Source of the DNA: Fimbriimonadaceae bacterium
Lineage (GTDB): Bacteria; Armatimonadota; Fimbriimonadia; Fimbriimonadales; Fimbriimonadaceae
Direction: 5' to 3'
DNA length: 64,000 nt
NCBI GenBank assembly: GCA_022843485.1
Contig: JALHNM010000009.1
Coordinates: 1 to 64,000, forward strand
Shown: positions 1-64,000 of the stretch, piece after piece
How positions within the stretch are numbered: position 1 is the first letter of the stretch
Layout: each line of letters opens with the position of its first letter
Program-made: the position numbers and the translations under genes
Notes under the pieces: model-generated
The model's database searches: none
What the model saw: the letters and a program-made list of their open reading frames with translations, nothing else
Told to the model about the DNA's origin: nothing

Positions 1-109
1 GTCCGTCCTCGCCATCCTAGCCTTGATTCTCGGCTCCTCTTCCGCTTTTTCCCAGCCGTCCCCCACTGGGAGCCTCCAGCATCCGAGCACTCGACTGATC
101 GGACACTGA
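1..109 (+). other. Possible 3' remnant: signal-peptide-like reading frame ending at 109
   Basis: An open frame enters from the left edge and stops at TGA 107-109. It reads SVLAILALILGSSSAFSQ followed by a short tail, which looks like a secretion signal followed almost at once by a stop. The DNA at 3-27 resembles the signal-peptide region of the large secreted protein near 884-910, including a shared CGTCCTCGCC followed by a similar CTCGCC/CTAGCC block. This could be a decayed paralogue, or simple convergence of signal-peptide codons. The start lies outside the window. Confidence 0.25.
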
Positions 110-248
110 ACGGACACTGCACGGACACCAAGTGGAATATTGGAAGGGAAGAGGCCGAGCATGGGGGATCAAGGCGAGCGCCGCCGTTCCGTACACCGGG
201 GGGATCGGGGTGAGCGGCTGGCTTTTCTGGGGCGACCTGACTGCGTGG

Positions 249-266
249 CGTCACTGTCCAGTGACG
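249..266. repeat. Inverted repeat CGTCACTG-TC-CAGTGACG
   Basis: Two perfect 8-base arms are separated by 2 bases. It lies in the non-coding region about 600 bases before the giant secreted protein. It could be a repressor or activator operator, or a small RNA hairpin. No regulator can be assigned. Confidence 0.5.
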
Positions 267-350
267 ACAAACTCCCGCCATCTACCCGCAACCCCGTCCC
301 GAGGGTTGGCCGTGCCACGGTCGCACCGATCACGAAGCGAGCCGCGAACC

Positions 351-366
351 CCCGTATCGATACGGG
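351..366. repeat. Perfect 16-base palindrome CCCGTATCGATACGGG
   Basis: A gap-free palindrome with dyad symmetry at TCGA, in the non-coding region before the giant secreted protein. This form is typical of a dimeric regulator site, but the partner protein is unknown. Confidence 0.5.
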
Positions 367-860
367 CAACCCCGCCCGCGGTGCCTAACTGAGCCGGACT
401 TTTTCGTTATCTTGCACGCTCAGGAGCTTAAGTTGAACGCTCCGGACGGTGGGGCGGTCGCATAATCCCCCTCGGTTCGGCCCGGGTCTGGCGGTGCCGG
501 GCTGGACTGGGGAGGTTGACCGTGGCCCCCGCCCGTCGATCACGCCCCAGGCAACACCCCCGTGACGGCCCAATGATGACGACACTTCGCACCCGTCCCC
601 TCGCGGTCCTGTCGGCGACCCTCATTGCCCCGGTTGACCTCTCCAGGGCAGGCGAGGGCCGGTGGGACGGGCCGAACGTCGGCTCGGACGGCGTTGACGA
701 CCCCGAGAAGTGGGTGGTCGTGTACCAGGGCACCTACGTCACCGTTCCCGCCCTCGATGTCGGGCTCGAACCTGGCATACAGCCCTTGCCTTCGATTCAC
801 CTCGTTGATCTAGCCGTTCTGTCGCCCCACGTCCCCACGATTGCCACTCTCTGATCGAAA

Positions 861-3800
861 ATGAAACCCCTTCTCTCTAGGATCGTCCTCGCCGTCCTCG
901 CCCTGATCGCGTTCGCGTTCGCTTCCAAATCCTATGTTGCTGCTGCGTCCGGCCATCGCGCGTTCCCGTATGTGTACTACGGCTTTAGCGTCCGCCAAAA
1001 CGCGTTCGTCCAACTGACCGGCCAAGTCAACGGGACCCAGTACCAGATCGTCGATCTTGAGACCAAGGCGGTGCTCGTCTCAGGGGTCGTAGACCTGGGA
1101 CAACTCCGGGTGTTCACGTTCACCCAGGGCCCGCTCAGAAACGGTCGCCGCTTCAAACTGGAGGCGAGCGAGCCTGTATCGGCCGTCCTGCAGTATTCGG
1201 GGGATACACGAGGGGGGAGCTTCTTCTATCCCGTAAAGGCCAGCCCGTCCCGCGTCGGTCGCGACTTCCTCCTCACGATCCCGATCCTCTCGAGCCTGAA
1301 CGAGTTCGTCGTCTTCGCCCACGAGGACGCTACGTTCGAGATAAGACGGGTCAGCGACGGTGCGCTCGTGACTCGGCAGACCCTCCGCGCAGGGCAAAGG
1401 TGGTTGACGACGGGCTCGCCGCTGAGCCAAGGGGTCCCTTACTCAGTGTCAAGCACGGGCGACGTTGCGATTCAGAGTAACGGTGCGAACGGGAACGCGA
1501 ACGTCCCGAGTTCGAACGGTCGTGACATGGGGAAGCAATTCCTCTTCGCCACGTACAACGAAGGCGGAGGCGGCGCAGCCGTCTTCGCGTACGAGGACGC
1601 CGTCGTCACCTTAACGAACATCGACACCGGGCAAGTCGTGGAGCCGGGGGCGTCCGTGAGACCTGGGGTCCCGAGGTTCTTTGGGAACCTGGATCGAAAC
1701 CGGTTCGTGCTCCGGGCGACAGGGAACGTCGCGGTTTGGGCCGGAGACCTCCAAGGGGGCGTGACGATCGACGACATGGGCGACGACATCACGCTTAACC
1801 AGGGTCAGGGCGGTCGCATTTTCTACCTTCGTAGCCAGACGTTCCCGACCCACGTGTTCGTGGGGACCGATCGTACGTCGATCGAGATCAAGTTCTACGA
1901 TACGAACGGTAACGTCGTCTCGACAGAAAACTATACGAAGGACAAAGACGAGTTCATCACCATTCGGGAGAGGCAGTCCTTCCGCTTAGAAGCCGACCGG
2001 CCGGTGCTCATCCAAACGATGGGCGGCAATCACTTTGCTGCGACCGATAACTGGGCTAAGGCGTTGCTCCAGCCCTATCCCTTCGACAACGAGCCCCCGG
2101 TCACCCTGATCACAGCTGGTCCGCTAGAAGGAGAGAACGTCGTTCCTCCGACGGCCTTCACGTGGTCCGGCACGGACGACAACACACCCACGAACCAGCT
2201 CCAGTACAGCTGGCGGCTGAACGAGGACGATTGGAGCGCATGGAGCGGCGATACGTCGACGACTCTTGCCACGCTCGCCGAAGGCGAGTACACGTTCCAA
2301 GTGCGCGCCCGCGACCTCGACCTTAACGTCGATCCGACCCCAGCGAGCCGGATGTTCCTGTACAGGGTTCCCAAGGTGACGGGCTTGACGCTAACGCCGG
2401 ACGTGGTCAAGGGGGGTCACACATCGATCGGAAAGCTTTCCTTGAACGCACCTGCTCCGGCGGGGGTGAAAGTCTTGTTGCGGTCTTCGGATCCTGCCGC
2501 TGAAGTCCCGCAGTCGCTCGACGTCCCGAAGGGAGCCGCTTCTGTGGAGTTCGACGTGACGACGCGAAGAGTCGGTCAAGACACGACGGCACGGATCACC
2601 GCGACCCTCAACCAGTCGGAGGTGACCGCAGACCTTAAGATCGAGGCGTACAAACTCGTGTCAGCGCGGGTCGAACCCAACCGGTTAAAGGGGAGTAAGA
2701 CCGCGGTGTTCACGGTCACGACGGACGCCCCGGCACCGACTGGGGGCTTGACCCTCACATTGTCGTCCTCCGACCCCGCGGTCGCCGAGGTTCCGAACAC
2801 CGTAACTGTGCTCGAAGGGCAATCGTCCGCGGCGGTAGACGTGACGACCAGGCGTCAGGTCGCGGATCGTACGGTTCGCGTCAGCGCAAGTCTCGACGCC
2901 AGCGAGGTCGGCGCCGACCTGACCGTCGAAGCCTACAAGGTTTTCGGCGCGAGCGTTTCCCCAGACCGTGTCAAAGGTGGGAAGCCGGCCGAGTTGACTG
3001 TGACCCTCGACGCCCCTGCTCCGACCGGAGGGGTCGAGGTCACCCTCGAGTCTTCCGACCCGGCGGCCGCAAGAGTGCCGGGTCAAGTGACGGTCATCGA
3101 GGGCCAGACGACAGCAAAGGCCGATGTGACTACGTTCAGCGTCACGACCGAGAAGCCCATTCTCTTATCGGCTAAGCTCGGGTCATCGACTGCGGAAGCC
3201 CGGATCGTCGTAGAGCCGTACAAGATGGCGTCGGTGGTCCTCGTCCCTCCCACGGTGAAGGGCGGCGCGCAAGTCTCCCAGCTGACGGCGACCGTCGATG
3301 CGCCAGCACCCTCGGGCGGACTCTTGATCGAGTTACGATCCTCGGACGAGAGCGGTGCCACTCTCCCCGCCACGGTGAGGATCGCGGAGGGTGAGTCCTC
3401 GGCACAGGTAGAGGTTAAGACGAAGCTCGTGGACGCGACCAAGTCCGTGGTGCTTACCGCCACCCTTGGCGAGTCGTCGAAGACAGGAACTTTGATCGTT
3501 CAGCCACCCGTCCTGACCGCGCTCACCTTAACGCCGGACCGTGTCCGGGGCGGGTTGGAGAACTCTACCGGGGAGGTCAAGATCGATATGGTCGCCCCCA
3601 TCGGAGGCGTGAACGTCCGGCTGAGGAGTTCGGCTCAAGAGGCCTCCGTCCCGAGCTCGGTCACGATTCCAGAAGGGAGGGATTCCGCTACCTTCACCGT
3701 CACCACCGAGGAGGTCTTCCGGACCACGCCCGCCGTGATCCTGGCGGAGTGTGCAGAGACCGCCCGAAACGCAACGCTGACCATCGTGATCCAGGGTGAA

Positions 3801-6800
3801 CAGCCGGACTTGATCGTCGAACAAATCGAAGCACCTTCCGACGTCTTTTTCGGCGAGAGGCTCATCGTCCGGGCCCTGATCAAGAACGCCGGGGCAGGCG
3901 CCACGAACGCCAGCGGATGGCGTGACAGAGTCGCGCTCGTCCGTGGCCAGGAACGGGCCGCACAAGTCGAGGTCGTCAACCCAGAGTTCCTTGAACCTGG
4001 ACAGCGCTATTGGGCGACCTTCTCGTTCGTTGTCCCCCGAGGGACCGTCGGGACCTGGGAGGTCCTCGCCACGGCCGACGTCGATCAAAGGGTCGAAGAG
4101 ACGGACGAGACGAACAACTCCTTGTCCAAGCCGATCCAAGTCCTCAAGCCGCCGCTCCCCGACTTGGCGGTTTCCAATGTCCGAGGCCCTGGGATCGCGA
4201 TCGCGGGCGAGCCGTTGCCGGGCCCGGTCGAGTGGACGGTCCAGAACATCGGCGACTCCCGCACCCCGCCCGGACAGCTACCCTACGTGGACGCCGTGTA
4301 CCTTCGGAACGAGACCACCAACGCGGTGCGCTTGATCGGCGAGGTCACCCGGTCGCAGGTGGTCGACCCGGGCGGGTTGTACAACCAAGCTGCCGCGGGG
4401 CTCGTCGTGCCCCGCGACCTCGCGCCTGGCCTGTACCGGATCGTCGTCGTCTCGGACCCCCAGCAGCGCGTCTACGAGTTCGGGACGAGGGAGAACAACG
4501 TCGGTGCCGCCAGCCGGACCATCGACATCGATGGGAGCGTCGCCGACCTTGAAGCCGCCCTCATCGGCGTCCCGCCTGGGGGCAGATCGGGCGAGACGGT
4601 CCTCGTCCGCTTCAAGGTGACCAACAAGGGCCCAGACACCGCCCGCGGGCCGTGGACCGACGCGGTCTACCTCTCTACGAAACCGACCTTCGACGAGGCG
4701 GCCGTCGTCGTCGGCCTCTTCGGCCGCTCGCAAGACCTGGAAAGGGACGACTTCTACACTCTCGACGCCCCGATCAAGCTTCCAGAGTGCACCGAGGGGC
4801 GCCACTATGTCTTCGTCAGGGCGGACGTAGGGTCGAGCGTGGCCCAGGGTGGGCGCACGGGGAACGACCTCGCCGGGCCCGAACCGATCCTGATGAACCT
4901 GCGCTCCCCCGACCTCGCCGTGGGCGAGGCGCAGGCGCCGGGGTCAGGGGCGGCGGGCGACCCCGTCCGCGTCAGCTGGCGAGTGACCAACACGGGCCGC
5001 GCCGCTACCGGCGGTTCCGGCTGGGTCGATCGCGTGTGGCTCAGTCGCGAGCCGGTCCTTGGTCTGGACGCTGTGGCAGTCGGGACGTTCGCGCGCTCGG
5101 GCGGTCTCGACCCGGGCGAGTCCTACCGGCGCGACGAGGAGGTCCGCATCCCTCCGGACGCCGCCGGACGCTACTACCTCGTGATTCAAACGGACGCCGG
5201 GCGGTCCGTCGAGGAGTGCGGGGCCCTCCTGAACAACCAGGCCGCGACCGGCCCGATCCTGGTCGCCAACGCCGCCGCCAACCTCGTGCCGACGCTCCTC
5301 TCAGCCCCGTCGACCCTCCAAGTCGGTGGCCCTATCTCCGTCGAGTGGCGGGTGACCAACGTGGGCTCGACTGCGACCCCCAGCTCGGCCTGGTGGGACG
5401 TGGTCTACCTCTCGCCGGACGGCACCCTCGCTCGGGCCGTCCCCGTGTCCAGCTTCCAGCGTCTCGGCCGGCTCGCCCCCGGCGAGGCCTACACCGCGCG
5501 GGCGGTCGGCGTGGTACCCAACTTGCCCCCGGGAACGTACTCGATCCTCGTACGGACCGATGCCTATGGCCAGGTCTTCGAAGGTGCCCTTGAGGGGGAC
5601 AACGTCGTCTCGGCCCAGGCCACCGTCGCCATCGCGAAAGTCAACCTTCGGCCCACGACCGTCACCGCACCGGCCGAAGCCTCGAGCGGCCAGGCGATGA
5701 GAGTGACATGGACCGTAGTCAACGATGGCTCCGACGCCACGTTCCAAACGAGCTGGACGGATCGCGTCGTCCTCTCCCGTGACCAGGTCCTCGACAGCAA
5801 CGACCGAGTCGTCGGTGCCCAGGTTCGAAACGGCGCTCTTGCCGCGGGCGAGGTCTACACGGCCGACCTCGAGGTCGATATCCCGGCCGGCCTGTCCGGC
5901 ACTTGGTACGTGTCCTCGGTCGTGGACTGGTCCAACGGTGTGCCCGAGACCGACGAGTTCGATAACGTCGGGCCCTTCACCCGGGTCCAGATCTCGCTCC
6001 CGCCGCCCGTGGATCTCGCCGTCGAAGGCGTCTCCGCCCCGCTCACCGGCGAGGTCGGTGAACGGGCCGACGTCTCGTACACCGTCCGCAACCAAGGGCA
6101 GACCGAAGCGAACGGCCGTTGGGTCGACCTGGTCTACCTGAGCCAAGACGAAACGTGGGACCCCGAGGACGTCCTGGTCGCGCGCTACGAACGGTCGGCA
6201 CGGGTCCGGCCGGGAGAGGCGTACGTCCAATCGGTCGTCGATCGGTTGCCGTCCGTCGTCCCGGGTCGCTATTGGGTCATCGCTCGGACGAACGTCGGCC
6301 GAACCCTGCGCGAGTCCGACTTCACGAACAACGCGGGCACGTCGGGCCGGACGACGCAGATCGACGTCCCCTTGCTCCCCATAGGCGAGTCGAGGAGCTT
6401 CACCCAGGAGCCCGGGATCGACCGGTTCTTCCGGACTCCCGCGCCCAGCGACCTCACCCTCAGGCTCGAGACCCGGAGCGAGGACGTCCTCTCGAACACC
6501 GACGCCCGGGCCCGGGCGGACGCGGCGGTGAGCCGCTCTGCGTTCGACGTCCGAAGCGAGCGGTTGTACGACCAGGAGAACAGCGCCACCGTCCCTGAGA
6601 CGAGGGCCGCCACCTACTTCAGCCTGTTCGGCCTCGAAGCGCTCGCCCCGGCCGAGGTTCGGGTGCGCGCCGTCGACGTGCCCTTCTCGGCCGAGTCGTT
6701 CGAACCCCGTCTCATAGGGAACCAGGGGCGGGTCACCCTCACAGTCCAGGGCGGGCGGCTCCGCAGCGCGACGGGGGCGTTCCTGATCGGCCAGGGCCGG

Positions 6801-8960
6801 GAGATCGCGGCCCGGAAGCTGACGGTCGTGAACAGCGCTGTTGCCCGGGTGCAGTTCGACCTCGTCGATGTGCCTCTCGGCGAATACGCCTTGGAACTGC
6901 GACGCCCCGGCGAGGCCGTTCGCGCACCCGCGCCGGTCGTCGTCGAGCCTGCCCGTCCCGCCCGAATGGACGTGGTCGTGGTCGGGAACACGAAGCCGAG
7001 GCTGGGCACGACCCTCACGGCCGTGGCCACGATCACGAACACCGGGAACGTCGACGCCGAGGTCGTCCACGTGCAAGGCCTGTTCTTCGACGACGTCAAG
7101 CTCGGCTGGGACCGCCCGGCCGACTCGCTCCCGCCACGGTCGCTCGAACCGGGCGCGAACTGGCTCTTCGACGACCCAACCGCGAGGTTCGAAGGCCAGT
7201 CGACCAACGCCCAGTTCGTCGTCCGCGACTGGGAACCAGGCGGGACGAGGGTCTGCCAACTCAACGTGACCGGGTTCGAGCGGGGCAAGGTCTCGGCGTT
7301 TGTGCTCGCGAACCCGCAGACCGAGGCCCAGTTCGAGTCCAGGCTCCGGGCCGAGGCGTTAGCTTGGCGCGAGGGTCTCTTGAGCCTGCCCGACCCGCCC
7401 CCGGTGGACCTGCGCGATCTCCTCGCCGACCCCGAGGCCTGGTGGGCCTCATGGAGGGCGTACTACGTCGAGAACGGCTACCTGGACCGCGTCACGCCCA
7501 ACCCGCCGATGTCCGGCGGCGGCGACTCTTGTCCTTACGGCGACAGGCCCGACCCCGCCTGTATCCAGGAGGCGAACCGTCGGTTCGTGCAGTGCCGCAT
7601 CGAACAGAGGCCTGCCGAGGAGTGCCGCAAGCAGCTGTGGTGGGATCAGATGAAGTGTAAGGACGTCTGCTGCAAGCCGGAGGAGCAGTGTCGCGACGAG
7701 GGTCGGGGCTGGTCTCGGGTGCGCCAGGGGCGCGATCGGGGCCTCTCCGGCGAAGAGTGGGGTGGCGGCGGCGGCTCGTGCGGTGGGTCTGGTGCTGGCG
7801 GCGGGGGGGCGTGCATCGACCCGCTCGTCCCGGTCGACCCGAACCAGAAGTCCGGCCCGGCCGGGGTCTTCGGACCGCAGTTCGTGGGTCCGGTCTACCG
7901 CATCCCCTACGAAGTCCAGTTCGAGAACCTGCCGCAAGCCCAGGGGGCGGTGGCGCGGATCGTGGTTGAAGACCCGCTCGACCCGCTGATCGACGAACGG
8001 ACGCTCCGGCTCGGGACAATGCGCATCGCCGACACCGTCATCGAAGTCCCGCCTAACTCGTCGCGGTTCGTGGGTCGGAAACGACTCTTGTCTGACCCTG
8101 GCCTGTTCGTCGAAGTGGACGCACGGATCGACCTGCGAACGCGCACCGTCCGCTGGGTGTTCACGGCCATCGACGAACGGACGGGCGACTTGCCCACCGA
8201 GGCGACACGGGGTCTCCTCCAGCCGGAGGACGGGACTGGGCGCGGCCAGGGGAGCGTGAGCCTCCAGGTCGGCAAGAAGAAGGGCGGCACGGGGACGATC
8301 GTCGAGAACGAGGCCACCATCGCGTTCGACCGGGAGGCGGCGATCCAGACCAACCGCTGGAGCAACACGTCCGACGACGTGGCACCCACCTCCCGGGTCT
8401 CCCCCATCACGGGGGCGACCGGGGCCCAGTTCCTCGTCCGCTGGACCGCCGAGGATGACCTTGGAGGGAGCGGCGTCGAGTCGTTCGACGTCTACGTGAG
8501 CGTGAACGGGGGCCGGTTCGTGCCTTGGCTCGAACGCACGGCCGCGGGTCAGGCGGTCTACGACGGGTCGCAGGGCTTCACCTACGCGTTCTACAGCCGG
8601 GCTCGCGACCTGGTCGGGAACCTGGAGCGAGCAAAGACCGCCGCTGAGGCCAGTCTTGACACGTCCCAGTTCGGCCCGACCGGGGCCCTCGCACCCGGGG
8701 TGCGGAGCTTGACTCCGGGGTCGGTCCAGGCGGGCTCGCCGAGCATCAAGGTGACGGTCCGGGGCCGGAACTTCCAAGGCGACGTGATCGCGCTGTGGAA
8801 CGGGCAGGAGCGCCCGGTGACGTGGGTGAGCGCGACCGAGGTCGTGGTCGACGTGAGCTCGACTTTGCTCGAGCAGCCGGGCGAGGCCTCCCTGGTCTTC
8901 GTGAACCCGGGACCGAAGGGAGGTCGGTCGCGGGCGGTCACGTTCCGGATACTGCCCTAA
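861..8960 (+). CDS. Giant secreted cell-surface protein with Ig-like, CARDB and IPT-like repeats (2699 aa)
   Basis: The signal peptide is about residues 1-30 (MKPLLSRIVLAVLALIAFAF...). Residues of roughly 35-410 resemble the beta-rich N-terminal part of IgGFc-binding-type surface proteins. About 420-500 is a fibronectin/Ig-like module. About 505-975 holds five tandem ~90-residue modules, each opening with a (L/V)xPxxVKGG-like stretch. About 980-1838 holds seven CARDB modules opening with PDLAV/VDLAV and containing TNN or ENN turns. A Cys-rich island at about 2220-2280 is followed by a Gly-rich linker. A DUF11-like conserved block, an Ig-like module and a C-terminal IPT/TIG-like module follow. 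No LPXTG, PEP-CTERM or type IX tail is obvious, so the anchoring mode is unknown. A structural or adhesive role is inferred from domain types only. No Shine-Dalgarno site is evident before ATG 861. Confidence 0.85.
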   Translation: MKPLLSRIVLAVLALIAFAFASKSYVAAASGHRAFPYVYYGFSVRQNAFVQLTGQVNGTQYQIVDLETKAVLVSGVVDLGQLRVFTFTQGPLRNGRRFKLEASEPVSAVLQYSGDTRGGSFFYPVKASPSRVGRDFLLTIPILSSLNEFVVFAHEDATFEIRRVSDGALVTRQTLRAGQRWLTTGSPLSQGVPYSVSSTGDVAIQSNGANGNANVPSSNGRDMGKQFLFATYNEGGGGAAVFAYEDAVVTLTNIDTGQVVEPGASVRPGVPRFFGNLDRNRFVLRATGNVAVWAGDLQGGVTIDDMGDDITLNQGQGGRIFYLRSQTFPTHVFVGTDRTSIEIKFYDTNGNVVSTENYTKDKDEFITIRERQSFRLEADRPVLIQTMGGNHFAATDNWAKALLQPYPFDNEPPVTLITAGPLEGENVVPPTAFTWSGTDDNTPTNQLQYSWRLNEDDWSAWSGDTSTTLATLAEGEYTFQVRARDLDLNVDPTPASRMFLYRVPKVTGLTLTPDVVKGGHTSIGKLSLNAPAPAGVKVLLRSSDPAAEVPQSLDVPKGAASVEFDVTTRRVGQDTTARITATLNQSEVTADLKIEAYKLVSARVEPNRLKGSKTAVFTVTTDAPAPTGGLTLTLSSSDPAVAEVPNTVTVLEGQSSAAVDVTTRRQVADRTVRVSASLDASEVGADLTVEAYKVFGASVSPDRVKGGKPAELTVTLDAPAPTGGVEVTLESSDPAAARVPGQVTVIEGQTTAKADVTTFSVTTEKPILLSAKLGSSTAEARIVVEPYKMASVVLVPPTVKGGAQVSQLTATVDAPAPSGGLLIELRSSDESGATLPATVRIAEGESSAQVEVKTKLVDATKSVVLTATLGESSKTGTLIVQPPVLTALTLTPDRVRGGLENSTGEVKIDMVAPIGGVNVRLRSSAQEASVPSSVTIPEGRDSATFTVTTEEVFRTTPAVILAECAETARNATLTIVIQGEQPDLIVEQIEAPSDVFFGERLIVRALIKNAGAGATNASGWRDRVALVRGQERAAQVEVVNPEFLEPGQRYWATFSFVVPRGTVGTWEVLATADVDQRVEETDETNNSLSKPIQVLKPPLPDLAVSNVRGPGIAIAGEPLPGPVEWTVQNIGDSRTPPGQLPYVDAVYLRNETTNAVRLIGEVTRSQVVDPGGLYNQAAAGLVVPRDLAPGLYRIVVVSDPQQRVYEFGTRENNVGAASRTIDIDGSVADLEAALIGVPPGGRSGETVLVRFKVTNKGPDTARGPWTDAVYLSTKPTFDEAAVVVGLFGRSQDLERDDFYTLDAPIKLPECTEGRHYVFVRADVGSSVAQGGRTGNDLAGPEPILMNLRSPDLAVGEAQAPGSGAAGDPVRVSWRVTNTGRAATGGSGWVDRVWLSREPVLGLDAVAVGTFARSGGLDPGESYRRDEEVRIPPDAAGRYYLVIQTDAGRSVEECGALLNNQAATGPILVANAAANLVPTLLSAPSTLQVGGPISVEWRVTNVGSTATPSSAWWDVVYLSPDGTLARAVPVSSFQRLGRLAPGEAYTARAVGVVPNLPPGTYSILVRTDAYGQVFEGALEGDNVVSAQATVAIAKVNLRPTTVTAPAEASSGQAMRVTWTVVNDGSDATFQTSWTDRVVLSRDQVLDSNDRVVGAQVRNGALAAGEVYTADLEVDIPAGLSGTWYVSSVVDWSNGVPETDEFDNVGPFTRVQISLPPPVDLAVEGVSAPLTGEVGERADVSYTVRNQGQTEANGRWVDLVYLSQDETWDPEDVLVARYERSARVRPGEAYVQSVVDRLPSVVPGRYWVIARTNVGRTLRESDFTNNAGTSGRTTQIDVPLLPIGESRSFTQEPGIDRFFRTPAPSDLTLRLETRSEDVLSNTDARARADAAVSRSAFDVRSERLYDQENSATVPETRAATYFSLFGLEALAPAEVRVRAVDVPFSAESFEPRLIGNQGRVTLTVQGGRLRSATGAFLIGQGREIAARKLTVVNSAVARVQFDLVDVPLGEYALELRRPGEAVRAPAPVVVEPARPARMDVVVVGNTKPRLGTTLTAVATITNTGNVDAEVVHVQGLFFDDVKLGWDRPADSLPPRSLEPGANWLFDDPTARFEGQSTNAQFVVRDWEPGGTRVCQLNVTGFERGKVSAFVLANPQTEAQFESRLRAEALAWREGLLSLPDPPPVDLRDLLADPEAWWASWRAYYVENGYLDRVTPNPPMSGGGDSCPYGDRPDPACIQEANRRFVQCRIEQRPAEECRKQLWWDQMKCKDVCCKPEEQCRDEGRGWSRVRQGRDRGLSGEEWGGGGGSCGGSGAGGGGACIDPLVPVDPNQKSGPAGVFGPQFVGPVYRIPYEVQFENLPQAQGAVARIVVEDPLDPLIDERTLRLGTMRIADTVIEVPPNSSRFVGRKRLLSDPGLFVEVDARIDLRTRTVRWVFTAIDERTGDLPTEATRGLLQPEDGTGRGQGSVSLQVGKKKGGTGTIVENEATIAFDREAAIQTNRWSNTSDDVAPTSRVSPITGATGAQFLVRWTAEDDLGGSGVESFDVYVSVNGGRFVPWLERTAAGQAVYDGSQGFTYAFYSRARDLVGNLERAKTAAEASLDTSQFGPTGALAPGVRSLTPGSVQAGSPSIKVTVRGRNFQGDVIALWNGQERPVTWVSATEVVVDVSSTLLEQPGEASLVFVNPGPKGGRSRAVTFRILP

Positions 8961-9068
8961 ATCGTATCTCCTCCGTCACAGTTTCTGGCCCCTGGACGAA
9001 CAGATCCTCGGAGCGACTGTGCCCGGTGGGCTTGCCCATACGTGGCCTCGTCACTCCGAGGAACCGTC

Positions 9069-9665
9069 ATGACCCGTCGCACTCTACTTCCCGTCCTCGT
9101 CCTTGCTGGGGCCTCCGCCGCCCAGGCCAGCTTCACGGTCGCCACGTTCGCCGACCCGACCACCTCGGCCGCCGAGGTCATGTTCACCTTCGACATGGCC
9201 GCTAAGACGCTCTCGGGCTCCTGGACCGTCCCGGGCCTTAAGCTTGAGACCCCCGGCTTCGTCGGCGGTGGTGCCGTCGACGACACCCGGTTCGTCTTCG
9301 GGCCGGTGTCGCTCGTCGAGGTGCTGCCGGGGCAGCTCTACACTATGGGCGCGGGCAGCGTCCAGTTCTACACGACCGACCCGACCACGCCGTTCTTCAC
9401 GATGACCTTCAACGGGGGTGACTTCCTCAACCCGTTCGTCGCCGGGGCGAGCGAGCTCCGCGGCTTCATGGTCGACTTCTCGGGTCCGAACGTCCCCGGT
9501 GGCCTCAGCCAGGAGCAGTTCTCCTTCAGCTTCGCGAACATGCAGATGACCGGCAGCAAGGTGACCTACACCGCCTCGTTCACGTCGTCCGCGGTGCCGG
9601 AGCCCGGGACGATGCTCGCGCTCGGAGCCGGTCTCGCCTGGTTCGCCCGACGCCGCCGGGCCTGA
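9069..9665 (+). CDS. PEP-CTERM sorting-signal protein (198 aa)
   Basis: A secreted protein of unknown specific role. It has an N-terminal signal (MTRRTLLPVLVLAGASAAQA), a beta-rich middle, and a C-terminal sorting signal: VPEPGTM, a hydrophobic stretch LALGAGLAWF, then a basic tail RRRRA. In known systems this tail is handled by an exosortase, usually in exopolysaccharide producers, which fits the polysaccharide genes at 57-64 kb. I chose ATG 9069 over an upstream GTG at 9042 because GAGGAA lies a good distance before it and the signal peptide begins there. No exosortase gene is in the window. Confidence 0.88.
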   Translation: MTRRTLLPVLVLAGASAAQASFTVATFADPTTSAAEVMFTFDMAAKTLSGSWTVPGLKLETPGFVGGGAVDDTRFVFGPVSLVEVLPGQLYTMGAGSVQFYTTDPTTPFFTMTFNGGDFLNPFVAGASELRGFMVDFSGPNVPGGLSQEQFSFSFANMQMTGSKVTYTASFTSSAVPEPGTMLALGAGLAWFARRRRA

Positions 9666-9679
9666 CGCATTGGGATCTC

Positions 9680-9708
9680 GGGGGCTTGAGCGTCCGGCCC
9701 AAGCCCCC
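9680..9708. terminator. Bidirectional hairpin between PEP-CTERM gene and sod
   Basis: A perfect 9-base stem GGGGGCTTG/CAAGCCCCC with an 11-base loop lies between the convergent gene ends at 9665 and 9719. A short T-run (CTTT) at 9717-9720 follows on the plus strand. Confidence 0.7.
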
Positions 9709-9718
9709 GGGGGCAGCT

Positions 9719-10333
9719 TTAGCGAAGGGCCTTTGCTAGCCGGGCGTTCACAGCGTCCCAATCGACGACCTGCATGTAGGCCTCGATGTACTTGAGCCGG
9801 GCCGTCTGGAAGTCCAGGTAGTAGGCGTGCTCGTACACGTCCATCGCGAGCAGGAGCGTGTGGTCCCAGGTCGGGAAGGTGTCCTGGGCGTCCCCGATGT
9901 AGGTGTGGACCCGCTGTTCGGCGTGGTCGAACCCCAGGAACACCCATCCCCGGCCGGCCATGCCTGTCGACCTCCAGTCCGCGGCCCAGTGGTCGAAGGA
10001 GCCGTAGGCGGATTCGATCAGTTTGGCGACCTCGCCCGTCGCCGGCCCGCCCTCTCCACCGAGGGTCTCGAAGTACACGTTATGGTTGATGAACCCGCCG
10101 TACGCGAAGGCGTAGTTGACCTTCAGGGCCCGCATCGGGCTGTAGATCTGGTTCGCCTTCGCCGGGTCGACGTCGATCTCGTGCAGGGCTTTGCGGATCT
10201 CGTTGGTCTTGTTCGCGTAGCCCTTCCAGAGCGTAAGGTGGTTGTCGTGGGTGGCCTTGCTGATGCCCACGCGCTCGGTCGTATGGCACTTGGCCGGGAC
10301 GGCCTCGGGGACGGCGACGAGTTTCGGTTCCAT
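9719..10333 (-). CDS. sodA/sodB: Superoxide dismutase, Fe/Mn family (204 aa)
   Basis: Converts superoxide to oxygen and hydrogen peroxide. The four metal ligands of the family fit H32, H84, D165 and H169 (in NHNVYFETL and MDVYEHAYY). The length is typical. I see no signal peptide, so it should be cytosolic. Metal preference (Fe or Mn) cannot be decided by eye. The start ATG 10333 has a strong ribosome site GGAGGGG five bases upstream and a TAAGAT box 12 bases upstream, so this is one of the few single genes here with a short leader and a clear Shine-Dalgarno. Confidence 0.93.
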   Translation of the reverse strand: MEPKLVAVPEAVPAKCHTTERVGISKATHDNHLTLWKGYANKTNEIRKALHEIDVDPAKANQIYSPMRALKVNYAFAYGGFINHNVYFETLGGEGGPATGEVAKLIESAYGSFDHWAADWRSTGMAGRGWVFLGFDHAEQRVHTYIGDAQDTFPTWDHTLLLAMDVYEHAYYLDFQTARLKYIEAYMQVVDWDAVNARLAKALR

Positions 10334-10338
10334 GGTCT

Positions 10339-10351
10339 CCCCTCCATCTTA
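10339..10351 (-). promoter_or_regulatory. sod -10 box (TAAGAT) and ribosome site (GGAGGGG)
   Basis: TAAGAT at 10346-10351 and GGAGGGG at 10339-10345, both read on the minus strand, immediately before ATG 10333. Transcription would start only a few bases before the ribosome site. Confidence 0.5.
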
Positions 10352-10460
10352 CGGGCTCTCGGTGGCCTTGTGCCACGCGGGCCCAGCCCCGTTCAGGATC
10401 ATGGTGAGTCTCTGGGCTAAACAGGGCCTTCGGGATCGAACACCTCGGCCCTTGGGAGTG

Positions 10461-10466
10461 TAAAGT
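10461..10466 (+). promoter_or_regulatory. -10 box TAAAGT of the first DinB-like gene
   Basis: TAAAGT ends 8 bases before ATG 10475. Transcription from it would start at or next to the start codon, giving a leaderless message. No convincing -35 element. Confidence 0.5.
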
Positions 10467-10474
10467 AGGGGTGT

Positions 10475-10948
10475 ATGAGGGACCACCGCTTCCAGGCCCT
10501 GACGGCCGCCCCGAAGATCGTCGAGCGCATCCTCCGCGCATACCCCCGCGACCGCTTCGACGAACGGCCGCACCTCGAAAGCCTGACCTCGCGAGAGATC
10601 GTGGCCCTGCTCGCCGACTCCGAGCAGGTCGTCCTCGACCGGATCCGCACCGCCAACCAGAAGCCGGGGAGCGTCGTCGAGTGGTACGAGCCCACGGTCC
10701 GCGCCAAGGAGAAGCACTACGCCGAGAAAGACCCGTTCCACGAGGGTGAGGTTTACGAGAGCCGGCGGCAGACCACGCTCGAGTACCTCGAGGGTATGGG
10801 CGCCGACGACTTCCAAAAGACCGTTACTCTGGATGGCCACGGCACCTACACGGTCTCGGACTACCTGACCTTGGTTCTCGCCCACGACGTCGAACGGATC
10901 GCGGAACTCAGCGAGTTCCTCGCCAACGAAGTCGCGACGATAGGCTGA
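10475..10948 (+). CDS. DinB/YfiT-like four-helix protein (157 aa)
   Basis: The predicted all-helical sequence, the length and the helix containing VLAHDVERIAEL (His-Asp near the C terminus) fit the DinB-like superfamily, whose members often bind a divalent metal through three histidines. Family functions range from thiol transfer to unknown, so no substrate is assigned. A paralogue-like gene sits at 23060. ATG 10475 is preceded by a TAAAGT box at 8 bases and is probably leaderless. Confidence 0.65.
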   Translation: MRDHRFQALTAAPKIVERILRAYPRDRFDERPHLESLTSREIVALLADSEQVVLDRIRTANQKPGSVVEWYEPTVRAKEKHYAEKDPFHEGEVYESRRQTTLEYLEGMGADDFQKTVTLDGHGTYTVSDYLTLVLAHDVERIAELSEFLANEVATIG

Positions 10949-10958
10949 GCGGCCCGCC

Positions 10959-10983
10959 GCCCCGGTCTCGTGCCGGCCGGGGC
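10959..10983 (+). terminator. Candidate hairpin after the DinB-like gene
   Basis: A 7-base stem GCCCCGG/CCGGGGC with an 11-base loop begins 11 bases after the stop codon. There is no T-run, so this is a structural call only. Confidence 0.4.
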
Positions 10984-11020
10984 TCCGCCGCATTCTCAAG
11001 CTCGTGTGAATTGGGGGGTG

Positions 11021-11038
11021 ATGGGCCCTTGGGCCCAT
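11021..11038. repeat. Hairpin ATGGGCCC-TT-GGGCCCAT
   Basis: Perfect 8-base arms around TT, lying 29 bases from the stop codon of the convergent CAP-domain gene. It may help terminate either strand, or be a protein site. Confidence 0.45.
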
Positions 11039-11067
11039 AGCGATGTGCGCGTGCAGTCCCCGCGAGG

Positions 11068-12165
11068 CTAGGATCCGGTGTTGAACGACCAGGGGAACTC
11101 GAGGGTCTGGCCGGACCTGGTGGTCAGGGTGATTCTGACCTCGACCTCGATCCGGGGCGGGAGGGGCTTCTCGGGGACGGCCACGACCCCGCCCTTCATG
11201 TGCGTGTCCGTCCGCCCGTCGCGCACGATGGCGGCAATGGTCTTGCCCCCCGCTTTGATGCTGACGGTCAGGTCGCGAACGTCGCGCTCGTCCCGGCCGT
11301 GTCGGAGCAGGATCGGATAGCCGTACGGCTGGTTGGGTCGCTTGGGGAAGCCCATCCCCCCGGGCCAATCGAGGGGCACATCGCCCACCCCGTCCGGCGG
11401 CGAAGGCACGGCGACCTTCTCAGTCTCGGGGCCGAAGAGGAGGCAGACGTAGTTGCCGTTGACCCCGACACCGAGGTCCGGTTCGCCAGGGGTCATGAAG
11501 TAGATCCGGTGATAGGGCGACCCGAAGATCGCGACGACCGAGTCTCGGACGTCGGTGGTCGCGAACCCGACCAGCTCTTCGGCAGGCCAGGGGTAGGCGA
11601 AGGTACGAAGGCGCTCGGGCACGGTCGCCGCGAGGAACCGTGGTTTGCCTGCGGTCTGGTCGTGGGTCACATCCTTGTTGGCGGCCAGGTAGTCGGCGTG
11701 GGCCTGGGCCGCCAGGACGAGTTCGGGGCTGGGGAGGGCCGGTTCCAGCCGGTGGTGGCCGCGGAGGGCGTTGACGAGCTCAAGGGCCTCGACCTGGCTC
11801 TGGGTCGGTGGCGGCGGTCCCTCGACCGCCCCGGGCTGCACGTCGAACGTCCACTCCCGGACGAACGGCACCTGTTCCGGCACCTTGACGATGCACTCCA
11901 CCGTGTTCTTACCCGCGGGTAGGGGGCCTTGGGGTCGGTAGACCACCGCCCCTAGCACCGGGTCGTAGGCTGCCTCGGCGGGTCGGCCGTTCAGCTTGAC
12001 CTCGACCTTCGGTGTTCCCACCGACCCAGCGAAACGGATGGGCCAGACGATGAGCGGGCGCGCGAAGCGGACGGCCCCCCTTGGAGAGGGCTCGGCATAG
12101 ACCGCCAACGGCGGCGCAGGATCCTGGCCCTGGGCTGCCAACAGTGAAAGAAAGAGCGACAACAC
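11068..12165 (-). CDS. Secreted CAP (SCP/PR-1) domain protein (365 aa)
   Basis: An N-terminal signal (LSLFLSLLAAQGQ) is followed by a beta-rich segment and then a CAP-like domain at about residues 125-275. It begins with ALELVNALRGHH, contains AQAHADYLA and THDQ, and has a conserved His near SPYHR. Bacterial CAP proteins are extracytoplasmic and mostly of unknown function. The open frame extends upstream into the polymerase gene. I chose GTG 12165 because it begins the signal peptide, has GGAG five bases before it, and has a TACAGT box nine bases before it. Confidence 0.75.
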   Translation of the reverse strand: MLSLFLSLLAAQGQDPAPPLAVYAEPSPRGAVRFARPLIVWPIRFAGSVGTPKVEVKLNGRPAEAAYDPVLGAVVYRPQGPLPAGKNTVECIVKVPEQVPFVREWTFDVQPGAVEGPPPPTQSQVEALELVNALRGHHRLEPALPSPELVLAAQAHADYLAANKDVTHDQTAGKPRFLAATVPERLRTFAYPWPAEELVGFATTDVRDSVVAIFGSPYHRIYFMTPGEPDLGVGVNGNYVCLLFGPETEKVAVPSPPDGVGDVPLDWPGGMGFPKRPNQPYGYPILLRHGRDERDVRDLTVSIKAGGKTIAAIVRDGRTDTHMKGGVVAVPEKPLPPRIEVEVRITLTTRSGQTLEFPWSFNTGS

Positions 12166-12174
12166 CGAAACTCC

Positions 12175-12180
12175 ACTGTA
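12175..12180 (-). promoter_or_regulatory. -10 box TACAGT of the CAP-domain gene
   Basis: It ends 9 bases before GTG 12165, in the 26-base gap after the polymerase stop codon at 12192. This gives the CAP gene its own promoter. Confidence 0.45.
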
Positions 12181-12191
12181 CTCGATGATTG

Positions 12192-15100
12192 TTAACGGGC
12201 GAGGAAGTCGGCCCGCACGATGGGCAGTTCTTCGCTCGTGTCGATGAGGGATTTGATGGTCGGCTCGTAGGGGAAGGCCCGTTTCGTCAAGAAGGCGGTG
12301 TGCCCGTCGCGCCATTGGGTGACGCCGATCAAGGTGAGGTACGGCTCGCAGACGATGGCGTGTCCGTCCCGTTGGTAGACCGCGTCGAAGCAGGTCACGT
12401 TCAGGAGCCCGGCCTCGTCCTCGAGGTCGAAGAAGACGACCCTCTTGCCGCTTGGCGTCGGCGGGAACCGTAGCCGGATCGGGTTGCCGACGACGATGGC
12501 CCGGCGTCCCGGGGGCAACCCCTTGACCTCGGCGGTGGTGAGCCCTCCCCGCGAAGAAACCCGTTCTCGCTCGAAGGCCATGAGGTGCCGTTCAACGTCG
12601 AGCCCGAGCACGATCCGCTCGCGAACGGCCTTCTCGGCGGGGGTGAAGTCGGCGACGGTCGGGTCGATCGTGGGCGCGGCTTCGTCCAACCCCAGCCCCC
12701 CTTGCGGGCGGTCCGCCGCTTCCAGGGTGGGGGCCACGGCCCAGAGCAGGGCACGGCGGTTGGGGCTGACCGTGTCCAGCGCCCCCGCAAGGATGAGGGC
12801 CTCCAGTTCGTCCCGGTTCGGCCGGACGCGGCGGACGAACTCGTAGAACGACGGTGCAGCGAGCCCGGCTCGGCCGCGATCCTCACCCCCCTGTCGGAAC
12901 TCGCGTACCGTGCGCTCAACCGTCGCCCGCCCGAGCCCGGCGATCGACGAGAGCCCCACGCGGATCCCCCCGCCGGGCACCAAGAGTCGGGGGTCCATCG
13001 AGGACTGCACGTCCTCGACCCGGTACCCGACGTCGCTCCGAAGCACGCACGGCGGAAGCACGACGATGCCTCGCGAACGGGCTTCGTTGACCAGGGTGCA
13101 CGGCCCGTAGTAGCCCGCCGGTTGGGCATCGAGCAAACCGGCGAAGTACGGCGCGGGGAAGTTTTGCTGGCAATAGACGGCCCGTAGCGAGATCTCGGCG
13201 AACGCGAGGGCATGACCCTGCGCGAACCCGTACCCCTTGAACCCGGCGATGAGCTCGAATACGTGCTCGGCCACTGCCTGGCTGTAACCGCGGGCGACGA
13301 TCCGTCCTAGGATCTCCTCGCGAAGCGTCTGGCCGTAGTCCTCCCGCCGGCGCTTGTGGATCGCGTCGCGGATGTCCTCGGCCTCGCCGCTGCCGTACCC
13401 GCCGAAGACCTGGAGCAGCTGATCGATCTGCTCCTGGAAGACCACGATGCCGTAGCTGATGCCGAGGATGCCCTCGAGATCGGGGTGCTCGAACGAGTAG
13501 GGCTTCAGCCCTCGGCGTCGGGCGATGAGCTCGTTGATCTTGACCGCGCCGCCCACTCCGGGCCGGATCCCGGCCTGGACGAGGCTCGCGTCGTGGAGGT
13601 CGGTGGTCTGGAGCCGCATGTGGGCCTGGCGCATCGCGGGGGAGGCGGACTGCGGGATGCCGATGAGCTCGCCCGACCGCATGGTGCGGAAGTTCTCCTC
13701 CGCCTCGGCGGGCAGGGCATCGACGTCGAAGTCGGGGTCCGAGCGGCGGAGCCACCGCTGGGCCCCCGACAGGGCGTCGTGGCCCCGCAGGCAGAGCACG
13801 TCGAACTTGTCGAAGTAGTGCTTCGCGCTGCGCTTGTCCCATTGGACGATCTTGAGCGGGGCCCCTTCGTCCTCGTCGTCGTCCCGGGCGGTGGTGGGTG
13901 GCTGCGGTCCAGCCCACTGCACGGGGACGGTGTCGGCGAGGGGGCGGTCCGAGACCACTATGCCGGACGAATGGGCCCGCATGTTGCGCGGGACGTCCGC
14001 CAGGGCGTCGGCGAGCCGGAACAGCCAGAAAAGACGCTCCTTCGGGATCTCGCTCGCTCTCAGCTCGGGCTTGCGGGCCAGGGCCTCCTCCAATTGGTCA
14101 GGCCGCACCCCACCGTGTAACCGTTTGGCGAGGAACCCGATCGCCTCTTGCGAGAGGCCCAGGGCCTTGCCCACCTCGCGGACGATGCCCCGGGTGCAGT
14201 AGGCGCCGACCGCTGCTACCGTGGCCACTCGATCCTGGCCATAGGTGTCGATGAGGTACTGACGGACGTCCTCTCGCCGGCGGGCCTCGAAGTCGATGTC
14301 GATGTCCGGCCGCTTACTGCCGTCCTCGGGGAGGAACCGGTCGAAGTGGAGGTCGTGGCGGAAGGCGTCGACCCGGCTGATGCCCAGGCAATAGGCCACC
14401 GCAGAGTCGACCATCGAGCCGCGACCGCTGAACAGGATGCCCTGTCCCCGGGCCCACCGGCACATGTCCCAAGCGACCAAGAAATGGTCGGCGTAGCCCA
14501 TGCGTACGATGCGGTCGACTTCGTTGTCGAGCCGCTTCTTATGTCGATTGCTCACCGAATGGTGGAACTGTCTCGCCCCGTCGGTGACCGCCTCGCGCAG
14601 TGCGGCGCCGGAGTCGGGGGCGAGAGCGGGAAGACGGGTGCGCCCAGGAAGCACGTCGTCGTCGCACAGTTCGGCGACCAGATGGGTCGCCTCGACCAAG
14701 TCCGGCCGGTCGGCGAAGAGGGCGACGGTCTCCTCCGACGGGCGCAGATACCGCTCGGCGTTTAGTGCGCGTGCCGGTCGATCGGCCACCTGGGGCTGAG
14801 TCGGGTGCCGCACCGGCTTGCGTCCCACGACCTCGTCCACCACGCACAGCGTGTCCGCACAGACGACGATGTCTTGGGTGGGGAAGTCGGACGGGTCCGC
14901 GTGAGTGACCGCCCCTCCCGCGACCGCACGAAGACCGAAACGTTCGGCAACCTCAAGAAGACGCGATTCGAGGGAAAGCCCCCAGGGCAGGTGGCTCCGC
15001 TCTACCTCCACGAACACGCTCTCGCGGCCGTAGAGACCCACCAAAAGGTCGAGCCAGTGCATCGCCCCTTCCTGGTCGCCCGCAAGGAGCAGCCGGGCCA

Positions 15101-15791
15101 GCCGCGCCTCGTCTCCGCCGGTGAGGCAAACGAGGCCCTCGGCGTGCTGCTCCATCCGCTCGACGGTGCACAGCGGGTAGAGCCGGGGCTCACAGAGGTG
15201 GCACTCCGTGACGAGACGCGAGAGCGAGCGATAGCCCGAGGCGTCCCGGGCGATGAGCACGACCTCCCCCCCTTCGGCCATCTCGAACGAGGCACCGATC
15301 AGCGGCTTGACTCCGTGGGCACGGGCTTCCCGTGCGAACTCGACCGCCCCCGTAAGGGCGAACCGATCCACCAACGCTGCAGCCGGAAGGCCGAGGAGGG
15401 CGCAACGCCGCGGGATCTCGCGGGCTAAGAGGACGCTCCGTCCGAACGAGTACCCCGACAGCAGGTGGAGGGGCACCCCCGCCCGCGTCGCCCCCCGCGC
15501 GGACCGCCCGGTCAGAAGCGACGGGCTCTCGGCTAGCAGCCCGCAAGCCTTGGCGACCTTCTCGTCGCGGGTCTTACGCGGCCGCAGGGCATAGTCCTCG
15601 CGGTGGTCCTCGACAGCGGTCGCCGGTGTGTAAGGGCCCGTCAGGGCGGGCAGCTCCCGGTCCTTCTCACGCCGCACCCCCCGGGCGTCGCGCCATTGGA
15701 CGAACTCCCGGGGCCGCTCGCCCTCCCACCAGGCCCCGGCCTCGCGCCACCGAGCGAGGACTTCCGGCCGTCGCGGCGGGCTCAATGCCAC
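12192..15791 (-). CDS. dnaE2: Error-prone DNA polymerase III alpha-like subunit, ImuC/DnaE2 type (about 1199 aa)
   Basis: A C-family polymerase expected to make the mutagenic insertion or extension step in SOS translesion synthesis. The catalytic aspartates are in PDIDIDFEA (about residue 494) and KFDVL. The finger motif GIPQSASPAMRQ, a helix-hairpin-helix (IAGLGRATVE) and a C-terminal OB fold (VFFDLEDEAGLLNVT) are also present. The N-terminal PHP domain is degenerate: the usual HxH reads HLL and the later DH pair reads DR. The first ~45 residues carry an RxAGAWWEGERPRE stretch of the kind found at ImuB C termini. The start is GTG 15791 or TTG 15785, both overlapping the imuB stop. Everything upstream in this frame is a shadow of imuB. 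Confidence 0.88.
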   Translation of the reverse strand: MALSPPRRPEVLARWREAGAWWEGERPREFVQWRDARGVRREKDRELPALTGPYTPATAVEDHREDYALRPRKTRDEKVAKACGLLAESPSLLTGRSARGATRAGVPLHLLSGYSFGRSVLLAREIPRRCALLGLPAAALVDRFALTGAVEFAREARAHGVKPLIGASFEMAEGGEVVLIARDASGYRSLSRLVTECHLCEPRLYPLCTVERMEQHAEGLVCLTGGDEARLARLLLAGDQEGAMHWLDLLVGLYGRESVFVEVERSHLPWGLSLESRLLEVAERFGLRAVAGGAVTHADPSDFPTQDIVVCADTLCVVDEVVGRKPVRHPTQPQVADRPARALNAERYLRPSEETVALFADRPDLVEATHLVAELCDDDVLPGRTRLPALAPDSGAALREAVTDGARQFHHSVSNRHKKRLDNEVDRIVRMGYADHFLVAWDMCRWARGQGILFSGRGSMVDSAVAYCLGISRVDAFRHDLHFDRFLPEDGSKRPDIDIDFEARRREDVRQYLIDTYGQDRVATVAAVGAYCTRGIVREVGKALGLSQEAIGFLAKRLHGGVRPDQLEEALARKPELRASEIPKERLFWLFRLADALADVPRNMRAHSSGIVVSDRPLADTVPVQWAGPQPPTTARDDDEDEGAPLKIVQWDKRSAKHYFDKFDVLCLRGHDALSGAQRWLRRSDPDFDVDALPAEAEENFRTMRSGELIGIPQSASPAMRQAHMRLQTTDLHDASLVQAGIRPGVGGAVKINELIARRRGLKPYSFEHPDLEGILGISYGIVVFQEQIDQLLQVFGGYGSGEAEDIRDAIHKRRREDYGQTLREEILGRIVARGYSQAVAEHVFELIAGFKGYGFAQGHALAFAEISLRAVYCQQNFPAPYFAGLLDAQPAGYYGPCTLVNEARSRGIVVLPPCVLRSDVGYRVEDVQSSMDPRLLVPGGGIRVGLSSIAGLGRATVERTVREFRQGGEDRGRAGLAAPSFYEFVRRVRPNRDELEALILAGALDTVSPNRRALLWAVAPTLEAADRPQGGLGLDEAAPTIDPTVADFTPAEKAVRERIVLGLDVERHLMAFERERVSSRGGLTTAEVKGLPPGRRAIVVGNPIRLRFPPTPSGKRVVFFDLEDEAGLLNVTCFDAVYQRDGHAIVCEPYLTLIGVTQWRDGHTAFLTKRAFPYEPTIKSLIDTSEELPIVRADFLAR

Positions 15792-16984
15792 CCCGTCGCC
15801 TCCCGCCACGCCCGCAGGACCCGCAGCCGTCGCGGGAGCACGACGTCGCTCGCCCGGACGACCGCCCCGTCCCCGAACGCCGCCCGTACCGACCGCAAAG
15901 CCGTCTCCGCCGTGTGCTCCCGTTCGTCGCGGGTCTCCATGGTCGCCAGGCTCCGTTGGACGCGCGGCGCCGGCCGCAGACCGGGCATCACCCCACGCAC
16001 CGCGACCGGCGCGAACGGCGGGCCGTCGCCCATCAGCGCCCCCAACCCCACCCGCAACGGCCGAGCCGCCTGGACGGGGCGCGCCAACTGCCGCCGTCTC
16101 ACGAGCGGCACCCCCGACTCCGGTTCGACCACCAGCTCGAGCCGGTCGCCGATCCGGTCGCTCGCGCAGAGCGCCTGTGCCAGCCGGGTCGCCAACTCGG
16201 TGAGCCCCGCCTCGAGCACGGACCGGTCCGCGACCGGCCCCTCGAAGGCCACCCGCTCGCTCACCGCGTCCGCAGGGTAGAGCGGCCGCGCCCGGTCGAG
16301 GCACCGTCCCTGCGCCGCCTGCTGGATGAGCGGCCCCGACCGGCCGAACTGGGCCGTGAGCAGGCGCAACGGCGCTGCCGCGACCTGGCCGACCCGCCGG
16401 TAGCCCAGGAACTCCAGCCGCTCGCGATGGGCAGGCTCGACCGGGGAGAGGCACCCCGTGGGCAGCGGGGCCAGGAACCCAGCCGGGTCGGTCACCGCCT
16501 CAAGGACCGGCACCCCCAACCCCAACGCCTTCGCCTCGCAAGGTTGCGCCGCCAACTGGGCCAGCCACTTGCCCGGTGCCAGCCCCGCCCGGACTAGCAG
16601 CCCCGTCCGTGTAGCGACCTCCCGCAGGAGCTCGTTCGCGGTGCCCATCGGGTCGGGGTGAAGGCTCAGATCGACCCAGGCCTCGTGGGGCATCCCCGGT
16701 TCGACCGTCTCGCTGAAGGCAGCGCACACGTCCAGCCAGGCGTCCCGGGCCGCGCGGGTCTCCTGCTCAGAGTAAGACAGGTACACCCCGTCCTCGCGCA
16801 GGATCGCCTTCGCCTCGCTCAACGGGGTACCAGGCCCGACCCGCCGGGCTCGAGCGGCGGGGCCGGAGTCGAGGACCGCACCGTCCCGGTGGACCACGAT
16901 CGCCCGCCCCCCCCAGTCCGCCCGCCCCGCCAGAGCCGCGGCGGCATAGAACCCGTCCAGGGACACGTAGAGCAGAGAGTGCAT
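15782..16984 (-). CDS. imuB: ImuB-like Y-family pseudo-polymerase (400 aa)
   Basis: A Y-family fold that in known ImuB proteins acts as a non-catalytic adaptor between the beta clamp and DnaE2. The palm motif reads YVSLDGFYAA, so the first catalytic Asp is Ser8. The second site reads MPHEAW, so its Asp is His100 while Glu101 remains. Two of three catalytic acids are therefore lost. I do not see a clamp-binding motif. It overlaps dnaE2 by about 10 bases, so the two are co-transcribed. No imuA is adjacent. The promoter (16996-17025) contains a 7-base inverted repeat, and the leader before ATG 16984 is only about 4-5 bases. Confidence 0.85.
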   Translation of the reverse strand: MHSLLYVSLDGFYAAAALAGRADWGGRAIVVHRDGAVLDSGPAARARRVGPGTPLSEAKAILREDGVYLSYSEQETRAARDAWLDVCAAFSETVEPGMPHEAWVDLSLHPDPMGTANELLREVATRTGLLVRAGLAPGKWLAQLAAQPCEAKALGLGVPVLEAVTDPAGFLAPLPTGCLSPVEPAHRERLEFLGYRRVGQVAAAPLRLLTAQFGRSGPLIQQAAQGRCLDRARPLYPADAVSERVAFEGPVADRSVLEAGLTELATRLAQALCASDRIGDRLELVVEPESGVPLVRRRQLARPVQAARPLRVGLGALMGDGPPFAPVAVRGVMPGLRPAPRVQRSLATMETRDEREHTAETALRSVRAAFGDGAVVRASDVVLPRRLRVLRAWREATGWH

Positions 16985-16995
16985 CTTTGTCTACT

Positions 16996-17025
16996 ATTAT
17001 ACGTCGGTCAGCGCCCGACGTTCAA
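16996..17025 (-). promoter_or_regulatory. imuB promoter with internal inverted repeat (candidate SOS operator)
   Basis: On the minus strand: TTGAAC (17025-17020), an 18-base spacer, then TATAAT (17001-16996), 11 bases before ATG 16984. Between and overlapping the two boxes lie ACGTCGG (17001-17007) and its exact complement CCGACGT (17015-17021), 7 bases apart. The position is ideal for repression by a damage-responsive regulator. The sequence matches neither the classic CTGT-N8-ACAG nor the CGAAC-N4-GTTCG LexA box. Confidence 0.6.
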
Positions 17026-17086
17026 GAGGGCAGACCGGGCGCGATGCCCAGCCTGCCCCCTAGCCCCAGTTCAACTGAACCTGCGT

Positions 17087-19195
17087 TCAGTACCGCTCGC
17101 GGAGCCGCTGGCCCATCGCGTTCAAGGTAAAGGCGTAGACGTCCCTGACCTCCTCGAGCTGCTTCGAGAGCGGCTTCCCGGCCCCGTGCCCCGCACTGGT
17201 CTCGATTCGGATGAGCACGGGCGGGCCGTCCTTCGCCTGAGCCGCCTGGAGCCGGGCGGCGAACTTGAACGAGTGCGCGGGGACCACCCGGTCGTCGGTG
17301 TCCGCCGTCGTGACGAGCGTCGCCGGGTACCGGACCCCGTCGCGCAAGGCGTGGTAGGGCGAGATCCGATAGAGGAACCGGAACTCGTCCTCGTTCTGCG
17401 GCGACCCGTAGTCCCCCTCCCACGCCCGCCCGATGGTGAACTGGTTGAACCGCAGCATGTCCATGACCCCGACCTCAGGGATGGCGACAGCGAACAGGTC
17501 GGGCCGCTGCGTCATACACGCCCCGACGAGCAGGCCCCCGTTCGACCCGCCCTGGATCGCCAGCCGTCCCGGCGAGGTGTACCCCTGGGCGATGAGCCAC
17601 TCTGCACAGGCGATGAAGTCGTCGTAGGCGTTCTGCCGCTTCGTCTTGATCGCCGCCTCGTGCCAAGCCTTGCCGTACTCGCTCCCGCCCCGGATACAGG
17701 CTAGAGCCCACACCCCGCCGTTGTCCATCCAGGCCGTGCGCGACGAACTGAACCAGGGCTGCATCGCGGCCCCGAACCCGCCGTAACCGTAGAGCAGGGT
17801 CGGGTTCGTGCCGTCGAGCTTCAGCCCCTTGCGGTGGACCAAGAAGACAGGCACTCGCGTCCCGTCCTTGCTGGTCACGAACGCTTGCTTCGTCTCGTAC
17901 CCCGTCGCGTCGAAGGGCAGCTTCGGCGCCCGGTAGACCGACACCCGATCGTCCTCGATGTCGAAGCGGTACACCGTACTGGGCGTCGCGAGGTCGGTGT
18001 AGGAGAAGAACGTGACGGCGTCCCCTTCCTCCCCTCCGAACCCGCTGGCCGTGCCCGGGCCGGGCAGGGCCACCTCGCCCAGCGGCTCGCCGCTGGGCGA
18101 GAACGTGACGACGGCCGACCGAGCGTCTCGCAGGTACTGGGCGAACAACCGACCCCCGACGAAGCTCACGCCCTGCAGCGCGTCCTCGCCTTCGGGCACG
18201 ACCGTCTCCCAGTGCTCCGGCTGCGGGCGGTCGACGTCCACGACGACGACCCTGCCCCGCGGGGCGTCCTTCGTCGTCGCGACCCACACCTTCTTGCCCT
18301 CGCGGTGGACCGGTGTGTAGTCCGCGTCGTTCTCCGTGAAGAGCGCCACCGGCTTCGCACCCGGCTCCGTGAGGTCCAGCATCGTGAGCCGGTTATTGAC
18401 CGACCCTGGTTCGCCGATCGTGATCCAAAGCGTCTCCCGCTCGGCGTCGAGGCTGGGCCAGACGAGCCACTCCGGCGTGTCCGGCTTCGAAAAGACAAGT
18501 CGATCCTCGCTCTGAGGCGTACCGAACTCGTGGTACCGGACCTCCGGGTCCTTGTTCTCGCTCACGAACGCCTCGCCCGCTTTCGGCTCGGGGTAACGCA
18601 GGTAGTAGAACCCTTTCGCCTCACGGTCCAACCCCCCAACCCCGAACTTGGACCACTTCACGGTGTCCGGCTTCTCCTTCCCGCTATCGACGTCCATCGC
18701 TCGCCACTCGGTCCAGTCCGAGCCGGCCCGCGACTTCGCGAAGAGCAGCGTCTTGCCGTCTCGGCTCAGGTCAAGTCCGACCAATGCGACCGTCCCGTCC
18801 GAGCTCCACGAGTTCGGGTCGAGCAGCACCCGCCCCTCGCCGTCCAGCGAATCGGCCACATAGAGCACCGACTGGTTCTGGAGCCCGTCGTTCCGCTGGT
18901 ACAGCAAGCGCCCGCCTCTGAGCAGCGGGACCGAGAACTTCTCGAAGTCCGCCCGCCGACGCAACTCGGCGAGCAGCGCGTCACGGTGCGGGACCCGATC
19001 GAGGAACCCGAAGGTCAGCTGGTTCTGGGCCGCGATCCACTGGTTCACCTCGGGAGTGGACGCAGGTTGTTCGAGCCACCGGTAAGGATCGGCGACCCGC
19101 ACCCCGTGGAAGACGTCCGCCACATCGACCGTCTTCGTCTTGGGATAGTCGAGTGTGTCCATAGCGATCAGAGCGGCGACCGTGAGCGCGATCAT
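17087..19195 (-). CDS. Prolyl oligopeptidase, family S9A (702 aa)
   Basis: A serine peptidase cleaving short peptides after proline. The N-terminal part (about 20-430) is the beta-propeller. The catalytic alpha/beta-hydrolase domain carries the Ser in QGGSNGGLL, the Asp in TADTDDRVVPAHS and the His in SAGHGAGKP. Length and DPYRWLE near the N terminus are typical of the family. The first ~12 residues (MIALTVAALIA) are hydrophobic and could be a weak signal, or the protein may start at Met12. ATG 19195 has a TAGAGT box 7 bases upstream, supporting a leaderless start there. Confidence 0.93.
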   Translation of the reverse strand: MIALTVAALIAMDTLDYPKTKTVDVADVFHGVRVADPYRWLEQPASTPEVNQWIAAQNQLTFGFLDRVPHRDALLAELRRRADFEKFSVPLLRGGRLLYQRNDGLQNQSVLYVADSLDGEGRVLLDPNSWSSDGTVALVGLDLSRDGKTLLFAKSRAGSDWTEWRAMDVDSGKEKPDTVKWSKFGVGGLDREAKGFYYLRYPEPKAGEAFVSENKDPEVRYHEFGTPQSEDRLVFSKPDTPEWLVWPSLDAERETLWITIGEPGSVNNRLTMLDLTEPGAKPVALFTENDADYTPVHREGKKVWVATTKDAPRGRVVVVDVDRPQPEHWETVVPEGEDALQGVSFVGGRLFAQYLRDARSAVVTFSPSGEPLGEVALPGPGTASGFGGEEGDAVTFFSYTDLATPSTVYRFDIEDDRVSVYRAPKLPFDATGYETKQAFVTSKDGTRVPVFLVHRKGLKLDGTNPTLLYGYGGFGAAMQPWFSSSRTAWMDNGGVWALACIRGGSEYGKAWHEAAIKTKRQNAYDDFIACAEWLIAQGYTSPGRLAIQGGSNGGLLVGACMTQRPDLFAVAIPEVGVMDMLRFNQFTIGRAWEGDYGSPQNEDEFRFLYRISPYHALRDGVRYPATLVTTADTDDRVVPAHSFKFAARLQAAQAKDGPPVLIRIETSAGHGAGKPLSKQLEEVRDVYAFTLNAMGQRLRERY

Positions 19196-19202
19196 CTCGC
19201 CG

Positions 19203-19208
19203 ACTCTA
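19203..19208 (-). promoter_or_regulatory. -10 box TAGAGT of the prolyl oligopeptidase gene
   Basis: It ends 7 bases before ATG 19195. No ribosome site fits between them. Confidence 0.5.
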
Positions 19209-19275
19209 CTCCCCCCGGCCTCGCTGTGTTCCCGCCGGTCGGGGCTCCGGGTATCGTCAGTGCCTACCCGAAGCC

Positions 19276-20193
19276 ATGTCGTCCCAGACCACGGACACGG
19301 TGCTGCTCGTGCGACCCTCCGCTTTCGGCTACGACCCGGAGACGGCGGACACGAACGCCTTCCAGGCGGCTCCCGATGAGCCGGCCCACTCCCTCGCCGC
19401 GCTCGCCGTCTCCGAGTTCGACCGAGCGGTCGAGACGCTCCTGGCAGAAGGCCTCGCCGTCCATGTGGCCGCCGATCCGGACGACCCGCCCTGCCCCGAC
19501 GCCGTCTTCCCGAACAACTGGTTCTCGACCCATGGGGCGGACGGCGTCGTGCTCTACCCGATGCTCACCTCGTCCCGGCGCAGCGAGCGCGACGGCCCGG
19601 CCCGCGAGGCCCTGCGAGCGTTCTTCGGGAACCGCGTACACGACTTCACCGGCCACGAATCCGAGGGCAGGGCCCTCGAAGGCACGGGCAGCCTCGTGCT
19701 GGACCGAGTCGGCCGGGTCGCCTACGCCTCGCTGAGTCGCCGCACCGACGAAGCCCTCGTCCATGGGTGGTGCGAGCGGTTCGGCTACCGTCCCCACGTC
19801 TTCCGAGCCGCCGACCCGGCGGGCGTCCCCTTCTACCACACGAACGTCGTGCTCAGCGTCGGCACCAGCTTCGCCGTGGTCGGTGAGGAGGCCGTCGACC
19901 CCGGTGACAGGGACGCCCTCCGCCGGTCGCTCGAGGCAAGCGGGAGGGAAGTCGTGCCTGTGACGGGGGCCCAACTCGCCCGCTTCGCCGCGAACGGGCT
20001 CGAACTCGCCTCACCGACCGGGCCGGTGTTCGTCCTCTCCCGCACTGCCCTTGAATCGCTCGGGCTGGACCAGGTCGCCGCCCTCTCCCGGCACGCTCGC
20101 TTGGTGCCGGTCGAGATCCCAACGATCGAGCGCGTCGGCGGGGGGAGCGCCCGCTGCATGATCGCCGAGATCTTCCCCGCCGAGAAGCGCTAG
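19276..20193 (+). CDS. CtlX-like amidinotransferase-fold hydrolase (305 aa)
   Basis: Member of the guanidino-group modifying (arginine deiminase/amidinotransferase) fold, closest in pattern to the citrulline-utilisation CtlX type. Visible active-site motifs are FPNNWFSTH near residue 78, a GTGSLVLDR block, FYHTNVVLSVG with the catalytic His, and a C-terminal GGGSARCMIAEIF with the nucleophilic Cys. The true substrate is uncertain because family members act on citrulline, arginine or methylarginines. It converges on sucC with a 31-base gap. A TATCGT box lies 18 bases before ATG 19276. Confidence 0.8.
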   Translation: MSSQTTDTVLLVRPSAFGYDPETADTNAFQAAPDEPAHSLAALAVSEFDRAVETLLAEGLAVHVAADPDDPPCPDAVFPNNWFSTHGADGVVLYPMLTSSRRSERDGPAREALRAFFGNRVHDFTGHESEGRALEGTGSLVLDRVGRVAYASLSRRTDEALVHGWCERFGYRPHVFRAADPAGVPFYHTNVVLSVGTSFAVVGEEAVDPGDRDALRRSLEASGREVVPVTGAQLARFAANGLELASPTGPVFVLSRTALESLGLDQVAALSRHARLVPVEIPTIERVGGGSARCMIAEIFPAEKR

Positions 20194-20224
20194 CCCGAAG
20201 GTGGGGAGACCGGGACGGCCCGGC

Positions 20225-21376
20225 TTAACCCCGGGTCAGCTCCACGATCTTCTGGGCGGCTTCCTGCATCGTTTGGGCCCCGACGATCTTGCTGCCCGCC
20301 AGCATCTCGAGAGCCTTATCCGCCGCCGTCCCCTCGACCCGTGCGACGACCGGCACCTGCACGTCCAACTGCTCGAACGCCCCCAAGATTCCCTCTGCCA
20401 CAAGGTCGCCCCGCGTGATCCCGCCGAAGATGTTGATGAGCAGCCCCTTGACGTTCGGATCCTTCAGGACGAGCTCGACGCAGGTCTTCACCCGCTCCGC
20501 CCCGGCGCCACCGCCCACGTCGAGGAAGTTCGCGGCCTTGCCTCCGGCCGCCGAGACTTCGTCGAGCGAGCACATGACCAGCCCCGCCCCGTTCCCGATG
20601 ACCCCGATCTCGCCTCCCAGCCGGACATAGGCGATCCCGAGCCGGGTCGCCTCGGCCTCAAGCGGGTCGTCCGCCGAATCGTCCTTCGTCGCCTCGTAGT
20701 CCGCGTGCCGGAAGAGGGCGTTATCGTCGATCGAGACCTTCGCGTCGGCCGCAATGAGCTTGCCCTCCGGGGTCCAGGCGACCGGGTTGATCTCCACGAG
20801 GTCCGCGTCCGACTCTTCGTACGCCTTGATCAGGCCCTTGATCATGGCGACCATCTGCCGTTGGGCCGGGCCAGGGATCCCGGCTCGGATGACGGCGTCC
20901 CGCACCTCGAAGTCCGCGACCCCCCAGGCCGGGTCCACGTGGAGCCGGACGATCGCGTCGGGGTGCTTCTCGGCCACCTCCTCGATGTCCATACCCCCCT
21001 CCTTGCTGATCATCACCACGAGCCGTTGCTCGGCCCGGTCCAGCAGCACGGAGAGGTAGTACTCCTCGGCGATATCGACGAGCTCGCCCACGAGAACCTT
21101 CTCGACCACCATCCCCGCCGGGTTCTGGATCGAGACCAGACGCTTACCGATCAGCTCCTTCGTGAATGTGGCGGCGTCGTCGGCGCTCTCGAACAGCTTG
21201 ACCCCGCCTGCCTTGCCCCGCCCGCCCATGAGCACCTGGGCCTTCACCACGCACTTGCCGCCGAACCCCGCCGCGATCCGCCGCGCTTCGTCCGGGTCGC
21301 TCGTCACCTCGCCACGGGGGACGACGACGCCGAAGCGTTCGAGGAGTTCTTTCGACTGGTATTCGTGGAGCTTCAT
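20225..21376 (-). CDS. sucC: Succinate-CoA ligase (ADP-forming) beta subunit (383 aa)
   Basis: TCA-cycle enzyme making succinate and ATP from succinyl-CoA with the SucD alpha subunit, which is not in this window. The N-terminal MKLHEYQSKELL, the ATP-grasp fold, GGRGKAGGVKL and the C-terminal NIFGGITRGD are all characteristic. The frame is open far upstream into the acetyltransferase gene, but the family start is MKLHEYQ at ATG 21376. That start has TACAAT nine bases upstream, giving an almost leaderless message. It follows the GNAT gene by 56 bases, so it may also be reached by read-through. Confidence 0.95.
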   Translation of the reverse strand: MKLHEYQSKELLERFGVVVPRGEVTSDPDEARRIAAGFGGKCVVKAQVLMGGRGKAGGVKLFESADDAATFTKELIGKRLVSIQNPAGMVVEKVLVGELVDIAEEYYLSVLLDRAEQRLVVMISKEGGMDIEEVAEKHPDAIVRLHVDPAWGVADFEVRDAVIRAGIPGPAQRQMVAMIKGLIKAYEESDADLVEINPVAWTPEGKLIAADAKVSIDDNALFRHADYEATKDDSADDPLEAEATRLGIAYVRLGGEIGVIGNGAGLVMCSLDEVSAAGGKAANFLDVGGGAGAERVKTCVELVLKDPNVKGLLINIFGGITRGDLVAEGILGAFEQLDVQVPVVARVEGTAADKALEMLAGSKIVGAQTMQEAAQKIVELTRG

Positions 21377-21385
21377 GAGCGGCCC

Positions 21386-21391
21386 ATTGTA
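21386..21391 (-). promoter_or_regulatory. -10 box TACAAT of sucC
   Basis: It ends 9 bases before ATG 21376, in the short gap after the GNAT gene. Confidence 0.5.
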
Positions 21392-21432
21392 CCGGCCCTC
21401 CCGCGGGGCGACCCCGACGGCTCCGCCCCCCG

Positions 21433-22347
21433 CTAGCGGGAGGTCCTCGCCTCCCAGCCTCGGTACCGCCGGGAGACCTCGAACCCGTGCGCCCCGTAGA
21501 GGCTGCCGAGCGTCGTCCAGTCGATGATCGTGCGACGGGCCCCGGCGGCCCGCATCCCGTCGAGGGTGTGGGCCAACAAGGCTCCACCAAGGCCCATGCC
21601 CCGAAGCGACTTCGCCACGCCGATTGGCCCGAGCGCCCCCCAGCGCTCCCCGAGGCTGAGCCGCCAGACCGCCCCGCCGATCGGTCGCCGGCACGTCGGT
21701 CCCTGGGTCAAGGCGAACCCCAGGACCCGGTCGCCGTCGAGCAGCCCGAACACGCCCTCAGGCTCACCGTCGTCCTTGGCCTTGCGCAGCGTGTCCGCCC
21801 TCCACCGGCCCGGGAACTCCTCTTGTAGGAACTGATCGAGCGACCCGATGTCGGCCGGATCCAGGCGTCGGACGATGAACCCCGAGTCGGCGAGGGCCCG
21901 GGCGGCCCGATCCGGCACGCGATAGTCCCCCAAGTCGCGCTCGAGGTCGAACCACTCCCCCCCGGGTTCGAACCCGGCTTCGGCCAGCACGGCCTCGACG
22001 TTCGGGTGGTCGATCGGGCACCCTGGCCACACGTGGTCCGCGTCCATCCCGAACACCGCCCTCTCGAACCCAGCGATGGCCAGGAGGTCGAGGCCCTCCC
22101 GGAGGGCCCTCACCGCCGCCCCACTGTCCTCGAACGCCAGAGCCGAGACGTGCCCCCGGTTCGGGTCTTGCCCTGGGTAGAGCCGCGGGCTCGCAGAGGC
22201 CTTGAGACAGAGCCACACCCCCTCGGCGACCGCCCCCGAGCCGGGGAGGGCGAGTGGGTGCCCCGACGTGCGCCAGCTCAGATCCCCCGCATCGACCGCG
22301 AACCGACCCGAATAGGTCAGCCCCCACAGGCAGAGCGCCTCGGTCAC
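21433..22347 (-). CDS. Tandem GNAT-fold acetyltransferase (304 aa)
   Basis: The C-terminal half has the acetyl-CoA loop RGMGLGGALL followed by the helix and GSLYGAHGFE typical of GNAT enzymes. The N-terminal half (LYPGQDP, AVLAEAGFEP) looks like a second GNAT domain without a clear acetyl-CoA loop, an arrangement seen in mycothiol-synthase-like proteins. The substrate is unknown. GTG 22347 overlaps the stop of the preceding gene as GTGA. An in-frame ATG at 22383 is less likely. Confidence 0.7.
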   Translation of the reverse strand: MTEALCLWGLTYSGRFAVDAGDLSWRTSGHPLALPGSGAVAEGVWLCLKASASPRLYPGQDPNRGHVSALAFEDSGAAVRALREGLDLLAIAGFERAVFGMDADHVWPGCPIDHPNVEAVLAEAGFEPGGEWFDLERDLGDYRVPDRAARALADSGFIVRRLDPADIGSLDQFLQEEFPGRWRADTLRKAKDDGEPEGVFGLLDGDRVLGFALTQGPTCRRPIGGAVWRLSLGERWGALGPIGVAKSLRGMGLGGALLAHTLDGMRAAGARRTIIDWTTLGSLYGAHGFEVSRRYRGWEARTSR

Positions 22348-22703
22348 GCCCCGGCCACGGCAGGGACCTCGTGACCGGCGCACAGGGCGATCGCCTCGCG
22401 CGTGTAGGCGATCCGAGCCAGGATCCGCCCTGGGTCGCCCTGAAGCACCTGGACCAGGGTCGGCGGCTCCATGAGCTTCTCGAGCGCGTCGGCCGTCCGG
22501 TTGCCCAGGTGGCTACCGTCCTCTGTACCGTCAAGGTAGGGCGCAAGGACAGCCCGAACACCTTCGTACTCCCGCTGCATCTGGGCTCGCTGCCGTCGGT
22601 AGGCTTGGTCGAGCCCGGGGCAGGGCCCGTACGACAGCGCGTCCGAGACGAGTCCCACGAACGCCTCGTGCTGCGCCCTGAAGGTCTCGAGGTCGGCCCT
22701 CAC
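22344..22703 (-). CDS. Unknown 119-aa protein coupled to DUF1844 and GNAT genes
   Basis: I do not recognise this protein. It is predicted to be helical, with many Arg, Glu and Ala residues (RRQRAQMQREYEGVRAVL) and no signal peptide or membrane segment. It starts at GTG 22703, overlapping the DUF1844 stop as GTGA, and its own stop overlaps the GNAT start in the same way. Translational coupling on both sides makes it a real gene and suggests matched amounts of the three products. Confidence 0.6.
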   Translation of the reverse strand: MRADLETFRAQHEAFVGLVSDALSYGPCPGLDQAYRRQRAQMQREYEGVRAVLAPYLDGTEDGSHLGNRTADALEKLMEPPTLVQVLQGDPGRILARIAYTREAIALCAGHEVPAVAGA

Positions 22704-22987
22704 GCCTTCGCCTCCTCGGCCTTCTGGACGTAGTTCACGCGCAGGTCGCGGACAAGGTTCTGGACCTGGCGCCGGTCCTCATCGTCGAGCCGTGGCTCGA
22801 GCACGCCCGCGAGCGCGGCGACGGCGTCCACCGCCACCCGCGCTTGAGGGAGGTCGCGAGAGGTCTGGCCGGTCAAAGGATCCGGTTGGAGGCCAAGCTT
22901 CTGCCACGCGATCGCTCCGAACTGCTCGATCGCCATGGCGAGGGCTTCGTCGACGTCGATCGGTCGGGTCGTCTCCGCTGCGCTCAT
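22700..22987 (-). CDS. DUF1844 domain protein (95 aa)
   Basis: Contains the family pattern of a short helical protein with AWQKLGLQPDPLTGQTSRDLPQA followed by a helix and LVRDLRVNYVQK at the C terminus. DUF1844 proteins are small, widespread in several phyla and of unknown function. I chose ATG 22987 because the homologous region begins just after it and the upstream part of the frame is the antisense of the DinB gene. It is the first gene of a coupled set reading into the GNAT gene and perhaps sucC. Confidence 0.75.
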   Translation of the reverse strand: MSAAETTRPIDVDEALAMAIEQFGAIAWQKLGLQPDPLTGQTSRDLPQARVAVDAVAALAGVLEPRLDDEDRRQVQNLVRDLRVNYVQKAEEAKA

Positions 22988-23059
22988 CCGAGAGTCCAGA
23001 CGGTCCAAGGCCCGGGGTCGTCGCTCGGGACCTGGGAGCAACGGGGTAAAAGCGGTGCG

Positions 23060-23527
23060 ATGACTTCGCGCGTGTTCGCGTACCTCGCGAGCTATTCGAC
23101 CCCTGCGTTCCGGAACGTCCTGGCCCTTATCCCCGCCGACCGGCTGGACGTCCAGACCGGCGACGGGCGGTTCACCGTACGCGAGGTCCTCGGCCACCTG
23201 GCCGACAACGAGAGGCTCACGCTCGAATGGGTCAAGCTCGCCGTGGCTGAGTCGGGCTCCTCCATCGAGGTCCCGGACGCGATGCAGATGGCCCGCGACC
23301 ACGCCTACTCGACTCAGGACCCAGCCGTCCAGCTGGCCCGGTTCGCCGAAATGCGGACCGAACTCTGCCGCTACGTCGAAGGGCTGACCGACGAAGAGAT
23401 GCAGCGGTTCGTCCTCTGCCCCCACCGGGGAAAGGTCACGGTCATCGACCAACTCGCCTTCGCGCTGGGCCACGACGTGTTCCACCTCGATCAGCTCACC
23501 GGGGTTGTGCCGGTCCCGACGGCCTGA
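23060..23527 (+). CDS. DinB-like metal-binding four-helix protein (155 aa)
   Basis: Typical DinB_2 pattern: TVREVLGHLADNER with the first His, then FALGHDVFHLDQL with the HD-x2-H pair near the C terminus. These three histidines usually bind a divalent metal. The reaction is unknown. It lies 72 bases from the divergent DUF1844 gene. The open frame begins earlier, but MTSRVFAYL at ATG 23060 is the natural start. SRAP follows 37 bases downstream on the same strand. Confidence 0.75.
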   Translation: MTSRVFAYLASYSTPAFRNVLALIPADRLDVQTGDGRFTVREVLGHLADNERLTLEWVKLAVAESGSSIEVPDAMQMARDHAYSTQDPAVQLARFAEMRTELCRYVEGLTDEEMQRFVLCPHRGKVTVIDQLAFALGHDVFHLDQLTGVVPVPTA

Positions 23528-23564
23528 GCCCCGCAACGCGCTCGTTTCCGGCCAGACTCGAACC

Positions 23565-24209
23565 GTGTGCGCCCGCTACGTCTTCTTCAGCGGTAAGGTC
23601 ATCCCTGACGTGTTCGGCGTCCCCGCCGTGCCGGATCTGAAGCCGCGCTACAACATCGGCCCCCGTTCTGTCGTGGCAGTGGTCGTAGCGGCCGACTCCG
23701 GTCGCGAAGTGCGCCCACTCCTTTGGGGGTTCGTGCCCCATTGGTCGCGCGACCCGTTCGGCCGGGCCCCGCTGGTGAACGCCCGCGCGGAGACGCTGCT
23801 TGAAAAGCCGACCTTCCGTGACGCCGCCCGGCGTCGCCGGTGCCTGCTCCCCGCGGACGGGTTCTACGAGTGGTCGGGCGAGTCCGGGGCCAAGCAGCCG
23901 TGGCTCATCACCGTCGAACCCGCCCCGTTCGGGCTCGCGGGGGTCTGGGAGGAGTGGGAAGGGCCGGACGGGCTGCTCCAGACGTGCGCCGTCGTGACGA
24001 CCGCGGCCAACGAGGCGGTCAGTGAGGTCCACGATCGTATGCCGGTGATCGTCGACCGGCCGGACTTCGACGCCTGGCTCGATCCTAAAGCGCCGCTGCC
24101 CGAGCGGCTCCTCGCCCCGTTCCCGGCCGCTCGCACCCACCTCCACCGGGTCAGCCCCGCCGTCAACAACGTTCGGGCGGAGGGGCCTGAACTTGTCCTC
24201 CCGTTATGA
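23565..24209 (+). CDS. yedK: SRAP (YedK/HMCES) protein protecting abasic sites (214 aa)
   Basis: Forms a covalent thiazolidine link to abasic sites in single-stranded DNA during replication. The invariant catalytic Cys2 directly follows the GTG start at 23565. The rest of the site is also present: RYNIGP, NARAET, ADGFYEW (catalytic Glu) and VHDRMPVI (catalytic His). The long open frame upstream is ruled out because Cys2 must be exposed by removal of the initiator Met. Its neighbours include other DNA repair genes (dprA-like, imuB, dnaE2, mfd). Confidence 0.92.
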   Translation: MCARYVFFSGKVIPDVFGVPAVPDLKPRYNIGPRSVVAVVVAADSGREVRPLLWGFVPHWSRDPFGRAPLVNARAETLLEKPTFRDAARRRRCLLPADGFYEWSGESGAKQPWLITVEPAPFGLAGVWEEWEGPDGLLQTCAVVTTAANEAVSEVHDRMPVIVDRPDFDAWLDPKAPLPERLLAPFPAARTHLHRVSPAVNNVRAEGPELVLPL

Positions 24210-24225
24210 CCCACAGGCCCTCTGG

Positions 24226-25095
24226 TTAGGCGAACGGCCGGGCACCGATCCGCTGCAGGGCGGCGGCCGCCTCGGCCCGCTCCCACACCCGGACCGGCCT
24301 TCCCGCGCGCAATGCGGCTTGGGCGAGCCGCTCGACGTTCCCTCCCGGGCGGACTTCCACGACGTCCAAGGCCATCGCCAGCGAACCTACCAACCGGTCC
24401 CGGAGCCGGTTCGCGTTCCGGTGCACGTCGCCGTAGGGGTTCTGGACCGAGACCGCGAGGTCCGAGCGCTCGTCGAACTGATGGCGCCACAGCCGGGCCG
24501 CGCGGAACGGCTCTTCGCGCAGGTCTTCGCCGAGAGCCCGGGTCAGCCCCCGGTCGAGGACGAGGACCCTGGGCGCCCCCCAACGCAAGGGCACGACGGC
24601 CGCCTGCCGGTATTCCGGGGTGTCGTGCCCGGCCACCAAGACTCGCCCCCCGAGCACCCCTTCTTCCGTCAACCGCTCGACTAGGGCCAGACCCTCGGCC
24701 GTAGTCTTTCGACTGCTCATGACGGCGAACGTGTCCGCCTCGAGCAGCCTGGCGTTCCCGTAGAGGAAGAGGACACCTGGGGGGTCGGGGTCCATCTGCT
24801 CGATGCGCCGAGGGTAGTGGGCGTCGGCCGAGGTAACGAGGCTCACCCCGAGCGGGACGAGGCGCTTCTCAAGCCCCTCCGCCTCGTCGATCCGGGCGTC
24901 GACGGACTCGGTCCACGCCAGAGCCGACTTGGCCGTGAACCGGTACTCCTCGCGCAACGCCTCGGCCCCGAGCCGCAGGAACTCGTCCACGCTCCGACCC
25001 AGAAGGTCGTTCCTCGTGAGCACTCGGGACACCGTCTTCGCCCCGACCCCAGGGGTCAGCGCCAGCGCCAGCGCGAACGTCCGCCGAGCGACCAC
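24226..25095 (-). CDS. Divergent DprA-like Rossmann protein (289 aa)
   Basis: Resembles DprA, which loads RecA on incoming single-stranded DNA. An N-terminal helical segment (LALTPGVGAKTVSRVL) is followed by VLFLYGNARLLEADTFAVMSSRKTTAEG, the counterpart of the family's YGN...VGSR..T..G start. The second hallmark (G-ARGID-AH) is absent, and the region reads VAGHDTPEYRQAAVVPLRWG instead. The ending HQFDERSDLAVSVQNPYG is unlike the usual NR-ISGLS block. A related nucleotide-binding role is possible. GTG 25095 is four bases after the upstream stop. Confidence 0.6.
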   Translation of the reverse strand: MVARRTFALALALTPGVGAKTVSRVLTRNDLLGRSVDEFLRLGAEALREEYRFTAKSALAWTESVDARIDEAEGLEKRLVPLGVSLVTSADAHYPRRIEQMDPDPPGVLFLYGNARLLEADTFAVMSSRKTTAEGLALVERLTEEGVLGGRVLVAGHDTPEYRQAAVVPLRWGAPRVLVLDRGLTRALGEDLREEPFRAARLWRHQFDERSDLAVSVQNPYGDVHRNANRLRDRLVGSLAMALDVVEVRPGGNVERLAQAALRAGRPVRVWERAEAAAALQRIGARPFA

Positions 25096-25099
25096 CGCG

Positions 25100-25828
25100 T
25101 CACCGCCCTGCGGCCCGGACCGCCGCCCCAAGGAGCACGTCGACGATCAGCGGTTGCAAGCGCCGCATGACCCGTTCGACGTCCTCGTGCCCCAAACCCC
25201 CGTCCTGCAGCCCGCACCCGAGGTTGGTGACCACGGCCAGGCACCCGTACGTGATCCCGACCTCGGTGAGGCACACCGCCTCCGTGGTCGCCGTCATCCC
25301 GACCACGTCGCCCCCAATGCGCCGGAGCATCGTGATCTCGCTTGGGGTCTCGTACCGCGGCCCGTCCATCCCGACGTAGACGGCTTCCGGCTCGAGCGGG
25401 CAAGTTTCGCCCGACGCCTCCACCAGCCAGCGGCCCGCGTCGAAGGGCCGTTCGAAGTCGACGTGTCGCACCGTGCGGTCCCACATCGTCAGGCGCCGGG
25501 CGGTGAGGTCGATGAAGTCCGTGACCGAAGCCACCGTGCCCGGTCCCCAGTCGGACCGCAACGAGCCGACCGCCGCGCTCGAGAAGCACGCCCTGACCCC
25601 CAGCCTCCGAAGCCCGTCCGCCACCGCCCGGTAGTTGACACCGTGGGGAGGGGTGCGGTGTCCCGCGGAGTGCCGTTGGACGAGGAGGACCGCGACCCCC
25701 TCGTGGTCGGCGAGCCGCCCTCGCAAGGGCCCGTAGGGGGTCGGCACGACGACCGTCCTCCCCGGCAAAGCGGCCAAGCGCTCCCCGATCCCCGTGCCCC
25801 CGATCACCGCGACGTCAGCCCGCACCAC
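25100..25828 (-). CDS. MTA phosphorylase / purine nucleoside phosphorylase family (242 aa)
   Basis: Likely cleaves 5'-methylthioadenosine or a related nucleoside with phosphate (methionine or purine salvage). Family motifs are IGGTGIG at the N terminus, HRTPPHGVNYRA, VGMDGPRYETPSE (the usual GP-FET-E block) and VGMTATTEAVCLTE. Specificity for MTA over inosine or guanosine cannot be settled by eye. GTG 25828 (or GTG 25825) is chosen because a TATCCT box ends 6 bases before it. The open frame upstream is antisense to the beta-CASP gene. It is followed at 4 bases by the dprA-like gene. Confidence 0.82.
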   Translation of the reverse strand: MVRADVAVIGGTGIGERLAALPGRTVVVPTPYGPLRGRLADHEGVAVLLVQRHSAGHRTPPHGVNYRAVADGLRRLGVRACFSSAAVGSLRSDWGPGTVASVTDFIDLTARRLTMWDRTVRHVDFERPFDAGRWLVEASGETCPLEPEAVYVGMDGPRYETPSEITMLRRIGGDVVGMTATTEAVCLTEVGITYGCLAVVTNLGCGLQDGGLGHEDVERVMRRLQPLIVDVLLGAAVRAAGR

Positions 25829-25834
25829 GCGGCG

Positions 25835-25840
25835 AGGATA
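25835..25840 (-). promoter_or_regulatory. -10 box TATCCT of the nucleoside phosphorylase gene
   Basis: It ends 6 bases before GTG 25828, giving a leaderless GTG start. The divergent beta-CASP gene begins only 33 bases from this start. Confidence 0.5.
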
Positions 25841-25861
25841 CCGTCGGCCATACTGGCCCGC

Positions 25862-27244
25862 ATGCCTCAGAGCATTGCGTTCCACGGCGCAGCCCGGACG
25901 GTCACGGGATCGAAGCACCTTTTGACCCTCGACGGCCACACCGTTCTTGTGGACTGTGGCCTCTTCCAGGGCCCCCGCGAGCTACGGGAACTGAACTGGA
26001 TGGACTTCGCGTTCGACCCCGCAGGCCTCGACGCCGTCGTCCTTACCCACGCCCACACCGACCACATCGGCATGCTCCCGCGGCTGGTGAAGCTAGGCTA
26101 CCGGGGGCCGGTCTACGCGACCCCGGGGACGATCGGGCTCTGCCGCATCAGCTTGCCGGACAGCGGGCGCATCCAGGAAGAGGACGCGCGCTACCATAAC
26201 CGCCACGGGACGAGTCGCCACAACCCGGCCGAGCCCCTCTACACCGAGGGCGACGCCTACGAGGCGATCAAGCTCCTCCGCCCCGTCCACTATCACCAGT
26301 TTCAGGAGCTCCCCGGTGGGGCCACCTTCCGCTTCGCCCCGGCCGGGCACATCCTCGGTTCGGCCTTCGCCGAGGTCTACTTCGCGAACGGCGAGCGCAT
26401 CCTTATGGGCGGAGACCTCGGGCGGTGGGACCGGCCGATCATCAAGGACCCGACGATGATGGAGTACGCCGAGTACCTGGTCGTTGAGAGCACCTACGGC
26501 GACCGGGTCCACCCCGACACTGACCCAAAAGAGGAGATCGCCAGGGTTCTCAAACGAGCGTGGGAGGAGCGCGGGGTCGTGATCGTCCCCTCGTTCGCCA
26601 TCGGACGCACGCAGGAGCTCCTTTGGTACGTGCACGAGCTCTACGAAGAAGGGCGGCTCGAGCGGGTCCCGATCTACGTCGATAGCCCGATGGCGAATTC
26701 GGTGACTCTGCTCACCGTCCAGCAGACCGAAGAGCACGACCAAGACCTCAAGCTCGACATGAGCGAAGGCCGTTCGCCGTTCGCGCAGGACATCGTCCGT
26801 TTCGTGCGCGATCGCCAGATGTCGAAGGAACTCAACGACGCCGGGGGGCCGATGGTCATCATCGCGGGAAGCGGGATGGTGAGTGGCGGGCGGGTCCTCC
26901 ACCACCTGCGGCACCGTCTCGACGACCCGGCCACGACCGTCCTCTTCACGGGGTACCAAGCCGAGGGCACCATGGGGAGGGAGATCCTTGAGGGCGCCCC
27001 CACCGTCCGCATCCTGGGCCACGACGTCGAGGTGCGCGCCTCGGTCGAGCAACTCGACTCGCTCTCGGCCCACGCCGACTCGAACGAGATCCTCCGTTGG
27101 CTCCGGGGCTTCAAGGAGCCCCCGCGAAAGACCTTCCTGGTCCATGGGGAACCTGAGGCCCAGGAAGCCTTGGCCGTCCGGATCCAGAGCGAGCTCGGAT
27201 GGGAGGTCGCCATACCCAGACAAGGGGACAGCTACGACCTATAA
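25862..27244 (+). CDS. Beta-CASP metallo-beta-lactamase-fold RNase (460 aa)
   Basis: Zinc-dependent RNA-processing enzyme of the CPSF-73-like bacterial group. The metal site is LTHAHTDHIG, followed by a second histidine in PAGHILGSA and GGDLGRWDRP. The beta-CASP half has STYGDR, IVPSFAIGRTQELLW, IYVDSPMA, IAGSGMVSGGR and LSAHAD. Length is typical. The frame continues upstream as antisense of the phosphorylase gene, and the true start is MPQSIAFHGA at ATG 25862. Substrate RNAs are unknown. Confidence 0.9.
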   Translation: MPQSIAFHGAARTVTGSKHLLTLDGHTVLVDCGLFQGPRELRELNWMDFAFDPAGLDAVVLTHAHTDHIGMLPRLVKLGYRGPVYATPGTIGLCRISLPDSGRIQEEDARYHNRHGTSRHNPAEPLYTEGDAYEAIKLLRPVHYHQFQELPGGATFRFAPAGHILGSAFAEVYFANGERILMGGDLGRWDRPIIKDPTMMEYAEYLVVESTYGDRVHPDTDPKEEIARVLKRAWEERGVVIVPSFAIGRTQELLWYVHELYEEGRLERVPIYVDSPMANSVTLLTVQQTEEHDQDLKLDMSEGRSPFAQDIVRFVRDRQMSKELNDAGGPMVIIAGSGMVSGGRVLHHLRHRLDDPATTVLFTGYQAEGTMGREILEGAPTVRILGHDVEVRASVEQLDSLSAHADSNEILRWLRGFKEPPRKTFLVHGEPEAQEALAVRIQSELGWEVAIPRQGDSYDL

Positions 27245-27377
27245 CGAGTCTTCTACTAGACGGAAGAACCCAGTAAGCTCACCTGTTCTGGTCCCATACA
27301 GGGCAGGACGTCGCGAAGAACAGACCGACACGAGACGTCTATCCCCTGGCGGGCCCTAGAGAATATCCTAGGGGTTC

Positions 27378-27393
27378 GGCGAGGTTTCTCGCC
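27378..27393 (+). repeat. Small hairpin in the leader before 27404 (GGCGAG-GTTT-CTCGCC)
   Basis: A perfect 6-base stem with a GTTT loop sits between a TATCCT box (27364-27369) and ATG 27404. If that box is the promoter, the hairpin lies in a 34-base leader and could affect translation. The rest of the 159-base gap from 27245 shows nothing else. Confidence 0.35.
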
Positions 27394-27403
27394 AATCACT
27401 TGA

Positions 27404-28036
27404 ATGGAGTGGACAATCCTTCTTGGCGGCTTCCTGGTGGGCTGGCTTGGGCACTGGGGCGTCGATCTCGTTGTGTCGAGGTCGAGGCCTTCGGCGGTTC
27501 CCGAGACCCCCACGGAGGTCGATGCGATGCGGGCCGAGCTGACGGAGCTCCGCCAGGCTGTGTCCGAAGCCCGGGCGCGCGTCGCCGCGCTTGAGGAGGA
27601 CCTCTCGCGCCATCGCGAGGACGACCACGAGACTCTAGCCCGGGCGTTGGCCGCCACTCGTGTCGACCCCCAGCCGTCCGGCCTCGCCGCCGTGACCGTC
27701 CCGCTTCCGGACCCGTCCAGGGCACCGGCACCCCCCATGTCCTTTGATCTGGAGACCGGCCCCGGGCACGAGGACGTCGGGTGCGTCGTGGTCGCACCGG
27801 TGCGGGACCCTCTCGAGGAGTTGCCGGGCGTCGGCCAGGACACGAGACGGCGCCTATGGGACCTTGGCGCCCGAACCTTCGCTGACGTCGCGTCGCTCGA
27901 CGTCGACGCCCTCGCCGTTGCCCTGTCCCCGGCCCCGGGTGGTGCCGATCCCCAGGCCCTGGCCCGAGCCGTCGACGTCCAGGCCGCGGCCCGAGTGGCG
28001 GACTCCCGCCGCGTTGCCGTGAGCCCAAGGGCGTGA
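27404..28036 (+). CDS. Membrane-anchored coiled-coil protein with C-terminal helix-hairpin-helix (210 aa)
   Basis: An N-terminal hydrophobic segment (ILLGGFLVGWLGHWGVDLVV, about 5-24) is followed by a coiled coil at about 40-80 (AELTELRQAVSEARARVAALEEDL), a proline-rich linker, then LEELPGVGQDTRRRLWDLGARTFADVASL at about 137-165. The last part is the helix-hairpin-helix seen in DUF4332-like proteins annotated as predicted DNA-binding. The function is unknown, but it could tether DNA or a partner to the membrane. The stop overlaps the next GTG as GTGA, so the two are coupled. Confidence 0.65.
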   Translation: MEWTILLGGFLVGWLGHWGVDLVVSRSRPSAVPETPTEVDAMRAELTELRQAVSEARARVAALEEDLSRHREDDHETLARALAATRVDPQPSGLAAVTVPLPDPSRAPAPPMSFDLETGPGHEDVGCVVVAPVRDPLEELPGVGQDTRRRLWDLGARTFADVASLDVDALAVALSPAPGGADPQALARAVDVQAAARVADSRRVAVSPRA

Positions 28037-28527
28037 GCGCCCCGGACCCCCAGCGTCGCGCTGACCTCGTCAAAGTCGGCGTCGCCCTGCTGGCCCTGAT
28101 CGCCTTGGTCGTGCTCCTCCTGCTGGATCGCGGCCGCCGCCCTAATCCGGCCGAGCCCGCCCCAGCTCCGGCTGCCGGTGGCTCGCCCAACCCACCGCCT
28201 TTGGAGCGGCCTGCCGCCGAGCCGCCCCCGGCCGTTTCCGCCCCGCGGGCGCCGTCGGTGACGTACCCTCCGGACGGGGCCGAAGTCACCGTTGAGACGG
28301 TGCGCCTCTTCGGCTGGGGCGACCCGGGGGCCGGGGTGGAGGTCACCCTCGACGGTAGGACGATCGCCTCGACCGAGGTCTCGGCCGATTCCCGGTGGAC
28401 GACGACCGTCACCCTCGAGCCCGGGGAGCGACGCCTGGTCCTCGTGTCCGAGCGATCGGGCCAGCGGTCGGCCGAGTCCGTCGTCACCTACCGGATGGTG
28501 CCCACCGGTCGGCGCGACGGCCAGTAG
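28033..28527 (+). CDS. Single-pass membrane protein with extracytoplasmic Ig-like domain (164 aa)
   Basis: A transmembrane helix at about 13-34 (VGVALLALIALVVLLLL) is followed by a Pro/Ala-rich linker and an Ig-like or carbohydrate-binding-like beta domain (about 75-155, PSVTYPPDGAEVTVETVRLFGW...). The topology suggests the beta domain lies outside. I do not recognise a specific family. It starts at GTG 28033, overlapping the previous stop. Its own TAG stop forms the first half of the mfd -10 box. Confidence 0.6.
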   Translation: MSAPDPQRRADLVKVGVALLALIALVVLLLLDRGRRPNPAEPAPAPAAGGSPNPPPLERPAAEPPPAVSAPRAPSVTYPPDGAEVTVETVRLFGWGDPGAGVEVTLDGRTIASTEVSADSRWTTTVTLEPGERRLVLVSERSGQRSAESVVTYRMVPTGRRDGQ

Positions 28528-28530
28528 ACT
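28525..28530 (+). promoter_or_regulatory. -10 box TAGACT of mfd, sharing the upstream stop codon
   Basis: TAG at 28525-28527 is the stop codon of the preceding gene and the first half of TAGACT, which ends 9 bases before GTG 28540. The mfd message from this promoter would be leaderless. Confidence 0.5.
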
Positions 28531-28539
28531 GAAGGCTTC

Positions 28540-31500
28540 GTGCGTCTCTCTGACTTCACCCAATGGCTCGGCGGCCGGCCCGAGCTCGCCGAGGCGCTCG
28601 GCGAGACCGCGGCGTGCGCGACGTGGGAGAACGTCGCCCCCGAGGCCCGGTCGCTACTCGTCGCCGCCGCCTACCAACGCCGCCCGGTCAAGACACTTGT
28701 CGTGACCTCGAACTACGACCGCGCACTTCAGTGGCAGGCCCGGCTCGGGCTCTGCGGAGTGCCCCCGGCCCAGATCCGACTCCTGCCCAGCGGTCAGAGC
28801 CTCCTGTTCGAGGACTCGGCCCCCGAATCGGTGGCCCTCTCGGACCGCATCGGCGCACTGACCGCGCTGAGCGGCTCGGAGCCGGTCGTCGTCGTCGCGA
28901 CCGCCCCCGCCGCGCTCGAGCGAACGCTTCCGGCGGAGGCGCTGCTCGAGACCGGGCTCAAGGTCAAGAAAGGGGGCGCGCTCGCGATGGATCGGGTTGT
29001 GGGCGTCCTTCAGGCGCTAGGCTACGAGCTCGCCGACCCGGTGCGCGTGCCTGGGCAGTTCTCTCGGCGGGGGGGCATCCTGGACGTCTTCCCAATGGGC
29101 CACGAGCGGCCAGTGCGCCTCGACTTCTTCGGGGACGAGGTCGAGAGCGTCCGTACGTTCGACCCGATGAGCCAGCGCTCGCTCGGCCATCTTGCCGGCC
29201 TCGACGTAGCGCTCTCGCGGGAGACCCTACTGCCGACCGCAGAGTCAGGGGTGGTCGACCTCATCCGGCTGACCCTGGAGCGAGAGGCGGCCCAGCTCGG
29301 GGGGGAGGCGGGGGAGCGGCTGCGCGAACTCGTCGAGGCGGACAGCACCGCCCTCGAGAGCCGCGTGTTCTTCGACCGGCTCGACCTCTACCGGCCCCTT
29401 GTCCACCCCGACTCCGGGTGTGCCGTCGACCTCCTCGGACAGGACGGGTGGCTGGTCTTGGACGAGGCCTTCGAGCTCGAGGCGGTCGCGGCGCGGGCAG
29501 AGGAGGAGCTCGGACAAGCCCTCGCGCACCGGGCCGAGCGGGGTGAGATCCTCGCGAGCACGGCCCTCGACTTCATGCTCCCGCCCGACCACTTTGGCCG
29601 TGCCCCTCGCCTGTTGGCCGTCGGGGCGGGGTCGGGCCGGCCGCGGTGGATGCCGTCCGGCCCCGCGCACGACCTGGACGCAGCCTCGCTCGAGCCTTAC
29701 CGCAGCCAACCCGCCGTCCTCACGAAGACGCTTCAGACCTGGATCGATGCCGGGATGGTGATTGGGGTCTCGACCGACCAGCCGACCCGGGCCAAGTCGA
29801 TGCTGGGCCAGGTCGACCTCTTCCCGGTCGAACTGGAGCCCGGCTCCCGTCCTGAATCCCCGGGTCTCTACGCGATCGACGGGAACCTGGCCGGGGGGTT
29901 CGCGCTGACCGGGGCCAAGCTCGCCCTGATCACTGACCACGAGCTGTTCGGGGTCGGACGCCTTAAGCTGCCCCAACGACGGTTCAGCGAGGGCATCCCG
30001 ATCACGACGGTGCTCGACCTCAAGCCCGGCGACTTCGTCGTCCACATCAGCTACGGCATCGGCGTGTTCCGGGGCCTGGCGCGACGACTGCAGGACGGGG
30101 TGGAGAAGGAGTTCCTCCACATCGACTACAAGGCGCCGGACCGGCTCTTCGTCCCGGCCGATCAATTGGACCGGGTCCAGAAGTACCTGGCACCCGACGA
30201 CGTCCCACCGAAAGTCAACCGCCTCACGGGCGGGGAGTGGCAGAAAACGGTGGGAAAAGCCCGCGAAGAGGCCCGTGAGTACGCCAGGGAGCTCATCCGC
30301 CTCTACGCTGAACGCAAACGGGTCGAACGGCCGACCTACGGGCCCGACTCTCCCTGGCAGGCCGAGATGGAGCACACGTTCCCCTGGGTCGAGACTCCGA
30401 GCCAGCTCTTGGCGATCGAGGACGTGAAGGGCGACCTGCAGACCGACTTCCCGATGGACCGGCTCGTCTGTGGCGACGTCGGGTTCGGCAAGACTGAGGT
30501 CGCCATCCGGGCCGCGTTCAAGGTCGCCCAAGACGGGCGTCAGGTGGCGGTGCTCTGCCCGACGACGATTCTCAGCGAGCAGCACTACCGGAGCTTCCGT
30601 GAACGGCTCGGCGGGTTCCCGACTCGCCTCGCGATCCTCAACCGGTTCTGCACGCCCGCCGAAAAGGCCTCGGTGAAGAAGGCCCTGGCGGACGGCTCGA
30701 TCGACATCGTCGTGGGGACCCACGCCCTCCTGACCGACACCCTCGAGTTCAAGGGCCTGGGCCTGCTCGTGATCGACGAGGAGCAGAAGTTCGGGGTGAA
30801 GCACAAGGAGGCGCTGAAGGCCCTGCGGGTGAGCGTCGACGTCCTCACTCTTTCCGCGACGCCGATCCCGAGGACCCTGAGCATGGCCCTCATGAACGTG
30901 CGCCAGATGTCGCTCATCAACGACCCGCCTCCGGGCCGCCTCCCGATCCGCACGTTCGTCCGACCGTTCAGCACCGAGGTCGTGCGCGAGGCGCTTCTGC
31001 GCGAGCTGGCCCGTGGTGGCCAGGTCTATTACGTCTACAACCGGGTGGACGGGATCTACCACGTCGCGGAGAAGATCCGGCGCCTCATCCCGACCGCCCG
31101 GGTCGCGGTGGGGCACGGTCAGATGCACCTCAAGGAGCTCGAGCCCGTCATGCTCGGGTTCGTCAAGGGCGAGATCGACGTCCTCGTGAGCACGACCATC
31201 GTCGAGAGCGGCCTGGACATTCCGAACGCGAACACCCTCATCGTCGAGAACGCCGACCGGTTCGGCTTGGCCCAGCTCTACCAGCTCCGTGGCCGGGTCG
31301 GCCGGAGCGACCGGCAGGCGTACAGCTACTTCCTCTATGCTGGGGTCAAGTCGCTGACCGAGAACGCGGCCGCCCGGCTCCAGGCGCTCCAGGAGTTCAG
31401 CCAGTTGGGGAGTGGCTACTCGCTCGCCTTCCGCGACCTCCAGATCCGGGGGGCGGGCGACCTGCTCGGCGCGAAGCAGAGCGGGCAGATGTCGGCGGTC

Positions 31501-32073
31501 GGGTTCGACCTCTACACGCAGCTCATCGAGAGCGAGACCGAGTTCCTTCGGCAATACGCCGACGGCGAGGCCCCGGCCCCGCTCGCGGACCCGCTGGCCG
31601 GTCTCGCCCCGCTGCCTACCGTGGACCTTCCGGTCAAGGCGCTGATCCCGGCGACTTACATCGAGGACGAGGGGCAGCGCCTGTTCTACTACCAGACCCT
31701 AATGTCCGCCCGCGACCATGCGGCCATCGCCGAGTTTCGGGGGGAGGTCGAAGACCGTTACGGTCGGGTGCCGCCCGAGGTTGAGGCCGCCACCCGAGTT
31801 ATGCACCTGAGAATCTCCGCCCGGGAGTTCCAAGTGGAGAAGGTGGACGGGCGTGAGGGCCGCCTCGCCGTGACGTTCCGGCAGGACTCCGACCACTCGC
31901 CGCGGGTCTTCACGATCGCGACCCAGGGTCGGAAGGAGGCGTTCATGGCCCAGGACAAGTTCGTCTGGCCATTTTCGGGGTCGCCGATCGAGGCGTGCGA
32001 GGCGATGTTCGAGGCGTTGCGGGGGGCGATTCGAGCCGTCGACGAGCAGCGGGCCGCTCTTGGCCGAAGGTGA
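28540..32073 (+). CDS. mfd: Transcription-repair coupling factor (1177 aa)
   Basis: Removes stalled RNA polymerase from lesions and recruits UvrA. Domains in order: UvrB-homology region (about 1-330), RNA-polymerase-interacting CarD-like domain (about 485-560, LKPGDFVVHISYGIGVFRGL), helicase with Walker A GDVGFGKTE (about 644) and DEEQ box (about 745), SATPIPRT, and motif VI LRGRVGRSDRQAYSY. The C-terminal TRCF domain (about 1020-1150) is intact. It starts at GTG 28540 twelve bases after the previous stop. Confidence 0.96.
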   Translation: MRLSDFTQWLGGRPELAEALGETAACATWENVAPEARSLLVAAAYQRRPVKTLVVTSNYDRALQWQARLGLCGVPPAQIRLLPSGQSLLFEDSAPESVALSDRIGALTALSGSEPVVVVATAPAALERTLPAEALLETGLKVKKGGALAMDRVVGVLQALGYELADPVRVPGQFSRRGGILDVFPMGHERPVRLDFFGDEVESVRTFDPMSQRSLGHLAGLDVALSRETLLPTAESGVVDLIRLTLEREAAQLGGEAGERLRELVEADSTALESRVFFDRLDLYRPLVHPDSGCAVDLLGQDGWLVLDEAFELEAVAARAEEELGQALAHRAERGEILASTALDFMLPPDHFGRAPRLLAVGAGSGRPRWMPSGPAHDLDAASLEPYRSQPAVLTKTLQTWIDAGMVIGVSTDQPTRAKSMLGQVDLFPVELEPGSRPESPGLYAIDGNLAGGFALTGAKLALITDHELFGVGRLKLPQRRFSEGIPITTVLDLKPGDFVVHISYGIGVFRGLARRLQDGVEKEFLHIDYKAPDRLFVPADQLDRVQKYLAPDDVPPKVNRLTGGEWQKTVGKAREEAREYARELIRLYAERKRVERPTYGPDSPWQAEMEHTFPWVETPSQLLAIEDVKGDLQTDFPMDRLVCGDVGFGKTEVAIRAAFKVAQDGRQVAVLCPTTILSEQHYRSFRERLGGFPTRLAILNRFCTPAEKASVKKALADGSIDIVVGTHALLTDTLEFKGLGLLVIDEEQKFGVKHKEALKALRVSVDVLTLSATPIPRTLSMALMNVRQMSLINDPPPGRLPIRTFVRPFSTEVVREALLRELARGGQVYYVYNRVDGIYHVAEKIRRLIPTARVAVGHGQMHLKELEPVMLGFVKGEIDVLVSTTIVESGLDIPNANTLIVENADRFGLAQLYQLRGRVGRSDRQAYSYFLYAGVKSLTENAAARLQALQEFSQLGSGYSLAFRDLQIRGAGDLLGAKQSGQMSAVGFDLYTQLIESETEFLRQYADGEAPAPLADPLAGLAPLPTVDLPVKALIPATYIEDEGQRLFYYQTLMSARDHAAIAEFRGEVEDRYGRVPPEVEAATRVMHLRISAREFQVEKVDGREGRLAVTFRQDSDHSPRVFTIATQGRKEAFMAQDKFVWPFSGSPIEACEAMFEALRGAIRAVDEQRAALGRR

Positions 32074-32092
32074 CGGGGTGCTCAAGTACGAA

Positions 32093-32126
32093 GCGCCCCG
32101 GGGAGAGTCCGTTCCCCCCGAGGCGC
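32093..32126 (+). terminator. Candidate terminator hairpin after mfd
   Basis: GCGCC...CGGGG pairs with CCCCG...GGCGC, with one mismatch, 20 bases after the mfd stop. No T-run follows. Confidence 0.45.
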
Positions 32127-32147
32127 CCCTCTATACCGAGTGTCCCT

Positions 32148-32167
32148 GGACCCTCCCCCGAGGGCCC
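32148..32167 (-). terminator. Candidate hairpin after the 48-residue gene
   Basis: On the minus strand GGGCCCT pairs with AGGGTCC (one G-U pair) around a 6-base loop, beginning 6 bases past the TAA of the small gene. No T-run. Confidence 0.35.
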
Positions 32168-32173
32168 TAGCGG

Positions 32174-32320
32174 TTACAGTTCCTGCGACTCGCCCCGCCA
32201 AAGCACGGCGGCCATCAGGATCGAAGCGAGATGAGTCCAACGCCAGACAGCTTTCTTCATGCGTCCCATCCGGACACGTGGAGTCTTGCGCTCCCAACGG
32301 TTTGCGACGACCACGGCCAT
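32174..32320 (-). CDS. Small basic protein, 48 aa, leaderless
   Basis: ATG 32320 to TAA 32174 encodes a very basic N-terminal half (NRWERKTPRVRMGRMKKAVWR) followed by a short hydrophobic stretch (THLASILMAAVLW). I do not recognise it. A perfect TATAAT ends exactly 6 bases before the ATG, which would place the transcription start at the start codon as for many neighbours here. A hairpin follows the stop. It fills an otherwise empty 340-base gap between mfd and the M14 peptidase. It is too short to be judged by length, so the call rests on the promoter and the codon pattern. Confidence 0.5.
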   Translation of the reverse strand: MAVVVANRWERKTPRVRMGRMKKAVWRWTHLASILMAAVLWRGESQEL

Positions 32321-32326
32321 AGACGG

Positions 32327-32332
32327 ATTATA
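32327..32332 (-). promoter_or_regulatory. -10 box TATAAT before the 48-residue gene
   Basis: An exact consensus box ending 6 bases before ATG 32320. The -35 region is weak. Confidence 0.6.
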
Positions 32333-32414
32333 TAGGATTTAGCCCGGTCTTGGCCAGACTTTGAAAAGTTCCTGCGGACTTTGTTCACGCCTCTAGTTCA
32401 ACGACCGCACAAAG

Positions 32415-34013
32415 CTAGTAGCTTTGCGGGCTCTGAATGGTACGACGGTAACGTTCCCGGGGCAGAGCCGGGCCTTCTGTCAGCCTGAGCACTCCGACCT
32501 TAGACCCAGCTGTGAAGTCGAGTCCGAGGATGCCCCAGGCTACGGCCCCATCGAGGCTCTCCGGCTCGAGGATGTGGTGAGCGAGGGTCGAGAGGGGCTG
32601 GGCGGTGGTGACAAGGAAGTCCCCCGGCTCGGCGCTGGCGGCCTCCTCAGTCCATGTGCCCTCCAACCGAACGAGTCGCCTGCCCTGGAACGGTTGGGGG
32701 GCGACGGTCGCCTCCGTGACCTGGAACGTGGACGCCTGCACCGGCCCACCCTGACTCACCCGCTCGACCACGATCCCGTGACGGTCCAGCAGATCGGCCA
32801 CCGGCCCGTGCGCCCCTCGCACCAAGTAGGCCGCCGGCAGTGGGGAGCGCCGCGTCGGGACGAAGCGGTCGAAGATCGGGAGCGTCCGGGGCTCGATGTC
32901 GGTCGGTACCCCCGTGCGCCGGGGCTGGCCCGGGGCCGCCGGCCGTTCGAGGAGGACCGCCTCCTCCCCCCGGCTCGCGAACTCGAAGCGGGTGCCCATG
33001 TCGCGCCCGGGAGTCCCGGCGGCCTCCCGGTCGGCGGCCCGGACCACCTCGATCACTTCCGGGCCCCTATCGGCCACGATCTGAAGCACCGCGTCCACGT
33101 AGGCCTCGGTGATGCGCACCCGCTCCTTGAACGGGAGGTAGACGAGGGCCTCGACGAGCACCCCGATCCGGTTGCGGAGCCCCGCATAGTGCGTGCTGTA
33201 GCGACCCTCGGGCCCGACGACGTACCACCCGTCCTGGCCGCCGCGGGTCTCGAGGTTGCCGTAGTCGAACGTCTCGAACCCCGCCTCCTTTCGGACCCTG
33301 GCTCGGATCAGCGGCACGAGGGTCGACTCGTTCCAGGCCCGTAGGGTCGCCGGGGTGTTCGGGTTGAGAGGGAAGAGGTCGGTCACCGGGTACCCGTGCC
33401 GCGTGCCATCGGTCGCGTGGAGGTCGAGCGACACCTCGGGGTCCCAGGTGGTGAAGACGTGCTCCATGGCCCCCCGCGTCTCGGGCGCGTCGAGTTTGAT
33501 GTAGTCCCGGTTCAGGTCGAGCCCCTGCCCGTTCGCTCTTTGGCCCACGATGGCGGGGCCGTTCTGGCCCGGGCGGTTGGTCTCTTGGGGTCCGAGCGCT
33601 TCGTTGCCGTCGGCGTTGTAGATGGGGACGACCAGGAGGACGACGCGGTCCAGGAGTCCGGGGGACGTCAGGGCGTACCGACGGAGCAGGTGCAGCACGG
33701 CCTCTTTGCCCTCGACTTCGCCCGCGTGGATGTTGGCCTGAACGTAGACCACGGGCCGCCCTAGCCGCCTGGCTTCGGCCGGGCCGGAGACGAGCGGTCG
33801 GGACGCGATGACGAGGGGGACCGGCCGGCCTTTCGGGCTCGTCGCCATGGTCTCGACGCGGATCGGGGCGCCCTGGCGTTGGAGCTCGTCGAGGAAGCCC
33901 ATCACGTCGGCGTGGGTCGACGTCTCGGCGAAGTCCGTGCGCTCGGCTCGGGTCTGGGGGACGTCCGGCGACGGGGCGAGGAGGGCCAGGGCGGCGATCA
34001 GCACGGGGGCCAT
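32415..34013 (-). CDS. Secreted M14-family zinc carboxypeptidase-like protein (532 aa)
   Basis: The signal peptide is about residues 1-15 (MAPVLIAALALLAPS). The zinc ligands are the HxxE in ANIHAGEVEGKEAV and the later His in SLDLHATDG. LNRDYIKLD and a downstream LVEALVYLPF fit the remaining active site. About 200 C-terminal residues form an extra beta-rich region of unknown role. The product should be periplasmic or extracellular and trim peptides from the C terminus. It follows the outer-membrane barrel gene by 25 bases and may share its promoter. Confidence 0.82.
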   Translation of the reverse strand: MAPVLIAALALLAPSPDVPQTRAERTDFAETSTHADVMGFLDELQRQGAPIRVETMATSPKGRPVPLVIASRPLVSGPAEARRLGRPVVYVQANIHAGEVEGKEAVLHLLRRYALTSPGLLDRVVLLVVPIYNADGNEALGPQETNRPGQNGPAIVGQRANGQGLDLNRDYIKLDAPETRGAMEHVFTTWDPEVSLDLHATDGTRHGYPVTDLFPLNPNTPATLRAWNESTLVPLIRARVRKEAGFETFDYGNLETRGGQDGWYVVGPEGRYSTHYAGLRNRIGVLVEALVYLPFKERVRITEAYVDAVLQIVADRGPEVIEVVRAADREAAGTPGRDMGTRFEFASRGEEAVLLERPAAPGQPRRTGVPTDIEPRTLPIFDRFVPTRRSPLPAAYLVRGAHGPVADLLDRHGIVVERVSQGGPVQASTFQVTEATVAPQPFQGRRLVRLEGTWTEEAASAEPGDFLVTTAQPLSTLAHHILEPESLDGAVAWGILGLDFTAGSKVGVLRLTEGPALPRERYRRTIQSPQSY

Positions 34014-34038
34014 GCCCTATTGTCCCCGGCCCGGCCCG

Positions 34039-34857
34039 TCAAAAGGCGACGGCCAGGCTCCAGTACGCGTACTTGCCCCGGACGGACCCGACCATCGCGT
34101 ACGCACGCGGGGTCCGGCGGCTGGGGCTGAAACGCTCGCCGCCCTTCACCTCTCCAAGGTCGAGACCCACCCCCCAGTTCCAGTTGAAGGCGTCGTACTC
34201 GACCATGCCCTTGACCCCGCGGACCAGGTCGGCGCTGGCGTTCCCCCAGACCCCCTTGAACCGCCGGACACCGGCGCCCAGGCTCACATGCGCCCCAGGG
34301 GCGACCTGGCCCGTTGCGACGACGTAGGGCGAGGTCGCGGTGTGGTCGTCGAGACCGGGCAGCGTGTCGCCGGAGGCCCCCGCGTTCCCTCGGAGATCCT
34401 GGACTCCCACAGCGTAGCGGATCGGCCCGCGTTGCTCGAACGGTTCCCAGTGGAAGTTGAACGCGCTGTCGAGCGTCCCGCTGAGGAGCATCGCCCCGAC
34501 CGTGAGCCGCCCGTACGAGCCGAGCCCAAGGCCGGTCTGGAGCGTCCCCGTGCCGTTGCCCCGGCCGAGGACGTCCCGGTCGCCCTCGAAGGTGAAGCTC
34601 AGGGTGTTCTGGTAGCTCAGGACGGAACCCGCCCCCGCCCACCGCCTCGGCGCGAAACTATAGGCGACCGGGGTCGAGTAGGTGAGGGCTCCGGAAGGAC
34701 TGGCCTCGCCTTCCGGGGTCACGGGCAGGCCGGAGCCCGGCAGACCGCCGAGGTTGCGGAGATTCGGGAAGCGTTGGTCGCCGATAAGGCCTTCTTGGGC
34801 CAGGGCGAGCGCGGGGGAAAGGGAGAGCCCGAGCGCGACGGGCCAGACTCGGCGCAT
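34039..34857 (-). CDS. Outer-membrane beta-barrel protein (272 aa)
   Basis: The signal peptide is about residues 1-20 (MRRVWPVALGLSLSPALALA). The rest is beta-rich with alternating hydrophobic residues and Gly/Tyr/Trp turns, and it ends in SLAVAF with the terminal Phe used by outer-membrane assembly. The family is not recognised; it looks like a small porin-like or YjbH-like barrel. ATG 34857 is preferred to GTG 34863 because a TACCCT box ends 6 bases before it. Confidence 0.65.
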   Translation of the reverse strand: MRRVWPVALGLSLSPALALAQEGLIGDQRFPNLRNLGGLPGSGLPVTPEGEASPSGALTYSTPVAYSFAPRRWAGAGSVLSYQNTLSFTFEGDRDVLGRGNGTGTLQTGLGLGSYGRLTVGAMLLSGTLDSAFNFHWEPFEQRGPIRYAVGVQDLRGNAGASGDTLPGLDDHTATSPYVVATGQVAPGAHVSLGAGVRRFKGVWGNASADLVRGVKGMVEYDAFNWNWGVGLDLGEVKGGERFSPSRRTPRAYAMVGSVRGKYAYWSLAVAF

Positions 34858-34863
34858 CGACAC

Positions 34864-34869
34864 AGGGTA
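34864..34869 (-). promoter_or_regulatory. -10 box TACCCT of the outer-membrane barrel gene
   Basis: It ends 6 bases before ATG 34857. It overlaps the alternative GTG start, which argues against that start. Confidence 0.45.
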
Positions 34870-34898
34870 CCCCTAGACGCCTCCCCACTCTTGGCAGG

Positions 34899-34904
34899 TA
34901 GCCT
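34899..34904 (+). promoter_or_regulatory. -10 box TAGCCT of the lhgO-like gene
   Basis: It ends 7 bases before TTG 34912. It is divergent from the box at 34864-34869, with only about 30 bases between them. Confidence 0.45.
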
Positions 34905-34911
34905 GTGCGCC

Positions 34912-36132
34912 TTGCGGTCGGACGTCGTCATCGTCGGGGGAGGGATCGTCGGGCTGGCCGTCGCCTACAAGCTCGCCGTCGCGCGGCCGGGCTTGCGGGC
35001 GACCGTGCTCGAAAAGGAGGACAGGCTCGCCGCCCATCAGACCGGGCGGAACTCGGGCGTCGTGCACTCCGGGATCTACTACCGTCCCGGGTCGCTGAAG
35101 GCACTGACCTGTCGCGACGGCAAGGCCCAGCTCGAGGCCTTCTGCGCGGAGCACGGCGTCCCCTGGGAGCGCTGTGGCAAGGTCATCGTCGCGACGGACG
35201 AGAACGAGAGGGCGAACCTGCCGCGGATCCTTACCAACGGGGAAGGGAACGGCGTCGATTGCCGGCTCATCGGGCCCGAGGAACTCCGCGAGCTCGAGCC
35301 CCACGCGAACGGAGTCGCGGCGATCCACGTTCCCGAGACGGGCATCGTGGACTACGTCCGGATGTGCGACCGACTGGCGGCCGAGATCGAATCGAGGGGC
35401 GGGCGGATCGTCCTCGGCGCCCGGGCCGAGCGGTTCCAGTCGAGGCCAGACGGGCTGGTCGTCCAGACGACTCAGGGGGACTTCGAGGCGGGCCTCATGG
35501 TCAACTGCGCAGGGCTCCACTCCGACCGGGTCGCGCGGGCGGCAGGTCAGGGCGGCCCGGAACGGATCGTGCCGTTCCGTGGCGAGTACTTCCAGCTCAC
35601 ACCCGACGCCGAGCACCTGTGCCGGAACCTAATCTACCCGACCCCGACCCCGCAGTTCCCATTCCTCGGCGTCCATCTGACCCGCATGGTGACCGGTGGG
35701 GTGGAGTGCGGACCGAACGCGGTCCTCGCCCTTGCCCGCGAGGCCTACCGCAAGACTGACGTGAACCTCGCCGACCTGGTCGACACGCTCTCCTTCCCGG
35801 GGTTCTGGCGGCTGGCCCTCCGGCACTGGAGGCACGGGGCGGGCGAGGCGTGGCGGTCTGCGAGCAAGGGGGCCTTCGTCTCTGCCCTCCAGCGGCTGGT
35901 GCCCGCAGTCGAGGGGCAGCACCTCGTCCCCATCGACCCGGGCGTGCGGGCCCAGGCGGTCTCGAGGGCGGGCGCGTTGGTCGACGACTTCGTCCTCCGC
36001 ACGGGGGACCGGACGGTCCACGTGGTGAACGCCCCGAGCCCGGCCGCCACCGCGTCGTTGGCGATCGCGGACCGGGTCGCCGAGTCGCTCTTGCCGCACC
36101 TTAGCGCCTCGACTGCCGCAGCACGTCCGTGA
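34912..36132 (+). CDS. lhgO: LhgO-like FAD-dependent 2-hydroxyacid oxidase (406 aa)
   Basis: FAD-dependent oxidoreductase of the DAO fold, matching L-2-hydroxyglutarate oxidase/dehydrogenase. The dinucleotide site is DVVIVGGGIVGLAVAYKLA. HQTGRNSGVVHSGIYY, MVNCAGLHSDRVA, VPFRGEYF and the C-terminal VNAPSPAATASLAIA are typical. The real substrate may be L-2-hydroxyglutarate or another hydroxyacid. No ATG or GTG suits the N terminus; TTG 34912 sits directly before the Rossmann strand and 7 bases after a TAGCCT box. Its 3' end overlaps the convergent aminotransferase gene by 32 bases. Confidence 0.86.
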   Translation: MRSDVVIVGGGIVGLAVAYKLAVARPGLRATVLEKEDRLAAHQTGRNSGVVHSGIYYRPGSLKALTCRDGKAQLEAFCAEHGVPWERCGKVIVATDENERANLPRILTNGEGNGVDCRLIGPEELRELEPHANGVAAIHVPETGIVDYVRMCDRLAAEIESRGGRIVLGARAERFQSRPDGLVVQTTQGDFEAGLMVNCAGLHSDRVARAAGQGGPERIVPFRGEYFQLTPDAEHLCRNLIYPTPTPQFPFLGVHLTRMVTGGVECGPNAVLALAREAYRKTDVNLADLVDTLSFPGFWRLALRHWRHGAGEAWRSASKGAFVSALQRLVPAVEGQHLVPIDPGVRAQAVSRAGALVDDFVLRTGDRTVHVVNAPSPAATASLAIADRVAESLLPHLSASTAAARP

Positions 36133-37279
36133 CCGCCTCGACGACGTAGTCGATTTCGTCGTCCGTGTGCTTGGGGCTCAGCGGGAGCGTGACCATCCGC
36201 TCGAAGTTCTCGTTCGCCACGGGGATGTCGCCCGGCCGGTACCCGTACTTGTCGGCATAGTAGGGGTGGGTGTGGACGGGGATGTAGTGCACGGAGAGCC
36301 CCACGTTCCGCGCCTTGACCTCGTCGAAGAACCGGTCGCGGTCGATGGTGAGGGTCTCGAGGTTGATCCGGAGCACGTACATGTGCCAAGAGCTCTCGAC
36401 CTCCGGCCGCTCGGTCGGGGTTTGCACCTGGTCGTTGCCTTTGAACCCGGCGTCGTAACGGGCGACGAGCTGACGGCGGCGCGCCTGCATGGCCCCCAGG
36501 CGGTCGAGCTGGCGCAGGCCGAGCGCCGCCTGGATGTCGGTCATGTTGTACTTGAACCCGGGGGCGACGACATCGTACCGCCATGACCCGGCCCGGTCGA
36601 ACCGCTTCCAGGCGTCCCGGCTCATCCCGTGGGAGCTCAGCAAGGCGACGCGCTCGACGAGGTCCGGGGCGCCGGTCACCATCCCTCCCTCGCCAGTGGT
36701 CATGTTCTTGGTCGGGTAGAAGCTGAACGCGGCCAGGTTCGGGCTGGATCCTATCCAGCGGCCCTTGTACTTGGCGTGGACGGCGTGGGCGGCGTCCTCG
36801 ATGACCGCGACCCCGTGCTGGTCGGCGATGGCCTGGATCGCGTCGAGGTCCACGGCGTGGCCGCAGTAGTGCACGGGGACGATGGCCTTGGTGCGGGGGG
36901 AGAGGGCCCGCTCGACTGCCGCCGGGTCGATGTTGAGGGTGTCCGGTTCGACGTCGACGAGGACAGGCCGGGCACCGACGTGCTCCACGACGTTGGCGGT
37001 CGAACAGAAGGTGAGCGTCGTCGTGACGACCTCGTCCCCGGGCCCGACGCCCAGCGCGGCGAGGGCGAGGTGCAGCCCGGCGGTGCAAGAGCTCACGGCG
37101 GTCGCAGCCGGGGCGGCGAACGTGTCGGCGAACTCCGCCTGGAACTGCCGCGTCCGCGGGCCGGTCGTCAACCAGTCGCCCCGGAGGGTCTCGACGACCT
37201 CGGCGATCTCCTCTTCGCCGATCAAGGGCGGCGCGAAGGGAACGAACTGCGAACGGACTGGGAACTCGGCGAGAGACAT
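36101..37279 (-). CDS. DegT/DnrJ/EryC1-type sugar aminotransferase (392 aa)
   Basis: PLP enzyme that usually aminates keto-sugar nucleotides for LPS or exopolysaccharide. The N-terminal region has PLIGEEEIAEVVETLRGDWLTTGP. VIEDAAHA carries the cofactor-binding Asp, and the Schiff-base lysine is in FSFYPTKNMTTGEGG. The C terminus has HYIPVHTHPYY. The actual sugar is unknown. ATG 37279 gives the family start, and the upstream frame is antisense. A CATCCT box ends 7 bases before it. A GmhB-like gene is divergent 158 bases away. Confidence 0.9.
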   Translation of the reverse strand: MSLAEFPVRSQFVPFAPPLIGEEEIAEVVETLRGDWLTTGPRTRQFQAEFADTFAAPAATAVSSCTAGLHLALAALGVGPGDEVVTTTLTFCSTANVVEHVGARPVLVDVEPDTLNIDPAAVERALSPRTKAIVPVHYCGHAVDLDAIQAIADQHGVAVIEDAAHAVHAKYKGRWIGSSPNLAAFSFYPTKNMTTGEGGMVTGAPDLVERVALLSSHGMSRDAWKRFDRAGSWRYDVVAPGFKYNMTDIQAALGLRQLDRLGAMQARRRQLVARYDAGFKGNDQVQTPTERPEVESSWHMYVLRINLETLTIDRDRFFDEVKARNVGLSVHYIPVHTHPYYADKYGYRPGDIPVANENFERMVTLPLSPKHTDDEIDYVVEAVTDVLRQSRR

Positions 37280-37286
37280 TTGGGGC

Positions 37287-37292
37287 AGGATG
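37287..37292 (-). promoter_or_regulatory. -10-like box CATCCT of the DegT aminotransferase gene
   Basis: It ends 7 bases before ATG 37279. It differs from TANNNT at the first base only. Confidence 0.35.
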
Positions 37293-37437
37293 GCACAACT
37301 TCGGGGGCGCGGGTCAATCCGACTCGGACAAGGGGAGTCGTATGCGACCCGGCAAGACCCGGTCTCCCGAAGGCCCTCCGCGGCGGTACGCGGGCCGGGC
37401 CCGGCCCCGACCGCGGGTCCGGCCACACTCCGGCGTA

Positions 37438-37968
37438 ATGCCTCACCGCTACGTGCTGCTCGACCGGGACGGCACCCTGATCGTCGAGAAGGGGTACTTG
37501 GCCGATCCGGACGGGGTCGAGCTCGTGCCGGGGGCGGCGGGTGCCCTCGCGGCCCTGCGGGAGCGGGGGTGGGGCGCGGTCGTGGTCACGAACCAGTCCG
37601 GCGTGGGTCGGGGCTACTTCACCGCGGCGGCGGCGGCGGCGGTAAACCGGGAGGTCGTCCGGCGGTTGCGCGAGGCGGGGGCGGAGATCGACGGCGTCTA
37701 TAGCTGCCCGGACGCCCCCGGTACGCCTTCGACCCACCGCAAACCCGAGCCGGGGATGGCCATCGACGCGGCCCGCGACCTCGGGTTCGACCTCACCCAG
37801 TCCGTGGTGGTGGGGGATAAGCCCGCGGACGTCGAGTTGGCCCGTCGCATCGGCGCGATGGCCGTCCTCGTCCGAACCGGCTACGGCCGAGAGAGCGAGC
37901 CGAATTGCCGACCTGACGCCGTCATCGACTCTATCGCCGACCTCCCAGCCGTGCTCGAGGGCCGTTAG
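37438..37968 (+). CDS. gmhB: GmhB-like HAD phosphatase (176 aa)
   Basis: Histidinol-phosphate/heptose-bisphosphate phosphatase family of the HAD fold. The nucleophile motif is LLDRDGTL, with VVTNQSGVGRGYF, a C-x-H zinc-like stretch (SCPDAPGTPSTHRKPEPGM) and VVGDKPADVELA. In Gram-negatives GmhB removes the 7-phosphate of heptose bisphosphate for LPS core, but substrate assignment by eye is not certain. ATG 37438 is chosen because MPHRYVLLDRDG is the family start. The stop overlaps the convergent DUF4870 gene by 4 bases. Confidence 0.85.
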   Translation: MPHRYVLLDRDGTLIVEKGYLADPDGVELVPGAAGALAALRERGWGAVVVTNQSGVGRGYFTAAAAAAVNREVVRRLREAGAEIDGVYSCPDAPGTPSTHRKPEPGMAIDAARDLGFDLTQSVVVGDKPADVELARRIGAMAVLVRTGYGRESEPNCRPDAVIDSIADLPAVLEGR

Positions 37969-38453
37969 CGGCCAGCGAGCCTCTTGACAAGCGCGGCCTG
38001 GCGGGGCCAGACCCCTTGCCACGCCTTGGCCGCTTGACGCAGAGAGACGACGGTCGTGATCGCCCAAAGGAGCCCAAGGGCCAGGAATCCAAGGGCGAAC
38101 CGGGCGAGGAACGGCCAGATCGAGAAGTCCACCCAACCCGTCTGCCAGTGGCCCCAGAGGGTCCAGAGCGTATAGGCCAGGGAAGCCACGGCGGCCACGG
38201 CGAGCAGGACGTTCAGAGCGAGGGTCTCGAGAAGGGCCTGGAGGGCGTGAGAGGCAACGAACGGGGCGGACCGACGCCACAGCACGAAGGCCACTATCGG
38301 GGCGACGATCGGCCACGGGATCGACGCAAGGTGCATGAGGGCGGCCGAGCGGCGCGCCCCTTCGTCGGTCTCCAGGACGTCAGGAACCATGTCGATCAAG
38401 GACGCCCCTTCGTGGCCCAGGGTTGCGGTCCCGTGACTCTTGCCGTGAGTCAT
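37965..38453 (-). CDS. DUF4870-like membrane protein (162 aa)
   Basis: Small membrane protein with three predicted helices (IPWPIVAPIVAFVLW, LETLALNVLLAVAAVASLAYTLW and FLARFALGFLALGLLWAITTVVSL) and SAPFVASHALQALLE between the first two, which fits the DUF4870 pattern. Function unknown. ATG 38453 is preferred. A longer frame from 38501 would overlap the divergent gene and has no homologous content. Confidence 0.65.
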   Translation of the reverse strand: MTHGKSHGTATLGHEGASLIDMVPDVLETDEGARRSAALMHLASIPWPIVAPIVAFVLWRRSAPFVASHALQALLETLALNVLLAVAAVASLAYTLWTLWGHWQTGWVDFSIWPFLARFALGFLALGLLWAITTVVSLRQAAKAWQGVWPRQAALVKRLAGR

Positions 38454-38482
38454 GGGGCGATCGGACGGCGTCTGAGTAAGGG

Positions 38483-39679
38483 ATGCTCGCCTCGCTTTCA
38501 CTAGTGCTGACTCTGTCCATGGGGCCGGTTCAAGACATCGACCTTCTTACCGAAGTCATCGGCCGCCCGACGGGGCGAAACGGTTACGAGGAGTACCTGA
38601 TGGCGGCCACGCTCGTCCAGTCGAAGGCGGCGCAAGACTTGATCTCACGGGGGCTCCAGCCCGGGCTCGAAGGGCTCGAAGCCCGGCGGGAGGCGACGCG
38701 GAAGTACGCCCGGGCGCTCCAGTTGGTCGTTCAGGGCACGCAGAAAGGCGTGGCCCCGCCGCGAAGGGTTGTGTCCCTCGATACCCCGTTCCGAGAGCTC
38801 GGGGCCTTCCGGACGCTCGCCCAGCTGTTCGCGATCACCGCCCGGGATCAGTTCACGTCCGGAGACCCGAACAAAGGGGTCGCGACGTTGCTCGATGGGT
38901 TGGCCTTCGCCGAGGAGTCTAGCCGGGTCGGAGCACTCATCGGTTACCTCGTGAGCGTGGCACTGTCATCGATCCTGCTGGCAGAAGCGGACTCGAACCT
39001 GCGACACGTCGCGCTCCCCGGGGCGGAGACGATCGTCGCCGGGGTCGGAGAGTGGTCGAACCGCCCTCCTGCCGTCTGCGACGTGATCGGGCTCGAGTTC
39101 GAATTCGTCCTCGGATTCCTCGATCGTGCCGACAAAAAAGCCATTGAGGAGCTTTTGGGCCCGCCTGAGGAGGGCGGTGAGTACGTTGTGCTGGCTCGAG
39201 TGGCGGCGCTCAGCCCTGACCAGCGCGCAGCCGCTTTCCGTGCCGCGAAGGCGGTCGCACTCACACGGCGAGAGACCGTCCTGGCCGCGTTCTCGGCCCC
39301 TGAGCGGGAGTGGGTTGGGACGGTTGCTTCGCTGGACGAGACGACGGGCTCGGATGGGCCCCTGCCGGAGGTGTTGGCTAGTCTTCTTTTCCCTGTCTTC
39401 GGCCAGGTGGCCGTCATTACGGTTCGCGAGCGCACCCAGAGACGCCTGCTTGGAGTGCACGCGGCCATCGTGGCCTACCGTTGGCGTCACGGGAGCCTTC
39501 CGACCGGGTTGGCGGAGACAGGGATCGACCCGAACGACCCGCTGACGGGCCGTCCGTTCGTCTACCGCTTGCGGGGCCAGGACTACGAGCTTTATAGTGA
39601 GGGGATCCCGGAGACCGGAAGGATCGACTTGCGGTATCGGAGGCAAGTTGGGGACGGGGGTAAGACGCTCGAGCCGTAG
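38483..39679 (+). CDS. Secreted protein of unknown function (398 aa)
   Basis: I do not recognise the family. A short hydrophobic N terminus (MLASLSLVLTLSMGPVQ) suggests export. The bulk is helical. The last ~70 residues, RRLLGVHAAIVAYRWRHGSLPTGL followed by DPLTGRPFVYRLRGQDYELYSEG, resemble the C-terminal part of type II pseudopilin/GspG-like proteins, a combination often seen in planctomycete- and Armatimonadota-like genomes. It precedes purB by 44 bases, but purB has its own -10 box. Confidence 0.55.
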   Translation: MLASLSLVLTLSMGPVQDIDLLTEVIGRPTGRNGYEEYLMAATLVQSKAAQDLISRGLQPGLEGLEARREATRKYARALQLVVQGTQKGVAPPRRVVSLDTPFRELGAFRTLAQLFAITARDQFTSGDPNKGVATLLDGLAFAEESSRVGALIGYLVSVALSSILLAEADSNLRHVALPGAETIVAGVGEWSNRPPAVCDVIGLEFEFVLGFLDRADKKAIEELLGPPEEGGEYVVLARVAALSPDQRAAAFRAAKAVALTRRETVLAAFSAPEREWVGTVASLDETTGSDGPLPEVLASLLFPVFGQVAVITVRERTQRRLLGVHAAIVAYRWRHGSLPTGLAETGIDPNDPLTGRPFVYRLRGQDYELYSEGIPETGRIDLRYRRQVGDGGKTLEP

Positions 39680-39709
39680 GGGGCGGGCCACGGCTCGGGC
39701 GGCCGAAGG

Positions 39710-39715
39710 TACGCT
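39710..39715 (+). promoter_or_regulatory. -10 box TACGCT of purB
   Basis: It ends 8 bases before GTG 39724, giving a leaderless GTG start. Confidence 0.5.
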
Positions 39716-39723
39716 CGGCCCTC

Positions 39724-41040
39724 GTGATCGAGCGCTATTGCACCCCCGAGATGACGGCCCTTTGGGGCCCGGAGGCGAAGGCCGCGCGGTGGCTGGAGGT
39801 CGAGCTTGCCGTCTGTGAGGCGTGGGCCGAGGCCGGTGTCGTCCCCCCAGACGACCTCGCCCGGATCAAGGCCGCGGCTCGGTTCGACCTTGCTCGCTGC
39901 GACGAGATCGAGCGGGTCACGCGCCACGACCTCATGGCCTTCGTCCGGAACGTGAGCGAGTCGATCAGCGGGGTCGATGCCCTTTCGCCGGAGGTCGAGT
40001 CGAGGGAGGGCGACCCGAGTCGCTGGGTTCACTTCGGCGTCACCAGCTACGACGTGATCGATACGGCCCTCGGGATGATGCTCCGCGACTCGTGCGACGT
40101 CCTGTTGGACTCGATCGACCGACTTCGGGAGGTCGTCGAGGGTCTCTTCGACCGGCACGGATCGACCCCGTGTATCGGGCGCACCCATGGGATCCACGCC
40201 GAGCCGGTCACGTTCGGGCACAAAATCCAGGGTTGGGCGCACGAACTTGCTCGAAGCCGCGAGCGGATTGTCGCGGCCCGTGAGGAGGTCGCGGTCGGCA
40301 AGGTGAGCGGGGCAGTCGGGATCCACGCCCACGTCACGCCGGCCATCGAGGCTTCGGTCTGCCAGAGGCTGGGGCTGCGGCCGGATCCGAACAGCACCCA
40401 GATCGTGGCCCGAGACCGGATGGCGAACCTCCTCTGCGTCCTGGCCGTGCTCGCCGGGAGCCTGGAGCGCATCGCCACGGAGCTTCGTAACCTTCAGCGC
40501 ACGGAGATCCTCGAGGTCCAGGAGGAGTTCGCCGCCGGGCAGACCGGGAGCAGCGCGATGCCCCACAAGCGCAACCCGTGGAACAGTGAGACGGTGTGCG
40601 GGCTGGCCCGGGTGGTACGCGGCAACGCCCATGCGATGCTCGAGAGCGTCATGACCTGGCACGAGCGCGACCTTACGAACTCCTCGTTGGAACGGATCGT
40701 GCTCCCCGACACGTTCCAACTCGTCGACTTCATGCTGAACCGGACGGCCAGGGTGCTCGGGGGCCTTGTCGTGATGCCCGACCGGATGGCCGGCAACCTT
40801 CGCCAGATGGGCGATCTCGTCTTCAGCGAGCACGTCATGGTGGCGCTGATCCGTGCAGGGATGAGCCGGGAAGGGGCCTACAAGGTCGCCCAAAGGCACG
40901 CAGCGAGGGCCTGGGAGGGGGTGGACTTCAAGACGTCCGTCGCGTCCGACCCCGACGTCGCGTCGCGGCTCTCAGCGGCTGAGCTCGAGGAGTGCTTCAG
41001 CCTCGCGCACCACCTGCGCCACGCTCCGACGTCGATCTAG
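39724..41040 (+). CDS. purB: Adenylosuccinate lyase (438 aa)
   Basis: Fumarase-superfamily enzyme acting twice in purine synthesis (SAICAR cleavage and AMP formation). The signature GSSAMPHKRNPWNSE is intact. TSYDVIDTALG, GRTHGIHAEPVTFGHK with the catalytic His, and an N terminus MIERYCTPEMTALW typical of PurB are also seen. It starts at GTG 39724. It converges on the alpha/beta hydrolase gene with a 4-base gap and no space for a terminator. Confidence 0.95.
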   Translation: MIERYCTPEMTALWGPEAKAARWLEVELAVCEAWAEAGVVPPDDLARIKAAARFDLARCDEIERVTRHDLMAFVRNVSESISGVDALSPEVESREGDPSRWVHFGVTSYDVIDTALGMMLRDSCDVLLDSIDRLREVVEGLFDRHGSTPCIGRTHGIHAEPVTFGHKIQGWAHELARSRERIVAAREEVAVGKVSGAVGIHAHVTPAIEASVCQRLGLRPDPNSTQIVARDRMANLLCVLAVLAGSLERIATELRNLQRTEILEVQEEFAAGQTGSSAMPHKRNPWNSETVCGLARVVRGNAHAMLESVMTWHERDLTNSSLERIVLPDTFQLVDFMLNRTARVLGGLVVMPDRMAGNLRQMGDLVFSEHVMVALIRAGMSREGAYKVAQRHAARAWEGVDFKTSVASDPDVASRLSAAELEECFSLAHHLRHAPTSI

Positions 41041-41044
41041 GGCC

Positions 41045-42409
41045 TCAGGCCGGTTCCTTCTTGTCGAACTCGGGCACCGGCAATTCGACCTGGCCGTCCT
41101 GGAGGCTCTCTTCGCAGAGGAAGAGGGCCATTCGTTCGACGGCCTCCGCCGAGTTGAGGAGGTCGTTGTGGGCCCCGTACCGCACCAGGGTGTGGACCGA
41201 GTTCGGGAACCCGTGGCGTGCCTCGAGGAAGTTCTCGGTCGGGGTGAACCCGTCCAGGGTGCCGGTGGCGACGTGGACGGGGCGATCCGTGGCGGGGGGC
41301 CGGCGATAGGCGTCGCCGAGGTCTATCTGGTTCCATGCCCGCCCGACCTCGGGGAAGGGGAAGTTGATGGCCGCGCCGAAGGGGTACTCCTCGGCCTGGC
41401 GGGCGATCTCGGCCCAGCGGGAGGCGGAGCACCCAGATGCCGCGTCGCAGAGGTAGTACGCCCCGCCCTGCTGGTCGAGCTTCGAGGCGAACCCGCGGAC
41501 GGCCTTGGCCAGCTCCTCGTCGCGCCCCTCCTCCATAGCTCGCAGGAAGTTCGGCAGTCTGACGAAGCGGCTCGAGCTCCCGACCCAGGTCGAGAGGAGC
41601 CAGTGGAGGCCCGGACCGACCTGCACTGTCCCCCGGCCAAGCCCTACGGGCCGGGGCCGCTCCATGAAGTCGTCCAGCACGCGGTGCAGCCGCCCTTCTA
41701 GGTCTTCGTCGAACTTGACCTCCCGGGCGAGGTCGGCCAGCCGTCGTACCTGCTCGCGGATGCGGACCGGGAGCTTGAGGGTGTCGTCCGGTCCCTCGAA
41801 GCCGCAAAGGAGCACCCGGTCGATGCGGTCTGGGATGGCCTTCATCGCGGCCATCGCGAGGTGAGTCCCGTAGCTGTAGCCCCACAGGTGGATCCGTTCG
41901 TACCCGAGGACTTCGGCCAGGACGGCGAGGTCGCGGGCGCTCTGCCAAGGTGTGACCATCGACGGCCGGAACGTCGGGGGCATGGCCTCGACCGTGCGCC
42001 GTCCCGCGTCCGCGAGCATCCCCATCGCGCTCGACACGTTCCACAGGACGTCCTCGCGCCAGAGGATCCGTGCCTCGGGGATTTGGGGCTCGCTGTCTCC
42101 GGTCGCCCGCTGGTCGAGCAGGATGACGTCCCGATCCTGGGCCACGCGGTCGAAGGCGATCGAGAACGGGAGGTGGCGGATGGCGTCGATCCCCGAGTCG
42201 CCGGGGCCGCCGGCGAGGAAGACGACTGGCGTCGCACCGTTCTCGGGGCCCTTGATTCTGGCCATCCGCAGGCGGCAGGGGCCTGCATCGACGTCGTCGT
42301 GGTCCATCGGCACGTTGAAGTCGGCCATGTCGCATACGCGCGAGCGCCACTCGCCGAGCTGGATTTGGACGGTGGTCCAGTGGATCTTTGCCTTCTCTTG
42401 GCCCTTCAC
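41045..42409 (-). CDS. Alpha/beta hydrolase, TAP/proline-iminopeptidase type (454 aa)
   Basis: Serine hydrolase with oxyanion region VVFLAGGPGDSG, nucleophile elbow LWGYSYGTHLAM, acid at GTLDGFTPTEN and C-terminal His in RYGAHNDLLNS. The long lid region and DQRATGDSEP fit the tripeptidyl or prolyl aminopeptidase-like group. No clear signal peptide, so probably cytosolic. The substrate is unknown. GTG 42409 overlaps the meaB stop as GTGA. It is the last gene of the long minus-strand operon. Confidence 0.82.
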   Translation of the reverse strand: MKGQEKAKIHWTTVQIQLGEWRSRVCDMADFNVPMDHDDVDAGPCRLRMARIKGPENGATPVVFLAGGPGDSGIDAIRHLPFSIAFDRVAQDRDVILLDQRATGDSEPQIPEARILWREDVLWNVSSAMGMLADAGRRTVEAMPPTFRPSMVTPWQSARDLAVLAEVLGYERIHLWGYSYGTHLAMAAMKAIPDRIDRVLLCGFEGPDDTLKLPVRIREQVRRLADLAREVKFDEDLEGRLHRVLDDFMERPRPVGLGRGTVQVGPGLHWLLSTWVGSSSRFVRLPNFLRAMEEGRDEELAKAVRGFASKLDQQGGAYYLCDAASGCSASRWAEIARQAEEYPFGAAINFPFPEVGRAWNQIDLGDAYRRPPATDRPVHVATGTLDGFTPTENFLEARHGFPNSVHTLVRYGAHNDLLNSAEAVERMALFLCEESLQDGQVELPVPEFDKKEPA

Positions 42410-43467
42410 TTGAGGCCCTCCATGAGGGTGGCCGCGGCCCGGCGGGGGGTGAGCCGGTGCTCGCGGACGGCGGCGGCGAGGTCGGCGCGACGGGCCTGAA
42501 CGGCGGAATCTCCGAACCATCTCGACTCGACCGCTTGGCGCACGAGCTCGTCCATCCAGGCGACGGCTTGCTCGGCACGCCTGGCGAGGAACCGGCCCTC
42601 GCGTCGAGAGCGGTCGAGGAAGCCCTCAACGGCGGCCCATACCTCGGCGACGCCGTCGCCCGTCAGCGCCGAACAGACCGTCGTCGCGGGTCGCCCCTCG
42701 GGCCCGAAGGCCATGAGTCGGAGGGCGGACTCGGCCTGAGCCCGGGTCGCCTCCGCTCGCTGGAGGTTGTCACCGTCGCACTTGGTCACACTCAGAACGT
42801 CCGCCGTCTCCATCACACCCCGCTTGATACCCTGCAATTCGTCGCCCGATCCAGGCAGGAGCAGGAGGAGGAAGGCATCGACCATCCGACGCACCGCGAC
42901 TTCGGACTGGCCGACCCCGACAGTCTCGATCAAGACCACGTCGAAACCGGCCGCCGCGCAGAGTTGGGCGGCCTCCCGAGTACGGTGCGCGACGCCGCCG
43001 AGGGCCCCCGAGGTCGGGGAAGGCCGGACGAACGCGCGGGGGTCGCTCGCCAATCGGGCCATACGGCTCTTGTCGCCGAGGATGCTGCCCCGGGTGGACT
43101 CGCTCGTCGGATCGACGGCGAGCACGGCCAGCCGGTGCCCGTCCTCGACCAGCCTCATCCCGAGGGTCTCGATGAACGTGCTCTTGCCGACCCCCGGCAC
43201 GCCGGTGACGCCGACTCGGACGTGGTCCGGTTCGTGCTCGAGTGCGAGGTCGAGCAGACGTCCCGCGAGCTCTTGGTCTTCCTGCCGTGCGCTTTCGACG
43301 AGCGTGATCGACCGGGCGAGGGCGCGGCGGTTCCCAGCGGCGAGGGACTCGAACAGCAGCTCGGGGTCGGGGAGCGGGTCGGGGGGCGGGGGCCGGAAGT
43401 TAGGGTTGAACGCCCCCGGCACGGGCACTCCTGGCTGGACGTGGGGGGTCGTCCCAGGTTCGGTCAC
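42406..43467 (-). CDS. meaB: MeaB/ArgK-type GTPase (353 aa)
   Basis: G3E-related P-loop GTPase that protects and loads cobalamin in methylmalonyl-CoA mutase. The P-loop is GVTGVPGVGKSTF; AVDPTSESTRGSILGDKSRM, VLIETVGVGQSE and SVTKCDGDN are the other nucleotide motifs. The first ~30 residues are Pro-rich and unusual. No mutase gene is in the window, so its client must be elsewhere. It starts at GTG 43467, overlapping the folP stop as GTGA, and ends overlapping the hydrolase start. Confidence 0.92.
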   Translation of the reverse strand: MTEPGTTPHVQPGVPVPGAFNPNFRPPPPDPLPDPELLFESLAAGNRRALARSITLVESARQEDQELAGRLLDLALEHEPDHVRVGVTGVPGVGKSTFIETLGMRLVEDGHRLAVLAVDPTSESTRGSILGDKSRMARLASDPRAFVRPSPTSGALGGVAHRTREAAQLCAAAGFDVVLIETVGVGQSEVAVRRMVDAFLLLLLPGSGDELQGIKRGVMETADVLSVTKCDGDNLQRAEATRAQAESALRLMAFGPEGRPATTVCSALTGDGVAEVWAAVEGFLDRSRREGRFLARRAEQAVAWMDELVRQAVESRWFGDSAVQARRADLAAAVREHRLTPRRAAATLMEGLK

Positions 43468-44303
43468 GCTGAGGTGATACCCGTCTCGGCGGCAAGGACG
43501 GCGGCGGCGACGCGAACCGATCTCAAGGCAGCCTGGACGTCGTGGACGCGAAGGACCTTGGCCCCGGCTTGCTGGGCGAGCACCTGAACCGCTAGAGTGC
43601 CTTCCAAGCGGTGCTCGGGCGGGGCCCCGTCGAGGATCCGGCCGATGAACGACTTCCTGCTTACACCGACGAGGACCGGGCGGCCGGTTGCCACGAACCT
43701 GGGTATCGCGGCCAGTAACGATAAGTTGTGCTGAACGGTCTTTCCGAAACCGATGCCAGGATCGATCCAAACTTGGTCTCGGCCGATGCCATGCCCCTCG
43801 GCGAGGGAGGCCCGTTGGTTCAGGTAGTCGAGCACCTCAGTGACCACGTCGGTGTAGTGCGGGTCTTGCTGCATCGTGCGCGGCGTGCCCAGCATGTGCA
43901 TAAGACACACGGTCGGTTTCGCGTCCACCCACAGCTGGGGCATGTTCGGGTCGGTTCCCGCGGTGACGTCGTTCACGATGCGGGCACCCGCCTCGAGTGC
44001 AAGGCGAGCAACGTGTGCCTTGGCCGTATCCACACTCACGATGACCCCCTTGTCGGCGAGACCGGCGATGACCGGTAGCACTCGTCGCGCTTCCTCTTCA
44101 GCCGGGACCGCTTCCGCTCCTGGCCGCGTGGACTCCCCGCCGACGTCCACGATGTCCGCCCCTTCGGCGACCATCGCGAGGCCTCGGTCGATCGCGGCTG
44201 AAGTGTCGAAGAAAAGGCCTCCGTCACTAAAGCTATCCGGCGTCACGTTGAGGATGCCCATGACGGCGGGCCGGTCGCCCGGGAGTGTGACAGGCGGGCT
44301 CAC
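43464..44303 (-). CDS. folP: Dihydropteroate synthase (279 aa)
   Basis: Joins p-aminobenzoate to the pterin diphosphate in folate synthesis. Signatures are MGILNVTPDSFSDGG, VDVGGESTRPGAE, IVNDVTAG, WIDPGIGFGKT and VGVSRKSFIG. Length and order are normal. It starts at GTG 44303, overlapping the lysC stop as GTGA, and stops over the meaB GTG. The pairing of folate and aspartate-pathway genes in one coupled operon is unusual. Confidence 0.96.
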   Translation of the reverse strand: MSPPVTLPGDRPAVMGILNVTPDSFSDGGLFFDTSAAIDRGLAMVAEGADIVDVGGESTRPGAEAVPAEEEARRVLPVIAGLADKGVIVSVDTAKAHVARLALEAGARIVNDVTAGTDPNMPQLWVDAKPTVCLMHMLGTPRTMQQDPHYTDVVTEVLDYLNQRASLAEGHGIGRDQVWIDPGIGFGKTVQHNLSLLAAIPRFVATGRPVLVGVSRKSFIGRILDGAPPEHRLEGTLAVQVLAQQAGAKVLRVHDVQAALRSVRVAAAVLAAETGITSA

Positions 44304-45649
44304 GAGGCCTCGGTCAGGCCGAACCGGTCGTGAAGCACGTGGACGGCGCGCCGCAGTTCCGACTCAGGGATGAGCACCGAGAGCGAGTAGTCGCTGTCGG
44401 AGGTCTGCAACACGGGGATCTGCGCTTCGTGCAGTTCTCGGAGCACCCGCGCGTACACACCCGGTTGCTGCATGTACTCGTGACCCACGAGGGAGACCAT
44501 CGTGCACCCCTCCGTGACGACGAGGGTCACGACCCTTGTCTCGCCCAGTGGTCGGAGCAGATCGATCTGGCTCTGGGCGGCTTGGCTCGGCTTTGTGCCG
44601 ATTTGGACTATATAGATTCTACGTTGGTCGCCGTCGAGGGGGACTACAAGGCCGTCGAAGACGTCGCGGAGAATAGGGTACTGCTCCCTGGGCACGGCGA
44701 ACCCGACGCCTGTCGGGCTCAGGTTAATCATGTAGAGGTTCAGTCCGTGCTTCGCTAACGTATCGTAAAGGCGCGACGCGAACGCGACTCGGTGAGAGGG
44801 GTCGATCGGGCCGGTGTCGGCCTGGACGTAGACGAGCTTTCCAGCGTGGGTCACACCGGTCACCCGACGTCCCCGGAAGCGCTCTCGAGTGACGACTTCG
44901 GTTCCCTCGTCCTCGCTGAACGTGTTCTTCACCCAGATTGGGATATCGAACCGCATCGCGATCTCCGCCGACCTAGGGTGCAACACCTTTGCGCCAAGGT
45001 GAGCGATCTCGGCCACCTCGTCATAGGTGACGTTCCGGAGGGTTGGGGCCTGTGGCACGAAGTCGGGGTCGGCCGTCTTGACCCCGTCAACGTCAGTGTA
45101 GATCTCCACCCGGTCGGCCCGTAAGGCTGCGCCGAGGGCTGCGGCCGTTGTGTCGGACCCTCCACGGCCTAACGTCGTCAATTCCGCTCCCGGGAGTCCG
45201 CCCGAGGTCCACACGCCTTGGAACCCGCAGACGACGGGGATGAGGTCCTGCCGCAGGGCTTCGTAGATCCCGATGGGATTGACCCCGAGGATCCGAGCGT
45301 TGCCGTAGACGCCGTCCGTTCGGATCCCGGCCTGGCCCCCGCGGAGCGAGATGGCGGGTTGGCCGAGTGCCTTGAGCGTGTGGGCGAAGACGACACTGGA
45401 CAAGATTTCACCGCAGCTCATCAACAGATCAAGCTCGCGAGGCTCAGGCTCCACGGCGGGGTCGATCTCTTTCAGGAGTCCAATGAGCGTGTCCGTCGCG
45501 TACGGTTCCCCCTTCCGTCCGATGGCGCTGACGACGACCACCGGCAGGGCGCCTTGCTCTCGGGCGGAGATCACTCGCAGAGCAGCAGTCGCCCTGGCGT
45601 CGCGTGTCTTCACGCTTGTGCCACCGAACTTCATCACAACGATGTTCAT
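44300..45649 (-). CDS. lysC: Aspartate kinase (449 aa)
   Basis: First step of Lys/Thr/Met synthesis. The kinase half has VMKFGGTSV, LLMSCGEILSS, LGRGGSDTTAAALGAAL and YTDVDGVKTADPDFV. The C-terminal part (about 280-445) holds two ACT units, the usual feedback-control region. ATG 45649 overlaps the stop of the small ACT gene as ATGA, so synthesis of the kinase is probably tied to that protein. Confidence 0.95.
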   Translation of the reverse strand: MNIVVMKFGGTSVKTRDARATAALRVISAREQGALPVVVVSAIGRKGEPYATDTLIGLLKEIDPAVEPEPRELDLLMSCGEILSSVVFAHTLKALGQPAISLRGGQAGIRTDGVYGNARILGVNPIGIYEALRQDLIPVVCGFQGVWTSGGLPGAELTTLGRGGSDTTAAALGAALRADRVEIYTDVDGVKTADPDFVPQAPTLRNVTYDEVAEIAHLGAKVLHPRSAEIAMRFDIPIWVKNTFSEDEGTEVVTRERFRGRRVTGVTHAGKLVYVQADTGPIDPSHRVAFASRLYDTLAKHGLNLYMINLSPTGVGFAVPREQYPILRDVFDGLVVPLDGDQRRIYIVQIGTKPSQAAQSQIDLLRPLGETRVVTLVVTEGCTMVSLVGHEYMQQPGVYARVLRELHEAQIPVLQTSDSDYSLSVLIPESELRRAVHVLHDRFGLTEAS

Positions 45650-46194
45650 CGGCTCGTCTCCGCGGGGGGTTGCGTGGTCGATCCGCTCTCGAAGGTCGCC
45701 CGGAGCCGCTCGGCGTCTGTGGCCGTGGTCACGATCAGGACTCGATCGTGCATGTCGCCGAGATGGTCGATCTCCGCGCCGCTTCCAATAGCGGCGGCCA
45801 CGATCCTCGAGATCAACCCCTCTTCGTCCCGCATGTTCACCGCGTGGACCAGAACGACCGACCGATCGGTCTTGACTTCAGCGCGGGCGCCAAGCTCCTG
45901 AAGGGTCTGCCGAACGGCACCCTCCGCGGCCGTCGGGACCAGGAATGAGACCCCTTCTGGAGTCAACTTCAGGAAGTCCAGGCTGATCCCCGCTTCCGAG
46001 ACGCCCTCAAGCACGCGGAGGCGCTCCGTGACTGGGTCCGCCGAACCGAGAAGGACCCGGGCGCTCAGATAGCCTGGCCTGACTTCAACCCGGTTCACGC
46101 CCCTCGGTTTTTCGAACTCTGTCTCACTGACAGTAGTTAAATCGAGTTCTCGGGTCAGTTGCCGTCGGAAGGGTCCCTGGTCTCGAAGGTTCAC
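45646..46194 (-). CDS. Free-standing two-ACT-domain protein coupled to lysC (182 aa)
   Basis: Contains two repeats that read like the aspartate-kinase ACT region: NRVEVRPGYLSARVLLG...LEGVSEAGISLDFLKLTPEGVSFLVP, then VVLVHAVNMRDEEGLISRIVAAAIGSGAEIDHLGD...VLIVTT. There is no kinase domain. By position and type it may be a regulatory subunit for the adjacent kinase, comparable in idea to the small beta subunit of some aspartate kinases, but here it is a separate upstream gene. It starts at GTG 46194, overlapping the reductase stop; the ORF upstream of it is antisense or other-frame. Confidence 0.75.
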   Translation of the reverse strand: MNLRDQGPFRRQLTRELDLTTVSETEFEKPRGVNRVEVRPGYLSARVLLGSADPVTERLRVLEGVSEAGISLDFLKLTPEGVSFLVPTAAEGAVRQTLQELGARAEVKTDRSVVLVHAVNMRDEEGLISRIVAAAIGSGAEIDHLGDMHDRVLIVTTATDAERLRATFESGSTTQPPAETSR

Positions 46195-47141
46195 GCGCTC
46201 AGGATCTCCTCCGCCTCGCGGAAGAGGGCCGGATCGACCTCGAGCCCGGACGCATTCGCGTTCTCTTCGATCTGCTCGGCCCGGGTCGCGCCTACGATCA
46301 CCGAGCTCACGTTGCTCAGCCGCAGGCACCAGGCGAGCGCGAATTGGGCAAGGCTCGCGCCTGCCTTCTTCGCGATTTCCGAGACCTTCTCGAGCTTGAC
46401 CAGATTCTCTTCGGTCAAGTACTGGCCCATAAACTGGTTCGACGTGTCGTCGGAGGCACGCGACCCCGGCGGGGGCGGTACCCCGGGCCGGTACTTGCCG
46501 CTCAGCACCCCTTGCGCGAGCGGCGAGTACACGACCTGTCCCAGCCCGTGCGCCAAGCTTGCCGGGATGACGCTCTGTTCAATGTCCCGGTTTAACATGT
46601 TGTACGCAGGCTGGTTGCTGACTGGTGCGTTCGCGTTGACCCTCGCCGCCGTGTGGGCCGCATCGACGATCGCAGTCGACGGCCACTGGCTCACGCCCCA
46701 GTACAGCACCTTGCCCTGCCGGACGAGGTCGTCGATCGCGCGCACCGTCTCCTCGAGCGGTGTATTTGGGTCGAACCTATGGAACTGGTACAGATCGATG
46801 TAGTCTGTCCCGAGTCGTCGGAGCGAGTCGTTGCACGACTCGACGATGTGCTTGCGGCTCAGCCCCTGGTCGTTCGGTGAGTCCGACATGGGGAAGTAGC
46901 ACTTCGTCGCGAGCACCAGGCTCTGCCTTCGGAGGCCCTTAATCGCTACGCCCAAAGCGCGCTCTGCCTTGCCGTTGTTGTACACATCGGCGGTGTCGAA
47001 GAAGTTGACCCCGAGGTCGTACGCCCGCTGGACGATGGCCGCCGTCCCTGAGTCGTCGAGGGACCGACCGTGGGTGAGCCAGCCCCCGAGCCCGACTTCG
47101 CTGACCTTGACCCCTGACCTTCCAAGCCGCCGGTAAAGCAC
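46191..47141 (-). CDS. Aldo/keto reductase (316 aa)
   Basis: NADPH-dependent TIM-barrel oxidoreductase. The catalytic tetrad fits D in FFDTADVY, Y in VYNNGKAERALG, K in LATKCYF and H in YQFHRFD. RRLGRSGVKVSEVGLGGW and VIVGATRAEQIEEN (cofactor binding) are typical of the Kv-beta/YghZ-like subgroup. The substrate is not predictable. It starts at GTG 47141, nine bases after the stop of the GT-C gene, with no TANNNT box, so it is probably read from upstream. Confidence 0.9.
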   Translation of the reverse strand: MLYRRLGRSGVKVSEVGLGGWLTHGRSLDDSGTAAIVQRAYDLGVNFFDTADVYNNGKAERALGVAIKGLRRQSLVLATKCYFPMSDSPNDQGLSRKHIVESCNDSLRRLGTDYIDLYQFHRFDPNTPLEETVRAIDDLVRQGKVLYWGVSQWPSTAIVDAAHTAARVNANAPVSNQPAYNMLNRDIEQSVIPASLAHGLGQVVYSPLAQGVLSGKYRPGVPPPPGSRASDDTSNQFMGQYLTEENLVKLEKVSEIAKKAGASLAQFALAWCLRLSNVSSVIVGATRAEQIEENANASGLEVDPALFREAEEILSA

Positions 47142-47150
47142 GCCTAGTTT

Positions 47151-49136
47151 TTACCTGGTGAGCTCGAAAAGGAGGGCGCGGGGCCTGGCCCCGACGGAGC
47201 CGAACACCTGGATCGGGCGGGCCCGTCCGCTCCGAATTGAGTCGGCGAGTAGCCAGCGCCACCAAAGGTTGGGGTCCCGGCGCATGGTCTCTCGCTCCGT
47301 GACAAGGTAGGGCTCGGCCCCAGGAACTAGCCCCGACGCGCCGAGCCAGCGGTCTCCAAAGCCTCGGTCGACGAGCCCAGGATCGAGGTTGACGTACGCA
47401 TGGGTGATCGCTCGTTCCGTGAGCGCGTCCACGAGGTCTTCGCCGCTCTCCAATCGCTCGTAGGGGATCCAAGTTGAATGGCCCGGGTTCCCCCACACAT
47501 AGTTGCAGTCAAGTAGGAATCCGAAGACCTCATCATAAAGAACGATTCGGCGCCCGGTCGGTATGAGCGGCTCGCCCCCCGGGCCAGATGTGTTGATGAC
47601 CTGGGCAGCGCGGGCGAACGGAATTGTCCGGAGCCGGTATTCGTTTCGATCCTCTCTACCGAGCACGACGGGAATTTGGCCAAGCGTCTGTTGAGTCACC
47701 AATAGGAAGAAGGTGTACACAGCCTGAGCTCCAAGGAGTGTTGCGAGCACACGCCCAAAGCTCAGTCGGGAGACCGCGCCGGCCCCAACGATCGCGAGCG
47801 GGACGGCTGCGATGGCCAAGTAGCGGCTTTGCTGGCTCAGCAGGAACCACGAGAGGAAGATGAGACCGACGCAACCCAGCATCGCCGACTCGAAGCGCCG
47901 GTCCGACCGACCCCTCAGGCCCGACGCGGCCCACACGAGCGCTGCGACGAGGCCCGCGAAGCCGATCGACCCGGTCGGGAACCCGAGGCCCAGCGTCTGG
48001 CCCGGGTTGACGTAGCGGCCGGGCTGGTATCCGAGCCCGAGGACGGCATGGCCTATCCCGCTAGGGCTCTTCCCGACCCCAAAGGTGGACTGCTCGTGTG
48101 AGTAAGTTTGCGCTCTCCAACCATCCCATTCACGTCCGCCGAACACCGAGTAGAAGAACGGGTAGACAGGGTTGCCGGTGTAAAAGGCCGACTTCGCGTA
48201 CCAGGGTGCGGCGACCGCGAGGGCAACGATCGCAGCGAGCAATGCCGCCCGAACGGGCCGGTCCGCGGACCCGCGATTCCATCGCCAAAGACTCCATACC
48301 AGAAAGGCGGCAATCGCGACCGCTACCTGTAGCCCAGTATGCTTTGTACCTAGACATAACCCGAGCCCAAGCCCAGGAAGCAGCCATGGGCTTGGACCCG
48401 TCGACTCGGTCGCGACCAGAGTCTCAACGGTGTACAGCAAGGCGATCGCAGCGAAGAGACCGTGAGCAAGATCGACATACGCTGTGCCTGCGCCCCAAAG
48501 GATCACGGGGACGCCAGCGAACCCAAGGACACCGTACGGAGCCGCCGTCCCACCGTACTTACGCCGAACCGCCCCGAAGACGAACGCGCTCCCAAGAACG
48601 AACGCGACGACGTTGAACGCCTTGGCCCCTGCCTCACCACCCCACCAGAGACCCGAAACATACAGGTTGTTCCACGTAAACGGGAAGTTACTGTGATGGA
48701 TGTTCTGAACGAACCCGATCTGGCCCTCAGCAAGCCACAGCTTTGGGACGGCCAGCTGGTATGCGAGACTGTCCCAGTCGCGGGGATCGCTCGGGGCGAG
48801 AGCCGCGACGAGTGGGATCGTGCCGAAGATGCCAGCGAGTAACGCTGCGGCGACGCCCTCTGCGCCCAGGTGTCGCGGGGCGCCCTTGGTCCATGTACGG
48901 AGAGCGGTAGCAGCGCCCAAGACGAGCAGGCCGGGAAGTACCCAAAGTCCCCAGCGAAGACCTCCAGGGAACACGCCGAGGATGAGCGTCACCAAACCGA
49001 GGAGCCCAAGCCCAAGCATCCCCGCGACTCCAACCCGCTCAGCAGAGTCGAGTCGAGCAAGGGGCCCCCGGAGCGCCGCGAGGGTGCAGACGGTCGCCGC
49101 TGTCGCAAACATGAACGTCAGCAAGGCCCCGAGCAT
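47151..49136 (-). CDS. GT-C-fold polytopic membrane protein, ArnT-like (661 aa)
   Basis: About 12-13 transmembrane segments, with an acidic motif in the first external loop (APSDPRDWDSLAYQ at about residues 113-126) as in GT-C glycosyltransferases that use lipid-linked sugars. Residues of about 480-661 form a soluble C-terminal domain. The family matches the DUF2029/ArnT-like group loosely; donor and acceptor are unknown. It is the likely head of the minus-strand operon down to 41045. A CATAAT box ends 7 bases before ATG 49136. Confidence 0.7.
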   Translation of the reverse strand: MLGALLTFMFATAATVCTLAALRGPLARLDSAERVGVAGMLGLGLLGLVTLILGVFPGGLRWGLWVLPGLLVLGAATALRTWTKGAPRHLGAEGVAAALLAGIFGTIPLVAALAPSDPRDWDSLAYQLAVPKLWLAEGQIGFVQNIHHSNFPFTWNNLYVSGLWWGGEAGAKAFNVVAFVLGSAFVFGAVRRKYGGTAAPYGVLGFAGVPVILWGAGTAYVDLAHGLFAAIALLYTVETLVATESTGPSPWLLPGLGLGLCLGTKHTGLQVAVAIAAFLVWSLWRWNRGSADRPVRAALLAAIVALAVAAPWYAKSAFYTGNPVYPFFYSVFGGREWDGWRAQTYSHEQSTFGVGKSPSGIGHAVLGLGYQPGRYVNPGQTLGLGFPTGSIGFAGLVAALVWAASGLRGRSDRRFESAMLGCVGLIFLSWFLLSQQSRYLAIAAVPLAIVGAGAVSRLSFGRVLATLLGAQAVYTFFLLVTQQTLGQIPVVLGREDRNEYRLRTIPFARAAQVINTSGPGGEPLIPTGRRIVLYDEVFGFLLDCNYVWGNPGHSTWIPYERLESGEDLVDALTERAITHAYVNLDPGLVDRGFGDRWLGASGLVPGAEPYLVTERETMRRDPNLWWRWLLADSIRSGRARPIQVFGSVGARPRALLFELTR

Positions 49137-49143
49137 CGACCCG

Positions 49144-49149
49144 ATTATG
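49144..49149 (-). promoter_or_regulatory. -10 box CATAAT of the GT-C gene and downstream operon
   Basis: It ends 7 bases before ATG 49136. It is divergent from the box at 49154-49159, with only 4 bases between the two. Confidence 0.5.
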
Positions 49150-49153
49150 ACGG

Positions 49154-49159
49154 TACGAT
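49154..49159 (+). promoter_or_regulatory. -10 box TACGAT of the ABC-2 permease gene
   Basis: It ends 9 bases before ATG 49169. It is back to back with the GT-C -10 box, so the two promoters probably compete. Confidence 0.5.
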
Positions 49160-49168
49160 CGCAGCGAC

Positions 49169-49954
49169 ATGGGGCGGTACTGGCGCATCTATCGTGAGTT
49201 CTTCGTGAGTTCGCTCGCTCGAGAGCTTGAGTTCCGCGCTAACTTCATCGCTAAGCTGCTCCATAACGTGGTCTGGATCGTCTTCTTCTTACTTATAGTA
49301 GTCGTAATCTATAGGAACACGGATTCCGTCGCTGGTTGGGATCGCGGGGACGCGCTCGTACTGGCAGCAACGATCTTCTTGCTAGGTTCGTTCTCCTCAG
49401 CTTTCTTCTTCTCGCTCGTCGAGATCCCGGAGCAAGTTCGCCGAGGAACGCTCGATTTCATCGTCACAAAGCCTATCGATTCGCAGTTCTGGGTCTCTCT
49501 CAGGCGCTTCAACTTCGATCAGCTTGGAGCGATCGTCGCCGGCTTTGTTCTCCTGGGCTACGGGGTCGCAACGAGTGGTGCCCAACCGGACTTCCCGAAC
49601 TGGGTCGCATACTCAGTTCTCTTGGTTTGCGCGACGGCACTCTACTATGCGTTCATGCTCATTCTTATGACGCTCGGAATCTGGCTCGTTCGGGTGGACA
49701 ATCTTTGGGTCTTGGGAGAGACTGTGCAACAGGTGGCTCGATACCCGATCGAGATCTACTCTCCACTCGTACAACGGACCCTGACGTTCGTTCTGCCTCT
49801 CGCCTTCCTTGCTACCGTGCCAGCCTCGCAGCTCGTGCGAAAGATCGACTACGCCATGGTCCTCGTCGGTCTCGCCTGGTCTCTTGGCTTGTTCGTCGCG
49901 GCCCGCCTCATCTGGAACTTCGCAATGAGGCACTACACGAGCGCCAGTTCCTAG
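49169..49954 (+). CDS. ABC-2-type transporter permease (261 aa)
   Basis: Six predicted transmembrane helices with an N-terminal ARELEFRANFIAKL amphipathic stretch and VRRGTLDFIVTKPIDSQFW between helices, characteristic of the ABC-2 (DUF990-like) permeases. It needs a partner ATPase, which is not adjacent; a permease encoded alone is unusual. The cargo could be polysaccharide, lipid or a small molecule. It ends 2 bases before the convergent lptD stop, with no terminator in between. Confidence 0.75.
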   Translation: MGRYWRIYREFFVSSLARELEFRANFIAKLLHNVVWIVFFLLIVVVIYRNTDSVAGWDRGDALVLAATIFLLGSFSSAFFFSLVEIPEQVRRGTLDFIVTKPIDSQFWVSLRRFNFDQLGAIVAGFVLLGYGVATSGAQPDFPNWVAYSVLLVCATALYYAFMLILMTLGIWLVRVDNLWVLGETVQQVARYPIEIYSPLVQRTLTFVLPLAFLATVPASQLVRKIDYAMVLVGLAWSLGLFVAARLIWNFAMRHYTSASS

Positions 49955-49956
49955 GC

Positions 49957-52218
49957 CTAGGGGATTAGGCTACCCCCTGAACCTACCGCCTGGCCACGTC
50001 TGCCAGTCCCGAATGGAGAATCACCTGGGAGCGCTCTGATCCTTAGGAAGAACGCGATCGTCTGTCCCGACCTGAACCCTACCCGGTTATCAATGATCTG
50101 GAGGGCGGCCTCGACACAGTGTAAGTCGTAAAGAACTTGGATGTGTCGCGTATCGAAGTCCTTTCGGTAGCCATTATAGTCGAGCAAGACGCTCACCGAG
50201 GTGCGTCCTATCTTCAGCCCTTGAACATCGGCGAACACGCTACCCCACGTCGATCTAACCCCATCATATCGCGTCCCAAGACGCAGGGCGGTCGATCCTT
50301 TGGTGAGACGCGCATCAAGGCGAAGCGACGACCAAACGCTTCGATTAGGGTCGTAGACCGCGGACGATGAAACATCGATGCTGGGACCCGGACGCCACTG
50401 CGCTCGAAGTGTGCCGGTCTGCCAACCTACCTGCCCGCGCGAACTGGAGACCACATCGTATCCAGTCCCGGCAAGAAGAGTTACAGCCCGAAGCGGTCGC
50501 GTCTCCAGCCCGAACCCGAACCCGTCCGAACGCCCGGTCTGGTCGATCGAAAGGGGCGTGAAACCGAAAAGGCGCAAGTAAGTGTAGTCGACTCGCAAAT
50601 CTGTCGCGGACCAAGCTCTGTACCGCGCTCCGAGTTGCGCTGAGAGGTTGTACTGCGCTGTACCGTCACTGTAAACACCCTGTCGGAAGCGAAGGTTGCT
50701 CCGAAAGGTGTTGAAGGTGTTCCCGATCGAGTTGGAGCTATCTGCTTCGAAGAAGAATCGACCGATCCGCGACCCCGTCGCAGGGCTTGCTCGCTCACCA
50801 AGGCTAAGTGCGAGGCGAGGGGAGCCCCTTCGCCCAGGGAGGCTCCCGAGTAGTCGTCGAAGGTCCGTCCTAACGGTCACCGTCGGCGTCGAGTCCGTGC
50901 TACTAGGGGAACGGGTCTCGCCGGACACAGGAACGCTTCGAATGTATTCAAGCTCCGTGTCCAAGAGAGTTGAATCGAGAGTTCCACTGTAGCGAACTTC
51001 GAGCCGCTCTGACGCAATTGGATTCTGGTTAAGCCCTGAAGATTCGCTTCGGTTAAGCGACAGATCGACTCGGTTCTGGACTCCTGCTATCGGGCGAGAG
51101 TCTGAGACGGATACGGACTGACTTACCGAAGAAAACCCGGTCGTGGAATTCGAAGAGCGAAAGAACCCTAGCCGGAGTGGGCGCCCTTGGATCGGAAGAA
51201 GGAACTGGCTCGACGTCGCCCACAGTGTGCTATCAGGAGCGGTGAGATAGTTTGCCCTCTGGTAGGTCGTGCTCAGGGCAAGTCGCCCACCCGCGAGCGC
51301 CTGTTCGTGTTGACCGCGCAACACGACGGAGGAGTTCGAGCCAAGGAGGTAACTGGCCCCTATAGCACCCGAGGCGAGCTCGTCGTCGTAGCGAAGGAGA
51401 AGCGCAGTCGACAGGCCCTTCTTCGTCATCGCGCGTAGCGTCGTGTCCAGAATCGACTCGCCTCGGATTGGGGTGGAGAAGGTTCCTTGGACGAAGTAGC
51501 CCTCGTCTGGAGACTCCCCAACTTCCGGTAAGTACCTCTCGCTTTGCATGGTAAGGGGAATGGAGAGATAGGGGAGAGTCAACAGCGTTCGATTCAGCAC
51601 GCGGACGCGGGTCTTACGCAGAACAGCTCGTCGTCCCGGAAGAATTCGGGAGGACTCCGAGGAGATACCGAAGTGAGGCGAATCTAAGTCGCATGTCGTT
51701 ATGGTAGAGTCCTCCATGCGATAGTCCCGCGGAGTTCCTACTCCAGTGCTCGTCGTCACGTAGAGATTCCCACGAACGTCCGGTCCGGTCCTTGAAGGAG
51801 GCAACACTGCGCGACCACTTCGGAAAGTGTAGACGTCATTGGAAGACTGATAGGTTAAGGCTTCGCTAGTGACGGTTTCTTCTCCGTCTCGGTATACGAT
51901 GGATCCGAAAGCCTCGAAGTCTTCAGTGTCAAGGTCGATCGAGAGGCGTTGCCCGCTGACGGTCCTTCCACTCAGGTCTGCCGAAAAACCTCCGTCCAGG
52001 ATGACATTGCTACCCTGGCGACGCACTGTCCTAGCGAAGACAACCTTCAAGGAACTCGGTTTCCGTTGGTTGCTGGAGGCCACGTCGATGCTTGGCGTTG
52101 CTTTGAACTTCGATGCAATGATTCGAAAGCCGTAGTAGGCTGTCCCTGACTGGGCTATCGCTGCCGAAAGTGCTCCAAGAGAGAAGCCTGCCAACACCGA
52201 AGCGCGCAGCAGGGTCAC
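49957..52218 (-). CDS. lptD: LptD/OstA-like outer-membrane LPS assembly protein (753 aa)
   Basis: Signal peptide about 1-22 (MTLLRASVLAGFSLGALSAAIA). The N-terminal beta-jellyroll (about 40-160) is OstA-like. The boundary motif TTCDLDSPHFGISSESSRILPGRR with TLPYLSIPL marks the start of the barrel. The rest (about 220-753) is beta-rich with many Ser/Arg/Asn strands. Length is close to normal. The cysteine pairs typical of proteobacterial LptD are not obvious, only one in the boundary region and one near the C terminus. It starts at GTG 52218, overlapping the lptF/G stop as GTGA. Confidence 0.8.
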   Translation of the reverse strand: MTLLRASVLAGFSLGALSAAIAQSGTAYYGFRIIASKFKATPSIDVASSNQRKPSSLKVVFARTVRRQGSNVILDGGFSADLSGRTVSGQRLSIDLDTEDFEAFGSIVYRDGEETVTSEALTYQSSNDVYTFRSGRAVLPPSRTGPDVRGNLYVTTSTGVGTPRDYRMEDSTITTCDLDSPHFGISSESSRILPGRRAVLRKTRVRVLNRTLLTLPYLSIPLTMQSERYLPEVGESPDEGYFVQGTFSTPIRGESILDTTLRAMTKKGLSTALLLRYDDELASGAIGASYLLGSNSSVVLRGQHEQALAGGRLALSTTYQRANYLTAPDSTLWATSSQFLLPIQGRPLRLGFFRSSNSTTGFSSVSQSVSVSDSRPIAGVQNRVDLSLNRSESSGLNQNPIASERLEVRYSGTLDSTLLDTELEYIRSVPVSGETRSPSSTDSTPTVTVRTDLRRLLGSLPGRRGSPRLALSLGERASPATGSRIGRFFFEADSSNSIGNTFNTFRSNLRFRQGVYSDGTAQYNLSAQLGARYRAWSATDLRVDYTYLRLFGFTPLSIDQTGRSDGFGFGLETRPLRAVTLLAGTGYDVVSSSRGQVGWQTGTLRAQWRPGPSIDVSSSAVYDPNRSVWSSLRLDARLTKGSTALRLGTRYDGVRSTWGSVFADVQGLKIGRTSVSVLLDYNGYRKDFDTRHIQVLYDLHCVEAALQIIDNRVGFRSGQTIAFFLRIRALPGDSPFGTGRRGQAVGSGGSLIP

Positions 52219-53288
52219 TCAATGCTCCGAAGGAGACCGATAGCCAGGGCGAAGAACAAGAGGTTTGGTGTCCACGCTGCTAGTGCGGGGGGCAACCAGC
52301 CAAGCCTTCCTAGGATCTCTGAGCTGATGACGTTAAGGTTGAAGTGCATCCAAACGACGGACAGGCTGAAGAGGACACCCACGAAAGGTCCGCTGCGAGA
52401 AAGCTTTATGGACAACAGCGCTCCGTTGAGGGCGAAGATGAAGCACGAGAACGGAAGGGCGAACTTCTGATGAAGGGCCACCTCTTGGCGAATAGTAGGT
52501 TGCCTTGCGTTCTTTAGAGACGCGACTGCTGCTTTTAACGAGGCGACGGTCTCCTCTTCCGGCAGGGGTTGGGTAAAGAGGTCTATCAAACGAATCGGTT
52601 CGTTTAGCGACAAGGAGTCCTGGGACACTACGGTGTTCAGAGTCGCACCTTGGAGTCGGTATACGGTGGGCCTCCTGATCGTCCAAACCCCGTCGCGATA
52701 CTCGCCGTTCGGACTTGTGTATATGACTGTTTCGCCGCGCCGTGGGCGCTCGAACAGGACGATGTCGGTAAGGTTGACCGTAAGTCCGCTACCGCGTGAG
52801 ACAGTCCCGAGGCTAGCGGTGAACCGGTCGATTTGTAGGATCACGTTCGAACGGAACTGGGGTACGGTCCCTAGAACCCCAATCTGGGCGGCGAGCCTAC
52901 GATACTCCTTGAGCGCTGGAGGGACTACGTGTTCGACGAGCGTAAAGTTGAGCACACCAATAAGGAGGCCGACAACGAGCCCGGGGGCGCAGACGCGGAT
53001 GACTCGGATTCCGCTCGCCCGCATGGCAGTGACCTCGCTCTCCCTGGCAAGCCTGGAAAGGGCGAGACTCGTGCCCAAGGCAGCCCCAATCGGCAGAGTA
53101 AGGCTGAGCCACTGAGGAAGCTTGAGCAGTAAGAGCTGAAGGATCGCTGTCCCGGGGATAGCGTCAACGTTTAGGGACTTGAAGATCGCTATCATGTCGT
53201 TTGCGACGAACAGGAGCGCGATGAGGACAGTTCCGATCACGAGAGGGATCAGTAGTTCAAGGATGACGTAGCGATCAAGTCTCTTCAT
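52215..53288 (-). CDS. lptF/lptG: LptF/LptG-family LPS export permease (357 aa)
   Basis: Inner-membrane subunit of the LPS transporter. Three N-terminal helices (LLIPLVIGTVLIALLFVAND, PQWLSLTLPIGAALGTSLAL and the next pair), a periplasmic beta-jellyroll (about 135-245) and three C-terminal helices fit the family. TMRASGIRV-like SEVTAMRASGIRVIRV is the cytoplasmic loop seen in LptF/G. ATG 53288 is used because MKRLDRYVILE is the family start. Only one LptF/G-type gene is here. The coupled lptD partner follows. Confidence 0.88.
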   Translation of the reverse strand: MKRLDRYVILELLIPLVIGTVLIALLFVANDMIAIFKSLNVDAIPGTAILQLLLLKLPQWLSLTLPIGAALGTSLALSRLARESEVTAMRASGIRVIRVCAPGLVVGLLIGVLNFTLVEHVVPPALKEYRRLAAQIGVLGTVPQFRSNVILQIDRFTASLGTVSRGSGLTVNLTDIVLFERPRRGETVIYTSPNGEYRDGVWTIRRPTVYRLQGATLNTVVSQDSLSLNEPIRLIDLFTQPLPEEETVASLKAAVASLKNARQPTIRQEVALHQKFALPFSCFIFALNGALLSIKLSRSGPFVGVLFSLSVVWMHFNLNVISSEILGRLGWLPPALAAWTPNLLFFALAIGLLRSIE

Positions 53289-53299
53289 TATGTCCAGAG

Positions 53300-54097
53300 T
53301 CAACGCTTCGTGAAGGATCGTAGTAGAAGCCAAGCCCCCACTGCAAGCTGAATGGCGATGAGCGAGATTGCGAGGGCCGGGTGCGTCTGGGTGAGTTGTG
53401 CCGCGGTCGGGAGGCCGACGACGGCAAGGACGATCACGATCCAGGCCGAAATGAAGGGCTTGACGTATCCCTTTCCTAGCCAGCGTCCTCTGACAAGATC
53501 CTTCAAGTAGGGTCGTCCGCAGTGGCCGCAATCGAGGCTGCCCAGGTCGTTCGTTCGCCCACAATGGGGACAAGGCGTGGGGTTCATCGCTGCGTGCGGT
53601 AACGGGTTGCTCCGCCAGACCCGGTAGGTTTGGTGTTCCTGCCGAAAGTGAGACTCAGGCATGGACGGAAGGACCCTGCTTAGAAGCGCGAGACCATGCC
53701 CTGGAAACCCTCGATCGTAGACCAGGACGGCCATACGATAGATGGCATAAACGTTGTCGGGGCGAAGACGGGCAGTCTCATCCAGCTTCTCCAACTGCTC
53801 AAAGTCAAGAGCATTCAGTGCCGTTCGGTGAGCCACGGCCTTATAGACAGGGAAAAGGATGATAGTCAGGAGGATGGCGAGGAAGGAAAGGATGCCGAGG
53901 TGTGGTGCTGGAGGCACAATCGTCAAGTACCCAAGCGTGAGGCCGACACCAACCGCAAGGATCCCTGGCCCAGTCTCGATCTCGCCTGCGACGATCCATC
54001 CGATAACGGCGATCATCCATATGGCGAGGGGAACCCAAACGACGCAGGCGGCGAGGGCACCGAGAGGACTTTCGATGACTCGGTCTTGGAAGTTCAA
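53300..54097 (-). CDS. Membrane protein with central zinc ribbon (265 aa)
   Basis: Not recognised. Three or so transmembrane helices near the N terminus and two near the C terminus (AWIVIVLAVVGLPTAAQL and AISLIAIQLAVGAWLLL) surround a cytoplasmic part containing PCPHCGRTNDLGSLDCGHCGRPY, a four-cysteine zinc ribbon. A helical segment before it (FEQLEKLDETARLRPDNVYAIYRMAVLVY) is TPR-like. It starts at TTG 54097, overlapping the plsY stop as TTGA. Its position between plsY and the lpt genes suggests an envelope role. Confidence 0.6.
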   Translation of the reverse strand: MNFQDRVIESPLGALAACVVWVPLAIWMIAVIGWIVAGEIETGPGILAVGVGLTLGYLTIVPPAPHLGILSFLAILLTIILFPVYKAVAHRTALNALDFEQLEKLDETARLRPDNVYAIYRMAVLVYDRGFPGHGLALLSRVLPSMPESHFRQEHQTYRVWRSNPLPHAAMNPTPCPHCGRTNDLGSLDCGHCGRPYLKDLVRGRWLGKGYVKPFISAWIVIVLAVVGLPTAAQLTQTHPALAISLIAIQLAVGAWLLLRSFTKR

Positions 54098-54759
54098 GGG
54101 GCCTCCTTAGTGGCCGTTGCCTCGGTCTGGCTAGAATCTGCGTTCGCACCGAAACGGAGGGGCTTCTCCTGTCCTTTGAGCAAGCGGCCGATGTTCTCGC
54201 GATGCTTCCAGAACACGTAAGCGACAAGTACGCCGTAGACCCATAGAAAGAGTGGGCTCTGCTTCGTGACGTAGCCTGCGACGAGTACGAGAGTAGCTCC
54301 CACTAAACTCGCAAGACTGACTATGCGTGTCGGCAAGAATAGGATTATGAAGCCAGAGAAACCGGCGACTCCGACAACGGGGGCAGTGCCGAGGAGCGCC
54401 CCCAGGCCGGTCGCTATCCCCTTGCCCCCGCGAAACCGCAAGAACGGAGAGAGGGAGTGCCCGATCACGGCAAGCGATCCCAGGAAGAGTGAGTGGTCCC
54501 GAGCGTCGAGGCTCCAGATGGATGGTGATTGAGAGGCGAACCAGAGCCCGCCGAGCGCAGCAGGAACGGTCCCCTTGACGACGTCGAGCAGGAACACGAA
54601 GACCCCGAGTTTCGGTCCCAAGGCGCGAGCCACGTTAGTCGCACCAGGGTTACCGCTCCCGAATGACAAGAGATCCACCCCTTTCGCACGGGCGACGAGC
54701 ACGCCGAACGGAATCGAGCCGACAAGGTAAGCGGTGAAGTACAGAAGGACTGGGATCAA
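54094..54759 (-). CDS. plsY: Glycerol-3-phosphate acyltransferase (221 aa)
   Basis: Transfers the acyl group from acyl-phosphate to glycerol-3-phosphate in the first membrane step of phospholipid synthesis. Characteristic motifs are YLVGSIPFGVL, FGSGNPGATNVARALG, LLDVVKGTVPA and RFRGGKGIATGLGALLG. Multi-pass topology and length are normal. It starts at TTG 54759 with a clear GAGGAGA ribosome site four bases before it, one of the few strong sites inside an operon here. Confidence 0.93.
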   Translation of the reverse strand: MIPVLLYFTAYLVGSIPFGVLVARAKGVDLLSFGSGNPGATNVARALGPKLGVFVFLLDVVKGTVPAALGGLWFASQSPSIWSLDARDHSLFLGSLAVIGHSLSPFLRFRGGKGIATGLGALLGTAPVVGVAGFSGFIILFLPTRIVSLASLVGATLVLVAGYVTKQSPLFLWVYGVLVAYVFWKHRENIGRLLKGQEKPLRFGANADSSQTEATATKEAP

Positions 54760-54768
54760 GGTCTCTCC

Positions 54769-56046
54769 TCAGTGTAGACGTTGGATCCCTTCCTGAAAGA
54801 TCGAGTGTGTCACGTCGCGGTACCCTTCGAACGCTGCCAAGAACCCGTTGCCTTCCGTCATGCCAAAGGATTCAGCCAGTCGGGCGAGTTTATCCGGGTT
54901 CTCGGGGACCACGTCGTCCGGACAGCCCAGGAGGGCCAGGCGAGCCTGAGTCTCGGTCAAGAACCGCCAGGCGTCTTCCAGGGCTTCGCGCTCAATAGGG
55001 CTCAGGAAGCCCGCATCGCGTAAGGCGAGGAGGCGGTCGGGAGTCCGGAGCGGCCGGGCGATCACCGGTGACCTAAGGAGGGCCAGATCGATCAGCCAGT
55101 CCAATTCGTGCAGGTTCACATGCCGACGACGGTATTGAACGGCGAGCGAAGCGTCCTGATGACGCTTGAGGTGGAGCCAGTCGTCCAAGGGCCGAGTGGA
55201 GGGCGCGAGGTACGGGCCAAGGTCCACCGGCTTGCCAGCCAAGACGGCGCTCCGAGCGAGTGCGAGGCAGAGTCGTTCCTCGGTTTCCGGCCCCGGCATG
55301 GGTGGTGGGCCCGCCAGCCAGGCAGTGAGTCCTCCGCCGCCCGCTTCGACCCTGGTGAGAGACCGTACCCCCTCGCTCGCCAGTGCGCTCGGCAGCTCGT
55401 CCCAGCCGCCTCCCGCGCTGGCCACTGCGATTTCGGCCGGGCAGAGCGGGAGCGCCTCATCCGCCGCAAAGCGCCCGACTGCGATCAAGGTCCCTCCCTC
55501 CTTGCTGGCCGAAAGGGCACGACGGAGCGAAGCCGAGTACTCAGCGGCGAGGTCGAAGGAGGGGTCGAGAGCCCACGTCGCCGTCCGCAAGGTCCAGCCC
55601 CGAGCCGACTCCGGACTGTCGGTCCACTGGGAAAGCCCCGGGACGTCACGGACGAGGAACGGGAACAGTGCGGGCGAGGTGCGGGTGAGTCGCTCTAGGC
55701 GCTGAAGGGCCGGGTTCTTGTCGGCCAGTCGGTCGCCGCCAGTCACCGAGGCCAGGACGCCGCCGAGCAGGCCAGGCGAATGGGCAAAGTGCCGCGCGAC
55801 CTCGGGCGTGAGCCCGGCGACGACCGCGGCCCAGGCCCCACCCCCCTCGGTCGCTTCGAGGGCTGCGAGGGTCTTCAGCGGAGAGGGAACCGTTCGAAGC
55901 CACCGACCGAGGTTGGCTAGCGCTGCGTCCGAGTCGGTGGCGTGACCACACCACGCCTCGACCTTCGAGCCCCATGTCCCCGGCCCGAGCCGGTCGAAGG
56001 CCGCGAGCTCCCGGGTCGCAGCCTCCTGGTCGCGAAAAGTGCTCAG
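54769..56046 (-). CDS. Degenerate GlnE-like protein, probable CTG start (425 aa)
   Basis: Resembles the N-terminal half of glutamine synthetase adenylyltransferase/deadenylylase: early helices with LANLGRWL and VARHFAHSPGLLGGVL, a middle nucleotidyltransferase-like block, then HELDWLIDLALLRSP, PLRTPDRLLALRDAGFLS and EALEDAWRFLTETQARLAL. The catalytic G-GRELN-SSD-D motif is replaced by VGRFAADEALPLCPAEIAVAS, so activity is unlikely. The visible GTG at 55746 cuts the homologous helices. The frame runs unbroken to CTG 56046, which overlaps the nth stop as CTGA. Nothing else in that interval can start. Confidence 0.6.
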   Translation of the reverse strand: MSTFRDQEAATRELAAFDRLGPGTWGSKVEAWCGHATDSDAALANLGRWLRTVPSPLKTLAALEATEGGGAWAAVVAGLTPEVARHFAHSPGLLGGVLASVTGGDRLADKNPALQRLERLTRTSPALFPFLVRDVPGLSQWTDSPESARGWTLRTATWALDPSFDLAAEYSASLRRALSASKEGGTLIAVGRFAADEALPLCPAEIAVASAGGGWDELPSALASEGVRSLTRVEAGGGGLTAWLAGPPPMPGPETEERLCLALARSAVLAGKPVDLGPYLAPSTRPLDDWLHLKRHQDASLAVQYRRRHVNLHELDWLIDLALLRSPVIARPLRTPDRLLALRDAGFLSPIEREALEDAWRFLTETQARLALLGCPDDVVPENPDKLARLAESFGMTEGNGFLAAFEGYRDVTHSIFQEGIQRLH

Positions 56047-56807
56047 GCGGCCCCCCGAACCCTAGCGCTGCTGCGCTTCCGAGCCGCAGCGGCCCTAGCT
56101 TTGTCCGGCCCCACCCGCCGGCGCCAGACGCAAAGGTCTGCGACTGGGCAGACTTTACAGTCCGGGATCGGGGCCCGGCACACCTTGCGACCGTGCTGGA
56201 TGAACGTCGTGTGGAACCGGAACGCGGCCTCGGGTGGGATCATCCGCCTGAGCTCGCGATGGGCGGCCCGCTCGTCCGTCTCGCTTCCGATTAGGCCCAA
56301 ACGCTGGCACACCCGGTACACGTGCGTATCGACCGGGATGGCGGGCTGGCCGAAGGAGAAGCCCATCACGATGGCCGCAGTTTTCGGTCCGACGCCAGGG
56401 AGGGACTCGAGCCATGTGAGCGCGTCGTCGAGGGCCCTCGCCCGGAGCGGCTCGAGCGTGTAACCACCGAACTCGACCCTGATCCGGCCGAGACAGGCCA
56501 CGATCGCCTTTGCCTTCTGGTTCGCCAGCCCCGCCTTCCGTACGACCTCGGCCACCTCTTCCCAACCCGCCGCCTCGACCTCGCCCCAGGAGGGGTACCG
56601 CTCGAGGAGCCGCGTGAAGGCGGGGAACGTGTTAGCGTCCGCCGAGTGTTGGCTCAGGATGCAGCTCACAAGCTCCTCCATGGGGTCGAACCGCGGGATC
56701 TCACGGGTGCGACCGTGGACTCGTTCGAGGGTCTCGAGGACCAGCATTGGATCGACCGAGGGACGGCGGGCGCGGGCCTTTGGACGCCGTCTCACGGGGG
56801 CTGCCAT
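56043..56807 (-). CDS. nth: Endonuclease III (254 aa)
   Basis: DNA glycosylase/AP lyase for oxidised pyrimidines. It has the helix-hairpin-helix LESLPGVGPKTAAIV with the catalytic Lys, the catalytic Asp in PVDTHVYRV, and a [4Fe-4S] site spaced C-x6-C-x2-C-x5-C (CRAPIPDCKVCPVADLC). The extra ~15 basic residues at each end are mild additions. The start is ATG 56807, since upstream frame is antisense to the lipoprotein; TATCCT ends 7 bases before it. Confidence 0.95.
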   Translation of the reverse strand: MAAPVRRRPKARARRPSVDPMLVLETLERVHGRTREIPRFDPMEELVSCILSQHSADANTFPAFTRLLERYPSWGEVEAAGWEEVAEVVRKAGLANQKAKAIVACLGRIRVEFGGYTLEPLRARALDDALTWLESLPGVGPKTAAIVMGFSFGQPAIPVDTHVYRVCQRLGLIGSETDERAAHRELRRMIPPEAAFRFHTTFIQHGRKVCRAPIPDCKVCPVADLCVWRRRVGPDKARAAAARKRSSARVRGAA

Positions 56808-56814
56808 GCGTCGA

Positions 56815-56820
56815 AGGATA
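56815..56820 (-). promoter_or_regulatory. -10 box TATCCT of nth, overlapping the divergent -10 box
   Basis: It ends 7 bases before ATG 56807. It shares bases 56819-56820 with the plus-strand box TACACT of the lipoprotein gene. Confidence 0.55.
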
Positions 56821-56824
56821 CACT
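56819..56824 (+). promoter_or_regulatory. -10 box TACACT of the lipoprotein/manC operon
   Basis: It ends 8 bases before ATG 56833. It overlaps the nth box by two bases, so both promoters cannot be open at once. Confidence 0.55.
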
Positions 56825-56832
56825 CCCCGGCC

Positions 56833-57216
56833 ATGAGGTCCGTGCTCGCCCTGACACTTCTCTTCGCGGGGGTCCTCGCGTCGGGGTGCCAGCGGCGCTC
56901 GCTCGAGGGGGCGTGGGAGGCCGTCGGAGTCCGACCGATCGTCCTGACCTTCGAGCCCGGGGGCAGGTACACCGTGACGACCCCGCTCGTCGAGGCCCTC
57001 GTCGCCCGGGGCGAGTACCGGCTGGACGGGTCGAACCTTGTCCTCGACCGCCCGAAGGTCGAGGTGGCCGGGGAGGCAGGAGTCGAACTCGGGCTCGACG
57101 GACGGGCCTTGAACAGGCTTGGGGCGGGGCGGTTCCAAGTCGCCTGGAAGTCGCAGGACGAGATCGTCCTCACCGGCGATGGGCTCCTGGCGGGTGGGTA
57201 TCGGAGGCAACAATGA
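56833..57216 (+). CDS. Small secreted lipoprotein (127 aa)
   Basis: MRSVLALTLLFAGVLASGCQ is a clear lipoprotein signal with the lipobox ending at Cys20. The mature ~108 residues are beta-rich (SLEGAWEAVGVRPIVLTFEPGGRYTV...), a compact barrel-like or lipocalin-like fold, but no family is recognised. ATG 56833 is better than the upstream frames because it begins the signal and follows a TACACT box by 8 bases. Its stop overlaps the manC start as ATGA, so it is co-expressed with the mannose enzyme. Confidence 0.75.
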   Translation: MRSVLALTLLFAGVLASGCQRRSLEGAWEAVGVRPIVLTFEPGGRYTVTTPLVEALVARGEYRLDGSNLVLDRPKVEVAGEAGVELGLDGRALNRLGAGRFQVAWKSQDEIVLTGDGLLAGGYRRQQ

Positions 57217-58268
57217 GCTATCGACGAGTCAGCGTGATCATGGCGGGCGGGGCCGGGGAGCGGTTTTGGCCCGTTTCGACCCGCACGAAGCCGAAGCAGT
57301 TCCTACGGCTCTCCTCGCCGGACCGGTCCCTGATCACAGAGGCGGTCGATCGAGCGGCGGCCCTCTTCGGGAACGAGGCCACTTACATCGTGACCGGGGA
57401 GCACCTCGTCGAAGCGACCAAGGAGGAGTGTCCTAACCTGCCCGAAGCGAACGTCATGGCCGAGCCGTGCAAAAGGAACACGGCCGGGTGCCTTGTCTGG
57501 GCGGCGGCTCAGCTCATCGCCTCGGACCCGGACGGCTGGTCCCAGACCTCTGTGGCCGTGCTCACCGCAGACCACCGGATCGCTCCGGAAGCGGCGTTCC
57601 ACGACACCGTGCGCCGCGCGCTTGAGACGGCGGAGAGGACAGGCGGCCTCGTCACGATCGGTGTCCGACCCGACCGGCCCGAGACGGGGTATGGCTACAT
57701 CGAGACGGGCGAACCGGACGGCGAGGCCTCGGCGGTGCGTCGGTTCCGGGAGAAGCCCGACCTGGCGACCGCCCAGGGCTTTCTCGCCTCCGGGGGCTTC
57801 CTTTGGAACGCCGGCATGTTCTTCTGGACCCTGCCCGCATTCGTGGCAGAGATGGAGCAGGCCGATCCCGGCTACGGCGCGGCCGTGCGCGAGATCGCGG
57901 GCTACCTGGGGTCCGGCCGCGAGGCCGAGGCCCGGGCCGCGTTCGAGGCCCTGCCGAGCGTCTCGATCGACTACGCCCTCATGGAGAAGGCGAGGCGTGT
58001 GTTCGTGGTCGAGGCCGGGTTCGAGTGGGACGACCTGGGATCGTGGGACAGCCTCGCCCGCTCGTACCCAGGCGACGATGCTGGGAACGTCAACCTAGGT
58101 CCGACTCGCGTGTTGGAAGGGGCCGGGAACGTGGTCTACAACGTCGGCCCGGGGCAGGAGGTCTGCCTGCTGGGGGTCGAGGGTCTCGTCGTCGTGGTCA
58201 CGGACGGTGTCGTCATGGTCTGCCCGAAGGAGCGGAGCCAGGACGTGCGCCGGTTCTCCCAAAGCTAG
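57213..58268 (+). CDS. manC: Mannose-1-phosphate guanylyltransferase (351 aa)
   Basis: Makes GDP-mannose from mannose-1-phosphate and GTP for exopolysaccharide or LPS. The nucleotide loop is IMAGGAGERFWPVSTRTKPKQFL; EPCKRNTAG, TADHRI, ETGYGYIETG, FREKPD and FEWDDLGSWDSL are the other motifs. It is the short form without the C-terminal mannose-6-phosphate isomerase domain. ATG 57213 overlaps the lipoprotein stop. A strong hairpin follows at 58270. Confidence 0.94.
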   Translation: MSYRRVSVIMAGGAGERFWPVSTRTKPKQFLRLSSPDRSLITEAVDRAAALFGNEATYIVTGEHLVEATKEECPNLPEANVMAEPCKRNTAGCLVWAAAQLIASDPDGWSQTSVAVLTADHRIAPEAAFHDTVRRALETAERTGGLVTIGVRPDRPETGYGYIETGEPDGEASAVRRFREKPDLATAQGFLASGGFLWNAGMFFWTLPAFVAEMEQADPGYGAAVREIAGYLGSGREAEARAAFEALPSVSIDYALMEKARRVFVVEAGFEWDDLGSWDSLARSYPGDDAGNVNLGPTRVLEGAGNVVYNVGPGQEVCLLGVEGLVVVVTDGVVMVCPKERSQDVRRFSQS

Positions 58269-58269
58269 A

Positions 58270-58297
58270 GGGCCCCGGGGATCCGCTCCCGGGGCCC
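58270..58297. terminator. Hairpin between convergent manC and wzc-like genes
   Basis: A perfect 10-base stem GGGCCCCGGG/CCCGGGGCCC with an 8-base loop, 2 bases after the manC stop. No T-run on either side, but it fits the convergent position. Confidence 0.6.
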
Positions 58298-58307
58298 CGT
58301 GCTGCAG

Positions 58308-60416
58308 CTAGCGGGCCTGCTTCGCGCGTTGGGTCGCCATGCGATCCTTGTTCACGACCAAGCCGAGGATCTTGCCGCCGGCGAAGTCGATCATGCCGAC
58401 CGCTTCCTGCATCTGCGACTTGCTCGGGCCTTCGGCCTCGACAATGTAGAGCACGTCTTGGGCCGCGGCGACGAGCGACTGTGCGTCGGCGAGGCCGAAT
58501 GACGCCGGCCCGTCGATGAGCACGACGTCCGCCTTGGCCTTCAGCGCCTCGATGGCCTCCTTCATCTTCGGCCCGCCGACGAGTTCGGTCGGGTTCGGGG
58601 CATCGGCCCCGGCGCTCACGACGCTCAGCGTCTCGACGTTGGTGCCCTTGAGCGCTTCGTCGAGTGAGAGGGTCCCCGCGAGCACCTCGGCAAGGCCTTT
58701 CTCCCGCGGGAGTTTGAAGAGCTTGTGCACCGAGGGGCTACGCAGGTTGCCGTCGACCAGGATCACCCGGCGTCCCTCGAGGGCGAGCGCCATCGCAAGG
58801 TTGCCCGCGACCGTGCTCTTGCCCTCCTTCGGCACGCTGGAGGTCACCAGGAACGCTCGCGGCCCGTTCTGGCCGGCAGCGATCATGACGCTGTTCCGTA
58901 GCACCCGGTACGCCTCGAAGGCCCGGGCCTTCTGAGGGTCGGCGATGAGCGGGTCTCGAGCCGCCGAGCGCATCGGCACCCGGCCAAGGATGTCCTTCTC
59001 CGAGATCGCGACCGCCTCGGAAGTCGTGTTCACCTTGTCGAGCTGCTGGTCGCGGACGAGGGCGGCGATGAGCCCGAGAACAAGACCGGCCAGCGTGGCG
59101 AGGATCAAGTTCACGGCCCAGCTCGGCCGGACCTTTCGGGCCGGGATGCCACCAGTAATGTCCTCGACCGGCGAGACAAGGGCGTTGTCCCGAAGCCGAA
59201 TGGCGTTCACCGTCTCGATGAGCCGCTGGATCGTGATCTGTCGTTCGCCGATCCGGGTCTCAAAGTCACGAAGCTTGGGGAGGATGCCGCTGAACTCGCG
59301 CACCAGGGTTTCCCGCTCGGCGACGACGGCTTTGAGGGCCGCGACTTTAGCTTCCGAGGCTCGGACGCCGGCCTCGGAGCCTTGGACGCTCCTCTGGAGC
59401 TCGTCCCTCGCCGGGTTTCGTACGGTGCTCGGGGCCTCGCGGTTCCGGTTCTTCTTGACCTCTTCGTAGCGCTTCCTCTGTTCGGCGATCTGGGCGTCGA
59501 CCCGCTTGATCCGCTCGCTGTCGGGGAAGTTGTTGACGAGTAGCCCTTCGCGCTGGGTCTCGAGCGCCGAAAGGTCCGACTCGATCCGCTCGATGACGTC
59601 CACGCGCGCGATCACCGTCGGGTTGTTGATGGTCGCGGGCGTCGCCGCGAACGCGGACCGAATCTCGGCCAGGGCGGCGATCGCGGCGTCCCGGTCAGCT
59701 TCGGCCTCCGAGAGCTTCCGCTGGGCCTCGGCGAGCTGGCCGATCCGCACGTCGCTCTCCGTCTTACTGTCCGCGACTTGGTTCTCGGCTCGGTACTGGG
59801 CGAACTCGCGCTCAGCGTCCTCGAGGGCCTTGCGCTCCTCGTCGAACCGGGCCGTCACGAAGGTGCGGGCGTCCTGGAGCTTGCCCCGCTGCAGCCCGAC
59901 GATGTACTCGCTGTACGTATCCTTGATCGCCTCCGTCATTTTGAAGGCGTAGTCATCGATCTGGTGCTCGACCGTGATCACGACGTTGTTCGTGGTCTGG
60001 ATCTGCTGCACGGAGACCTTCGGGAACCGGTCGAAGTCGTCACGCGTGATGCTGTTCTTGTTGCGGACCCAGTCCTTGTCGTCGAGGTAGCCGATCTTCT
60101 CGAGCGCAGGGTAGATGATCCGCATGCTCTCGAGCACCTGGATCTGGGTGAGGACGTCGAAGTCGTAGCCCGACTGGGCGAGCACGCCCACGATGTCCGT
60201 GGGCTGGTTGTTCGGGTTCGCCTGCGTGCGCCCTTCGAGCTGGATGACCCGCTGGGCCTCGAAAGCCGGCGGGAGCACGAGCGAGAGTACGACGCCCACG
60301 GCCAGACAGGTCAGCAGGATCCCGAGGATCAGGCCCCTCCGCCGACGGAACAGGGCGAGGATCTCGCGGAGCGATAGGTCCGTGACCGTCATGGTCTGGT
60401 ACGACTGTCTCTTCAT
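58308..60416 (-). CDS. Wzc/GumC-like polysaccharide chain-length protein with tyrosine-kinase-type ATPase (702 aa)
   Basis: Inner-membrane regulator of polysaccharide polymer length. A Wzz domain and first helix (GLILGILLTCLAVGVVLSLVL, about 28-48), long periplasmic coiled coils (about 165-330), second helix (about 430-455), then a P-loop ATPase: Walker A SSVPKEGKSTVAGN, A' region VDGNLRSP and Walker B VLIDGPASF. The tyrosine-rich tail used for autophosphorylation is absent: the protein ends in a basic stretch with no Tyr. The A' motif has Asn where Asp is common, so kinase activity is doubtful. A palindromic region lies upstream (60484-60509). Confidence 0.82.
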   Translation of the reverse strand: MKRQSYQTMTVTDLSLREILALFRRRRGLILGILLTCLAVGVVLSLVLPPAFEAQRVIQLEGRTQANPNNQPTDIVGVLAQSGYDFDVLTQIQVLESMRIIYPALEKIGYLDDKDWVRNKNSITRDDFDRFPKVSVQQIQTTNNVVITVEHQIDDYAFKMTEAIKDTYSEYIVGLQRGKLQDARTFVTARFDEERKALEDAEREFAQYRAENQVADSKTESDVRIGQLAEAQRKLSEAEADRDAAIAALAEIRSAFAATPATINNPTVIARVDVIERIESDLSALETQREGLLVNNFPDSERIKRVDAQIAEQRKRYEEVKKNRNREAPSTVRNPARDELQRSVQGSEAGVRASEAKVAALKAVVAERETLVREFSGILPKLRDFETRIGERQITIQRLIETVNAIRLRDNALVSPVEDITGGIPARKVRPSWAVNLILATLAGLVLGLIAALVRDQQLDKVNTTSEAVAISEKDILGRVPMRSAARDPLIADPQKARAFEAYRVLRNSVMIAAGQNGPRAFLVTSSVPKEGKSTVAGNLAMALALEGRRVILVDGNLRSPSVHKLFKLPREKGLAEVLAGTLSLDEALKGTNVETLSVVSAGADAPNPTELVGGPKMKEAIEALKAKADVVLIDGPASFGLADAQSLVAAAQDVLYIVEAEGPSKSQMQEAVGMIDFAGGKILGLVVNKDRMATQRAKQAR

Positions 60417-60483
60417 GCTCTCCGTATCTCCCTTCCCGTTATCGGCCTGAATCCGTGGCCTCTCAACCCAATGGGTTCGAACG

Positions 60484-60509
60484 GGTCGATACTAGTATAG
60501 CACTCGACC
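60484..60509. repeat. Nested palindromes between wzc-like and beta-helix genes
   Basis: Arms GGTCGA (60484-60489) and TCGACC (60504-60509) enclose the perfect 10-base palindrome ATACTAGTAT (60489-60498). The 186-base region between the divergent genes holds no gene. This is a good candidate for a shared regulatory site. Confidence 0.5.
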
Positions 60510-60602
60510 GGTCCAGGAGGGTCAACGACGCCTTGGTCATAAGGCCCGGGGCTCGTAGGGTTCCTATGAGGCTGCCCGCCATCCAGGTGGAAAGAGCCCT
60601 CC

Positions 60603-62780
60603 ATGAGCCGAGTCAATCGAGCCTGGCAGGGTTCGCTCGTCTGCGTCGCCCTGCTGGCCCTGGCCTCTGCGGCCGGGGCCCAGAACCGCTACTTCGTCTC
60701 CCCCGAAGGCAACGACGCCTGGAGCGGGACTCGCGCCACTCCGGACGGACAGGGCGACGGGCCCAAGCGCACCTTCCAAGGGGCGAGGGACGCCGTCCGA
60801 GCCGTCATCGCCGGGGGCCGGCTCCCCCGTGGCGGCCTGACCGTCGTGGTCCGACCGGGCCGTTACAGTGCCCTCCAGCCCCTCACGTTCACCGCTGCCG
60901 ATTCGGGGACCCGGACGTCCCGCGTCACCTGGCGGGCCGAACGGCCCGGCACGGTCGTCCTAGACGGCGGTGCGAGGGTCACCCAGTGGCAGACCGGGAT
61001 CGACCGGGCCCCGCTCGACAAGGTCGACCCGTCCGTCCGCCCGTTCGTCGTGACCGCGGACCTCACGGCGAACGGGATCGCCGAGACCGGAAGGATCGTC
61101 CACAGTGCGCCGAACTACCCGCAGGTACCGGAGCACGCCGAGCTCGTCTTCAATGATGAGCCCCTGGTGCTCGCTCAGTGGCCGAACAGCGGATGGGCCT
61201 GGGTGGAAGGGACCGGGAACGGCGACGGCTGGTCGACCCCGACGGTCCGAGTCAACACGGCCGGAGTCAAGACCCCCCTCTTCGACCGCGACAGCAACCC
61301 GGGCGTCGGCGAAGACCTCTGGGTTCGGGGCTCGGTCAACTACCGGATGTTCAACCACTTCTGGGAGAAGGTGAGCCGCTTCGACCCGGCGACCGGCGAC
61401 GTGCGGGTCGCCCTCGAGTCGGGGGCCGTCGAGGACCCCGCCCGCAGGACGGGCGAGCAGCTCGGCGACCGAGGCCGGATCAAGCTCACGAACTCGCTCT
61501 GGGAGCTGGACTCGCCGGGTGAGTACTACTTCGACCGGGTGAACAACGTCGTATACCTCTACCCGCCTTCGCCGGTGCAGAGCGCCGAGGTCGCCGTCAC
61601 GATGACGACCGGTCCGGTGCTCGACGTGCGCGGGGCGAGCTTCCTCAGCTTCGTCGGCCTCACCGTCCAGAACGGGCGCCACGACGGGTTGAGCGTCCTC
61701 AACTCGAACCACGTCTCCTTTACTGGCGGGACGGTCCGGAACGTCGGCTTCTTCGGTATGCGGGTGGAGGGTGGGAGCAACGTAGAGCTCCGCTCGAACC
61801 GGGTGACCCACGCGGGAGAGACCGGCATCCACCTCGAGGGCGGCGACCGAGTCAACCTTGTCCGCGGAAACCACCGGGCGATCAACAACCACATCTGGGA
61901 GGTCGGGCGTAACAACCCCACGTATCGACCGGGGATCGACATCTGGGGTCTAGGCAACCTTGCCCGGAACAACACCGTCCACGACCACGACCATATCGGC
62001 ATCCACTACCGCGGTAACGAGCACTTCATCGAGCGGAACGAGATCTTCGACGTCTGCAAAGACACGGCCGACACCGCCGCGATCTACGCTGGGTGGAAGG
62101 ACTACACCGAGGCTGCAGGCGTAGTCATCCGCGAGAACTACATCTACGACGTCTACAAGCGCATTCCGGTGTACCACCTTGTCCACGGGTACTACCAGGA
62201 CGAGATGTACAGCTCGGTGCGCACAGAACGGAACGTGTTCCGTAACGTCGAGCAGCCGATCCAGATCGGCAGCGGCCACTACAACCGCGTCGCCTTCAAC
62301 GTTATGGTCGACTGCGTCGGTGGTATCCGCATCGACGATAGGGGCGTGACCCAGGGGCCCCAGTGGGAGTGGTGGATCCGGGAACGAGCAAGCAGGGTCC
62401 CGTGGGAGAGCGCTGCTTGGCGCCGCCGCTACCCTAACGTCTTCCGGCTTCTCTCGGCGCAGGACATTCGCACCCCGCGTGGTAACCAGTTCATCGGGAA
62501 CGTCTTCCTCCGATCGACGACTTCGAACGCCAAGCGGATCTGGGAGGTCCTCGAGATCTGGGGCGTCAACGCCGATCCGAAAAACCTCGAGCTACGCAAC
62601 AACGTGATCACGACGGCAGACCCCTTCCAGGCCGAACAGCAGGGTGACTTCACCCCCCGCCGGGAGTCCGGTCTCTCGTCGAAGGGCTTCACCACGATCC
62701 GCTTGCGGACGATCGGGGTCATGACCGACTCCTTCATCGACGGACGAACGATCGGCCACCGACGACAGGTACAACCCTAA
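60603..62780 (+). CDS. Secreted right-handed beta-helix protein (725 aa)
   Basis: The signal peptide is about 1-26 (ends SAAGA). It then has NRYFVSPEGNDAWSGT and TFQGARDAVRAV, the opening seen in parallel beta-helix polysaccharide-active proteins (DUF1565-like). Repeats at about 340-580 carry NN or NR turns (NSNHVSFTGGTVRNVGFFGMRVEGGSNVELRSNRVTHAGETGIHLEGG). The catalytic type (lyase, epimerase or hydrolase) is not decided. Gene context (manC, wzc, acetyltransferase, glycosyltransferase) suggests work on the cell's own exopolysaccharide. ATG 60603 starts the signal. Confidence 0.85.
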   Translation: MSRVNRAWQGSLVCVALLALASAAGAQNRYFVSPEGNDAWSGTRATPDGQGDGPKRTFQGARDAVRAVIAGGRLPRGGLTVVVRPGRYSALQPLTFTAADSGTRTSRVTWRAERPGTVVLDGGARVTQWQTGIDRAPLDKVDPSVRPFVVTADLTANGIAETGRIVHSAPNYPQVPEHAELVFNDEPLVLAQWPNSGWAWVEGTGNGDGWSTPTVRVNTAGVKTPLFDRDSNPGVGEDLWVRGSVNYRMFNHFWEKVSRFDPATGDVRVALESGAVEDPARRTGEQLGDRGRIKLTNSLWELDSPGEYYFDRVNNVVYLYPPSPVQSAEVAVTMTTGPVLDVRGASFLSFVGLTVQNGRHDGLSVLNSNHVSFTGGTVRNVGFFGMRVEGGSNVELRSNRVTHAGETGIHLEGGDRVNLVRGNHRAINNHIWEVGRNNPTYRPGIDIWGLGNLARNNTVHDHDHIGIHYRGNEHFIERNEIFDVCKDTADTAAIYAGWKDYTEAAGVVIRENYIYDVYKRIPVYHLVHGYYQDEMYSSVRTERNVFRNVEQPIQIGSGHYNRVAFNVMVDCVGGIRIDDRGVTQGPQWEWWIRERASRVPWESAAWRRRYPNVFRLLSAQDIRTPRGNQFIGNVFLRSTTSNAKRIWEVLEIWGVNADPKNLELRNNVITTADPFQAEQQGDFTPRRESGLSSKGFTTIRLRTIGVMTDSFIDGRTIGHRRQVQP

Positions 62781-62803
62781 CGGCTGACAGTTCGGATGAT
62801 CAC

Positions 62804-62832
62804 AACGGCCCCTTGTCGAACAAGGGGCCGTT
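62804..62832. terminator. Strong bidirectional terminator
   Basis: A perfect 13-base stem AACGGCCCCTTGT/ACAAGGGGCCGTT with a CGA loop, followed on the plus strand by AGTCTTT. It lies 23 bases after the beta-helix gene and overlaps the stop codon of the convergent acetyltransferase gene. Confidence 0.85.
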
Positions 62833-63400
62833 AGTCTTTCATGACCCGTGGCTTTAGGGCAACGCAGGGGTTTCCAGAGCAGACCGTCCAAGCAGGCATG
62901 TCCTTCGTGGCCACGGCACGGGCGCCAATCACGGCCCCTTCGCCGACAGTGACGCCGGGGCCTATGAAGCACTCGGCCGCCAACCATGCTTGCTCTCCCA
63001 CCGTGATGGGCTTAGCGATCAGTTGGAAGTTCTTCGACGTGAAATCATGGGTCCCGGCGCAAAGATGGGAACCCTGACTGACGATCGAGCGGCTCCCAAG
63101 CGTGATCATCGCCATCGAGTAAAGGTTCACGTCGTCCGCGACGACGACCTGATCGCCGAGCGTGAGGTTCCAAGGCGCCCAGACCTTGCACCGGGAACGG
63201 ACGTTGCACCCTTGACCGATCTTGGCGCCGAAGAGTCGGAGGATCGCGATCCTCCACCCCTTAAGCTGGCGAGGCGTCCATCGGAAGAGAAGTAGATAGG
63301 CGACCATCCACAGCCCGCGCTTGACCCGGTTCTCCAGGCTAAAGCTCGGCTGAGTGAAGAAGTCGCTCCCTTGGATGACGTCTTGTTCGTTAGTAGTCAT
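62831..63400 (-). CDS. wcaF: WcaF-like left-handed beta-helix acetyltransferase (189 aa)
   Basis: O-acetyltransferase of the hexapeptide-repeat (LbH) type, close in pattern to colanic-acid WcaF. SFSLENRVKRGLWMVAYLLLFRWTP precedes the repeats (IGQGCNVRSRCKVW, LGDQVVVADDVNLYSM, IVSQGSHLCAGTHDF with the catalytic His, VGEGAVIGARAVATKDMP). It likely decorates the exopolysaccharide. ATG 63400 overlaps the glycosyltransferase stop as ATGA. The stop codon lies inside the terminator stem. Confidence 0.88.
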   Translation of the reverse strand: MTTNEQDVIQGSDFFTQPSFSLENRVKRGLWMVAYLLLFRWTPRQLKGWRIAILRLFGAKIGQGCNVRSRCKVWAPWNLTLGDQVVVADDVNLYSMAMITLGSRSIVSQGSHLCAGTHDFTSKNFQLIAKPITVGEQAWLAAECFIGPGVTVGEGAVIGARAVATKDMPAWTVCSGNPCVALKPRVMKD

Positions 63401-64000
63401 CGGGTCCTCTCGATCGCTGCGATCAAACTGTCGGCCGCCTTACTGATCTCAAACTTCTCCAAGAAGCATGCCAAGGCCCGGTCTGACATGACCTTTCTCT
63501 CTCCCTCCCCCTTTGCGAGCCAACCTTCGAGCAGGCGCTTCGTCCCCGGCCCGTCGTCCGGCTCGACCAACCCCGCCCCTGCCTCGGAGATCTCACGCCA
63601 GATGTTAACTTTATCGGAGATCAAGACAGGTTTCGAGCAGGCGAGCGCCTCCGCGACGACGATCCCAAAGTTCTCCTGGTGCGAAGGCAGCACGAACGCC
63701 TCGCAAGACGCGAAAGCCCCCCATTTCGTCGAACCTGTCAGCATCCCCGGCCACAGGACCCGCTGCGCCACCCCTAGTCGTCGGGCTTGTTCCGTAAGGT
63801 GTGGAGTCAGCCCGTCCTTATCCGGCCCCGCAACGACCAAGAACAGTCCTCGCCCTTCCGGCGACACCGAGGCGAACGCGTCGATCAGTAAGTCGATCCC
63901 TTTTTTCTCATGGATGCGACTTAGGTAGAGGAGCACTCGAGCGCCCTTCAACTCCGGGTGAGCGTCAAGGAACCCGGCCCTCGCCGCCTCAAGGTCAAGG
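63397..64000 (-). CDS. Glycosyltransferase family 4-like, C-terminal part only
   Basis: The gene continues past the right edge, so the start is missing. The visible ~200 residues form the GT-B nucleotide-sugar half: RVLLYLSRIHEKKGIDLLIDAF, FLVVAGPDKDG and the HQENFGIVVAEALACSKPVLISDKVNIW loop containing the E-x7-E motif. The reading frame is open from the first visible base (FLDAHPELKGA before the motif). It is coupled to the acetyltransferase gene. Confidence 0.88.
   Translation of the reverse strand, partial: LDLEAARAGFLDAHPELKGARVLLYLSRIHEKKGIDLLIDAFASVSPEGRGLFLVVAGPDKDGLTPHLTEQARRLGVAQRVLWPGMLTGSTKWGAFASCEAFVLPSHQENFGIVVAEALACSKPVLISDKVNIWREISEAGAGLVEPDDGPGTKRLLEGWLAKGEGERKVMSDRALACFLEKFEISKAADSLIAAIERTR

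Follow-up and report, generated by a model that had tools for sequence, protein, structure and literature searches.

Short boxes set against start codons point to leaderless gene expression in a Fimbriimonadaceae genome (Armatimonadota)

The window analysed here is a 64-kb stretch of DNA from a Fimbriimonadaceae genome, in which short boxes of the form TANNNT, or of a form with C at -12, end 6–11 bases upstream of start codons on both strands (Table 1). A first-pass annotation had claimed TANNNT boxes ending 6–9 bases 5' of ATG, GTG or TTG at 13 starts, CATAAT and CATCCT boxes before 49136 and 37279 (both minus strand), and a TATAAT 11 bases before the imuB-like gene (16984, minus strand); all 13 of the former and each of the others are present. 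Among the 48 genes of the window gene table, 11 carry TANNNT at 6–9 bases, against ~0.9 expected by arithmetic from a background rate of 0.0047 per position per gene. The window gave no Rfam match at gathering score. A host in Deinococcota or Actinobacteria had been implied, and this was not borne out: the host is an armatimonad, and the Mfd-like protein has four named relatives, three from Armatimonadota (70% identity; one Fimbriimonadaceae) and one from a proteobacterial MAG (36%).

Table 1. Boxes upstream of start codons in the 64-kb window.
Box	Position	Strand	Bases to start	Start	Gene or remark
TAAAGT (-10-like)	10461..10466	+	8	ATG 10475	DinB-like
TACAGT	12175..12180	-	9	GTG 12165	CAP-domain protein; model P(start) 0.70
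TATAAT	16996..17001	-	11	ATG 16984	imuB-like, Pfam IMS
TAGAGT	19203..19208	-	7	ATG 19195	prolyl oligopeptidase
TACAAT	21386..21391	-	9	ATG 21376	ATP-grasp/CoA ligase, succinyl-CoA synthetase beta-like
CAGACT (-12 C form)	23553..23558	+	6	GTG 23565	
TATCCT	25835..25840	-	6	GTG 25828	PNP/UDP phosphorylase family
CATACT (-12 C form)	25849..25854	+	7	ATG 25862	back to back with 25828, intergenic 33 bp
TAGACT	28525..28530	+	9	GTG 28540	Mfd-like
TATAAT	32327..32332	-	6	ATG 32320	48-aa ORF; no gene-finder call
TACCCT	34864..34869	-	6	ATG 34857	no Pfam match
TAGCCT	34899..34904	+	7	TTG 34912	DAO family
CATCCT (-12 C form)	37287..37292	-	7	ATG 37279	
CACACT (-12 C form)	37424..37429	+	8	ATG 37438	
TACGCT	39710..39715	+	8	GTG 39724	adenylosuccinate lyase family
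CATAAT (-12 C form)	49144..49149	-	7	ATG 49136	back to back with 49169, intergenic 32 bp
TACGAT	49154..49159	+	9	ATG 49169	ABC-2 membrane protein
TATCCT	56815..56820	-	7	ATG 56807	HhH-GPD glycosylase/endonuclease family; shares 2 bp with box 56819..56824
TACACT	56819..56824	+	8	ATG 56833	

The coding model prefers the same start in 11 of the 13 listed cases. At 56807 it prefers 56747 instead; of the 11 strong family orthologues of that protein, six align from residues 3–8 of the longer form (in two of the six, the match contains an in-frame stop), and the remaining five begin at residues 12–23. The 56807 start is thus backed by part of the orthologues and lacks the support of the model. Since the 48-aa ORF at 32320 was left uncalled by the gene finder, its box may serve no protein gene.

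For the genome-scale scan, starts were set by coding potential alone in the first 800 kb of contig 1 (27% of the genome). A TANNNT box lay 6–9 bases upstream of 108/745 genes (13.8 expected), the counts at this spacing being 52/360 and 56/385 genes against 6.8 and 6.5 expected, so that the positional enrichment foreseen in the first-pass annotation was found in the portion scanned. The window itself could raise the suspicion that start calling, or the composition of a GC-rich genome, has produced the signal, since the 13 boxes there were partly chosen by the box and starts such as 56807 and 12165 are uncertain. The peak at 6–9 bases appears with coding-only starts, however, decoy codons are flat, and an EM mixture run on displaced decoys returned a leaderless-type share of 0.02. 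GC-rich Armatimonadota passed through the identical pipeline were near-null: 0/68 (G092, GC 0.644), 0/76 (G072, 0.602), 1/71 against 0.8 expected (G075, 0.662) and 3/86 against 1.8 expected (G073, 0.641), a further genome (G002, 72% N) being left out of the counts. A 150-kb Deinococcus deserti plasmid treated in the same way gave a matching peak (12/116, 2.4 expected). An artefact is hardly credible on these results.

Leaderless starts seem to account for about one third of all genes and, among the genes standing first in a transcript, for about half. The EM mixture assigned 37% of genes (34–40%) to the leaderless type, the share being 52% for genes with a divergent neighbour and 11% for overlapping genes. 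With transcription units inferred from gene order only and two genes at the sequence ends excluded, boxes preceded 54/240 genes with a divergent upstream neighbour versus 1/187 overlapping genes (Fisher 5e-14), placing the signal in the first genes of inferred units and hardly inside operons; Shine-Dalgarno (SD)-like 4-mers followed the opposite trend (39/240 versus 86/187). Between box and start, such 4-mers occurred in 6 of the 203 confident leaderless-type cases, in keeping with the earlier remark that no room is left there for a ribosome site. The description of leaderless transcription as the default was too strong, in view of the overall share, the proportion among divergent genes, the SD-like signals in most others and an intact anti-SD. 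Most of the non-leaderless genes look Shine-Dalgarno-led; the learned SD profile is loose, and the SD share therefore probably absorbs genes without any signal. Loss of the anti-SD was ruled out by the intact 16S end (..GGATCACCTCCTT).

The box is best read from its letters as a -10 element, GGTANA(C/A)T, without a -35 consensus. Alignment of the 203 promoters gave no -35 consensus, positions -45 to -3 all holding ≤0.06 bit. TTGAC lay 18–23 bases upstream of the box in 7/203 (background 0.0), which indicates that a few keep a -35, and classical TTGACA+TANNNT pairs in the genome numbered nine in intergenic and none in coding sequence. Biases in initiation regions are described for SD-poor phyla in parts of PMC5397173, and the boxes might by that precedent be translation signals (A/U-rich, S1-type or unstructured initiation regions) with no promoter role. 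The fixed letters are nevertheless confined to TA...T and the neighbours of the box, plus two upstream Gs; overlapping genes also need translating, yet almost none of them is boxed; and GGTANNNT is 10.6x as dense between genes as inside them. We regard a purely translational role as very unlikely, and the boxes are treated below as putative -10 elements. Those facing in opposite directions overlap or abut, and the gap between two genes can be as small as 20 bp. C at -12 is tolerated near gene starts (51 versus 24.2 expected); D. deserti gave 7 versus 6.2. A relaxed -12 was rejected as a whole-genome signature: GGCANNNT was not raised genome-wide (pooled ratio 1.03 in 10 leaderless-rich genomes, 1.02 in 14 others), and the evidence for the tolerance is thus the gene-anchored counts from a single genome. 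CarD was considered as a helper of -35-less promoters and also set aside, the window genome holding no stand-alone CarD gene (its single PF02559 match falls in Mfd) and an SD-led genome (G032) holding two, so that CarD does not track the trait.

At the usual distance from -10 to +1, only a spacing of 6 or 7 puts the transcript start exactly on the start codon. GTG genes are at 6–7 in 44/56 cases, and at spacing 6 the codon is preceded by C in 38/63, against 97/253 in SD-type genes, as expected for a pyrimidine-purine start. ATG genes are spread more broadly (39, 17, 27, 25, 11 and 8 at spacers 6 to 11), and spacings of 8–12 could leave leaders of 1–5 bases. Many of the genes might then be near-leaderless, the boxes being -10 elements and 5'-terminal start codons the minority. 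The breadth of the ATG spacers beside GTG genes at 6–7 is in favour of this, and at the longer spacings C does not predominate before the codon (12/31 at spacing 8, 10/29 at 9) while G is frequent there (11/31 and 16/29), which would suit a transcript starting one base early. At spacing 8, on the other hand, purines are under-represented seven bases past the box (25%, n=32), as if a start were avoided there, a point qualified by spacing 9, where no such depletion is seen (62%, n=29). We consider a near-leaderless majority possible, though we incline against it. Box-driven transcripts would begin on, or a few bases from, the start codon, and ribosomes would initiate on a 5'-terminal AUG or GUG. 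Leaderless TTG starts, also proposed in the first-pass annotation, did not hold up as a class: at spacing 6–9, 3 boxes were found among 201 in-frame TTG candidates (background ~4.6), 2 among 30 chosen TTG starts (background ~1), and TTG accounts for 4 of the 203 confident cases. The individual start TTG 34912 stands, being well supported because the Pfam DAO domain begins at residue 4.

At mfd (28540), [TC]ANNNT lies 7–10 bases before the orthologous start in 16/16 family relatives; of three named relatives (L005–L007), two are boxed, but at 11–12 bases, and the third lacks a start codon at the corresponding position. Apart from mfd, orthologues share their start class only loosely, leaderless-type genes of the window genome being of the same type in 4/9 cases in G103, 0/4 in G077, 2/2 in G108, 1/3 in G013 and 2/6 in G096. 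The trait is clade-bound. Whole-genome box ratios (spacing 6–9 versus 18–21) were 1.72–2.60 in 8/8 own-family genomes counted, and the signal was also positive in two genomes of another family, against 0/18 with a high-scoring canonical RpoD-type sigma, nine of these 18 having a weak excess (1.12–1.26, p<0.05). A weak signal in an 80-kb sample of G096 (0.19) was unsupported by its whole-genome ratio of 1.06.

Instead of a high-scoring canonical sigma, the ten positive genomes hold a paralogue (type 2) in which E. coli positions 437, 440 and 455 are occupied by Arg, Ala and Tyr (letters read for nine). By phmmer alignment to five SigA chains and E. coli RpoD, regions 2, 3 and 4 of a sigma-70 protein were matched, E. 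coli numbering being taken from the equal-length matched ranges 96–327 and 373–604 of E. coli RpoD. Of 49 sigma rows 48 were used, G105 (36 residues) being left out; G056b and G103b were kept out of the alignment, and G056b entered the later comparison. Arg437 and Ala440 are invariant in 8/8 aligned type-2 rows and recur in the further ones, in place of the region 2.4 Gln437 and Thr440 that, in the part of PMC8407463 describing them, are conserved across the phyla examined. This old paralogue may have replaced canonical RpoD at least twice in Armatimonadota (in the family of the window and in a single genus of another family), its extended -10 reading freeing promoters from the -35 and letting them slide onto start codons, and the sigma change driving the genome-wide shift from SD-led to leaderless expression; we rate this scenario as rather unlikely. 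A point that weakens it is the persistence of a divergent canonical-like sigma in several leaderless-rich genomes: at least 6/10 keep such a protein on the canonical side (379–423 bits), that of G077 and G108 having Gln437, Ser440 and His455. Against a sigma cause there are also three discordant genomes (G064, G089, G104) without canonical sigma and without signal (ratios 1.07–1.15), the weak excess in half of the canonical-sigma genomes, and the few independent origins. A further point against it is that Deinococcota are leaderless with a canonical sigma.

The reading that very probably fits the whole is as follows. GGTANA(C/A)T boxes would act as -10 elements, mostly without a -35, and their position would set the transcript start on, or a few bases off, the start codon, so that ribosomes would begin at the 5'-terminal AUG or GUG of a leader-free mRNA. 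A second class, mainly inside operons, would have promoters further upstream and Shine-Dalgarno leaders. As a hypothesis, the family housekeeping sigma, an RpoD paralogue altered at the residues reading -12/-14, may have made -35-less promoters ordinary. Motif, spacing, gene context, the lack of a -35 consensus and of SD sequences, conservation at mfd and clade restriction were observed directly in the genomes. Armatimonadota would thereby join the short list of phyla with common leaderless expression, and the sharp contrast between related families allows the reasons why some bacteria become leaderless to be studied as a natural experiment. The trait coincides with a missing high-scoring canonical RpoD and with changed -12/-14-reading residues, which suggests a concrete, testable cause. 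For annotation, SD-tuned gene finders may misplace starts in this group. Work on gene starts in Armatimonadota or Fimbriimonas was absent among the matches listed, and an Armatimonadota entry in the many-phyla supplement of PMC12340547 is possible.

Leaderless starts that arise from a box against the start codon are of a kind already known from other phyla. In Deinococcus-Thermus, -10-motif leaderless genes are put at ~30% of ORFs in passages of PMC12340547 and at a mean of 39.4% in passages of PMC3160421, which give a TAnnnT pattern for high-GC groups and a mean of 19.2% for Actinobacteria. The likeness between Deinococcus-Thermus and the armatimonad extends to a TANNNT shortly before the ORF, a GGAG second class, a mostly absent classical -35 and about one third of ORFs. 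Of the features of the TA-like leaderless class of PMC3160421, a fixed short spacing above background, no SD and a first-gene bias were found here, and a transcript start at the start codon is predicted, with indirect signs in the base before the codon. The Deinococcus work, as far as it is described there, rests on reporter and RNA evidence, whereas the armatimonad case is known from sequence. The host phylum also differs, with GG before the box, tolerance of C at -12 and a non-canonical main sigma belonging to the armatimonad; use of the -10 alone is shared (203 promoters, seven with TTGAC). Actinobacteria have leaderless ATG and GTG starts with an SD class beside them. They are alike in the TANNNT adjoining the start (PMC3160421, in the part on this pattern), and differ in phylum and in that the armatimonad window genome has no stand-alone CarD. 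The close-set pairs in Table 1 have a further parallel. In back-to-back bidirectional promoters, opposite -10 boxes overlap or abut; unlike these, the armatimonad boxes end directly on start codons in both directions, down to 20 bp between genes.

Leaderless-type starts are a real feature of the examined 27% of the window's own genome (2.96 Mb, 20 contigs), and pattern counts extend this to the genome as a whole. Genes were called by a gene finder with codon usage as its sole input. In 400 kb (356 genes), the −10-like box TANNNT ended 6, 7, 8 and 9 bases before the start codon 16, 11, 15 and 9 times, a total of 51 vs ~6.7 expected from positions 20–59, a positive outcome for the genome-scale scan proposed in the first-pass annotation; no box peak was seen before the decoy codons ATC, GTC, TTC, CTG, GCG, AAG and ATT in the same regions. 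The two 400-kb blocks gave 52/360 (6.8 expected) and 56/385 (6.5 expected) at these spacings. By context (two genes at sequence ends excluded), boxes preceded 54/240 genes with a divergent upstream neighbour, 12/107, 26/142 and 15/67 same-strand genes with gaps of at least 100, 30–99 and 5–29, and 1/187 overlapping or abutting genes. Shine–Dalgarno (SD)-like 4-mers ran opposite to the boxes (divergent 39/240, overlapping or abutting 86/187), and the anti-SD at the 16S 3' end was intact.

Class shares were estimated by EM using a three-class mixture with hidden start, giving 0.37 leaderless-type (bootstrap 0.34–0.40), 0.55 SD-type (probably too high because the learned SD profile was loose) and 0.08 neither; the leaderless share on sequence displaced 20–30 bases was 0.02. 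It was 0.52 (0.47–0.57) in divergent genes and 0.11 in overlapping genes. The 48 predicted genes of the window summed to 21.4 leaderless, 22.5 SD and 4.1 neither, with mean leaderless shares of 0.60 in 20 divergent genes and 0.02 in 10 overlapping genes. The first-pass annotation had called leaderless transcription the default of this genome; given the shares by context, that word is fair at most for genes opening a transcript and fails for genes as a whole, so the feature was correctly seen and one word overstated.

All 13 window starts listed with TANNNT at 6–9 were confirmed in the sequence, as were the CATAAT, CATCCT and imuB boxes, and a start-preference model whose training sequence was a different contig of this genome chose the listed start in 11 of the 13. 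At 56807 the model favoured 56747 instead; 6/11 strong family orthologues aligned from residues 3–8 of the longer (56807) form, although the matched stretch of two of these contained an in-frame stop, and the remaining five began at residues 12–23. The proposed TTG start at 34912 is sound because a Pfam domain begins at residue 4, with TTG rare overall (4/203 confident promoters). No gene was called at the 48-aa ORF at 32320. A full TATAAT (32327–32332, minus strand) lies 6 bases before its ATG in the gap adjoining mfd; its product may be an RNA or a small protein, and an Rfam search of the window gave no match. An imuB-like gene, its box at 11, stands immediately before a DnaE-type polymerase gene (12192–16984, minus strand), a pair which we take to resemble a mutagenesis cassette. 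The protein at 9069–9665 (plus strand) ends, by eye, in a PEP-CTERM-like sorting signal.

The box consensus was GGTANA(C/A)T, the two leading Gs carrying 0.34 bit each. A −35 consensus is absent, since no position 45 to 3 bases before the box exceeded 0.06 bit in the 203 confident promoters; TTGAC occurred 18–23 bases upstream in seven. Classical promoters are present too: TTGACA with TANNNT at 15–19 occurred nine times between genes and never inside them, and TTGCAT-18-TATAAT lies ~220 bases before 16S. Tolerance of C at −12, a prediction related to the sigma link discussed below, held near the genome's own gene starts (51 vs 24.2 expected) and failed in whole-genome counts. At spacing 6, C preceded the start codon in 38/63 genes (12/31 at spacing 8, 10/29 at 9; SD-type genes 97/253). 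Leaderless-type GTG starts lay at spacing 6–7 and ATG starts up to 11; counts at ≤7 vs ≥8 were 46/10 for GTG and 58/85 for ATG (p 1e-7), a contrast that persisted under a flat spacer prior, as if GUG were required as the exact 5' end and AUG tolerated a few leader bases.

Because no −35 is needed, two such genes are able to stand back to back. Both sides were leaderless-type in 27/120 divergent pairs of the genome, the shortest gaps being 20, 23, 31 and 33 bp; in the shortest pairs a single stretch could serve as −10 for both directions.

Back-to-back leaderless-type gene pairs in the window and the main sigma gene of its genome
Feature	Location	Remark
Leaderless-type pair	window, 25828/25862	
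Leaderless-type pair	window, 49136/49169	
Leaderless-type pair	window, 56807/56833	opposite −10 boxes share two bases
Main sigma (L184)	own genome (G000), contig 2	Arg437, Ala440, Tyr455

The leaderless groups implied by the first-pass annotation, Deinococcota and Actinobacteria, do not describe the host: among four named relatives found for the Mfd-like protein of the window, three were Armatimonadota (70% identity, including one Fimbriimonadaceae MAG), the fourth being a distant proteobacterial MAG. With the mfd start set through protein alignment, 16/16 family members had [TC]ANNNT at 7–10 (TA in 14, CA in 2; two pairs identical upstream) and no SD. The three named relatives had boxes at 11 and 12 and, in the third, no start codon at the aligned site. 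Class was only loosely conserved in other orthologues. In 80–100-kb samples of comparison genomes the leaderless share was 0.42 (G103), 0.38 (G108) and 0.19 (G077), and 0.31 in G013 of a second family (decoy 0.09). It was weak in G096 (0.19, which the whole-genome count does not bear out), G056 (0.07) and G073 (0.06), and 0–0.02 in G021, G072, G032, G095, G092, G076, G027 and G075; G002 was left out (72% N). As positive control, 150 kb from a plasmid of Deinococcus deserti gave 12/116 vs 2.4 expected with the same script.

The main RpoD-like protein of the window's family carries Arg437, Ala440 and Tyr455 (E. coli numbers, from residues 96–327 matched to RpoD 373–604). These were invariant in 8/8 such (type-2) proteins; ten canonical (type-1) proteins had invariant Gln437 and His455 and nearly invariant Thr440. 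Published work describes two substitutions, Q437H and T440I, that suppress a −12 T-to-C change, and contacts of H455 and E458 with the −14 G:C (PMC2613000); Q437 and T440 are reported as conserved across the phyla examined (PMC8407463). A 48-protein tree placed the two types in different clades, and both were seen in four families. Profile searches covered 121 genomes. In 17 own-family genomes nothing exceeded 423 bits with the type-1 profile, hence no high-scoring canonical RpoD; 18 comparison type-1 genomes scored 490–615. A second protein at 379–423 bits was found in G077, G108, G093, G098, G013 and G071. The two with residues read, those of G077 and G108 (L196, L199), are divergent canonical-like sigmas (Gln437, Ser440, His455) that group with type 1 in the tree, next to SD-led G027; none was seen in the window's genome, where only two proteins passed the cut with either profile and the other sigma read was distant from both types. 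In a second sigma-70 group protein of the window's own genome (L201, contig 1 near 519510), region 2.4 is altered, Trp-Trp being replaced by His-Trp among other changes.

In 31 chosen genomes, occurrences of GGTANNNT followed by RTG were counted genome-wide at 6–9 vs 18–21. Ratios were 1.72–2.60 in 8/8 own-family genomes counted (17 sampled) and 1.86 and 1.94 in second-family genus g22 (2/2), all lacking high-scoring type 1, and 0.89–1.26 in 18 type-1 genomes (p below 0.05 in nine). Type-2 residues were read in 9/10 positive genomes and the type-2 score (514 bits) in the tenth, G071. Genus g59 (G064, G089, G104), also without high-scoring type 1, is the exception, with ratios of 1.07–1.15, no leaderless signal and a lower best type-2 score (about 440 bits vs 514–528). 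Most telling is the split within the second family, g22 vs the type-1-bearing G038, G084, G094 and G114. Sigma type was associated with ratio at Fisher p 6e-6, with the cut of 1.5 chosen after the ratios were known and the genomes related, and the association rests on two or three independent events. We hypothesize from these comparisons that sigma type and leaderless starts are linked.

A literature search on leaderless starts and Shine–Dalgarno sequences in Armatimonadota found no report of leaderless starts there. The leaderless start is itself an already known kind of gene start; what is new is that it is patchily distributed and coincides with a main sigma that is itself unusual.

Follow-up and report, generated by a model that had tools for sequence, protein, structure and literature searches.

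A probable CUG start codon in a GlnE-derived gene overlapping the nth stop codon in a Fimbriimonadaceae bacterium

In Escherichia coli, pcnB and the IF3 gene infC have AUU starts. Rare starts also occur in Staphylococcus aureus, in which infC and ccpN use AUA and cvfC1 uses AUU (PMC13009471). CUG is put at 0.86% of AUG and at 0.024% of bacterial starts, figures quoted in PMC11497404 that agree with the remark in the initial annotation of the present locus that CTG starts are rare in bacteria. Switches to CUG numbered 4 among ~69,000 reconstructed starts (PMC5622118), and a start-codon selection in mycobacteria gave no enrichment of CUG (PMC4633059). Re-initiation at overlapping stop and start codons is established in E. 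coli, where IF2 is required and excess IF3 is inhibitory (PMC2268962). None of the papers searched was found to report an unusual start in glnE.

The window analysed is a 64,000-nucleotide stretch from a Fimbriimonadaceae genome, a 20-contig draft of 2.96 Mb that is 98.8% complete. The genes at the locus are on the minus strand. An nth-like DNA glycosylase gene (56043..56807, ATG at 56807, 254 aa) is followed by a frame with a GlnE profile match (54769..56046; 425 codons plus stop if it starts at CTG) and then by plsY (54094..54759), whose stop codon is part of a TTGA (54097-54094) shared with the next gene. The GlnE-derived frame is closed upstream by an in-frame TAG (56062..56064), after which the minus strand reads GGT TCG GGG GGC CGC CTG AGC ACT TTT CGC GAC CAG GAG, and is open down to TGA 54771-54769. 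Its first ATG, GTG or TTG is a GTG at 55744..55746, codon 106 of the open frame. The run of 104 codons lacking these triplets, which make up ~5% of codons in the window's genes, has a probability of ~0.005 and is unusual, even if possible by chance. The proposed start, CTG at 56044..56046, forms a CTGA stop/start overlap with nth (56043..56046), as nth ends in GCC GCC TGA, with its last codon, GCC, encoding Ala and its TGA at 56045-56043. The initial annotation had described this open frame, the CTGA overlap and NTGA overlaps at other junctions; on the minus-strand reading its coordinates are all correct, and GTGA, ATGA or TTGA occurs at about a dozen junctions, for example at 54097, 53303, 46194, 45649 and 44303. 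On the plus strand, another CTGA flanked by long open frames occurs at 42496; it is probably spurious, as it lies antisense to minus-strand genes that have better support. Because C before TGA is frequent in GC-rich DNA, a CTGA overlap by itself is little proof. What raises the CTG above chance is that its position matches position 1 of the GlnE alignment in relatives.

For this comparison, glnE loci were gathered across Fimbriimonadaceae, and nth and glnE were located in each genome. nth lies immediately upstream of glnE in 39 genomes, and at 21 of these junctions an NTGA overlap is in frame with glnE. The four-base overlap coincides exactly with the first column of the GlnE profile in 11 family genomes, of which 7 have ATGA, 2 GTGA and 1 TTGA, and the window, as the eleventh, CTGA. 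The closest relative of the window protein, at 38–39% identity, is encoded by G001, another species of the genus, and weaker relatives are spread across the family. A scan of genome contigs with the single window protein gave no match, and with the alignment as query it returned only the relatives already known. The G001 junction reads ...GGAGGTGACTCTGGC ATG AGC CAT TTC CGC GAC GAA GAG, in which glnE and the nth stop share ATGA, and the aligned N-termini are LSTFRDQEAAT in the window and MSHFRDEEAAS in G001. The initial annotation had proposed an apparent CTG start, to be checked at the same junction in related genomes, where a start conserved deep within the segment would have spoken against it. 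No such internal start was found; the starts in relatives align with the CTG position, and ATG, GTG or TTG takes the place of CTG, mostly within the same four-base overlap. This alignment supports the reading that the gene probably starts at CTG 56046. CTG itself is not conserved: it occurs in one genome, and G001, the one congener compared, has ATG, which counts against a CTG start. CTGA at the nth stop is also present in G026 and G050, which were rejected as further cases since usual start codons are available nearby.

The segment between CTG and the internal GTG has the properties of coding sequence. The GlnE profile matches 55768-56043 from column 2 onwards with 80.9 bits (E 8e-23), and homology to full GlnE thus starts one codon after the CTG. 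The first 50 residues show 50% identity to G001, which equals the C-terminal 135 residues and exceeds the middle of the protein. Base composition by codon position (0.75/0.62/0.81) is of the coding type and similar to that of the remaining gene. The earlier statement that a start at 55746 would remove a family-aligned part is borne out by these matching residues. The window protein's predicted structure, at a mean pLDDT of 56, had low confidence and was left out of the analysis.

The 16S tail of the genome carries a standard anti-Shine-Dalgarno sequence. GGGGGG at 56051..56056 on the minus strand, 4 bases 5' of the CTG, is Shine-Dalgarno-like; its duplex energy with the anti-Shine-Dalgarno is -9.1 kcal/mol, a value reached by ~5% of random window positions and the best among the in-frame candidates. 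It is therefore a moderate match at a suitable distance from the CTG, while the G001 start has a stronger Shine-Dalgarno of -13.8. Three other in-frame CTGs (relative codons 56, 92 and 97) were rejected, as Shine-Dalgarno pairing is weak at each. The overlap of the start with the upstream stop, conserved as an arrangement among relatives, is of the kind associated with translational coupling. The start region folds strongly, at -33 kcal/mol over 80 bases; with such folding, de novo initiation would be weak and reliance on ribosomes coming from nth is expected. In the proposed mechanism, ribosomes that terminate on the nth TGA would step back by one base and begin again on the overlapping CUG with initiator tRNA, assisted by the G-rich Shine-Dalgarno-like sequence in the nth tail, and the output would be low. 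CUG is a poor start codon, which is a point against this start; if used, it would give little protein. IF3, a factor that selects against start codons of this type, is encoded in the genome; this is a further point against the CTG, and it also led to rejection of IF3 loss as a cause of loose start selection. The IF3 gene (L121; G000, the window genome, contig C4, near 186147) has an ATG shortly 5' of the conserved INERLL and an ATA five codons earlier.

The ancestral junction was probably ATGA (or GTGA/TTGA), with the overlap base later changed to C. In nth this change is synonymous, as the last codon is GCN (Ala), and it alters only the glnE start; selection on nth thus offers no resistance to it. 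The CTG may in turn have been tolerated under relaxed selection, as the product is a GlnE remnant without an adenylyltransferase active site in a genome with a motif-less glutamine synthetase.

The initial label of the protein as GlnE-like holds in that it is GlnE-derived, but it is not an intact GlnE, as both catalytic domains are gone. In an alignment with full GlnE (~880 residues), the 425 residues of the window protein cover, gaps apart, columns 2-93 and 503-880. The protein has no first nucleotidyltransferase domain, and SDxD is gone from the second, which reads VGRFAADEALPLCPAEIAV where the family has GSYAxxExxxxSDxDLxFLV. The helical N- and C-terminal GlnE segments are present. The tyrosine modified by GlnE is held in the DLYELP motif of glutamine synthetase. 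The window genome has one glutamine synthetase, of the type without this motif, whereas the genomes examined with full GlnE have the DLYELP-bearing type. PII was found neither in the window genome nor in G001, G008, G010, G011, G038 and G023, all of which have a reduced GlnE. It is thus probable that the gene no longer performs its known function; it either has a different role or is on its way to being lost. The loss of both nucleotidyltransferase domains, the motif-less glutamine synthetase and the absence of PII make weak expression credible. GlnE is cut to ~390–450 residues in five genomes: G000, G001, G008, G010 and G078 (window 54769-56046; L031, L032, L049, L053). In G000, G001 and G008 the reduced GlnE occurs together with a motif-less glutamine synthetase, and PII is absent; G010 has the adenylylation motif but likewise lacks PII, and G078 has PII and a glutamine synthetase of ambiguous type. 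Natural Nth-GlnE fusions in one open frame were also observed in two genera, with 644 codons in G011 (L057), 644 in G038 (L120) and 565 in G023 (L061).

glnE starts were surveyed across the family with nth, plsY and a mannose-1-phosphate guanylyltransferase-like gene of the relatives as controls. In 64 scorable genomes, glnE starts comprised 27 ATG, 16 GTG and 14 TTG, counts that are approximate as starts were assigned automatically and related genomes are non-independent. The ATG share of glnE (27/64) is below that of plsY (41/54; Fisher p = 0.0003) and that of the mannose-1-phosphate guanylyltransferase-like gene (30/30). No usual start is present at or before the conserved region in 4 of 72 glnE frames, compared with none of ~126 control genes (p = 0.017); counted by lineage, the figure is 3/72 (p = 0.047). 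One plsY flagged as lacking a usual start proved on inspection to be an alignment artefact. Besides the window gene, the glnE frames concerned are those of G046 and G058, and of G056, with its sister G062. G046 and G058 belong to the same genus, are ~90% identical in DNA, and have full-length glnE genes (L047 and L102) with no ATG, GTG or TTG before codons 109 and 66, respectively; there an in-frame nth TGA is followed by GAG GCC.CG CCT ATC GCC GAA GCC ACC CCG TTC. In G056 and G062 (L114 and L113, ~93% identical), GGGAGAGGGTAA A.C ATC GAC TCA stands ahead of the conserved part of glnE, and the next usual start of G056 is codon 33, within the conserved region. From these sequences, ATC is the likely glnE start in both lineages. 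Readthrough of the nth TGA is a serious alternative in G046 and G058, and a TTG three codons further on is a possible one in G062. We tentatively suggest that the Fimbriimonadaceae glnE start has been repeatedly driven below the ATG/GTG/TTG set, to CUG in the window and to AUC in two lineages with intact GlnE, in each of which both species have this codon, by selection for weak or regulated initiation, infC-like and coupled to nth where the genes abut; at present this is one possibility and not the expected outcome.

As the GlnE remnant is degenerate, selection on its start codon may have been relaxed, which is a credible rival to the use of the CTG. The gene would then be decaying, with its ATG lost, the remnant made negligibly or not at all, and the CTG a mutated and unused codon. 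The lost catalytic domains and the absence of both PII and a substrate-type glutamine synthetase agree with decay, as do the many other family genomes that have no full GlnE or pieces of it only. On the other hand, the 425-codon frame is intact, free of frameshifts and stops, despite only 39% identity to G001; its N-terminus is conserved as well as the rest, and G008 also retains the remnant, as do three more genomes in which it is joined to nth. Decay is thus to be taken seriously but is not the reading we expect to hold.

A base error, by which the true base at 56046 would be A, G or T, is unlikely. A single base decides the start codon in a draft and probably metagenome-derived assembly of 20 contigs, and G001 has A at this position. 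However, there is no homopolymer at 56046 itself and GCC is an ordinary Ala codon at the end of nth; moreover, the missing usual start is common to two genomes in each of two other lineages, so that such a start is not always an error. A separate start would also be unneeded if a -1 frameshift in the six-G run of the nth tail (CGG GGG GCC) produced an Nth-GlnE fusion. This run, the only slippery one of the overlap, lies within an 18-base stretch open in both frames, and single-frame fusions of Nth with a GlnE remnant exist in G011, G038 and G023. The six G residues, though, do not form a tandem slippery heptamer, and the G001 junction has no G6 run but a strong Shine-Dalgarno and an ATG. In the natural fusions the GlnE part is a C-terminal remnant without the N-terminal segment that the window protein keeps, and frameshifting is thus quite improbable. 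Finally, translation from GTG 55746 into a 325-residue protein, even though this is the first usual start codon of the frame, is so very unlikely that it can be set aside, as it drops the profile-matched, conserved, coding-type N-terminal segment of 100 residues, has a weak and badly placed Shine-Dalgarno (-5.0 kcal/mol), and has no counterpart at that position among the relatives examined.

With the CTG at 56046 as the preferred start, the GlnE-derived gene is a probable example of a known but rare phenomenon. The repeated weakness of glnE starts in the family is more interesting than the single CTG codon; with more than half of its starts non-ATG and three lineages without a usual start, the family would be a test case for weak-start selection. 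The common gene callers accept ATG, GTG and TTG only, and a gene of this kind would therefore be annotated ~100 residues short or misplaced. The locus also provides a comparative criterion for such starts, in which the codon position is fixed by the upstream stop and by orthologues, and it indicates that an overlap constraint can alter a start codon through a change that is synonymous in the upstream gene.

When compared to the GlnE adenylyltransferase/deadenylylase, the window protein is homologous over ~93 N-terminal and ~375 C-terminal columns, and its gene lies downstream of nth as in many relatives. In contrast, it has 425 instead of ~880 residues, both nucleotidyltransferase cores are missing or ruined, and the partner glutamine synthetase of its genome lacks the target motif, with no PII. 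Similar to infC, pcnB, ccpN and cvfC1, it would have a rare start codon that lowers initiation and is recognised with Shine-Dalgarno help. However, those genes retain AU and have the same codon in different species, whereas the window has CUG in one species and in a stop/start overlap. The operon NTGA overlap resembles established translational coupling (PMC2268962), and relatives use ATGA, GTGA and TTGA; the overlap codon in the window is CTG instead, and the coupling here is putative, as read from sequence. Like the other bacterial CUG starts, the window CUG would be derived from an AUG-type ancestor. In contrast to them, the change in the window is tied to the nth stop codon, and related genomes directly show the ancestral state.
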